This document shows, in pieces, positions 1-38,380 of a DNA stretch of 38,380 nt. The stretch spans positions 1 to 38,380 of the forward strand of contig RSEH01000352.1 of assembly GCA_006503475.1 (NCBI GenBank), written 5' to 3'. Origin of the DNA: Stentor roeselii. Lineage: Eukaryota > Ciliophora > Heterotrichea > Heterotrichida > Stentoridae. Every line of letters starts with the position of its first letter. The first letter of the stretch is position 1. The notes below the pieces were generated by a model. It searched no databases. It was given only the letters and a program-made list of their open reading frames with translations, and was not told the DNA's origin. Both the position numbers and the translations under genes were made by a program.

Positions 1-63
1 TAAAGCAATTAATCAATAATTCAAAATATCAAATACCTATTATCTAAATATCTAAACTCCTAT

Positions 64-3000
64 TTAATTTTGGTTCACGCCAACTTCTATCAAATTTCTT
101 TTTTCATCATCATCTTCAGTATTTCTTGAATCCTTAGCACTTTTTTCAATCTCACTTAGAAAGACATTTGAATATAGCTGATTCAAAGAATCAAACGAAA
201 ATTCACTAACATTTTCTTCTTTATATTCTATAAAAGTGCAGCTTTTAACAAACCCAACCTTATCATAATATAATCCTTTCTTATGAATAATCTCATTATT
301 GAAATCTTCTGCAAAAGCATCTCCTTTCTTTAAAAGATGTCTAAGCTGGTGAAAATGTTTAACTAAAGTATCAGAAATTGCAAAACTCATCCAATAAATC
401 CATTTTACAATAAAAAAGCAATTTCCCAACACAACAGTAAAGAATAACAAAAAACTAGCGAAGTTTCCCATTCCTTCCACTAAGAAAAACTGTCCACAAT
501 AAATCGTAACATTAGCAGCTAATAAACTTTCCAATTCTAATGAATTCAATTCTGAAGAATTATAAGGTTTTATTTTATACTGCAGGAAAAATGCGAAAAT
601 CAACGCAAGTTCAACTAAAAGTGCTTGAATATAAACAGAAGTTTGTGATGTGAAGACCAAAATACAAATCATTACAAGTTTCCTGTATAAAACAATAAAT
701 TCCCAATAAAAAACTGAACTTTTATACCCATTGCACATAAATCCAAAAACTATTCGATTTTGGTCCTTAAAAAGTCGTTTTCGTTGTTTTATCATCATTA
801 TCAGAATAAGCGTAGGGGTTCCTATAGACCAGAGAAGAATTGAAGGTAAAGAAAGACATAAAGAGTACTTCTGATGAGTCCTTGTCCAACATTTCACTTC
901 ATGATTTTGAGTCAAAAAACTTCCTAATTGGTCGAAATAAGTGCATGAAAAACTTGAATAAATAAATTTCACTAGTCCTGGATGAACCAAAAAGAAAATA
1001 ACGATTATTGTTAAAGGTAGTTCTCGCTTCATCTGTGAATAGTTATCTTTGGTTGAACAGATGAACCACCAGACAAAAGTCGACCCGATGAAAATGATGA
1101 TGGGGAACAAGGAGTATAGAAAAAGTTTTAAGTAATAAACTTTTTCATAGTCTTCTGATGTTTTTAACTCGGAAAAGCAATCGATTGAAAAAAATACATC
1201 TGAAATTGTTGCTAACGACCTCTGCACCTTGAAAAATTCTTGAAGATAAAAAGGCCAAGATAGGTTAAACTCAGTTGTCAGATAAATAAGTTGCAAATAA
1301 TTTGTGAAAATCTTGATATAAATCGAATATTTCGACTTAGCTGTAAAAGCTGAATTTATCGTAGTAATCACTAAAATCGTACACATCGACACAAATGACA
1401 CGACAAGTAAAACTGATATAAAATAGTTCAGTTTTTTATCTGGACACTTGCTGCAACTGCCACTACTTCCTTTTGTGTATTGATTTTCACATGTATAGCA
1501 AGTGATCCCTGAATATCCTTCCAAACATTCGCTTTTGTATCCAGTTTTGTTACCAAGGCACACGTCTTTTAATTGACACTGATAAATCACTTCAGACTCG
1601 TTTGTTGTTCTGAAATAATTTGGCTTTACCCAAATGTTTGAACCTCCTGGACAGATACCGCCGGCTGGACATGATTTGCAGGTTTTTCCTGATTTGATTA
1701 AAAATTCGTTTACTGGGCAGACTGTGCAAGTGTCTAGATCTGAAGCTTCTCCAGGTCCACATTCCTTAAGACTAACTTGGATGGTTATGTTATTCTGGTA
1801 ATCAATCTCATCATTTCTTACCTTTTCATTCAACACTGAATCAATCGTTGCAATCAAAACTCCATTTGTTCCAGGTTTCGCTCTTAAAGTGAAATCACTT
1901 AAATTAAAAGTCCCTGAATGTGCCACAAAAGACGACTGTCCAGAAATAATAATCTGCCCACTAGATTTCAATTCAATAATACTTGAAAAATCACTTGAAA
2001 TAACCTGTCCATATGAGTCATAAACACTCAAAACTAAAGCTTCAGTTAAAGGTTGTCCAGGAGTGACAAAAATCCTGACAGCCTCAGCTTGAGTGACATT
2101 CAATTTCATTGTCTTTAAATCACCTGAAGCAAGTCTAGCAGGTCTTGTTGCATAATCAGGACCATAAAGTGCATAATTATCGGAAAAATTTACAGATTTT
2201 TCAATGATTGGTTTAAAATCTTGCCACATGATACCGCCACCACTTATCAATGCACTGTTGTTAAATAAGTTACTCTTTTCTTTTATTACGAATTCGCAGT
2301 TTTTACAATTAGGACTCTCGAAGAAGAAACCTCCACCTGATATAAGTGCTCTATTTGATATGAAAGTCGATCTGGATATCTCTACATTCATGTCTTTAAC
2401 AGTCACACCTCCTCCTGTGTGATTTGAAAGATTGTCTTGGAAGGTTGTATTGACGATAAAAAGATTCCCTTCTGAAGTTCCTCCTTCAAAATAACTTGCA
2501 CCGAAAAATAAACCGTTGATGTTTGTAAACAAACTAGATATTATGAGAATTTCTTTCATATCTGAAGTTTTAAGAGCTGAAACTGGATACGATAGATTTG
2601 CGAAAACAATACTTGAAAGATTTAGATAAGCACCTGAGGCTAAAATTGAAAACTGCTGATCTGTGCCTAAGGCTTGACTTTCTAAAAATTTTGAATTTTC
2701 CAATGAATAAGAGTGATCAGAGAGATAAAGATCAGATCCCTGAATTGCCTTATTTCCTACAAAAAATGAATTGTAAATGCTTAGTTTAGTATTTTTTGAA
2801 AAAATTGCTCCACCTTTATTGAAAGATGTGTTATTTTTAAATGAAGAATCAGAAATAGTAACATGTAAGCAGTTATCAACACTTATAGCTCCTCCTGATG
2901 AAGTTGAAATTCCAGCTACGAAATTCGAATCTGAAACAATTAAACTACTGGAAAGAGCCATATTCAAAAAAGACCCTGAAGTCTTTTCAAAGTAATTAAA

Positions 3001-6000
3001 AAATGTTGAGTTCCTGATTTGAAGCAATGACGAATAACTTGTCAATACTGAAGATGCTGGAATATCTGAAGTATTATTTGAAATTAAGCAAGAAGTTACT
3101 TGAAGATTTGTATTGTAAAGCTCGATCATATTACTGCTTTGTGAAAAGTTATCCTTTATTTTTGTTTCTTTTATTGAATTGTTACCGTTCGAATCGATTT
3201 GGAATAAAGATGTCTTGATGCCTTTGTAAATATTGTTAAAGATCTCAGAATTTTCTAGAATTAAATAACTTTCTCCACTGATTGAAAACAAAGTTCCGAA
3301 ATTTTTAAATATTTTACAGTTGTAACACTGAAAATATCCATTATTTTGAGAATTGATAAGGCTTGTTGAAAGTTCAGTAAAACTTGCATTATATATAGTA
3401 AGTTCAGTATTAGAAATATCTGCCAAATCTTTCATTTTTTTCACATTTAATTCTTTAAAAATTGCTGAAACTGAGGTTAATTTCAGTGCCTCAGCAAAAG
3501 ATTTATCAATACTCGACCCTACAGATGTTATTGTAACATTTTCGAATAACACCTGAGTTAAAATAATGCTATTTCCTACAATCTCAATAATATTATCACT
3601 TTTTAAGCAATCTCTTACGGTAAAGTTTTTGACTTCAAGTAATTTTCCATATTCTTGATATTGGGCTTTGATACCTTGAGTTAAAATACGAGTATTATTA
3701 AAAAATTCTATATTTTCTAATAGTAAAAGACCATCCACATGGGTGTCATAGATCATTGAATTAGAATCAAAATTTTCTGACCCAAAAACTCCAGAAATTA
3801 AAGAATCGTTGATTGACACTTTTTCAGATATGTAGAGAAAAGTTCCTTTTTTAGATGAAATTTTCTTAAAAGTTACATTTTTGATGTAAATATTGTGAGA
3901 TTTCACTGCTATTACCGAATCAAACATGAAAATACCAGCTATTCCATATACCCAAACATTTTGAATGACAAGATTGGATACTCTGATTGTTGAGATGTCC
4001 TTTATAGACAACATAAACAAAATAAAGCCGCAGTTACTTTTATAGTTATGTACCTCTATCAAATCAATATCATTCATTTCAAATTTGATTGAATTAATCA
4101 CCTTGATTGGAGATGAAAAATAAACTTCTAAATTCTTTAATTTAATTGACTTGATCAAAATACTTGGACACTCATTAAACTCAATAAGAGGTCCAATAAA
4201 ATTACTAATCATATTTCCGTCAACATTTTCAATATAAATGTTTGCTTCATTACTATAAAACATAAAAATAGTTCCTTGATCTCCATTCGATTTCATATTA
4301 TTAAACTTTGTATCAATTATTTTCAAATCTTTGTGAATACTTTCAAAGATAATCCCACTTGAAGCCTGATTACCTCCACAAAAGCAATTTTCTAAAGAGT
4401 TATTTTTCAATGTAACATTAATACATTCATTTATTTTAATACTTCCAGAGCAGTTTAAATTTCCAATCAAATCACTTCTCGGCATTAATTTCATATATTT
4501 CCCATTCTTATAGAAATTTTGAATAATTTCAAATAAATCATTTCTAGTCCCATCATGATTTCCATCAATTAGAACATCATTTAAAAAAACATTCGGCTGT
4601 TTATGAACATTTATCACAAATTCCCCTGCAGAGACCCAAAAAAACTTGAGTTGATTCAAAATAATTTTCCTTTGTTCAAGAGTCACAGTTTGAAAGTCCA
4701 ATTTAAATATTCCAACTTTTGTATTCTTGTAATCCAGAGCTCCTTGAAAGTCGATGTTGATGATGGAAGAATCAGCTGAAAAAACATGAGAAAAAGTCAA
4801 ATTATTTAAAAAGGTATTCTGGGTGAAGGTCTTTGTTAAATGATTGATCAGATGACCTGTTGTGAAAATATTTTCAAATAAAGAGTTGCTTATCTGGAGA
4901 TGAACAGTGTTTATCACTTCTGACCTGAATGTCACATTAGAAAAAAATTCCTCATAATTGACGAGGGTCATGTCAAAAATCATGAAGGTCTTAGCATAGA
5001 TATTACTGAATTTGCATTGATCGATTTTTATATTATCAAATATTGAGATAAAGCTAAACAGAAAAGAACTCGCTCCTGAGTTTTTCCCTGAATAAAGTAC
5101 ACTGAAATTAAAGTCGACTTCGATGATTTTCACTAACCTTATATGAGTCGCTCTTAAAAAACCACCAGTTTCAGTCCATTCTTTGATACTGTACCCAATG
5201 TTAAGATCTCGAATTGAGCCTTTATGAAAAGAGAAGAATACATTCTCACATATATTTTCACATGAAATTTCAATCACACTGCCTTTACTTGAAGGCTGAA
5301 TTCGCTCAAAGGTTACATTTTCCAGGACAAGAATATTTATTGATTTTATCAGGGCTTTGTTTTGGATCGTGAAATATCGGAAGGTGACATTTTGGAGAAA
5401 GGCTGATTTATTCAAAGTAAATAAAATGATTTCATTGTACATGGAACATTTTGTTGGCTGATAATATAGATCTGAAGTGCTTTGATCGGAAAAGTATTCG
5501 AACTTATCACTAATGTAATTAGTGTTAGTATTGTTTTTACTATTATAAAAGAAAGGGCAATAAAAACAGTATTCCGAGGGTAAGCTGCAACCATCTGATA
5601 ATATTTTTCTGCCATCAAAGATTATATTTTTTATCACTAACTTTTTACCAGTCCAAACAATTTTTAATATGTTTTGTGATTTATCTTTAATCCAATATAC
5701 TACAGAGGGCGATTCAGGATCACCTTGGATAGTAAGAATAATAAAACTCAATCGAATCTCTTGTTGATTGTACGTAACAGAACTGTCATTAACAAAATGA
5801 TGATTCCCTGAAGAAAGAATTATTCTTGTATAATCTTTGTTAATTTTAGTGAATGCATAGAATAATGAAAGATAAGGGTTTTCTTTGGTTCCATTTCCTG
5901 TTAAAAGTGGAGGGTCGCTTGAATTAACATAAATCATTTGAGGAACATGTTCATATCGACCCACAGTTGTATTTACACACCATTTTAATTTCGTTGAATT

Positions 6001-7302
6001 TTCATTGAACAGTTCTGTCAAATTAGAAATCAACTCTGAGTCAGGAGGACAGTCGCTAAATTCACTCTTGCATTCATTCTCTACCATTACACCATTACAA
6101 ATGATGCACTTATTATTAGTAGCACGTAAACAATTAGATGTATTATTACTTGCTCTTCCAAGGCACCACATAGCTTTTTTAGAATAACAAGGAGAAGTGA
6201 TATCACATTTTGGCCCGTTTAACGAATCATACTGCCTCAATGTTTGAATATTACATCCTGAAGGCAGATTATTCGGGTTAAAATAATAAAAAATACTGAA
6301 GATCATTATACTCATAATTTTATATCTTTTAACAAAGTCGTCAGGATTATTTTTTATGTTATACCAGCAGCTAGGATTATAGCAAGTATTAGATTCTTTA
6401 TAATTGGGCAAGATAATAAAATCATTATTTTTTCTGTACATCGGGCATTTGTAGAAACATTCACAATCAAATTCATCAAGTCTGCAATAATAATCACTAT
6501 AAGGATTTTCTTTATTATTATAGCATTCCGGATTACAAATATTGTTGTTTATCATTTCATCTTTGCAATCAGATTTACAACCTGAACATTTGGTATATTT
6601 GTAATTGCATGATTTTGTATTACAAGGGTCTAAGATGCCTTTGCAGTCGGTTTCTAGTTCATCAATATTGCAGTCGGGGGCACAAAGACACTCCCCATTA
6701 TCATAGTTACACTTTGCATTATTACAGTCATAATCACAATATCCATTTCCCAAGTATTCATCTAGACAAAACGGAGAACATTCTTTAAAGCAATTGTTAA
6801 TCAAATATCCTCTACAAAGTTCATCTCGACAAAGATCATTTTCACAAACTTCTTTAAGTACATCTGAAATTCCACAACCTTTAACACAGTAAGTACATTC
6901 ATAGTTATCAAATCCGCAATTATCTGTATTACAAGGACTATTTTCATGACATTTTTTATCCAACAACTCATCTACCCAACAGTTTTCAGCACAGACTCCA
7001 CAAAGACCAAGATCAAATGCACAGTATTTGTTGTTACATTCAGGATCACATGAGTCATTTTCAAGAAGTTCTAAAGTGCAGCCGGCGGCGATACAGTCAA
7101 CAATGCACTTTGAACTTTGAAATATTTCTGAATTTGAGAGGCCTTCGATTTGCACTATAGAATCGAAATTGCAGAGAATGTTATTGCATTCTGGACGACA
7201 TATATCGCTTCCGATTAATGCTTCATTGCAACGATGGATGGCACACTCAATTGCATAAACTCTTTGAAGTAAGCTAAGAACAAGAAGAAAGAGCTTTTCC
7301 AT
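64..7302 (-). CDS. Giant secreted/multipass membrane protein: Cys-rich LNR-like, beta-helix and C-terminal 7TM-like domain (copy L)
   Basis: A single open frame of 2412 residues without introns. Residues 1-17 form a signal peptide ending near VYA|IECA. Residues about 18-300 are Cys-rich repeats with Asn/Asp spacing like LNR/Notch modules (e.g. GNGYCDYDCNNAKCNYDNG). About 450-1750 is a long series of short beta-strand units with N-glycosylation sequons. Near residues 1465-1500 and 1630-1700 it has GGA/GGG-I-F motifs like Pmp/right-handed beta-helix repeats. Cys-rich linkers with CGPGEA and CPAGGICPGG lie near 1845-1885. From about 1958 several hydrophobic segments suggest a multipass domain, followed by an acidic cytoplasmic tail. 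Similar beta-helix plus membrane-domain giants are known in protists and algae. A cell-surface receptor, adhesin or channel is inference. The gene is paralogous to the one starting at 33086. Confidence 0.85.
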   Translation of the reverse strand: MEKLFLLVLSLLQRVYAIECAIHRCNEALIGSDICRPECNNILCNFDSIVQIEGLSNSEIFQSSKCIVDCIAAGCTLELLENDSCDPECNNKYCAFDLGLCGVCAENCWVDELLDKKCHENSPCNTDNCGFDNYECTYCVKGCGISDVLKEVCENDLCRDELCRGYLINNCFKECSPFCLDEYLGNGYCDYDCNNAKCNYDNGECLCAPDCNIDELETDCKGILDPCNTKSCNYKYTKCSGCKSDCKDEMINNNICNPECYNNKENPYSDYYCRLDEFDCECFYKCPMYRKNNDFIILPNYKESNTCYNPSCWYNIKNNPDDFVKRYKIMSIMIFSIFYYFNPNNLPSGCNIQTLRQYDSLNGPKCDITSPCYSKKAMWCLGRASNNTSNCLRATNNKCIICNGVMVENECKSEFSDCPPDSELISNLTELFNENSTKLKWCVNTTVGRYEHVPQMIYVNSSDPPLLTGNGTKENPYLSLFYAFTKINKDYTRIILSSGNHHFVNDSSVTYNQQEIRLSFIILTIQGDPESPSVVYWIKDKSQNILKIVWTGKKLVIKNIIFDGRKILSDGCSLPSEYCFYCPFFYNSKNNTNTNYISDKFEYFSDQSTSDLYYQPTKCSMYNEIILFTLNKSAFLQNVTFRYFTIQNKALIKSINILVLENVTFERIQPSSKGSVIEISCENICENVFFSFHKGSIRDLNIGYSIKEWTETGGFLRATHIRLVKIIEVDFNFSVLYSGKNSGASSFLFSFISIFDNIKIDQCKFSNIYAKTFMIFDMTLVNYEEFFSNVTFRSEVINTVHLQISNSLFENIFTTGHLINHLTKTFTQNTFLNNLTFSHVFSADSSIINIDFQGALDYKNTKVGIFKLDFQTVTLEQRKIILNQLKFFWVSAGEFVINVHKQPNVFLNDVLIDGNHDGTRNDLFEIIQNFYKNGKYMKLMPRSDLIGNLNCSGSIKINECINVTLKNNSLENCFCGGNQASSGIIFESIHKDLKIIDTKFNNMKSNGDQGTIFMFYSNEANIYIENVDGNMISNFIGPLIEFNECPSILIKSIKLKNLEVYFSSPIKVINSIKFEMNDIDLIEVHNYKSNCGFILFMLSIKDISTIRVSNLVIQNVWVYGIAGIFMFDSVIAVKSHNIYIKNVTFKKISSKKGTFLYISEKVSINDSLISGVFGSENFDSNSMIYDTHVDGLLLLENIEFFNNTRILTQGIKAQYQEYGKLLEVKNFTVRDCLKSDNIIEIVGNSIILTQVLFENVTITSVGSSIDKSFAEALKLTSVSAIFKELNVKKMKDLADISNTELTIYNASFTELSTSLINSQNNGYFQCYNCKIFKNFGTLFSISGESYLILENSEIFNNIYKGIKTSLFQIDSNGNNSIKETKIKDNFSQSSNMIELYNTNLQVTSCLISNNTSDIPASSVLTSYSSLLQIRNSTFFNYFEKTSGSFLNMALSSSLIVSDSNFVAGISTSSGGAISVDNCLHVTISDSSFKNNTSFNKGGAIFSKNTKLSIYNSFFVGNKAIQGSDLYLSDHSYSLENSKFLESQALGTDQQFSILASGAYLNLSSIVFANLSYPVSALKTSDMKEILIISSLFTNINGLFFGASYFEGGTSEGNLFIVNTTFQDNLSNHTGGGVTVKDMNVEISRSTFISNRALISGGGFFFESPNCKNCEFVIKEKSNLFNNSALISGGGIMWQDFKPIIEKSVNFSDNYALYGPDYATRPARLASGDLKTMKLNVTQAEAVRIFVTPGQPLTEALVLSVYDSYGQVISSDFSSIIELKSSGQIIISGQSSFVAHSGTFNLSDFTLRAKPGTNGVLIATIDSVLNEKVRNDEIDYQNNITIQVSLKECGPGEASDLDTCTVCPVNEFLIKSGKTCKSCPAGGICPGGSNIWVKPNYFRTTNESEVIYQCQLKDVCLGNKTGYKSECLEGYSGITCYTCENQYTKGSSGSCSKCPDKKLNYFISVLLVVSFVSMCTILVITTINSAFTAKSKYSIYIKIFTNYLQLIYLTTEFNLSWPFYLQEFFKVQRSLATISDVFFSIDCFSELKTSEDYEKVYYLKLFLYSLFPIIIFIGSTFVWWFICSTKDNYSQMKRELPLTIIVIFFLVHPGLVKFIYSSFSCTYFDQLGSFLTQNHEVKCWTRTHQKYSLCLSLPSILLWSIGTPTLILIMMIKQRKRLFKDQNRIVFGFMCNGYKSSVFYWEFIVLYRKLVMICILVFTSQTSVYIQALLVELALIFAFFLQYKIKPYNSSELNSLELESLLAANVTIYCGQFFLVEGMGNFASFLLFFTVVLGNCFFIVKWIYWMSFAISDTLVKHFHQLRHLLKKGDAFAEDFNNEIIHKKGLYYDKVGFVKSCTFIEYKEENVSEFSFDSLNQLYSNVFLSEIEKSAKDSRNTEDDDEKRNLIEVGVNQN

Positions 7303-7323
7303 TTATATTGGATGAGAAAATTT
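7303..7323 (-). promoter_or_regulatory. Conserved start-proximal block of copy L
   Basis: The 21 bases just upstream of the copy L ATG are identical to the 21 bases upstream of the second copy at 33086. The core is TTTTCTCATCCAATATAA. Sequence further upstream is clearly less similar between the two copies. This suggests a core promoter or 5'UTR element under constraint. The function is inferred from conservation only. Confidence 0.5.
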
Positions 7324-8479
7324 CAAAAAAATTTACAATATAATTTATTGAATATCTAAATAGTAAGGTTAGCATAATGGTTCATATATCCTTTACTTTA
7401 TTTTCAAGAAAAAGTTTGCACTGCTTAATAGTTTTGATCATTTAAAATCACCCTACTTCTTCAATAAGGTCTTAAAGCCTTATTCAAATAGACCGCTTTT
7501 GTAAACCTTACTAAAAAATTAGTAAAAAAGATTTTCATTTGAAATCAACATTATCAGTAGTTATCCAAATAATTATAATCATCTTGTCGTAAAAGTTTAT
7601 TTCTTGAAACCATTAGATTTTATATTTGTTTTGATGATGAACTCTAGTCCTTAATAAGTTTAACCCAAGCATTCTCTAGAAAATTATTCTTCTTGATCTC
7701 GATTCAAAAACATAAAGAGACCTTTAAACCTAAATAATTTTTCAGTGTTTTAAGTAAGAAAATTGCTTGTTATAGTTGTCCTATTTGCCTTAACTTATGA
7801 GTGTACCTCAACAAAGACTTTGACTGATAAAAAAACATCTAAACCAAGAAAGGCGATCTTTTAGACTATATCTAATTAGAAAGTTTCAGACTTGAATAAT
7901 TATTTAAGATTAGAGCTTCATTCTTATATTCAACCAGCTGGAAATCACTCTGCAAGTCTTTTTGAAGTTTTTCAATCTTTTTGTATTTACATAATTTAGA
8001 AGAAGGCTATTTTAGCATATGAGATCTTATATTGAGTAAGAGGATAGTTGATTAAAACCATCTTGATTCAAAAGTGTCAAAATAGCTCTATAAAACAAAT
8101 AATCCTAGTTATTCACGGAAAGGGTTTTACCAATTAAAACTACAGGAATTCAATAGTATAAAGCATATATTCCTAATTAGGCTAAGAAATATTAAATATG
8201 AGACTTCTTTTTATTATAAAAATATCTGATAATTAATATTATTAGGAAGTTATAGAGATATCTTATCAGGAAGTTGCAGAAATATTCTTATGAATCTGGT
8301 GAATTATTATAAAAAATTACTTTTAGGTTTCTTGCATACAAGGACATTTTTTTAGTCTTATATCTATGCTTAATGTAAAAATGTTTAAGGAAATTAAGTC
8401 TCTAAGAAAAATGTATAGATCATTTTCTTGAACTCATCTTGAGACCAGAGATTTATTATCGTAGGCGTATAGAAACTAT
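7324..8479. other. Decayed spacer shared with the right arm
   Basis: There is no intact gene here. The sequence is colinear with the reverse complement of about 31960-33064, but both copies are full of stops in all frames. On the plus strand some stretches still read like protein, for example LRLELHSYIQPAG near 7900-7950, mirrored by LRLELYSYNQPAG in the right arm. It is probably the upstream part of the relic gene that becomes recognisable from about 8480, but I could not align this half to the intact proteins by eye. Confidence 0.5.
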
Positions 8480-9612
8480 CAATGAAACAGAGTAATTATT
8501 AATTTTCAAAGGATTAACAGCTTTTTAACACTAGAAATCAACCAACTCAGTTCATGTAAAAAATGATTTAGTAAAATCATCAGAGAATCATGAGATGGTT
8601 GATTTTTAAGATTTTTATTGATCTTCAATATTCGAGGTAACCAGGATTTAGAGATTTTGGATAAAATAAGGGTTGAAAATATAGTTATTATCAAATCTAA
8701 AGTACTAAATCAAATAAATTATTTTCAATATATAGATCTTATTAACTTTATTGAGTTTTCAGTATGATTTACTTTAGTAAAATTACTGAAATTATCTTTA
8801 AACAGCAAGAAATCATGAATAGTTGTATAGGCTTTAATTACGAAATCAGAATTATCTAGAAATTCCTACCAAGTTATCCAAGTCAGAAATTTAAATCTTT
8901 AAAACTCAGATAATTCGATCTTGGTGCTCATAGTAAAACAGCGAAAATGAATATTTAAGGACCAGAATCGGATTAATTCGTATTTATATTCAAAGGGTAT
9001 AAAACTTAAATATTTTATTGGAAGTTCATTGTTTTGTACAGGAAATTTGTGATGATTTGCATTTGGTCATAACATCTCAAGCTTCTGTAGATATTCATAT
9101 TCTTTAGTTGAACTTGTCCTGATTTTTGCTTTTTTCTTGGATTATAGAATAAAATCATATAACTTCGCAGAACTTAATCCTTTGGAGTTGGAAAGTTTTT
9201 TATCTGATAATGTCACGATTGATTATGAGCAGTTTTTATTAGTTGGCTGAAGTAGAGACATCGTTTTTTTTTGTGGTTTTAGTAATTTTTATGGGAAATT
9301 GCTTTTTTACTGGCAAATGGATTTATTGGATAAACTTCGAGATTATTGAAATAGTTATTTTCAACAGGACAGGTGATTTTTAAATGGGATGATTTTGAGA
9401 AGATTTCATTTAGGTTGTTCAGAGGAATGGGTTGTATTTTGATGAGGGTGAGTGTGCGAAAGGATCTATTTTTATGGGGTTTGGTGAAGATTAAGTGAAT
9501 GGATTTTCGGTTCAGTCTTTGAATCAGCTTTATTCAGATGTAATGCTTAATTAAATTGGGAAAAGTGATCAGAATGCACAATGTATCTATATGGTGATGA
9601 GAAACAAATTTG
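8480..9612 (+). pseudogene. Relic of the C-terminal membrane domain of the giant-protein family
   Basis: Frame-shifted and stop-ridden plus-strand translation matches residues about 2010-2400 of copy L in order. Near 8590, KSSENHEMVDF matches KTSEDYEKVYY. Near 8920-8960, ILVLIVKQRK then IFKDQNRI matches LILIMMIKQRKRLFKDQNRI. Near 9110-9240, LVELVLIFAFFLDYRIKSYN then LELESFLSDNVTIDYEQFLLV matches the intact LVELALIFAFFLQYKIKPYN region. Near 9275-9340, MGNCFFTGKWIYW matches LGNCFFIVKWIYW. Near 9500, SVQSLNQLYSDV matches SFDSLNQLYSNV. At least four frame changes or stops separate these blocks. The relic points toward the kinase gene, head-to-head with copy L. It is a third, dead family member. 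Confidence 0.85.
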
Positions 9613-10407
9613 ATTGAAAAGTAAAACACCGATATTCTTTAAGAGTTAGATATTAAGTAGTTATAGATGATATTATCAGTTACTGTTAATTATTTATAAG
9701 GAAGATAAACTATTATAATATTAATTTACTTTAATACTTAAAAGTTATTTTTGATAGTGTGTATAATAAGATACATCCTATTAAATTTTAAAGGAATTTT
9801 AAAAGATTTCAAGAGATATCACTGATACCTGAATGAAACATATCGACAATACTATAATTTGGCTAATACTTTATCATTCAACTTTTCTAAACAAGTATAA
9901 AACTAAGTGAAAGTAATGCGAACTTCTTCACCTAGAATTAAATGATATAATCTAGTTATTCAAGCCATCTATAAGTTCTATTAATAACTGAAAATGAAAA
10001 ATCAGATTTAATTTTCTATCGAATATTTTTTACAGTATCCAGAATATCAATAAGACCTTAACTTTCAGGTATTGAAAAGTAAAGGCTATAGCCCTCTGAA
10101 AAAAAATTCTTTAATGAAATCTCTCATTACCAAAGCAAGAATCGATTTTGAAGCTAATATTTTAGATACATCATTTAGAAGTAGATGTCCTATAAATAAG
10201 TTTATTAAAATCCACCAATACATCTTTTTCGTATTAAATCGATTTCTAAATTTGAATTATGTCCAAAATTATAAAAACTAGAATTTTTCATTAAATCTCT
10301 ATAATTTTTTATTTTGTAGCTGCAGTTATCAATTGTATCAATTTAGTCGTGTTTCAAACTTATTAAAAATGAAGAGAATCGTCAATTTAAATTCCTAAAT
10401 TATTATC
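9613..10407. other. Gene-poor spacer
   Basis: AT-rich sequence between the relic and the 3' end of the kinase gene. It contains one 69-codon open frame on the plus strand at 10072-10281 with no recognisable domain. That frame probably arose by chance or is a small relic. I see no tRNA, rRNA or clear repeat here. Confidence 0.4.
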
Positions 10408-12015
10408 CTAGGCGCAATAAGTATTTGAAATAGATGATCTGAGAAAAATATATAAAACCTCTCTGAATAAGGGTCTCTGACTAGGATCTTCTTTTAGCAT
10501 TATTTTCAAGATATTTTTTGTTTCTTCAGAAAATTCGTATAAATTATCAATATCAGAATAGAAATCTTGAGTTCTCAAATTTTGGACATTTTTATAAAAA
10601 AGTAATTGGTAAAAGACAAGACCTAAACTGTAAACATCTGCTTTTTCTCTGTTGAACTTTGCATGAGAAAGTCCTTGATTTAATGCTGCCTTAAGTTCAG
10701 GAGCTAAATATGCAGTGGTACCCTGGATTTTAAACGAATCAGTCATTGAAAAGCTAGAATTTGATATCTGTAGTAAGGAAATGTCAAAGTCAATAATTTT
10801 TATATTCCAATTATAATCTGCCAATATGTTGTGAGGCTTAATGTCATTGTGCAAAATACCATAATCAGCCATAATTGTGAATGATTGTAAAAGTCTATAA
10901 ATTATATTAAGGTAATGAATTTCTGAAAATTTAAAGTTCGTTTTCTGAAGATGATGGATAATACCAATTAAGGTTGAGTCATACCAATCCATAATCATAT
11001 AAATAGATTTGTATCCTTCAAAATAACTTCCATAGTATTCTATAAAGCAATTGTCAGGTTTAGATAACTCACTAAGCTTTTCATATATTCTTATTTCATT
11101 ACAAGCCTTTTCAATATATTTTATTGAGTCATTTAATGATGTATATATTTTAACGCAAACTTTTTTTCCCCGATACGTACCTTCATAAATACTTATATTC
11201 AAATCTCCCCTCTGAATAGTATATTTTGAAGGTTGTTTTATAGTAAATAAAGACTTATCGATTAATTTCAAGTCCATAGTTATCCTTTCGAAATCCTGAC
11301 GCATTTTTATAATATCTAACTGTTCATCAGTTTCCTGATAAGCGACTATATTAGAGATTTTTTTATTATAGAGATTAATTTGATTTTTAACTCTATTACT
11401 TGTTTTGAAATCCTCAAACTTACTCAGTATTTCCTGAGACTTCTGAATAACTTTCTCACTATGTGCAAATTTAGGGTTTTCTAGTTTATTATTGTTTATA
11501 AAATCAATATATTCAAAAATAGTATCAGAAAAAATATTAGTAATTTCTTCGATGTCTATTCCATGACTAAGAACATTGTTTAAAGATCCAAGATTTTCTT
11601 TAGATAAACCATTTTGTTGAAATGATTGCAATAATTGTTTAATAATCAAATCATATTCTATATCATTATGCCTTTCATTAGATACAACTATATTTTTTTC
11701 AACATCTATTATTAAGTTCATAATTTCATTTGATGCTTTTCTTATACTTTTAATAATCAATTCGCTCTGTTGGATAATTTTATATTTGAACTCTTTTAAT
11801 CTCTTTAAGAAATTTTTTTGTAAATCTATCCCTTTTTTAGCCCTAATCATATTTTCAAGTTCTTCATTATTAAGTAAGAGGATATTATGCTTCTTTTTCT
11901 GGTGTTCACGTAGATGATTAATGCACAATTTAAAATTATTTCCACAACTGTTGCAGATTCCTTCGGCTTCACCACTTTTGCAGTTTTTTTCATCGCAGTT
12001 CATATTTATAGACAT
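10408..12015 (-). CDS. B-box-like / coiled-coil / protein kinase
   Basis: 535 residues. A Cys/His cluster at residues 7-43 (C7, C12, C21, C24, C31, H34, H38, H43) resembles a B-box-type zinc module. Residues about 50-250 are helical, probably coiled coil. A kinase domain fills about 268-530: VCVKIY with the beta-3 lysine K289, the catalytic loop HNDIKPHN (D391, K393, N396), DFD at 409-411 where DFG is usual, and APE at 438-440. It should phosphorylate Ser/Thr or Tyr on unknown substrates; the residue set suggests it is active apart from the DFG glycine being Asp. The closest visible relatives are ciliate kinases with N-terminal zinc or coiled-coil regions. It diverges from the WD40 gene at 13386, whose N-terminus carries a similar zinc module. 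Confidence 0.88.
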   Translation of the reverse strand: MSINMNCDEKNCKSGEAEGICNSCGNNFKLCINHLREHQKKKHNILLLNNEELENMIRAKKGIDLQKNFLKRLKEFKYKIIQQSELIIKSIRKASNEIMNLIIDVEKNIVVSNERHNDIEYDLIIKQLLQSFQQNGLSKENLGSLNNVLSHGIDIEEITNIFSDTIFEYIDFINNNKLENPKFAHSEKVIQKSQEILSKFEDFKTSNRVKNQINLYNKKISNIVAYQETDEQLDIIKMRQDFERITMDLKLIDKSLFTIKQPSKYTIQRGDLNISIYEGTYRGKKVCVKIYTSLNDSIKYIEKACNEIRIYEKLSELSKPDNCFIEYYGSYFEGYKSIYMIMDWYDSTLIGIIHHLQKTNFKFSEIHYLNIIYRLLQSFTIMADYGILHNDIKPHNILADYNWNIKIIDFDISLLQISNSSFSMTDSFKIQGTTAYLAPELKAALNQGLSHAKFNREKADVYSLGLVFYQLLFYKNVQNLRTQDFYSDIDNLYEFSEETKNILKIMLKEDPSQRPLFREVLYIFLRSSISNTYCA

Positions 12016-13385
12016 TAACTTTTAGACTAAATTTCAATATGAAACAATTTGGATTGAAGAATAAGATGTCTTCTAAGTACTTAAATTTGGAATTCGATTC
12101 CTAAATATTTGACTATCTACAAAGACCTATTCTATTTTTTATAGACTAACTTGCATATGTAAGTAAACCAAAAACTCTTTTAGCCTCTCTCACAGAACAT
12201 GATTTCAATTTATATGAACGAATCTTTAAGGATGTTTTCTTGCTTAGGAAGCTATTCATCAGGCCTTTAAACCTTCATGTACAAGAATTGCTTATAGAAA
12301 TATATAGAGTGTTAGTATTCTGCTAGTTTTGAGTGATAGTTAGCTTATAAGAGAAAAGAGAGAGCCTGTGATTAATCAAATCTGCAATTAAAGTTCGAAT
12401 AATCTAAAACTTTCCTTATGGTAAGGGTCTGTTAGTTCTTGCAAATTATTGTCTACTACTTAAATCTAACTAAGTGAAAGTACCTATTTTAAGATATCCT
12501 AAGTATCAGGCTAAGGTTAAACATCTGAATATTGTTTTAATCAAAGGATTTGGCTTAGCTTTGAAGAGAAGAAGCTCTAGTATTCGATATTCAATTAGAC
12601 TAAAATCTTAAAGGCAGAAAAAGATAGACTATAAGCCTCTACATATAGAACTAGTCTGTTAACAAGAGTGTTCTTAGAAGTCTTATCTATAGTCCTGAAT
12701 GTGAAATCAACTAGAGATTATATAAAATGAAAATTCAAGACAATACGATTAGTTATTATTTTAGCACATATCTAGACTAGACGCTTATCATAAATGCACA
12801 GATTATAAATCATATAACTTCTAACTGTTAACAGCTTTAAAAATAAAGAAATCATTCATGCAGTTCATATAAACCACTCGAACAATAAAACCATTCGAAA
12901 ATCAATTTATAGTTTCTTCCAGTGCCATTAAAATCTTTCTAAAATCAATTTATATTTACTTCAAGTGCGATTAAACATGAACAAAAATTATTTCCACCAG
13001 CTTTCATCTATTTTCTAAATTTTCATAAAATCTCAAATTAAAATAATTTCTCATATAATGAAAAAATTGTACTTTTTACAATCTAAAGACATATCTTCTT
13101 TTAAATCTTTATAAAAATATTCCTTAAAAAATTTCTTATATTATAATACCAACAATAAAATGTTCCATATTACAAATTTCATCTAAATCACTTTCAAGAA
13201 AAAAAATTTATCTCTTAAATCCAACTAAGCCATAAACCTAAAAGCACATTAAATTAAAGAATAAAGTCTCAACTACTATCAAATTTGTTAATTCTATCTA
13301 ACCCCTACCAAAATAAACTTACTAATAAATAACCCGAAAATAATGCTAATTCAATAAAAACCTATAAATATCCCTATAAAGAATC
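12016..13385. other. 1.37-kb spacer between divergent genes, with possible coding relic
   Basis: No intact gene. The last 400 bases before 13386 are very AT-rich, as expected for a promoter region. Between about 12150 and 12680 the plus strand keeps protein-like stretches interrupted by stops, for example LTEHDFNLYERIFKDVFLL near 12195-12250 and VPILRYPKYQAKVKHLNIVL near 12480-12540. These may be remains of a dead gene of unknown family, but chance cannot be excluded. Confidence 0.35.
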
Positions 13386-14756
13386 ATGAATAAATGCAAC
13401 ACTTGTGGTGATCTAGCAGATGCCATCTGCAACATCGATCGCCTGTTATTTTGCAACGACCATCTCACAACTCACAAAGAAAAACACCCTATTCACTCAT
13501 CCAATGCCCTCGAGTTCACTTTAGAACAATCAGAAAAAAAATCCCTAGACAATGAAATCACTCAAAGACTTTCAACTCTCAAGACCTTAAAACTTCAATT
13601 CACTCAAAAAACCTCTTCACTGATAAAATTTATCCAAATCAAATCCTCTGAATTTAAAGAAAAACTTTCAGTTCAAAGACGAGCTTTGAAAGCTCTTCAG
13701 AATAAAATTTCATTCTCGAAAGATGAGTTTAAAACTATTTTGTCTTTACTTCATACAACTCTTTCATTTTCTTTTGAAGAACCTGAAAGTTTGAAAGAAT
13801 TTTTTGGTCAAAACTTTTTGATTGAAAAAATGAGAAGTCAGGGATCGAAGGTACTGAAAAATATGACTTTTAATGAAGTCTCATTAGAAGGACATCGAAG
13901 ATCTGTTAATGTTTTGAGTATTACTCGGGATTGTAAAAAGATTATTTCTGGATCTGATGATAAAGCGATACTTTTTTGGAATTTAGTTGAGAAAAAACCG
14001 GAAGCTCAGATGCAAGGCCATGGGTCTTATATTAGAGCTTTAACATTAACTCATGATAATAAATTCATTATTTCATGTTCAGATGACCGATGCATTAAAG
14101 TTTGGAACTTTAATGACAAAACTCTGCACAGAACACTTGAAGGACATATCGGAGGTGTCCTTTCAGTAATTGTATCTCATGATGACTCTTTGATTTATTC
14201 ATCATCTGAAGATAGGACAATAAAATGCTGGAACATTCAAAACTTTTCAGAAGCTTTTTCACTAAAAGGGCACAAAAAGGCAGTGACTTGTCTGGCTCTT
14301 TTAAAAGATGACTCTAAACTCATATCAGGATCTCGGGATAGACTTATATTCATCTGGAACCTAACCACTCATACCATTGAAGAACAGTTAGAAATTCATA
14401 CAGATTCAATTAATTGCTTAAGTATTACAAATGACTCGAAAACTTTACTATCAGCTTCAGACGACTGCCTTATCAAGATATGGGATTTAGAAACAAAAAC
14501 ATGTACTGGAGAACTTGCAGGGCATACAGCACCGGTGAACTCAGTCTATATAAGCAATGACGACCTAATCGCAGTTAGTTCATCCGACGATAAAAGCATA
14601 ATCGTCTGGAACATCTCCGAGAAACAAAAAGAATTCATCCTAAAAGGCCACATAAGTGCAGTGAAACACGCAGTGATAGCAAGTGACTACAGTTTCATCG
14701 CATCATGTTCAGCAGACAAGAACATAAAGCTCTGGAAACTTCAATTAGGTAAATAA
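13386..14756 (+). CDS. B-box-like WD40-repeat protein
   Basis: 456 residues, no intron. N-terminal Cys/His cluster at residues 4-37 (C4, C7, C15, C23, H26, H30, H34, H37) resembles a B-box zinc module. Residues about 45-150 are helical. From about 165 to the end there are seven WD40 units, each with a GH-like dipeptide and a closing W-[ND/K]: FWNL, VWNF, CWNI, IWNL, IWDL, VWNI, LWKL. Seven blades give a complete beta-propeller, so this is a protein-interaction scaffold. WD40 proteins with N-terminal B-box-like regions are very numerous in ciliates. No catalytic domain is present. It converges with the SAP-PADR1 gene, leaving 151 bp. Confidence 0.92.
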   Translation: MNKCNTCGDLADAICNIDRLLFCNDHLTTHKEKHPIHSSNALEFTLEQSEKKSLDNEITQRLSTLKTLKLQFTQKTSSLIKFIQIKSSEFKEKLSVQRRALKALQNKISFSKDEFKTILSLLHTTLSFSFEEPESLKEFFGQNFLIEKMRSQGSKVLKNMTFNEVSLEGHRRSVNVLSITRDCKKIISGSDDKAILFWNLVEKKPEAQMQGHGSYIRALTLTHDNKFIISCSDDRCIKVWNFNDKTLHRTLEGHIGGVLSVIVSHDDSLIYSSSEDRTIKCWNIQNFSEAFSLKGHKKAVTCLALLKDDSKLISGSRDRLIFIWNLTTHTIEEQLEIHTDSINCLSITNDSKTLLSASDDCLIKIWDLETKTCTGELAGHTAPVNSVYISNDDLIAVSSSDDKSIIVWNISEKQKEFILKGHISAVKHAVIASDYSFIASCSADKNIKLWKLQLGK

Positions 14757-14907
14757 TTACTCATAAAATGTGAGGAAATTTCATTAAGTGATTGATTTTA
14801 AAGCACCTCCTGGTATTCCTTGAATATATTCAGTGGCTTTAGAGGACCTTAAAGAAGGTATCTAGTCTGACTGAACATTTATAATCTTTTAATAAATATG
14901 GTTAAGA

Positions 14908-15588
14908 TTAACTATCCTTCCAAGGCACTCTCACGATTTCATTGAAGTTGAAAGTCTTGTGACAGTTTTTGAATGTCACGTCTTCTAAGTACCCTGGACA
15001 ATAGTAAGTCTTTGACTTTGTGTCTAGCTTCGGACGGCCTCCTCCGCATGATGGACACTTTGGAATCACTCCTAGGACTTTAGCATCTGCGATTCTTTTA
15101 CAGAGTTCAGATTTTGGACCTGAGATTTTTATTGCGTTTGACTTGCACATTGATTTTAGTGATTCGAGTTTTTGTTGTTCAAGCTCTTCTTTGAATTTTT
15201 TGTAATTCGCAAGTTCGACCTCTGAGTAAATCGATAATTTTGAAGAAGAAGGCTTGGTTGACTTTGAAGCTTTGATTGGAGCATCTGGAGATTTACTTTT
15301 CTGAATAGAGTTAGGCAAATCTTGCACTTTTGATTGCTGAGGAGTTGCTGAAGGAGTTACGGTTGATGAACTTTGTGAACGATCAGAAGATTTGACAGAT
15401 TTTTTTGGAGTTGATTTTGTTGAATTCGTCTTAGCTGGCCCCCCTTTTGAAGAGACTATTGGGGGATCAGGTTGCTCCTCATTCTTGATTTCTTTTTTGC
15501 CTTTCTCCTTGACTCCATTCTTCACCTTGGAGTGTTTCTTCTGAGACTTTAGGTCATCAGTGCATTTGCCATTTCGAGTGGTGACCAT
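14908..15588 (-). CDS. SAP and PADR1-type zinc protein
   Basis: 226 residues. The first 115 are Lys/Ser/Pro-rich and look disordered and nuclear. Residues 141-166 (LESLKSMCKSNAIKISGPKS and following) match a SAP DNA-binding motif. Residues 172-215 match the PADR1 / PARP1 third zinc domain, with C178-x2-C181-x15-C197-x11-C209 and the typical aromatic YYCPGY. In PARP1 this fold links DNA-break sensing to the catalytic domain, but here no WGR or PARP catalytic domain follows before the stop. A DNA-binding, chromatin or repair-related role is inference from the domains. It is divergent with the coiled-coil gene at 15628, only 39 bp apart. Confidence 0.85.
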   Translation of the reverse strand: MVTTRNGKCTDDLKSQKKHSKVKNGVKEKGKKEIKNEEQPDPPIVSSKGGPAKTNSTKSTPKKSVKSSDRSQSSSTVTPSATPQQSKVQDLPNSIQKSKSPDAPIKASKSTKPSSSKLSIYSEVELANYKKFKEELEQQKLESLKSMCKSNAIKISGPKSELCKRIADAKVLGVIPKCPSCGGGRPKLDTKSKTYYCPGYLEDVTFKNCHKTFNFNEIVRVPWKDS

Positions 15589-15627
15589 TAATATAATAAT
15601 CCCCCTACCGGATAATAATTTTTCGTA
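15589..15627. promoter_or_regulatory. 39-bp bidirectional promoter region
   Basis: The start codons of the SAP-PADR1 gene (-) and the coiled-coil gene (+) are separated by only 39 bp. This spacer has AT-rich flanks (AATATAATAAT and ATAATAATTTTT) around a short GC-rich core CCCCCTACCGG. Both transcription start regions must lie here or inside the opposite gene. Confidence 0.5.
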
Positions 15628-17871
15628 ATGAGTTACTTATCACCAGACCGTTCTCCAGTCTCTCTGTACAAGTCACCGAAGTCACTTAAAAGGTCATTAG
15701 CAGTCTCTTTGCCATCATTAAACAAGCCACAACGCGAGCGAATCGACAACTTCTTATCACAAGACCGTGAACGAATCCGTTCAAAATTGCGAGAAAAGCC
15801 ATTCCAAAGCGACATATCAAACCTAAAAGTCCAGATCCAAGCCGATATCCCAGACCACTTACCTCAAACCCTATCCGAGCTTCTATCAAATACCTACCCA
15901 GAGCTGAAACTTCCCTTCGACCTTCAAAGACTACTGAATTCAAAAATAAACAACAAGCAACCAGACCTGAAAAATTTACTAAACCTTGGAAAACTTCCTG
16001 ATTTTTCAACTTTTTCCTCAAATCCATCATCAACCCGTCAAGAAACTTTAAGTCTTCAAAGCTGGCTTGAAAGAACAAAATTAAAACTTGTGCCAATCTT
16101 CGAAGAAATCATTAAAAGCTGCTCAACAAGCGATAAACAACTAGTCTTAAAAACCTGGAAAGCGATTTATGTGATGGTTTTCAAAGAAATCACGAAACAA
16201 GTAACAGCGCATTGCGTTGAAAGAGGAGACCTTCTTAGAAAAAGTTTTGAAGAAATTGAAAAGTTGAATGAAATTTCTTTAAAAGTCCTTCAAGATGAGT
16301 TTAAATCACTTTATGATGAAAATGAGAAGAAACTTCAAGAAATGACTCAACCTTTTATCAGTGAAGTTTCTCTTCTTCAGGCTAAGGTGCAACGACTTGA
16401 AAGAGAAAAAGAGAAATGGACTCAAAACAAGGCAGAGATGATAGTAAAGACGAAAGAACTGATAAATTACTTGGAAGTTCTTAGAAAATTCGAAGACCAA
16501 GTAAAGCACATCAAAGGAAAATCACGATACTTCGACACTTACATCACCTTTTTTAACAACATGGCAATTGAAGAGACTCTCGAGTTTTCATCACTCGTCA
16601 CTGACAAGTTCAAAGAAGAACTTTTTAAAACTTCTAAAAATCTTCATCAAACAAGACAAAAACTTTCAGACCTTCTCTCTGATGCCAAGTCATTAGAAGA
16701 TGAAATTTCAGAAAAACAAGTAAAACTTTCTAGTCTTAATTATGAACTCGAACTTAAAGAAACTCTGACTAAAGTAAAACCTCGAAAATCTGAAAAAATT
16801 TTAAGTTTTTCTGAAACTCCTGGAAAAAAAGAACCTAACTTTAAAATTTTTATTGAAGATGAAAAAACGACTTGTGATAAATTTTTTTTGAAACTTGTTG
16901 GAAAATCTAAAGATCGACTTATAAAAAAGTCGAAAGTCACTGCAGAGCACATTTTCAAGTCATTAAGTGTGATTTACAATCGCTGTGTAGTACAACTAAA
17001 CACGACACAATCACAAGAACTTCAAAATTTTCAATTTTTACTTTACAAGCAATTCGTAAAAAGCCCAAATCGCAAGAAAAATGAAAAAACTTTAAAAAAT
17101 TTCTTATCAGGTGCTTTAAAAATTAGTGAAAATCGTCGAGTTTCTGTTTTTCTTCGTCTTTTAAATTTCGGAGGATGGATCGAAAAAGAAGATTTTTCAC
17201 AAAAAAGCTTTTTGCTTTATTTAAGTCTTTTTCTTTTTCTTCAAAACTCGCCTATCGGCCTTCTCATGTTTCGAGATCAGGCGAATTCCGCTCAATTCTT
17301 TCCTTTTTCAAGAGTTTCTGCCTGTTTAAAAGAGATTCGCGCGATTTTTTCCTCAGAAGTCTTCTCGAAACTTGAAGATTTTATTGAAAAAAACAGGATA
17401 AATGACCCAAAACAAGTAAATCCGCAAGGTTTAGTTGAAGTTGAGTTGTTTTTATTAGAAGTTTTAGAGAAACATGAAGAAATGTTTAAAGAAATCATTG
17501 AAAATTTCAGTGATTTTTTTATTTTTGAAAAAATTGAAGCTGAAATTGCGAAAAAGGTCTTGATTCGCTTTTCGGATACGGAAAGAGATGTTTTTGAGGT
17601 TATTGTCAGGGAGACTGGTGAAAGGGAATCATTTGGATTGGAAGAATTTGTGGAAGTTGCTTGCAAGGTAGGCGCTGGGACTAATGCTTTGTGTTTTAAG
17701 GCTTTTCAGGATTTTCATGGACTTAGTGATCAGGAAAGTAGAGATCTGGCTAAGGCTAAGTTGGGGATTGTTGAAGGGGAGTTGGCTCAGCAGGTTATTC
17801 AGAATATTGAGATGATGAGTAAGAAGGGTATTGCCATGTGGGTTTATTTACTTTCTAATCCTGGAAGTTAA
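15628..17871 (+). CDS. Large coiled-coil protein, axonemal-light-chain-like segment
   Basis: 747 residues. The N-terminus (1-60) is rich in SP and basic residues. Residues about 170-235 include FKEITKQVTAHCVERGDLLR (about 185-204), similar to the ERG-LL signature of axonemal dynein light chain (p28/DNALI1) and AXDND1-like proteins. Coiled coil follows at about 205-300 and 330-385. The C-terminal half is helical with no catalytic motif. A ciliary/axonemal structural role fits the organism and the ERG-LL signature, but it is an inference from a short match. It is transcribed in tandem with the next gene after 41 bp. Confidence 0.8.
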   Translation: MSYLSPDRSPVSLYKSPKSLKRSLAVSLPSLNKPQRERIDNFLSQDRERIRSKLREKPFQSDISNLKVQIQADIPDHLPQTLSELLSNTYPELKLPFDLQRLLNSKINNKQPDLKNLLNLGKLPDFSTFSSNPSSTRQETLSLQSWLERTKLKLVPIFEEIIKSCSTSDKQLVLKTWKAIYVMVFKEITKQVTAHCVERGDLLRKSFEEIEKLNEISLKVLQDEFKSLYDENEKKLQEMTQPFISEVSLLQAKVQRLEREKEKWTQNKAEMIVKTKELINYLEVLRKFEDQVKHIKGKSRYFDTYITFFNNMAIEETLEFSSLVTDKFKEELFKTSKNLHQTRQKLSDLLSDAKSLEDEISEKQVKLSSLNYELELKETLTKVKPRKSEKILSFSETPGKKEPNFKIFIEDEKTTCDKFFLKLVGKSKDRLIKKSKVTAEHIFKSLSVIYNRCVVQLNTTQSQELQNFQFLLYKQFVKSPNRKKNEKTLKNFLSGALKISENRRVSVFLRLLNFGGWIEKEDFSQKSFLLYLSLFLFLQNSPIGLLMFRDQANSAQFFPFSRVSACLKEIRAIFSSEVFSKLEDFIEKNRINDPKQVNPQGLVEVELFLLEVLEKHEEMFKEIIENFSDFFIFEKIEAEIAKKVLIRFSDTERDVFEVIVRETGERESFGLEEFVEVACKVGAGTNALCFKAFQDFHGLSDQESRDLAKAKLGIVEGELAQQVIQNIEMMSKKGIAMWVYLLSNPGS

Positions 17872-17912
17872 CTGAATGAAACTTCAATTTTAAAAGCTAA
17901 AACCTCTTAAAA

Positions 17913-20132
17913 ATGGAAGGAAAAACCACCAGAAAGCTCAAAGACCCCCAAAGCCCATTAATAAGACCTCGACTGAACACAGCTCGTCCAATCTTAAAAA
18001 GCAAGACAACAACCGAGATTCTCCGTCCAATCTCAGGAAAGCCAAAAGAGTTCTACACGCTATCCCGTCTCCTTCCAAACATCGTAAAAGAAGACAAAGA
18101 GCTTCTTTTCGAGGAGAACCTTCGTCTTAAGGCCCAAAGTCACGAGTTGTTAGAAGAAAACATGCTTCTTAAAACTCGAGTAAAGCAACTTGAAAGCAAA
18201 AAAAAGAAAACCGAGAAAAAAGAACCAAATTTAACCCTCATCTCAGCCCTTAAAGAAAAAATTCGAGAATCCAACGAAAAAGTTCAAGAAAAAGAAGAAG
18301 AAATCAAGATTTTAAGAAGAAATATCAAAACATGTAAAATCGAAGAATGTGAAATCCAAATACAAGAAATGGAAGAAGAATGTAAAAGACTTAGTAATTA
18401 TCTTGCTGAGTTCATGAAACAAAAGGAAATTCCTAACTCGCATCTTGAATACGAGAATAGACTTTATAATAAAGGAAAAGTTATTAACAAACTAAAAAAA
18501 GACCTTGTCGCTGCTCAGGATGACTTGGCACTTGCAAAAGAAGAAATTTCAGCTTTAAGGGAAAAAATCCAGAATCTTGAGAAAAAAAACAAGAAAAATT
18601 CGCCAGCGACTCAAGAGTTGATCATTCTTCGAGAAGAACTCGAAAATTTCAAGTTCGAAAACTCAAGAATCAGTTCAGAATTCTTTAAAAGAGAAGAAGA
18701 CTTAAGATATGAAATTAAAGTGATTAAAGAATCTCTTGAAAAAGAAACTCAAAGACTTAAAATCGCTGAAAAAGACTCAGAAGAAAAACAAGCAAAAATC
18801 AGTGCACTTGAAAAACAAATGAGTTATTTAAAGTCAGAATCTTATAAACCACAGGAAATTATGATACCTAAAGCACTTATTCCTAATGAGGAAAAGTCTA
18901 AACATCCTCCTAGGCTTTTTGTTAAGATTTGGGAAGTTTCGAAAAGTAAAAATATGCTGATGTCTGTTTTTCTTTCACTTTTAGATAAAAATAACAACGG
19001 ACTTATTGAAGCTGAAGAGTTGAGGAAAGGGATTAATTTGCATGGAAAACTTATTAAAAGGAAACATGTCGATCAGGTATTGAAGTTGATGAATATGGCA
19101 ACGAATACTATTCCTTTGAGGACTTTAGAACAGTTGATTGAAAAGTATGAGTATGGAGAAAGATATTCTTCGAGTAGTGAAGAAGAAATTGTAGAACCTA
19201 TTAGACCGAGAGCTGAAAAGTTGAGGTTTAAAGATGTGAGGCCTGATCCGAAAATGAATGAGTTTCAAGTTCCTCAGAATTATGCCCCTCCCCCCAAATT
19301 CAAAGAGTCAGAAGTGACCCTAATAAAACCCGAAGAACTATCAAAAGTATTCGAAAGGATCCGCCTTCAAATGGCAGAAAAAATGATGCAAAAAAACCGC
19401 TGCATCAACATGTTATTCGGCAACTACCTCGACCCAGAGCAACAAGTGACAATCCAAGAACTTTCCGAGCACCTTCAAAACGGCGGAATTTTTCTAGGCT
19501 CCAATGACGAAATCTTAAAACTTTCAAAGTTTCTTCTCGAGCCTGACGGCGTCGAGAGGTTAAAAGACTCAGACCACAAGTCACTTAAAGGAAAAATGTC
19601 AGATTTTTCAAAGAAATTCAATAAATACCTTCCAAGTTGGCCTATTCTTGACAGATTCAAACTCCATGTCTTGACTTTTTCTATTGTTTCTAAGAATAAG
19701 TCACTTTTACTTTCACGAAATTTGATTAAATTGGAAGAATTTCATGAAATGATGAAAAATCTTGGAATTAGTGATGTGAATTGTTTACTTCATCTTTATA
19801 TCTGCTCGTTTTCTCTGTCGAAAGAGGTTTTTCAAGTTTCTGTTCAGGAGATGTTTATGGAAATTGATGGGTTTCAGAGGAAAATTAGTGACTTGGTCGC
19901 TAAGCATAAGAACTTTTTGAATGTGCTTTCAGTGAATTTGGAAAAAAGTGGAAAAGGATTTGAAGAGATTTTTTCTTATGATCGGGAAATTCTGACCAAT
20001 GTGGAAAGTTTTGCAAATGCTTTGAAAAGCATGGAAGTGCCTGCAGATGAGGAGTTCATTACAGATATCAAGTTTGGGAAGTACAACTGCCACTTAGGTC
20101 TATTAAAGTCTCTACTTCAAAACCTTTCCTAA
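17913..20132 (+). CDS. Coiled-coil protein with a single EF-hand
   Basis: 739 residues. The N-terminal 55 residues are basic and Pro-rich. A long Lys/Glu-rich coiled coil covers about 60-290. A canonical EF-hand loop DKNNNGLIEAEE is at about 358-369, so calcium binding is likely. The rest is helical, with a degenerate calmodulin-like segment around 480-530 and no other recognised domain. It is probably a cytoskeletal or basal-body/ciliary protein; the function is not established by the sequence. It sits in a tandem series with 41 bp upstream and 34 bp downstream spacers. Near 19280 the coding strand switches abruptly from G/T-rich to A/C-rich codons in mid-gene. Confidence 0.82.
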   Translation: MEGKTTRKLKDPQSPLIRPRLNTARPILKSKTTTEILRPISGKPKEFYTLSRLLPNIVKEDKELLFEENLRLKAQSHELLEENMLLKTRVKQLESKKKKTEKKEPNLTLISALKEKIRESNEKVQEKEEEIKILRRNIKTCKIEECEIQIQEMEEECKRLSNYLAEFMKQKEIPNSHLEYENRLYNKGKVINKLKKDLVAAQDDLALAKEEISALREKIQNLEKKNKKNSPATQELIILREELENFKFENSRISSEFFKREEDLRYEIKVIKESLEKETQRLKIAEKDSEEKQAKISALEKQMSYLKSESYKPQEIMIPKALIPNEEKSKHPPRLFVKIWEVSKSKNMLMSVFLSLLDKNNNGLIEAEELRKGINLHGKLIKRKHVDQVLKLMNMATNTIPLRTLEQLIEKYEYGERYSSSSEEEIVEPIRPRAEKLRFKDVRPDPKMNEFQVPQNYAPPPKFKESEVTLIKPEELSKVFERIRLQMAEKMMQKNRCINMLFGNYLDPEQQVTIQELSEHLQNGGIFLGSNDEILKLSKFLLEPDGVERLKDSDHKSLKGKMSDFSKKFNKYLPSWPILDRFKLHVLTFSIVSKNKSLLLSRNLIKLEEFHEMMKNLGISDVNCLLHLYICSFSLSKEVFQVSVQEMFMEIDGFQRKISDLVAKHKNFLNVLSVNLEKSGKGFEEIFSYDREILTNVESFANALKSMEVPADEEFITDIKFGKYNCHLGLLKSLLQNLS

Positions 20133-20166
20133 CAATCCAACCTTTTCTAATCCTTCTTATATTTAA

Positions 20167-21474
20167 ATGTCAATCCGCAGCGCATTCAAACTTCCAAGCG
20201 ACCCATTTCCGAAATCCCCTCATTCCCGAAAGCCGAAGCTGAAGTCTCCAAAGCGTCCAACTTCAAAAGGTCCAGTAAAAGTAAAGCACCGGGCTTCAAA
20301 CTCAATGGAATCATCTTTCGGCAAGACAGGTCTCGGAAAGACTTTAGGGAAAACTTTAAACCTTGACTACCGAACAGGTTATTCTTTACCTTCAAGTAAA
20401 AATTCAACTCCAAAAAACTCAGAAACTCGTTCATCGAAATCAAAACATCGAAGATTTTCCTCAACCGGCGAAAGACCTTTAAGCCATAACACCCTACGAA
20501 AGTCAGAACCAGAAAAAACAAACAAGCGAAAATTTTCATTAGAATCACGGTCAGAGGTTCCTGTGGTTCTTAGTTATTCTCACTTCACCCAAACGGGCTT
20601 TATTCCTGGAAATCCGGGAAAGGTGAACCAAGATAATTTCTTTGAACATGTAAATTTCGCGAATTATCCTGATCTTTACTTTTTTGGGGTTTGTGATGGG
20701 CATGGCATGTATGGTGGAGAAGTTTCGGGTTTTGTCAAGCAGAGACTTCCTGTTTTGCTCAGTCAGGACTCGTCGGTTTATACGAACCCGAAAAAGGCTT
20801 TAACGACTTGTATTTTAAGATGTAACGATGAACTAGCTGAAGTAGGACTCGATGTAAACTTCAGTGGAACGACACTAGTTTGCATGTTGATTAAAGGAAG
20901 TCTTCTATATTGTGCTAATGTTGGAGACTCCAGGGCTTTAGTCGCTCGTCAAATAAACGACTTGCCCACAGGTGGGACTTCTGGAAGGCACTGGATGTCT
21001 ATCGCCTTGTCAAGAGACCATAAACCAGACGACAAGAATGAAAGTGTTCGAATCGCTGCAAGAGGCGGCAGGGTTGAAAGTTATCAGGACGAAAATGGAA
21101 ATCCTGTTGGACCTGCAAGAGTTTGGCTTAAAAATCAAGATTTACCTGGACTTGCCATGAGTCGAAGTCTTGGAGATGCTGTCGCTGCTAGTGTTGGAGT
21201 TATTCCTGATCCTGAAATTTTAGAGTTTCTTTTGGCACCTGAAGATAAGTTTATTGTTATTGGAAGTGATGGAGTTTTTGAGTTTTTGAGCAATGAAGAA
21301 GTTGTTAAAATTGTGGTACCTCATTGGAAGAGTAAAGATGTTAATGCTGCTTGTGAAGCGCTTTGGAAGGAATCGAATTTTAGGTGGAAAAATGTAAGGG
21401 TTATTTAGGAAGAGGAGGTTATTGATGATATTACTAGTCTTTGTGTTTATTTGGATGTGCCTGGGAAGGTGTAA
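20167..21474 (+). CDS. PP2C-family protein phosphatase
   Basis: 430 residues after splicing. Removing the 15-nt intron at 21394-21408 is needed to reach the last conserved motif; without it the frame ends at a TAG inside the intron. The N-terminal 130 residues are basic and Ser/Thr-rich. The catalytic PP2C domain has NQDNFFE, VCDGHG (DGHG at 177-180), SGTTLVCMLI, NVGDSRALVA, LSRDHKPD, GLAMSRSLGDAVA, VIGSDGVFEFLS and, in exon 2, DDITSLCVYLD, so the metal-binding aspartates are all present. It is a Mg/Mn-dependent Ser/Thr phosphatase. The unusual basic extension may set localisation. Confidence 0.95.
21394..21408 (+). other. 15-nt intron in PP2C gene
   Basis: Sequence GTAAGGGTTATTTAG between AAA AAT and GAA GAG. 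It is phase 0. Retention gives an in-frame TAG; removal restores the final PP2C motif DDIT. Confidence 0.9.
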
Positions 21475-21497
21475 TCCACTAACTAGAATTAGATTAA

Positions 21498-21591
21498 AAT
21501 GACTGAACTTAATTTCTAAGATTTTGAACTATACCATTATAGTTAATGACTGAACTTAATTTCTAAGATTTTGAACTATACTAGTATAGTT
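21498..21591. repeat. 47-bp tandem duplication over the esterase 3' end
   Basis: Two 47-bp units, 21498-21544 and 21545-21591, differ at only two positions. The right unit contains the last codons and TAA of the esterase gene (minus strand); the left unit is a non-coding duplicate lying downstream of that stop. Each unit carries an inverted repeat: AACTATA/TATAGTT with a CCAT loop on the left, and a perfect 18-bp palindrome AACTATACTAGTATAGTT on the right. Confidence 0.9.
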
Positions 21592-22530
21592 AAGTGCGAT
21601 TTGCTGTAAAGAACTCATCTGCACTCCTTTCTGATTAGTCCAATCGGGTCCAGTATATCCATCAAAGTCCCAGCAAGCATTAGGATTATTTCTTCCAGCG
21701 ACAGTCTGTGGGAAAAGAATGACTAAATTATTAGTCTCTGCCCATTCGGCAAAGCCTGACTCTTGAGCGAAAACACTTCCAATATTATCATAATTTTGTA
21801 AACATCCATGCAAGTGCATATGCATCCTGCACTTAATCGGCGCCGATCTACAAAAAGAAGGAGCGTAAACCCATCCTCTTGAACTTAAACCTGCTGTCCA
21901 AACATCTGCGTATTCAGCCTGGTCAAATTCAAATAAATTCGAAGAGTTAAAGGTTCCTTTTGATATTAATGCCGAGAAACTGTATTGCAATATCGCACCT
22001 GCAGCGTCAAATCCACAGGCACCGATGTAAGGAGGACCGAAGTACCAGCAAGGGTTACCTGAGGAAATTGTTGGCCAGGTGTGAGAAGTGTCCATGTCGA
22101 AGTCGAGGTGAAGACTTGCGGGAGAGACAAAGTTGGAGTAGAATGAAGCTTGTTTTTCTACTACTCCTGGATACACTTGGATATCTTGCTTTCCTGAAAA
22201 TATGAAAACCGGAGTATTCTGAAGGTTTGATAATGGATCGATTTTTTGATCTGCTGCTTGCGAAGTCGCGAAGGAGGTAGATACTCCTACATCGATCAGG
22301 AAGGAATTCATAGTGCATGCTGTTTGGACTCTTGCGTAGCTTCCCATTGAGCAGTAATAAGGACCTGAACCTACAAGTCCCACTCCGATGATGGTTCCTG
22401 AATAAGCTACGTGCATTTGGGTAGCCATGAAACCTCCTGAACTAAATCCTGAAATCGAGTAGGTGATTCCTGATGACTGTTTAAATAAAGTCACAAGAGT
22501 TAATATATTGAGAAACCTCGTAACACTCAT
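21556..22530 (-). CDS. Secreted PHB-depolymerase-like esterase
   Basis: 324 residues from the chosen start. A Met at 22587 is also in frame, but the later Met starts a clean signal peptide (MSVTRFLNILTLVTLFKQSSG) and avoids overlap with the divergent RCC1 gene. The mature protein has the lipase box GFSSGG (Ser30 nucleophile), an acid in the FSGKQD region, and a SHTWPT histidine segment. Paired cysteines and MHLHGCLQN plus CWDFDGYTGPDW follow, as in extracellular poly(3-hydroxybutyrate) depolymerases and related alpha/beta-hydrolases. It probably acts in digestive vacuoles or outside the cell on polyester or ester substrates. These enzymes are mainly bacterial and fungal, so acquisition from prey is possible. 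The gene's 3' end is tandemly duplicated. Confidence 0.85.
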   Translation of the reverse strand: MSVTRFLNILTLVTLFKQSSGITYSISGFSSGGFMATQMHVAYSGTIIGVGLVGSGPYYCSMGSYARVQTACTMNSFLIDVGVSTSFATSQAADQKIDPLSNLQNTPVFIFSGKQDIQVYPGVVEKQASFYSNFVSPASLHLDFDMDTSHTWPTISSGNPCWYFGPPYIGACGFDAAGAILQYSFSALISKGTFNSSNLFEFDQAEYADVWTAGLSSRGWVYAPSFCRSAPIKCRMHMHLHGCLQNYDNIGSVFAQESGFAEWAETNNLVILFPQTVAGRNNPNACWDFDGYTGPDWTNQKGVQMSSLQQIALNYTSIVQNLRN

Positions 22531-22593
22531 TATAACCAATAAATAATCCGTTTGATTACACAGTTGATCTATGAACAAAACACTCATAAAAAA

Positions 22594-23889
22594 ATGAGTT
22601 TCTTCAAACGCCTCTGCAGTTGTTGCTTAAATGAAAATGATATTGAAGTGGATGATTCAACCCGTTTACTTCCTCCATCATCCCCAGAAAGTGCATTAAT
22701 AAAGCGAGTAGATAGTCCATTCACACTTCATACATACGGAGTTTTTCCTTCGGACCTGTCTCTAAAGCAGATCCCAGAAGACTTCTCAAAGTTAGGCATA
22801 AGTAAAATCTCCTGCGGTGCTCAGCACCTTCTCCTTCTCTCAAACTCCAACTTCGTTCTAGTAGCGGGTAACAACGAATACGGTCAATGCGCTCGAAACC
22901 CATCAGACACAATATTAAACGAAGAAGGAAAATCCGAGAGTCTTTCATCCTTAAAACTAACAGCATTCAACATAGAAAAGCACAAAGTAATCTCTACAAA
23001 GGTCTTAGACATCGCAGCTGGAGCTTATCATTCAGTAGTCCTGGTTCAAGGCGACAGTTACAGCAATTCAACTTCAACCAAAGTAATGGTCTGGGGACAT
23101 CCTCTCGGATGCGGCTTTTCCGACGGTCTTTTCCGCTTCACTCCCACAGAAGTCCCAATTGACCAATCACGAGAAGGCCTTTCATCAGTCTTCGCAGGTC
23201 AGAACCGAACAGCAGTCTTGTCAGATTCAGGAAAAGTCTTTGTTTGGGGAGAATGGTTCACAGGTACTCGACAATTGAAACCAAGAGAAATTCCTAATGA
23301 ATACCCTTTTAAAAAAATAGTCATCGGCAAGATGTTCTTATCTGGACTGACAAATATTGGAAAAGTCTTCGCTGTTGGAGATAACACTTATGGAGAACTT
23401 GGACTTGGAAGAGAGGTGAAAACAACTCTTAAATTTTTAGAAGTTAAAGAAATCAGCCAGGTCGTAGACCTGGCCGCCGGGGCAAGACATTCTTTATTTC
23501 TTACTCGTGATAGAAGATTGTTTTGCACTGGAGATAATTCTGAGAATCAATGTGCGATTGGCACTGGAAGGTCTTATCTTCCTATCGAAGTTAATGTGAA
23601 GATGATGATGGGAAATGCACATCCTGAAAAAGTTTTTTGTGGAGAAGCTGATTCTGCAGTTTTAACTAATGAAGGTGATTTATTTGTTTGGGGAGATAAT
23701 ACTGGAGGAAGACTTGGAGTTAAAGGACCTATGGCAATAGAAAAACCAAGAATATTTGAAGATGTTATTGGAAAGTTCGTAGCAGGAGTAGGACTTGGAA
23801 GTGTTTTTACTGCTGTACTTGTTGGACCTGGAGCTTTTAACTTAGCTCGAAAGTCACATTTAAGTGAACAGCTGATTCCACCTAATTAA
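22594..23889 (+). CDS. RCC1-repeat beta-propeller protein
   Basis: 431 residues from MSFFKRLCSCC. An upstream in-frame Met at 22552 lies within the 63-bp gap to the divergent esterase start and is less likely. RCC1-type repeats run from about residue 45 to the end, with units such as ISCGAQHLLLLS, VAGNNEYGQC, IAAGAYHSVVLV, AVGDNTYGELGLG, LAAGARHSLFLT, CTGDNSENQC and VWGDNTGGRLG. The N-terminal CSCC cluster could be a lipidation or metal site (inference). RCC1-like propellers act as exchange factors or protein-binding scaffolds; nothing here shows which. The stop is 5 bp before the next gene's ATG. Confidence 0.9.
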   Translation: MSFFKRLCSCCLNENDIEVDDSTRLLPPSSPESALIKRVDSPFTLHTYGVFPSDLSLKQIPEDFSKLGISKISCGAQHLLLLSNSNFVLVAGNNEYGQCARNPSDTILNEEGKSESLSSLKLTAFNIEKHKVISTKVLDIAAGAYHSVVLVQGDSYSNSTSTKVMVWGHPLGCGFSDGLFRFTPTEVPIDQSREGLSSVFAGQNRTAVLSDSGKVFVWGEWFTGTRQLKPREIPNEYPFKKIVIGKMFLSGLTNIGKVFAVGDNTYGELGLGREVKTTLKFLEVKEISQVVDLAAGARHSLFLTRDRRLFCTGDNSENQCAIGTGRSYLPIEVNVKMMMGNAHPEKVFCGEADSAVLTNEGDLFVWGDNTGGRLGVKGPMAIEKPRIFEDVIGKFVAGVGLGSVFTAVLVGPGAFNLARKSHLSEQLIPPN

Positions 23890-23894
23890 TATAA

Positions 23895-24863
23895 ATGGTG
23901 AATGCTTTGGTTAAACTTGCGGTTTGTGTCTTTTATGGACTCTCATCGTCGAGTTTAAGCTTTTTGAATAAATCAATGTTTTTGAATCATGGGTACAAGT
24001 TTCCGAATATGGTGAGATCTGAGTAGATTCTTCTTTTTCAATTCCTTTATGGAGTTGTTTTCACAGTGGTGTTTAAAATTATCAAGCCTCAAGGAATTCC
24101 AAGGATTTGGAAAGTTCCTGACTTGTCTTTGTCGAATGTTCCTTTGTGTTGGACGGTTTCTGTCACTTTTCTTGTTAATGTTATGGCTGGGATCACTGCT
24201 ATTTCAAGAGTTAATATACCAGTTTTTCTTGCTATTAGAAGACTTACTACTCTTAGTATTTTTATTGGGAATGTGGTTTATTATAAACAAGTGCCGAAAA
24301 TGATTGAGACTGTTGGAGTTATACTTATTTCTTTTGGGGCTTTAGTTGCTGCGGTAAAATATAATTAGCTTAATGATTTGAATGCTGATATGATTGGTTA
24401 CGGACTAATTATTCTCAACAATATCGCTACAACCATACATTTCAACAGAATAAAAACAGTATCAACAAATAATCCAGGAATCTCTGTCGAAACAATTTCA
24501 TTTTTTATGTCTTCGCTGTCTATTCCTATCCTTCTAGTGCTAGTCCAATTCGAAGACGAAAGCGCTTTTAACTTAATGAACAGATCAAACGACTTTTACT
24601 TTTTACTAGGAGTGAGTTGCATGTCCGGGATCACTCTAACATTTTCCCAAAACCTCTGCACAGTAGTAAACTCTCCGATAACAACTTCAATAACAGGTAA
24701 TGTAAAAGATGTAGGTTTGACCTTTGTAAGTTTCCTTATTTTCACTGATGTTGTTGCTACTCCATGGTTAATAGTTGGACTAGTGATGAGCCTTGCAGGA
24801 GCTTTCATTTATTCATATCCTCAAATTCAGGAGAGTTATAAAGGTGAAAAAAAGATTAGTTAA
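23895..24863 (+). CDS. SLC35-type nucleotide-sugar transporter
   Basis: 312 residues after removing two 15-nt introns (24012-24026 and 24354-24368); unspliced, the gene appears as broken fragments. The protein is a chain of about ten hydrophobic helices. Features typical of the SLC35D-like branch are: YGLSSSSLSFLNKSMF in helix 1, NIPVFLAIRRLTTL, a GVILISFGALVAALNDL block followed by GYGLIILNN, and a final GNVKDVGLTF...LAGAFIYSY. It should exchange a nucleotide sugar into Golgi or ER; the sugar cannot be told. The start is only 5 bp after the RCC1 stop, but helix 1 begins at once, which supports this ATG. Codon composition switches just after intron 2. Confidence 0.92.
24012..24026 (+). other. 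15-nt intron 1 in SLC35 gene
   Basis: GTGAGATCTGAGTAG between CCG AAT ATG and ATT CTT. Phase 0. Retention brings in TGA... no; read in frame it gives GTG AGA TCT GAG TAG, ending in a stop. Confidence 0.92.
24354..24368 (+). other. 15-nt intron 2 in SLC35 gene
   Basis: GTAAAATATAATTAG between GCT GCG and CTT AAT. Phase 0, with an in-frame TAG if retained. Splicing joins GALVAA to LNDLN, the conserved loop of the family. Confidence 0.92.
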
Positions 24864-24889
24864 TTATTTACTGATTATTAGAATTTGTT

Positions 24890-24906
24890 TAACACCCTGG
24901 GTGTTA
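24890..24906. repeat. Perfect inverted repeat TAACACCC-T-GGGTGTTA
   Basis: An 8-bp inverted repeat with a single-base centre, 26 bp after the SLC35 stop. It is the only distinctive element in the 113-bp spacer. Its half-site GGGTGTTA is the same 8-mer that recurs in the minisatellite at 29129-29620. It could be a DNA-binding site or an RNA 3'-end signal. Confidence 0.6.
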
Positions 24907-24976
24907 TTCTAGTTTGAATATTTGAAATTTTTTTTAGAATTTTTGGGATTTTCTTCAGTCCGTTAATATTTTTTTT

Positions 24977-25729
24977 ATGGAGTCCTTTAAATCGCTTGAA
25001 GAAATCGTTGAACGGCCTGAGTCTTCCTTGTCGGAGAAGCATGTTCTTGGAAGGAAAATGTTTGAGGCGAGAAATAAGACTCGTGAACTTGAAACTCAGT
25101 TGAAAAAGATTGAGAACCGAATCAAGCATCTTCATCAAGAGCAAGACAAAGGCAGTAAAAATTCTAAAATCGTTGACACCAAGCAATCAAACCTCACCTC
25201 TGTGAAAGAAGCTCATTGGAAGCTGAAGCAAGATTTAGTAGAATGGAAAGTCTCAACTGATCAGGCAATAGATGCCAAACGTCGAGAATTAACGAGGATC
25301 AGAAAACAAAGAGAAGCCAGCATTTTAGGTGCTAAAACTGAAATTCAATCAAAAAATCGCATCAGTTCACTTAAAGTCAAAGCTCAAAGTAAGGCAAATC
25401 ATGCATTTATTCAAAGATATAAAGAAACTGTCAGTGATATCATCAGGGATCAGGCGCAAAAGATGAATAAAAGCAACCAGTTTGTGAAACACTCGAAGAA
25501 AATAGAGAATCTGCATAATTTGAATGAAAATGAAAAAAATTATAATGTTAAATTGCAGAATGAGCTGCAGAATCATGAAAAACTCATTAAAATGATAGAA
25601 TCTCTGACTAAAACCCAAGAAAGTATCAGTCAAATGATGAGTCAAGAAAGCAAAGCTCTTTACTCAAACTGCGCAGTCTTATCCGAAAGATCTCCAGAAA
25701 AAGATGAAAATATTCCATCAATAGTTTAG
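24977..25729 (+). CDS. Small coiled-coil protein of unknown function
   Basis: 250 residues, highly charged, with predicted coiled coil from about 20 to 225 (heptad-like Leu/Ile spacing, Lys/Glu/Gln-rich). The C-terminal 20 residues are Ser/Pro-rich. No enzyme or known domain is recognised. It ends with TAG at 25727-25729, and the next gene's ATG follows after 9 bp. No 15-nt GT...TAG intron can bridge the two frames, so they are read as separate genes. Probably a structural or cytoskeletal protein (inference). Confidence 0.75.
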   Translation: MESFKSLEEIVERPESSLSEKHVLGRKMFEARNKTRELETQLKKIENRIKHLHQEQDKGSKNSKIVDTKQSNLTSVKEAHWKLKQDLVEWKVSTDQAIDAKRRELTRIRKQREASILGAKTEIQSKNRISSLKVKAQSKANHAFIQRYKETVSDIIRDQAQKMNKSNQFVKHSKKIENLHNLNENEKNYNVKLQNELQNHEKLIKMIESLTKTQESISQMMSQESKALYSNCAVLSERSPEKDENIPSIV

Positions 25730-25738
25730 ATAATATTA

Positions 25739-26176
25739 ATGCAGGGGGACACTCAACTAGTTGATGGTTTTTTATACGAAACAGTAGACGAGCAGAGATG
25801 CAAATGCCTGACATGTCAGAAGGTTATTTACAAGTTGCTTCAAAGAGCCCATTCAAATTCTCATTCTTCAGCAAAAGTAATTGAGACGCCAAAACCTGTT
25901 GTTAAAGCAGTTAAAAAATATTCATTACAACCTGAAGTCACTTTTAATGAAGGATTTTCTAAAAGCATTGTCATTGAATTGCCGAAAAAAAATCTGGAGA
26001 ATAATGATACCCCCCCGCCTTGCAAAAAATATTATGGAAGTAATAATTTTTTGGAGTGCTTGAAAACTTCTCAAAGGATTAAAGGGTCTTTGCAGAAAAT
26101 GATGAGAGTGTTTGATAGGGGACAGTTCTTAACAAACCTCAAGTATTTTCGTCAATTGAAAAAAAAAGCCATCTAA
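25739..26176 (+). CDS. Small unknown protein with CxCxxC motif
   Basis: 145 residues. C21-x-C23-x2-C26 is followed by a His-containing, helical segment (LLQRAHSNSHS), which hints at a small metal site but matches no family I know. The rest is basic with a PPPC turn near residue 98. It starts 9 bp after the previous stop and ends 46 bp before the EF-hand gene. The first ATG was chosen since nothing longer is open. The spacing suggests either overlapping UTRs or a shared transcript. Confidence 0.65.
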   Translation: MQGDTQLVDGFLYETVDEQRCKCLTCQKVIYKLLQRAHSNSHSSAKVIETPKPVVKAVKKYSLQPEVTFNEGFSKSIVIELPKKNLENNDTPPPCKKYYGSNNFLECLKTSQRIKGSLQKMMRVFDRGQFLTNLKYFRQLKKKAI

Positions 26177-26222
26177 TCCAATAATTTATCCAAAAAACCC
26201 TAAATCCTTCAAAAAATTCTAA

Positions 26223-26750
26223 ATGGTAGAAGAACTAAAAAAGCTCTTAAACAACCCAAAGCTTTTATCCCAAGCAGCAAAAGCCTCCTTCGCCGAAATC
26301 GATTCCGACGGTTCCGGTAAAATAAGTCCTCAAGAATTAATGAAACTTCTTTCAAAGAACTGTTCGTCCTTCGGAGTCACGAAGCCCACTCCAAAACAAG
26401 TAAAAGAAATAATGAAAAAAGTCGACAGTGACGGTGACGGTGAAGTCGACTTCGAAGAATACCTCGAATTTTTAAAAGACACTTTATCAAAGCATTTAGA
26501 AAAACTTGAAGGAAAGACTGAAAATCTTTTAAGAAATAGTCAAGAAAAAGACTCTTTAAACGAAAAAAAAATCGCGAAAAAGATTCAAAGATTTGAAAAA
26601 TATTTGGAAGAAACTGGAATTCCTGCCGCTTTTGAAGTGATTTTCACTGAAATTTTAAGTAAAGATATTGAACCTGCCAAGGTTTTTGTTTATACGGCTT
26701 CAAGACTTCGGCAGATTGGCAAAGAGGTCAGTAATTTAGGGTATAAGTAA
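26223..26750 (+). CDS. Two-EF-hand calcium-binding protein
   Basis: 175 residues. Two canonical EF-hand loops with complete ligand positions: DSDGSGKISPQE at 27-38 and DSDGDGEVDFEE at 68-79, paired as in a calmodulin lobe. A Lys/Glu-rich linker follows, then a conserved-looking helical C-terminus (FTEILSKDIEPAKVFVYTAS, about 140-159) that resembles no domain I can name. Likely a calcium sensor, perhaps of the cortex or cilia. Its TAA (26748-26750) directly abuts the stop of the DPM2 gene on the other strand, so the two 3'UTRs must overlap. Confidence 0.9.
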   Translation: MVEELKKLLNNPKLLSQAAKASFAEIDSDGSGKISPQELMKLLSKNCSSFGVTKPTPKQVKEIMKKVDSDGDGEVDFEEYLEFLKDTLSKHLEKLEGKTENLLRNSQEKDSLNEKKIAKKIQRFEKYLEETGIPAAFEVIFTEILSKDIEPAKVFVYTASRLRQIGKEVSNLGYK

Positions 26751-26981
26751 TTAACTTATCATTAGAAGACCGATGAACGTGTTTAGAACTGTTAGACCTG
26801 TTAGGATTAGAACTGTTGGAATTACCAAGGCCCAGAAACGGTCTGGGAAATAGTTGAGGAACCAGTGCTCTTGGTTTATGAAAGGCTATTTAGATATCAC
26901 GGTCACCCAGATCCATAGAGTGTAGTAGATTAAGAAACAGAGACCGGAAAATACGATCAATCCGCCGACTGTTTGAGACAT
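26751..26981 (-). CDS. DPM2: Dolichol-phosphate mannosyltransferase subunit 2 (DPM2)
   Basis: A 71-residue protein in two exons joined by removing the 15-nt intron at 26886-26900. It has two hydrophobic helices: the first ends in YYTLWIWVT and the second is about residues 47-70. Between them lies PFINQEHWFLNYFPDRFWAL, which fits the DPM2 pattern of a tyrosine-rich helix 1 end, PF-[ID]-x2-H and a YF-P-aromatic-A motif; length also fits (DPM2 is about 70-85). DPM2 anchors and stabilises DPM1 with DPM3 in the ER membrane to make dolichol-phosphate mannose for N-glycans, GPI anchors and O-mannose. PIG-P is a weaker alternative. It abuts the EF-hand gene and starts 22 bp from the IQ gene. Confidence 0.85.
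26886..26900 (-). other. 15-nt intron in DPM2
   Basis: On the coding strand GTGATATCTAAATAG, between GTG ACC and CCT TTC. Phase 0 with an in-frame TAG if retained. Splicing joins the first helix to the PFINQEH loop. Confidence 0.88.
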
Positions 26982-27003
26982 TGTTCAAGATTATTAATCA
27001 TTT
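26982..27003. promoter_or_regulatory. 22-bp bidirectional start region
   Basis: Only 22 bp lie between the DPM2 ATG (-) and the IQ-protein ATG (+): TGTTCAAGATTATTAATCAT plus TT. Any core promoter and both 5'UTRs must fit here or overlap the opposite coding regions. Confidence 0.5.
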
Positions 27004-28311
27004 ATGTTTACCTTCACCACACCAAGATCAAACCGGTATTTATTAACACCCCGAAACGACTTCAGAATAACCTCTCGAGTAATCTTCCCAGTTTCATCAA
27101 CAAAAAACTCCGACCAGTTAACACGAAACATTTCAATTCCCCGTTCAAAACTTCTAAGCGATTCACTAAGTAAAACTCAAAAACTCCAAAAAAGTCTCGA
27201 CACACTTCGAGTAAAAAAGCAAGAAACCGAGCGAGTCTTCTCAAAATTCACAGAAAATCATTTAAAAAAGCTAAGAGCAAAAGTAGACATAATGAAAGTC
27301 AACTTGAAATTTCATCGAGCTGCTCTTTTAATTCAAAAGAATTTTCGAGGATTTTTAATACGAAGAAAGTACCGACCAGTTATTTCTTCTCAGTTAAAAA
27401 AAACTCTTCAGGTCGGGATTCAAAACTTGAAAGTCAGGGTTGAAGACATCTGGAGTCAAACCGAGTCTTTAAACCGATCAGCTAAAATGATTCAGTTAAA
27501 ATTTCGCGAATTTTTAAGGAAAAAGAAAGAAAAAATCAACAAAAAAGTTCAGATTTTTTATGAAAAAAACTCAAAAATTTCAGCTGCTAGAAGAATTCAG
27601 AGATTTTTTCGAGATATGGTAAATCGAGTTAAGTTTAGAAGAATTTTGGAAAAATTGGAAAAGGTTAAAAAAAATTTGAGATTTATTCGAGTTAAGATTT
27701 TGTGGGATTCGCGGAAGTTTAACTGGAAGACTATGAGAAAACATTATGGTGTTCAAGATGAAGACAGTGAAAATATTGCTATTGTTGTCATCACTCCAAC
27801 TAGTACTGCTCCTGTAAGAGTCGATGTGAAGTACAAGAAAAAAACTAAGAAAAATAAGAGAAATAAAATTAAGGCAAAAAATGTGAAAAGCAACTTAGCA
27901 ACTTCAAGCTCAGTCCTTAGTCCGAAACCGGAAAGTGAAAATTTCAATGAATCTGCTGGGAATGACAGGGCGGATAACACTTTAAACAGTGAAGAAGAAA
28001 CGAAAAATCAACTTGGCATCCCTTTTGATAGGATTAAAAAAATGTTTAATGACCTGGATCTAGAAGAAAGTGATAAAAACGAACTTTTAAATGAAATCGA
28101 GGAAACTAGTATCTATAAAAACACCCCGACTCCTGTACTTTCTAATGTTTTAACTAAAAATACCCCTACCCCTGTGCTGGAAAAGGTAAAAACTCATCAC
28201 AAAGCTTCAAGTTCAGTTCCCAGCAAAGGTTCAATGTCAAAAAGAGCTGAAAATATAACAGTCCGTATGAAAAAAGTATCGAAAAGAAGAATTCCAATTC
28301 CTCTAAAATAA
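27004..28311 (+). CDS. Triple-IQ-motif protein
   Basis: 435 residues, strongly basic. Three IQ-type calmodulin-binding helices: AALLIQKNFRGFLIRRKY (about 106), AKMIQLKFREFLRKKKEK (about 161) and AARRIQRFFRDMVNRVKF (about 194). A Lys-rich disordered stretch follows (about 270-300). Near the end is a duplicated short motif, NTPTPVL, about 16 residues apart. IQ motifs bind calmodulin or EF-hand proteins, and an EF-hand gene lies just two genes away. No motor or enzymatic domain is present, so a cytoskeletal or ciliary scaffold is the likely role (inference). Confidence 0.87.
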   Translation: MFTFTTPRSNRYLLTPRNDFRITSRVIFPVSSTKNSDQLTRNISIPRSKLLSDSLSKTQKLQKSLDTLRVKKQETERVFSKFTENHLKKLRAKVDIMKVNLKFHRAALLIQKNFRGFLIRRKYRPVISSQLKKTLQVGIQNLKVRVEDIWSQTESLNRSAKMIQLKFREFLRKKKEKINKKVQIFYEKNSKISAARRIQRFFRDMVNRVKFRRILEKLEKVKKNLRFIRVKILWDSRKFNWKTMRKHYGVQDEDSENIAIVVITPTSTAPVRVDVKYKKKTKKNKRNKIKAKNVKSNLATSSSVLSPKPESENFNESAGNDRADNTLNSEEETKNQLGIPFDRIKKMFNDLDLEESDKNELLNEIEETSIYKNTPTPVLSNVLTKNTPTPVLEKVKTHHKASSSVPSKGSMSKRAENITVRMKKVSKRRIPIPLK

Positions 28312-28365
28312 ACCAGAAACTTTAATATTAATAAAAATTTTAATTCTGATAAAGCCACATAAATA

Positions 28366-29040
28366 ATGGATGATCTTACCCTTTATGGACACATCTTATC
28401 TCAGCCATCTCGATCAGTGATGTCATTTTGCAGTCTTTCATCCATTCAATACGCCTTCAAAGAGGTGAACTTTCCTAAACTAGAGCAAAAATCCGAGGCT
28501 TTCACCCTCATCAACCCTTTTCAAGAGTTCCCTGCAATTGTCCATCAAGGTTTCAACCTTTGGGAAAGTGGCGCGATTTTAACTTATCTGTCTGAAGTCT
28601 TTGATACTGACAACCAGTGGTACCCGAAAGACTTGAAAATTCGAGGTCGAGTCAATGCTTTTCTTCATTGGCATCATCAGAATTTACGAATACCGATTAT
28701 TCAGTATTATCGAGAAAAATCAACTTTTCCTTACTTTTATGGAAGGCCTGATTTGAGTCCTGAAAAAGAAGAGATTTTTCGAGTTGGTCTTGATGAATGT
28801 TTGAAGAATTTTGAGTGGATTCTTTCGTTTACTGGATTTGCTGCACAGACTCAAAATATGACGATTGCTGATGTTTTTGCTTTTAATGAAATTTTTAATG
28901 GGCAGATGGCTTTTATTGAACTTGATGAGTATCCGAGATTGAAGGATTGGTATTTGAAGGTTCGGTCAGTTGAAGAAGTTGAGGTCTTTTTACCGGCTGC
29001 ACAGTCCTGGATTGATAGGGTAATAAAGAGAGAGACTTAG
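28366..29040 (+). CDS. Theta-like glutathione S-transferase
   Basis: 224 residues, the usual GST length. The N-terminal thioredoxin-like domain (about 4-80) has LYGHILSQPSRSVM with the SQP serine typical of theta-class active sites. It also has NPFQEFPAIVHQGFNLWESG, with the cis-Pro and the ESGAILTYL glutathione-binding segment. The helical C-terminal domain (about 92-220) includes TIADVFAFNEI, the N-capping/hydrophobic staple motif of GSTs. It should conjugate glutathione to electrophiles in the cytosol. Codons shift from C/A-rich at the start to G/T-rich at the end. The minisatellite follows its 3' end. Confidence 0.92.
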   Translation: MDDLTLYGHILSQPSRSVMSFCSLSSIQYAFKEVNFPKLEQKSEAFTLINPFQEFPAIVHQGFNLWESGAILTYLSEVFDTDNQWYPKDLKIRGRVNAFLHWHHQNLRIPIIQYYREKSTFPYFYGRPDLSPEKEEIFRVGLDECLKNFEWILSFTGFAAQTQNMTIADVFAFNEIFNGQMAFIELDEYPRLKDWYLKVRSVEEVEVFLPAAQSWIDRVIKRET

Positions 29041-29128
29041 ATTAGTTAGATTTAAAATGAGGGATTTTAAGGGGAAAAAGTAATTGATAGAGGGTGTTAG
29101 ATACCTTTACTTATTAAACTTAAAAAAG

Positions 29129-29620
29129 AGTCTTAGGTGTTAAACTCACTTAAATTATAGGGTTGTAAATAGACTAAGGCACTTTCATTAATTCTATTCA
29201 AAAATTATCTCAGGGTGTTAAACTGATATTCCAGGGTATTAGATAGACTAAGTACTTTCATTTTCCTATTCAAAAATTAACTAAGGGTGTTAAACTAATA
29301 TTCCAGGGTGTTACATAGACTAAATACTTTCATTTCCTATTCAAAAATTATCTCAGGGTGTTAAATCAATATTCCAGGATGTTAGATAGACTAAAGATTT
29401 ATTTTCCTACTCAACAATAATATCAGGGTGATAAATCAAATATTCAAGGGTGTTAGATAGACAAAAATTCTATTTTTCCTTCTCGACAATAATCTCAGGG
29501 TGTTAAATCAATATTCCAGGGTGTTAGATATACTAAATAAATTTAATTTCTCCTAATAAACAATAATCTTATGGTGTTAACCCTCTAACTATTCCAGAGT
29601 ATTTAGACTAAATCATTTTC
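29129..29620. repeat. Minisatellite, about seven units of about 72 bp
   Basis: Degenerate tandem repeats lie between two convergent genes. The motif GGGTGTTAAA recurs at about 29135, 29213, 29285, 29356, 29426, 29498 and 29572, i.e. spacings of 70-78 bp. Each unit has two (C)AGGGTGTTA boxes about 26 bp apart (the second followed by GATAGACTAAA), then a pyrimidine-rich segment (CTTTCATTTTCCTA) and CAAAAATTATCT. Outer units are more diverged. A further single GGGTGTTA is at 29092. Confidence 0.92.
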
Positions 29621-29630
29621 ATTATCCTAC

Positions 29631-30236
29631 TTAACAACAGCCTTTCTTTTGAGTTGTCTTTGCTGTGGTCTGCACTCTAATGTTACCTGCTGTTCCAATC
29701 GCTTCTCCCATTCTTCGATCTTTAATTTCTTTTGCGATAAATTTAAAGGTTTCATTCACATTGATGTTCGACTTTGCACTTGTTTCAAAAAATTTTATCC
29801 CCAACTCGTTCGCTAAGGCCTCACCTTGCTCAGTGGTTATTTTTTTATCTGGCTTGTCGCATTTGTTGCCGATCAGGACTTTCGAGACGTTGTCACTTGC
29901 GTGCATTTTTATTTGTTGAACCCAGTTGCGGATGTTGTTGAATGAGTTTTCCTCGGTGCAGTCGTAGGCTAGGATGATGCCCATTGCGCCTTTGTAATAA
30001 GTTTGAGTGATAGTCCTAAATCGTTCCTGTCCAGCTGTATCCCAAATCTGCAACTTGATAGTCTTTCCGTCGATTTCCATAGTTTTAAGTTTGAAGTCAA
30101 TTCCAATGGTAGTGAGATGTGAAGCAGTGAAGTTATCATCAGAAAACCTTAAAAGAAAGCAAGTCTTTCCTACTCCAGAGTCTCCAATGATGAGCAGTTT
30201 GATGAGGTAATCATATTGACCAGCGGATTTCGCCAT
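29631..30236 (-). CDS. Rab-family small GTPase (Rab8/Rab1-like)
   Basis: 201 residues. P-loop GDSGVGKT at 18-25, switch [10 protein letters not shown], switch [11 protein letters not shown], guanine-specificity GNKCDKPD and ETSAKS, and a C-terminal GCC for double geranylgeranylation; all GTPase motifs are intact. The sequence is nearest to the exocytic Rab8/Rab1/Rab10 group, judged from the switch regions, so secretory transport to the Golgi or plasma membrane is likely. The coding strand is rich in C- and A-ending codons in the middle. The stop is 10 bp from the minisatellite and the start is 47 bp from the stop of the next minus-strand gene. Confidence 0.95.
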
Positions 30237-30283
30237 TTATCGATGAAGTCTAATGAAAATCAAAAGCCAAAATCTTTATTCTA

Positions 30284-30931
30284 TTAGAACCTCTTAGTCG
30301 ACGACTCAGTTAAATTATGACTTTTGACACTATGATAAATTTTTTTCAATCTCATCGAAGCCGTTGTGTTGATTAACTTCGTATTCGAGCTATAAGGAGT
30401 AAAAATCCTGTTAAAACATTCAGTATTCACCTTTTTACTTGTAAAAGGAAAGACACCTTTCGAGTAAATCTCCAAAAACTTCGGGGATTGTTTCGGAGAT
30501 TTTTTTACTCTGTCTGTTTTCATCAGTCGACATGATAAATGACGTTCGCCTTTTTTTTCATCGGTTTTGATGGGAATTTGAATGTTTAGGTTAAAACTCA
30601 CCTTTTTTGAATGATGCTTTTCTGATGACTTTTCGCTTGTCAAGGCTTGGGTTGAAGATTTCGAGATTTTGTGAGAACTTGAAGTTTTCCCGAGATTTTC
30701 GAAACTGTTTTTAGAAGAGACTTGCTTTGACTTGGTTTTTTTGTGACCGAGTTTTCGGGGAAATTTGTATTCGGAGTTTATTTTTGATTGGGAGAACTTT
30801 TTATCGATTTCTTTTCGGATTGCCACGTCGATGTCGCTGTTGAAACTTGTTTCGATTAGGAAGGAGTTGAAGCTGTCGTTGGATTTTAAGTGTTTTTCGG
30901 TGTTTATCCGCTTTTTGGAAGAGATTTTCAT
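30284..30931 (-). CDS. Lys/Ser-rich protein of unknown function
   Basis: 215 residues, very rich in Lys and Ser and probably disordered. Possible phosphorylation clusters include KKSPKQSPK. There is no signal peptide, membrane segment or known domain. The start is the first ATG of the frame. Support comes from frame length and gene-like codon composition, plus position in a tandem pair with the Rab gene (47 bp). A nuclear or cytoskeleton-associated role would be a guess. Confidence 0.6.
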   Translation of the reverse strand: MKISSKKRINTEKHLKSNDSFNSFLIETSFNSDIDVAIRKEIDKKFSQSKINSEYKFPRKLGHKKTKSKQVSSKNSFENLGKTSSSHKISKSSTQALTSEKSSEKHHSKKVSFNLNIQIPIKTDEKKGERHLSCRLMKTDRVKKSPKQSPKFLEIYSKGVFPFTSKKVNTECFNRIFTPYSSNTKLINTTASMRLKKIYHSVKSHNLTESSTKRF

Positions 30932-31249
30932 GATTTTGGAATTATTTAAGTGATTTCGATTTTTTTTAATGGAATGGCAGGAAGTTGGATTTTTAGAGGA
31001 ATTTAGATGATTTTAGGAGATAATCAAACCTCGTCAAAAGTTTGATTCTAATTATAAAGAAGTTTATTTTTCTAATGTTTAAAAATTAAGTCATCAAATC
31101 GATAAAACTAACCAATACTCTTGATCCACTATTTCTTCATTTAAAAATAACTCAAAATCTATGTTATATTACAGAGATCTATTAAAATACTCATTGTCAA
31201 TCCACAAAATTTTCAAAAACTATATTTTAAGGAATCAATATAAAATTAC
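30932..31249. other. Spacer between unknown gene and right relic
   Basis: AT-rich, with the upstream region of the minus-strand gene at 30931. I see no gene, RNA or repeat here. Confidence 0.4.
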
Positions 31250-33064
31250 CCTTTTCTGAATCCCTTATTGAAGAGGCCGCTGCTAATTTGAAATATGTAT
31301 TTTTAATAAATCTTATATTTATTGTGCAGTAAAGAAATATGTAGATGTTAAATTAACTTTAGACTTTAATAAAGAAATTAGTTTTTGAATCAAAATTTAA
31401 GATATCTTAGTTTAAAACATGTAAATTTTCTGAACTTGAATGGAAAACTTTTTATGAATTTTTATATTATTCTGATTTCTTAGTTAAAGTCGTAAGAAAG
31501 CTATAAATTCATTTCCAGAATCAAAGAAATCTCAAATTTTCAAATAATTAAAAAATTATCAGAAATTTTTTAGATGAATGAATATCTTGAAAATATTCAA
31601 ATCGTAAACTACTGAAAAATTATTACTGATGAAAATATTTTAGAGTAAAAGTTTAAAACTATTATTTTTGTTTTTGAACGAGAATTTCAATAATGACAAT
31701 ATTAAAGTTAATCATACTCAAATAAACTAAAAAAATTGAATTATATCTATTTTAATAGGGTTTATATTCAAAACTTATTTGATTTAAAAACAACACTTCT
31801 AGTTACCTTGATAATTAAAAATCGATAAAAAAAGCAACCATATCATGATTCTCTAATGATTTTACTAATCGAGCTTTGAAATAAACTAGATTTACTTATT
31901 CTTATCATAAAAGGATGTTAAACCTTCGAAACATAAATATTTCTCTGTTTCATTGATAGACTCTAAAGAGTCAATGATGATAAAAATCCAGTCTAGGGAT
32001 TCATTCAAGGAAATCATAATATTCATGTTTCCTTCGACACTCAAATTCCTCAGATATATTCACATTAAGTTTTAAATCCTAAACTAAAAAAATGTCTGAA
32101 TACAAAAGAAACTTGAAATAATATTTTATTAAGATTTAAAATTTCACTCAGAATAATAAAGATCTGAATGCAATTTCCTAATAAAATCTTTCTGCAACTT
32201 CCTATTAAGATTATTTGAAGAAAGTCTCAAATTTAACTATTTCATACCATGATTAGGAAAATATACTTAATACTCTTGAAATTCCTGTAGTTCAATTGGT
32301 AGAATCTTAATCCATGAATCCCTAAGAGTCTTTTTTCGTAAAGCTACTTTGATACTTAAAGATTAAGATGGTTTTAATCAATTTCGTATTTCTCAATATA
32401 AGATCTCGCAGGTTAAAGAGCTTATTTCTTAGTTATCTATATACAGAAAAAGTTTGAAAAACTTCAAATTACTTGAAGAGTAACTTCCAGCTGGCTGATT
32501 ATAAGAATAAAGCTCTAATCTTAAGAATTTGATAAAAGTCTGAAAATCCTCTAATAAAATATAAGTCTAAATCTCGCCTTTCTTAGTTTTAGAAGGTCTT
32601 TTCCCAGTCGAAGTCTTTTGTCAGGTAAACTTATAACTTAAACCTAAGAGAACAACTAATGTAAACAATTCTACTGCTTAGAACTCTAAAAATAATTGAG
32701 GTTTTAAGATCTCTCTATTGTTTTAGAACGAGATCACTAAGAATGAATCTCTAGAGAATTCCAAGGTTAAACTTATTAAGGACTTAGAGTTTATAATCAA
32801 CAAACATAATTTCTTATGGTTTCAGGAAAGAAACTTTTACTATAAGATTTATTCGAATACTTTAGATGTAATGTTAATCACAAATGAAAGTCTTTTTTTG
32901 ACTAATTTTTCAGAAAAAGTTTAGAAAAGTGGTTAAATAGAGAAAGGCTTTCAAGCTTCATTGAAGAAATAGGCTGATTTTAAATAATCAAACTAGTTGA
33001 GCATTCAAATCTCCTTCGGGTTTAAGTAACATATCCAAATAAACTATATTTTGAAAATAATTTC
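31250..33064 (-). pseudogene. Highly decayed counterpart of the left relic (right arm)
   Basis: Read on the minus strand, this region is colinear with 7324 to about 9500 of the left arm. Clear matches occur at 32900-32990, 32470-32640, 31990-32120, 31820-31960 and 31700-31740. Segments such as LVKSLENHDMV (near 31840) still align with KTSEDYEKV of the intact membrane domain, and the stretch near 31250-31300 resembles the intact NNEIIHKKGLYYD codons. Stops and frameshifts occur throughout. It is best read as a dead family member transcribed toward the unknown gene, older or less constrained than the left relic; the limits are approximate. Confidence 0.6.
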
Positions 33065-33085
33065 AAATTTTCTCATCCAATATAA
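33065..33085 (+). promoter_or_regulatory. Conserved start-proximal block of copy R
   Basis: Identical over 21 bp to the block before copy L (core TTTTCTCATCCAATATAA). It sits directly before the ATG and is therefore a candidate promoter/5'UTR element. Confidence 0.5.
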
Positions 33086-36000
33086 ATGAAAAAGCTCTTG
33101 CTTCTTGTTCTTATCTTAGTTCAAAGAAATTATGCTATTGAATGTGCAATCCATCGTTGCGAAAAAGGATTAATTGGAAGCGATATCTGTCATCCAGAAT
33201 GCAATAATATTCTCTGCAATTTCGATTCTATAGTAGAAATTGAAGGCCTTTCAAATTCAGAAATATTTCAAAGTTCAAAGTGCATCATTGACTGCATCGC
33301 CACTGGTTGCACCTTAGAACTTCTTGAGAATGACTCATGTGATGTTGAATGTAACAATGAATACTGTGCATTTGATCTTGGTCTTTGTGGCGTCTGTGCT
33401 GAAAACTGTTGGGCAGATGAGTTGTTGGATAAAAAATGTAATGAAAATAGTCCATGTAATATAGATAATTGCGGATTTGATAACTATGAATGCAATTACT
33501 GTGCAGAAGGTTGTGGGATTTCAGATGTGATTAAAGAAGGTTGTGAAAATGATAAATGTCGAGATGAACTTTGTAGGATTGTTCCAGATAATAATTGCTT
33601 TAAAGAATGCTCTCCATATTGTTTAGATGAATACTTGGAAAATGGGTATTGTGATGAAGATTGTAATACAGAAAAGTGTAATTATGATAATGGCAAGTGT
33701 CTTTGTGCCCCCGGCTGCAATATTAATGAACTAGAAACCGACTGCAAAGGCATCTTAGACCCATGCAATACAAAATCATGCAATTACAAATATTCCAAAT
33801 GTTCAGGTTGTAATTCTGATTGCAAAGATGAAATGATAAACAACAATATATGTAATTCAGAATGCTATAATGATAAAGAAAATCCTAATAGTCAAAATCA
33901 TTGCAGACTTGATGAATTTGATTGTGAATGCTCTTACAGATGTCCGATGTACAGAAAAAATAATGATTTTGTAGTCTTGCCTAATTATCAAGAAGATGAT
34001 TTTTGCTATGAACCTAGCTGTTGGTTTAACATCAAAAATAATGCTGACGATTTTGTTAAGAGATATAAAATCTTAAGTGCTATGATCTTCAAAGTTTATA
34101 GTTATTTCGACCTGAATATGCTACCTTCAGGATGTAATATTCAAACATTGAAGCAGTATGATTCTTTAAATGGACCAAAATGTGATATCAGTTCTCCTTG
34201 TTATTCGGAGAAAGCTTTGTGGTGTCTTGGAAGAGCAAATAATAATACTGCTAATTGTTTGCGTGCTACCAATAATACGTGCATTGTTTGTAATGGTGTT
34301 ATTGTAGAGAATGAATGCAAGAGTGAATTAAATGACTGTCCTGCTGACTCAGAGTTGATTTCTAATTTGACAGAGCTGTTCAATGAAAATTCAACGAACT
34401 TGAAATGGTGTGTAAATACGACTGTTGGTCAATATGAGCATGTTCCTAAATTGATTTATGTTAATTCAAGCGACCCTCCACTTTTAACAGGAAACGGAAC
34501 CAAAGAAAACCCTTATCTTTCATTATTCAATGCATTCACTAAAGTTAACAAAGATTATACAAGAATAATTCTTTCTTCAGGGGATCATTATTTTGTTAAC
34601 GATAGTGCTGTTGAATATAATCAACAAGAGATTCAATTGAGTTTTATTATTCTTACTATAGAAGGTGATCCTAAATCGCCTTCGGTAGTATATTGGATAA
34701 AAGATAAATCTCGAAAAATTTTAAACTTGGTTTTGACTGGTAAAAATATCGAGATAAGAAACATAGTTTTCGACGGCATAAAAATATTAAGAGATGATTG
34801 CACCTTATCTCCCGAGTATTGTCTTTATTGCCCTTTCTTTTACAATAGTCAAAACAATACTTCCACAAACTACGCGAATGATAAGTTCGAATATCTCCCC
34901 AATGAAAACCCTTCAGATCTATTTTATCAACCAAAAAAATGTTCCATGTACAATAAAATCATTTTATTTACTTTCTATCAATCAGCCTTGCTTCAAAACG
35001 TCACCTTTCAGTATTTCACAATCCAAAACAAAGTCCTTATCCAATCAAAAAGTATTCTTCTGCTCGAAAACGTTACTTTTGAGAGAATTCAACCGTCAAG
35101 CAAAGGCAGCGTTATTGAAATTTCATGTGAAAATTCATGCGAAAAAACAATTTTTTCTTTCCATAAGGGCGAGATTAGAGATCTTAATATTGGGTATAGT
35201 GTTAAAGAATGGACTGAAACTGGTGGGTTTTTAAGTGCTTCTCATATAAAGTCTGTGGAAATCATCGGAGTTGAATTTAAATTCAGTTTAATTTACTCAG
35301 GGAAAAACTTAGATGCGAGTTCTTTTATTTTTAGCTTTGTCTCAGTATTTGGCAATGTAAAGATCGATCAGTGCAAGTTCAGCAACATCTACGCAAAGAC
35401 CTTCATGCATTTCGACATGACTCAAGTAAATTATGAGGAACTCTCTTTTAATGTGACATTTCGGTCAGAAGTGATAAACACTATTCATCTCCAGATAAAC
35501 AATTCCTTATTTGAAAACATTTTCACAACAGGTCATCTGATCAATCATTTAACAAAGACCTTCACCCAAAATGTCATTTTAAATAATTTGACTTTTTCTA
35601 ATGTTTTCTCAGCTGACTCTTCTATCATCAACATCGACTTTCAAGGAGTTCTGGATAACAAGAATACAAAAGTTGGAATATTTAAACTGGACTATCAAGC
35701 TGTGACTCTTGAACAAAAGAATATTATTTTGAATCAACTCAAGTTTTTGTGGGTCTCTGCAGGGGAATATGTGATAAATGTTCATAAACAGCCGAATGTT
35801 TTTTTAAATGATGTTCAAATTGATGGAAATCATGATGGGACTAGAAATGATTTATTTGAAATTATTCAAAATTTCTATAAGAATGGGAAATATATGGAAT
35901 TAATGCCGAGAAGTGATTTGATTGGAAATTTAAACTGCTCTGGAAGTATTAAAATAAATGAATGTATTAATGTTACATTGAGAAATAACTCTTTAGAAAA

Positions 36001-38380
36001 TTGCTTTTGTGGAGTTAATCAGGCTTCAAGTGGGATTATCTTTGAAAGTATTCAAAAAGAATTGAAAATAATTGATACGAAGTTTTATAATATAAGATCG
36101 AATGGGGATAAAGGAACAATTTTTATGTTTTCTAGTAATGAAGCAAACACTGTGATTGAAAATATTGAGGCAAATATGATTAGTAATACTATTGGACCTC
36201 TTATTGAGTTTAATGACTGCCCAAGTATCTTGATCAAGTCATTTAAATCAAAGAATTTAGATGTTTATTTTTCATCTCCAATTAAGGTGATTAATTCAAT
36301 CAAATTTGAAATGACTGATATTAATTCGATTGAAATTCATAACTATAAAAGTAACTGTGGCTTTCTTTGGTTTATGCTGTCTATAAAAGAAATCTCTACA
36401 ATAACAGTATCCAATCTTGCAATCCAAAATGTTTGGGTATATGGAATAGCTGGTATTTTCATGTTTGATTCGGTCATAGCAGTGAAATCTCACAATATCT
36501 ACATAAAAAATGTAACTTTTAAGAACATTTCATCTAAAAAAGCAACTTTTCTTTACATATTAGAAAAAGTATCTCTCAACGATTCTTTAATTTCTGGAGT
36601 TTTTGGGTCAGAAAACTTTGATTCTAATTCGATGATCTATGATATTCATGAAGATGGTCTTTTACTATTAGAAAATATAGAATTTTTCAATAATACTCGA
36701 ATTTTAACTCAAGGGATAAAAGCGCAATACCAAGAATATGGAAAATTACTTGAAGTCAGGAATTTTATTGTAAGAGATTGCTTAAAAAGTGATAATATTA
36801 TTGAGATTATAGGAAATAGCATCAATTTAACCCAGGTATTATTCGAAAATGTTACAATTACATCTGTCGGGTCGAGTATTGATAAATCTTTTGCTGAGGC
36901 ACTGAAATTAACATCAGTTTCAGCAATTTTTAAAGGATTAAATGTAAAAAAAATGAAAAATTTGGCAGATATTTCTAATACTGAACTTACTATATATAAT
37001 GGAAGCTTTAGTGAACTTTCAACAAGCCTAATCAATTCTCAAAACAATGGGTATTTCCAGTGTTACAACTGTCAAATTTTTAATAATTTAGGAACCTTGT
37101 TTTCAATCAGTGGAGAAAGTTATTTAATCCTAGAAAACTCTCAGATATTTAACAACATTCACAAAGGTATCAAGACATCTTTATTCCAAATCGATTCGAA
37201 TGGTAATTATAACAATTCTATCAAAGAAACAACAATCAAGGATAATTTTTCACAAAGTAGCAATTTGATTGAGCTTTACAATACAAATCTTCAAGTAACT
37301 TCCTGTTTATTTTCTAACAACACCTCAGATATTCCATCATCTTCAGTATTGACAAGCTATTCGTCATTGCTTCAAATCAGAAACTCAACATTTTTGAATT
37401 ATCTTGAAAAAAATTCAGGGTCTTTTTTGAATATGGTTCTTTCGAGTAGTTTGATTGTCTCAGATTCGAATTTCGTAGCTGGAATTTCAACTTCATCAGG
37501 AGGAGCTATAACTGTTGAAAATTGCTTACAAGCTACAATTTCTGATTCTTCATTTAAAAATAACACATCTTTCAATAAAGGTGGGGCAATATTTTCAAGA
37601 AATACTAAGTTAAGGATTTCAAATTCTTTTTTTGTAGGAAATCGGGCAAATCAGGGATCTGATCTTTATCTATCTGATCACTCTTATTTATTGGAGAATT
37701 CCAAATTTTTAGAAAGTCAAGCCTTAGGCACAGACCAGCAGTTTTCAATTTTAGCCTCAGGTGCTTATCTAAATCTTTCGAGTATCGTTTTCGCAAATTT
37801 AACTTATCCAGTTTCAGCACTAAAAACTTCATATATGAAAGAAATTCTTATAGTATCTTGTTTTTTTAGCAACATCCACAGTTTATTTTATGGTGCAAGC
37901 TATTTTGAAGGAGGACCTTCAAAATGTAATCTTTTTATCCTCAATACGACCTTCCAAGATAATCTTTCAAATCACACAGGAGGAGGTGTGACTGTGAAAG
38001 ACATGAATGTGGAGATATCCAGATCAACCTTCATATCAAATAAGGCACTTGCATCAGGTGGAGGCTTATTTTTCGAAAGTCCTAATTGTAAAAATTGTGA
38101 ATTTTTAATAAAAGAAGAGAGTAACCTATTTAATAACAGTGCATTGATAAGTGGTGGCGCAATCATGTGGAAGGATTTTAAACCTATAATCGAGAAATCT
38201 GTTAATTTTTCCAATAATTCTGCACTATATGGTCCTGATTATGCAACAAGACCTGCTAGATTATTTTCAGTTGATGTAAAGACATTGAAATTGAATGCCA
38301 CTAAAGTTGAACCTGCAAAGATTTTTGTCACACCTGGACAGCCTCTTGATGAAGTTTTAGTTTTAAGGGTCTTTGACTCG
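33086..38380 (+). CDS. Giant secreted/multipass membrane protein, copy R (3' end outside window)
   Basis: I followed the frame line by line: 1765 codons from ATG to the last base with no stop or frameshift, so the gene looks intact as far as visible. It parallels copy L residue for residue. Signal peptide MKKLLLLVLILVQRNYA, then the same Cys-rich LNR-like repeats, Asn-rich glycosylation sites, the beta-helix region with GGAI/GGGV/GGGL motifs, and VTPGQP near the window edge. In the first 60 residues 10 differ; cysteines are almost all kept. The C-terminal membrane domain is expected beyond the edge. Coding similarity is much stronger than in the adjacent upstream region, which indicates selection on the protein in both copies. 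Confidence 0.88.
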   Translation, partial: MKKLLLLVLILVQRNYAIECAIHRCEKGLIGSDICHPECNNILCNFDSIVEIEGLSNSEIFQSSKCIIDCIATGCTLELLENDSCDVECNNEYCAFDLGLCGVCAENCWADELLDKKCNENSPCNIDNCGFDNYECNYCAEGCGISDVIKEGCENDKCRDELCRIVPDNNCFKECSPYCLDEYLENGYCDEDCNTEKCNYDNGKCLCAPGCNINELETDCKGILDPCNTKSCNYKYSKCSGCNSDCKDEMINNNICNSECYNDKENPNSQNHCRLDEFDCECSYRCPMYRKNNDFVVLPNYQEDDFCYEPSCWFNIKNNADDFVKRYKILSAMIFKVYSYFDLNMLPSGCNIQTLKQYDSLNGPKCDISSPCYSEKALWCLGRANNNTANCLRATNNTCIVCNGVIVENECKSELNDCPADSELISNLTELFNENSTNLKWCVNTTVGQYEHVPKLIYVNSSDPPLLTGNGTKENPYLSLFNAFTKVNKDYTRIILSSGDHYFVNDSAVEYNQQEIQLSFIILTIEGDPKSPSVVYWIKDKSRKILNLVLTGKNIEIRNIVFDGIKILRDDCTLSPEYCLYCPFFYNSQNNTSTNYANDKFEYLPNENPSDLFYQPKKCSMYNKIILFTFYQSALLQNVTFQYFTIQNKVLIQSKSILLLENVTFERIQPSSKGSVIEISCENSCEKTIFSFHKGEIRDLNIGYSVKEWTETGGFLSASHIKSVEIIGVEFKFSLIYSGKNLDASSFIFSFVSVFGNVKIDQCKFSNIYAKTFMHFDMTQVNYEELSFNVTFRSEVINTIHLQINNSLFENIFTTGHLINHLTKTFTQNVILNNLTFSNVFSADSSIINIDFQGVLDNKNTKVGIFKLDYQAVTLEQKNIILNQLKFLWVSAGEYVINVHKQPNVFLNDVQIDGNHDGTRNDLFEIIQNFYKNGKYMELMPRSDLIGNLNCSGSIKINECINVTLRNNSLENCFCGVNQASSGIIFESIQKELKIIDTKFYNIRSNGDKGTIFMFSSNEANTVIENIEANMISNTIGPLIEFNDCPSILIKSFKSKNLDVYFSSPIKVINSIKFEMTDINSIEIHNYKSNCGFLWFMLSIKEISTITVSNLAIQNVWVYGIAGIFMFDSVIAVKSHNIYIKNVTFKNISSKKATFLYILEKVSLNDSLISGVFGSENFDSNSMIYDIHEDGLLLLENIEFFNNTRILTQGIKAQYQEYGKLLEVRNFIVRDCLKSDNIIEIIGNSINLTQVLFENVTITSVGSSIDKSFAEALKLTSVSAIFKGLNVKKMKNLADISNTELTIYNGSFSELSTSLINSQNNGYFQCYNCQIFNNLGTLFSISGESYLILENSQIFNNIHKGIKTSLFQIDSNGNYNNSIKETTIKDNFSQSSNLIELYNTNLQVTSCLFSNNTSDIPSSSVLTSYSSLLQIRNSTFLNYLEKNSGSFLNMVLSSSLIVSDSNFVAGISTSSGGAITVENCLQATISDSSFKNNTSFNKGGAIFSRNTKLRISNSFFVGNRANQGSDLYLSDHSYLLENSKFLESQALGTDQQFSILASGAYLNLSSIVFANLTYPVSALKTSYMKEILIVSCFFSNIHSLFYGASYFEGGPSKCNLFILNTTFQDNLSNHTGGGVTVKDMNVEISRSTFISNKALASGGGLFFESPNCKNCEFLIKEESNLFNNSALISGGAIMWKDFKPIIEKSVNFSNNSALYGPDYATRPARLFSVDVKTLKLNATKVEPAKIFVTPGQPLDEVLVLRVFDS

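Follow-up and report, generated by a model that had tools for sequence, protein, structure and literature searches.

The two giant genes that lie head to head in this DNA are best explained as duplicated members of a large family of giant TRP-like surface receptor-channels, plausibly gated by contact or force, a reading that we hold tentatively and give somewhat less than an even chance. The window, which is the whole stretch of DNA analysed, is an entire contig (C290, 38,380 bp), one of 522 in a 44.4-Mb genome. The protein consists, in order, of an LNR/Cys-rich head, a stalk of about 1,350 residues that is weakly beta-helix-like, an Eph-type Cys-rich module, a membrane domain and a tail. The first-pass annotation proposed a pair of beta-helix surface proteins, possibly for recognition or mechanosensing; it did not include the relationship between the membrane domain and the TRP-like family PF06011, which bears on its mechanosensing guess.

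Copy 1 (64–7302, minus strand) is an intact giant receptor gene of 2,412 amino acids whose frame is unbroken from ATG to TAA. It has no intron in the sense that no frame break is needed, and private insertions of 5 and 6 residues, which may be hidden introns, exist in the family alignment. Copy 2 (33086–38380, plus strand) is the same gene, represented by its first 1,765 codons and open at the right contig end, so that of the "two intact copies" described earlier only copy 1 is intact. The rest of that description, an outward-facing inverted pair with mirror-duplicated upstream regions, holds: 25,783 bp separate the two start codons, the inverted arms are 89–90% complementary over 523 + 3,618 + 1,170 nt (about 89% identical DNA), and the 5' flank of copy 1 (7303–8912) is an inverted duplicate of the 5' flank of copy 2 (31403–33085), with 73% identity over a 1.29-kb piece and three shorter ones, out to about 1.6 kb. 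A second contig, C63, ends within a gene that matches codons 2177–2412 of copy 1 (236 codons) with 80.5% identity, dN 0.099 and dS 0.447. This piece is probably the far end of copy 2, or else it belongs to a third close copy; the linkage is inferential in that about 410 codons between the cut in copy 2 and the C63 piece sit in neither contig.

Over 1,763 aligned codons, with one 2-codon indel, the two copies are 84.6% identical in amino acid sequence and differ at 596 of 5,289 coding positions (11%), 320 of these differences being at third codon positions and 150 and 126 at the other two. The same 1,763 codons give dN 0.078, dS 0.331 and an omega of 0.235 by the NG86 method (0.34 by LWL85 and 0.24 by YN00). 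The earlier suggestion of conserved coding is borne out by the dN/dS of 0.24 for the pair, which is far from 1 and indicates purifying selection on the coding sequence; being pairwise, it applies to the two copies together, copy 2 being covered for those 1,763 codons. The 73% identity of the flanks is about what the dS of the pair predicts for unconstrained DNA. Divergence is unevenly distributed in one place, where only 15 differences are found in 450 nt (4315–4764, minus strand; partner 35624–36073); none of 2,000 codon permutations had so few, and gene conversion is the probable cause of this patch. Upstream of copy 1, at 8746–9581 on the plus strand, another family member has left a degenerate fragment, with broken frames and many stops, that corresponds to its membrane domain and tail.

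These figures also bear on whether the mirrored arrangement is an artefact of assembly, in which a fold-back join or misjoined copies would have placed real but unmirrored genes head to head. The contig does break off within copy 2 at one end, and at the other it extends 63 bp past copy 1, as such a join might lead one to expect. However, arms that differ at 11% of coding positions and about 27% of flank positions are not a simple fold-back copy, the DNA between the arms holds no other mirrored repeat that reaches 60 nt, and head-to-head members are also found on contig C132; we therefore regard an artefact as very improbable.

The outer part of the protein begins with a hydrophobic N-terminus (judged by eye), which leads into the LNR/Cys-rich head (amino acids 1–420; 6043–7302, minus strand) with its 55 Cys residues. 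The LNR repeats reported in the first-pass annotation are well supported, as Pfam Notch (PF00066) matches copy 1 above the cut-off in three stretches (E 3e-8), and LNR matches are above the cut-off in all four other members tested as well. The stalk (amino acids 421–1780; 1963–6042, minus strand) gives a sub-cut-off match to Beta_helix (E 0.001), and the Pmp-like beta-helix proposed for it earlier is upheld weakly: four of five long proteins have sub-cut-off Pfam matches of this kind, Chlam_PMP has one in two of the five long proteins scanned, and GG[AGS][ILVFM] motifs number 88 in 18 members against 6.3 in shuffled sequences. A Pfam scan of the whole of copy 1 at E≤0.1 returned only LNR and Beta_helix lines, with no EGF or ankyrin line among them, and Pfam scans of the five long proteins gave no autotransporter domain and, at E≤0.1, no ML-like N-terminal domain (PF14558). 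Between stalk and membrane is a juxtamembrane Cys-rich module that resembles that of Eph receptors (amino acids 1841–1955; 1438–1782, minus strand) and was missing from the first account of the protein. Its profile touches Notch1 EGF chains in the PDB at E 0.3. The PDB sequence search with the C-terminal profile yielded 25 matches, all at E 0.3 or higher and mostly to Notch1 EGF, p53 and Eph chains, and the search with the copy 1 protein alone yielded two, at E 0.21 and 0.32.

The multipass domain proposed in the first-pass annotation is well modelled. The AlphaFold2 model of the membrane domain (amino acids 1951–2329; 316–1452, minus strand) is polytopic, with pLDDT 86.8 and pTM 0.84, and has nine long helices of membrane type along with some shorter ones; a hairpin between the fourth and the fifth long helix holds a conserved Cys pair. 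In the hydropathy profile eight membrane peaks are clear and that of helix 2 is marginal, and from the model the domain probably has nine helices. An alignment of the membrane domain in 44 members, which are drawn from the 62 genome matches of the family described below (of 45 stretches prepared, L117 was excluded because a stop lies within it), has 10 invariant columns. The tail that follows (amino acids 2330–2412; 67–315, minus strand) is variable and presumably cytosolic.

The fungal TRP-like family PF06011 matches nine of these 44 members at E≤1, and 35 of the 44 are without a match. When 10 members were scanned singly, two passed the cut-off of 28.5 bits, L094 with 31.2 bits (E 1.4e-7) and L104 with 28.6 bits; the protein of the window scanned alone gave no match to PF06011 at E≤1. 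L094 used as a query finds the copy 1 membrane domain at E 9.7e-59 with 33% identity, so the PF06011 relationship of L094 carries over to copy 1. A six-frame search of the whole genome with PF06011 gave 14 matches, six of them on family loci and all six below the cut-off (the L094 and L104 loci, at 27.5 and 27.8, fall just under it). The three matches above the cut-off are in other genes, outside the matches of the family. We note that these three (C254:32190–33053, C86:76249–77046 and C53:91014–91643) are further TRP-like genes, one of which is in a 2,218-aa frame.

By fold, the viral structure library BFVD matches the model best with a protein from Megaviridae that carries the name 'Transient receptor potential ion channel' (E 1.5e-5, probability 1.00), although it superposes poorly overall (TM-score 0.56, rmsd 11.9). 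Two further Megaviridae proteins also match the membrane-domain model at probability 1.00, and the resemblance of these three predicted proteins of environmental Megaviridae to the membrane domain raises the idea that giant viruses may carry such channel-like proteins; the 20 pattern matches on viral contigs included no relative of the family. PDB fold searches with two models gave no match at E≤0.001 and no clear relative of the membrane domain, which is no proof of a new fold, and a PDB sequence search with the membrane-domain profile found none at E≤10. For any single member the sequence link to PF06011 is thin. From sequence and model together we conclude that this domain is a distant relative of PF06011, and we do not file the protein itself as a Flc/Pkd2 member.

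Two other functions could be imagined for such a domain. The first is a GPCR-like receptor in which, as in class C, a Cys-rich module is joined to a helical bundle that signals through G proteins; the Z values obtained in the PDB fold search are unspecific for helical bundles, however, the model fits more than seven membrane helices, none of the 44 members matches a 7tm model (7tm_3 included) at E≤1, with Ion_trans and PKD_channel equally without a match, and PMC9960496 states that ciliates yielded no family C GPCRs. We think a GPCR quite unlikely. The second, to which we give a slim chance though a slightly better one, is that the domain moves lipids or small molecules in the manner of a flavin carrier or scramblase, with the outer part as its substrate or contact receptor. 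PF06011 is described as including putative flavin carriers of yeast, but for several annotated relatives the description is that of a calcium channel or a regulator of calcium (PMC9600462, PMC11277609). The TRP-like receptor-channel is the reading that we carry forward.

The suggestion of a multigene family made in the first-pass annotation proved apt, since the C-terminal 567 amino acids have 62 matches in the genome, at about 54 loci because broken copies match piecewise. These matches include 23 in open frames of at least 2,350 amino acids (in one, on C51, a TAA lies inside the matched stretch) and 21 in frames of 444–1,305 amino acids, which we call the short type; the others are cut or broken. 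As introns break frames, some short-type entries may be last exons of longer genes. With the whole copy 1 protein as query there are at least 21 genome matches (238 candidates, 20 scored), and 16 of the 21 are nearly full-length, in frames of about 2,350–2,600 codons and, copy 1 itself aside, 30–44% identical to copy 1. An alignment of 18 of the 21 frames (L026, L029 and L030 were omitted) has 163 near-invariant columns, 68 of them Cys, and its least conserved part is the tail. Other clusters exist: C132 carries three members (minus, plus, minus) and C356 also three (all minus), and one member on C132 is 76% identical to one on C356. Given these mixed and tandem orders, the inverted arrangement to which the first-pass annotation drew attention is not notable in itself, and the pair is one duplication within a larger family. 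We note that L012 and L013 (C132:8228–9943) are arranged head to head with 1.7 kb between their matched starts, and that they may share a promoter region.

The sequences indicate that duplication enlarged the family and that some conversion and decay took place as well. Members with full-length frames also allow selection to be compared along the protein. In two other full-length pairs, the second of which has dS above 1 so that its values are rough, omega is 0.13–0.15 for the Cys-rich and membrane parts, 0.28–0.30 for the stalk and 0.51–0.56 for the tail. On this sequence evidence the family is one of conserved membrane machinery with varied outer parts and tail.

This pattern is relevant to the possibility that the proteins form a variable surface coat or act as adhesins, in which case the outer part would be what matters (for shielding, adhesion or self/non-self labelling) and the membrane domain would be a mere anchor. 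Such a coat might be encoded by a large multigene family of this kind, whose outer parts have diverged and in which remnants and conversion are seen, and surface antigens of Paramecium are described as partly subtelomeric multigene families (PMC9788069). Long-type members are also concentrated near contig ends, 24 of 30 (a set that includes fragments and cut genes) lying within 20 kb of one, against nine of 21 short-type members and six of 22 PP2C control genes; the controls are 22 of the best 23 of 104 matches, one per contig, and with the remaining one on C520, 22.8 kb from its end, the figure is six of 23. The membrane part is, however, the most constrained in the two pairs and persists in members whose outer parts are much shorter, which is more than a mere anchor would need. 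Nor does the bias toward contig ends clearly favour a coat. Telomere repeats were found in two of 18 contig-end pieces (150–219 bases) next to or opposite family members, and elsewhere in two of 40 pieces taken from the first 60 bases of contigs (one of 20 in each group); with so few telomere repeats, and with contigs cut within family genes, broken assembly can explain the bias. We judge a coat or adhesin unlikely, with a real though minor chance of being correct.

A telomere-proximal location of the long members was likewise considered and set aside as a finding, since 16 of the 18 ends are without telomere repeats and contigs stop inside family genes. Contigs C290, C63, C274 and C515 each break off inside a family gene or only a few bases away from one, as if these genes hindered assembly; conversion patches or allelic variation could cause such breaks.

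The genome itself has heterotrich features. Telomere repeats of the form (CCCTAACA)n are found at the ends of some other contigs, and one gene of the window, for a transporter, reads as a single frame of about 312 amino acids after removal of 15-nt GT..TAG introns at two places, 24012 and 24354. Blepharisma is described as having CCCTAACA repeats, introns of mostly 15 or 16 bp and UGA as a tryptophan codon (PMC9942806). In the 16 full-length family frames all 264 Trp codons are TGG and there is no TGA in 39,281 codons, so TGA is not a usual Trp codon here, unlike in Blepharisma; the host is probably a heterotrich ciliate other than Blepharisma, and Stentor-like. Stop codons are 13 TAA, four TAG and no TGA in the window, counted over 16 of the 27 listed ORFs plus the split transporter gene (antisense and open ones were omitted), and 11 TAA, eight TAG and no TGA in the family frames at loci L010–L030; TGA may be a little-used stop in this genome. 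Rfam and tRNA scans of the window gave no match.

Several features of the gene core between the two copies may be mentioned. The PP2C gene of the window (20167–21408) has a 72% identical paralogue at C466:31359–32603, the next-closest paralogue being 56% identical, hinting at duplication of the gene or of a larger block. Five head-to-tail repeat copies, 71–72 bp apart, lie at 29149–29537 between a GST-like and a Rab-like gene (names given by eye). A kinase (10408–12015) and a WD40 protein (13386–14756) both begin with a short B-box-like Cys/His stretch, as judged by eye, and both have many relatives in the genome; on reading the match listings, uncounted, no obvious co-location of such neighbours with family members elsewhere was seen.

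PF06011 proteins are themselves mostly putative channels, among them Pkd2, which we take to be a member. Fission yeast Pkd2 is called TRP-like (PMC11333956) and is described as having a nine-helix domain and as passing Ca2+ on membrane stretch (PMC11277609). It is by analogy with Pkd2 that contact or ligand binding would be coupled to the opening of a cation path. The outer part would touch or bind an outside surface, such as prey, substrate, a partner cell or the cell coat; the stiff stalk, and after it the disulphide-rich module, would pass the pull or binding on to the membrane domain; and this domain, a putative channel, would open a calcium-permeable path. Surface location, topology, channel activity, calcium and gating by contact or force are what we infer.

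A more specific proposal, which we consider improbable though worth stating, is that the family comprises the touch receptors of heterotrichs, giant stalked TRP-like channels with a range of different outer parts by which one cell would tell apart the things it touches, this range having arisen through duplication, conversion and decay. Stentor and other heterotrichs react to touch and show habituation. Wood, in 1982 and 1988 (references given in PMC7935092), reportedly inferred a mechanoreceptor channel from Stentor physiology, and we know of no gene that has been assigned to it. If the touch-receptor proposal were true, the family would offer a molecular candidate for this physiologically studied channel, and the 23 frames of at least 2,350 amino acids, with TRP-like domains and with outer parts that reach about 2,000 residues, form a concrete and testable candidate set. 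The PF06011-type membrane domain is known chiefly from much smaller fungal proteins, and the family suggests a way of joining such a domain to giant outer parts of adhesive appearance. In literature on ciliate Pmp or beta-helix proteins, on Stentor surface proteins or mechanoreceptors and on protist PF06011, no paper among those listed describes this architecture in its title or at the beginning of its abstract, and nothing was found on DUF7630; the family may be reported elsewhere.

Comparison with known systems places the receptor-channel reading among partial likenesses. Polycystin-1/2 and the large-ectodomain TRP channels of animals have a big outer part on a TRP-type domain and are proposed to sense force or contact. 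The likeness is of functional style only, a large outer part on a TRP-type membrane domain, since the outer modules differ and PKD_channel and Ion_trans have no match in the 44 members at E≤1. The motifs GGA[ILV] and FxxN define the Pmp proteins, and Trichomonas has Pmp-like proteins. Repeats of this type are present in the stalk here, as in the chlamydial and Trichomonas proteins; unlike chlamydial Pmp proteins, the protein gave no match to a C-terminal autotransporter barrel, and its C-terminal domain is predicted to be helical. Copy 1 shares LNR domains with Notch receptors but gave no EGF or ankyrin lines, and its polytopic model contrasts with the single membrane helix of Notch. Like the Paramecium surface antigens and the Tetrahymena LRR clusters, this is an expanded, clustered and fast-changing ciliate family (compare PMC9788069 and PMC6564038); the Paramecium antigens are described as GPI-anchored (PMC9788069), whereas the family here is polytopic, with a conserved membrane domain and different repeats. 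The fungal Flc/Pkd2 proteins (PF06011) have a related membrane domain, an outer N-terminal part and a C-terminal tail, all as predicted for the present family, whose nine-helix layout is also probable. Cryptococcus Flc1 is 766 amino acids long, and most Flc1 homologues are described as having an ML-like or ML N-terminal domain (PMC9600462); in the present family the place of the ML-like domain is taken by some 1,950 residues made up of LNR, beta-helix-like and Cys-rich modules.
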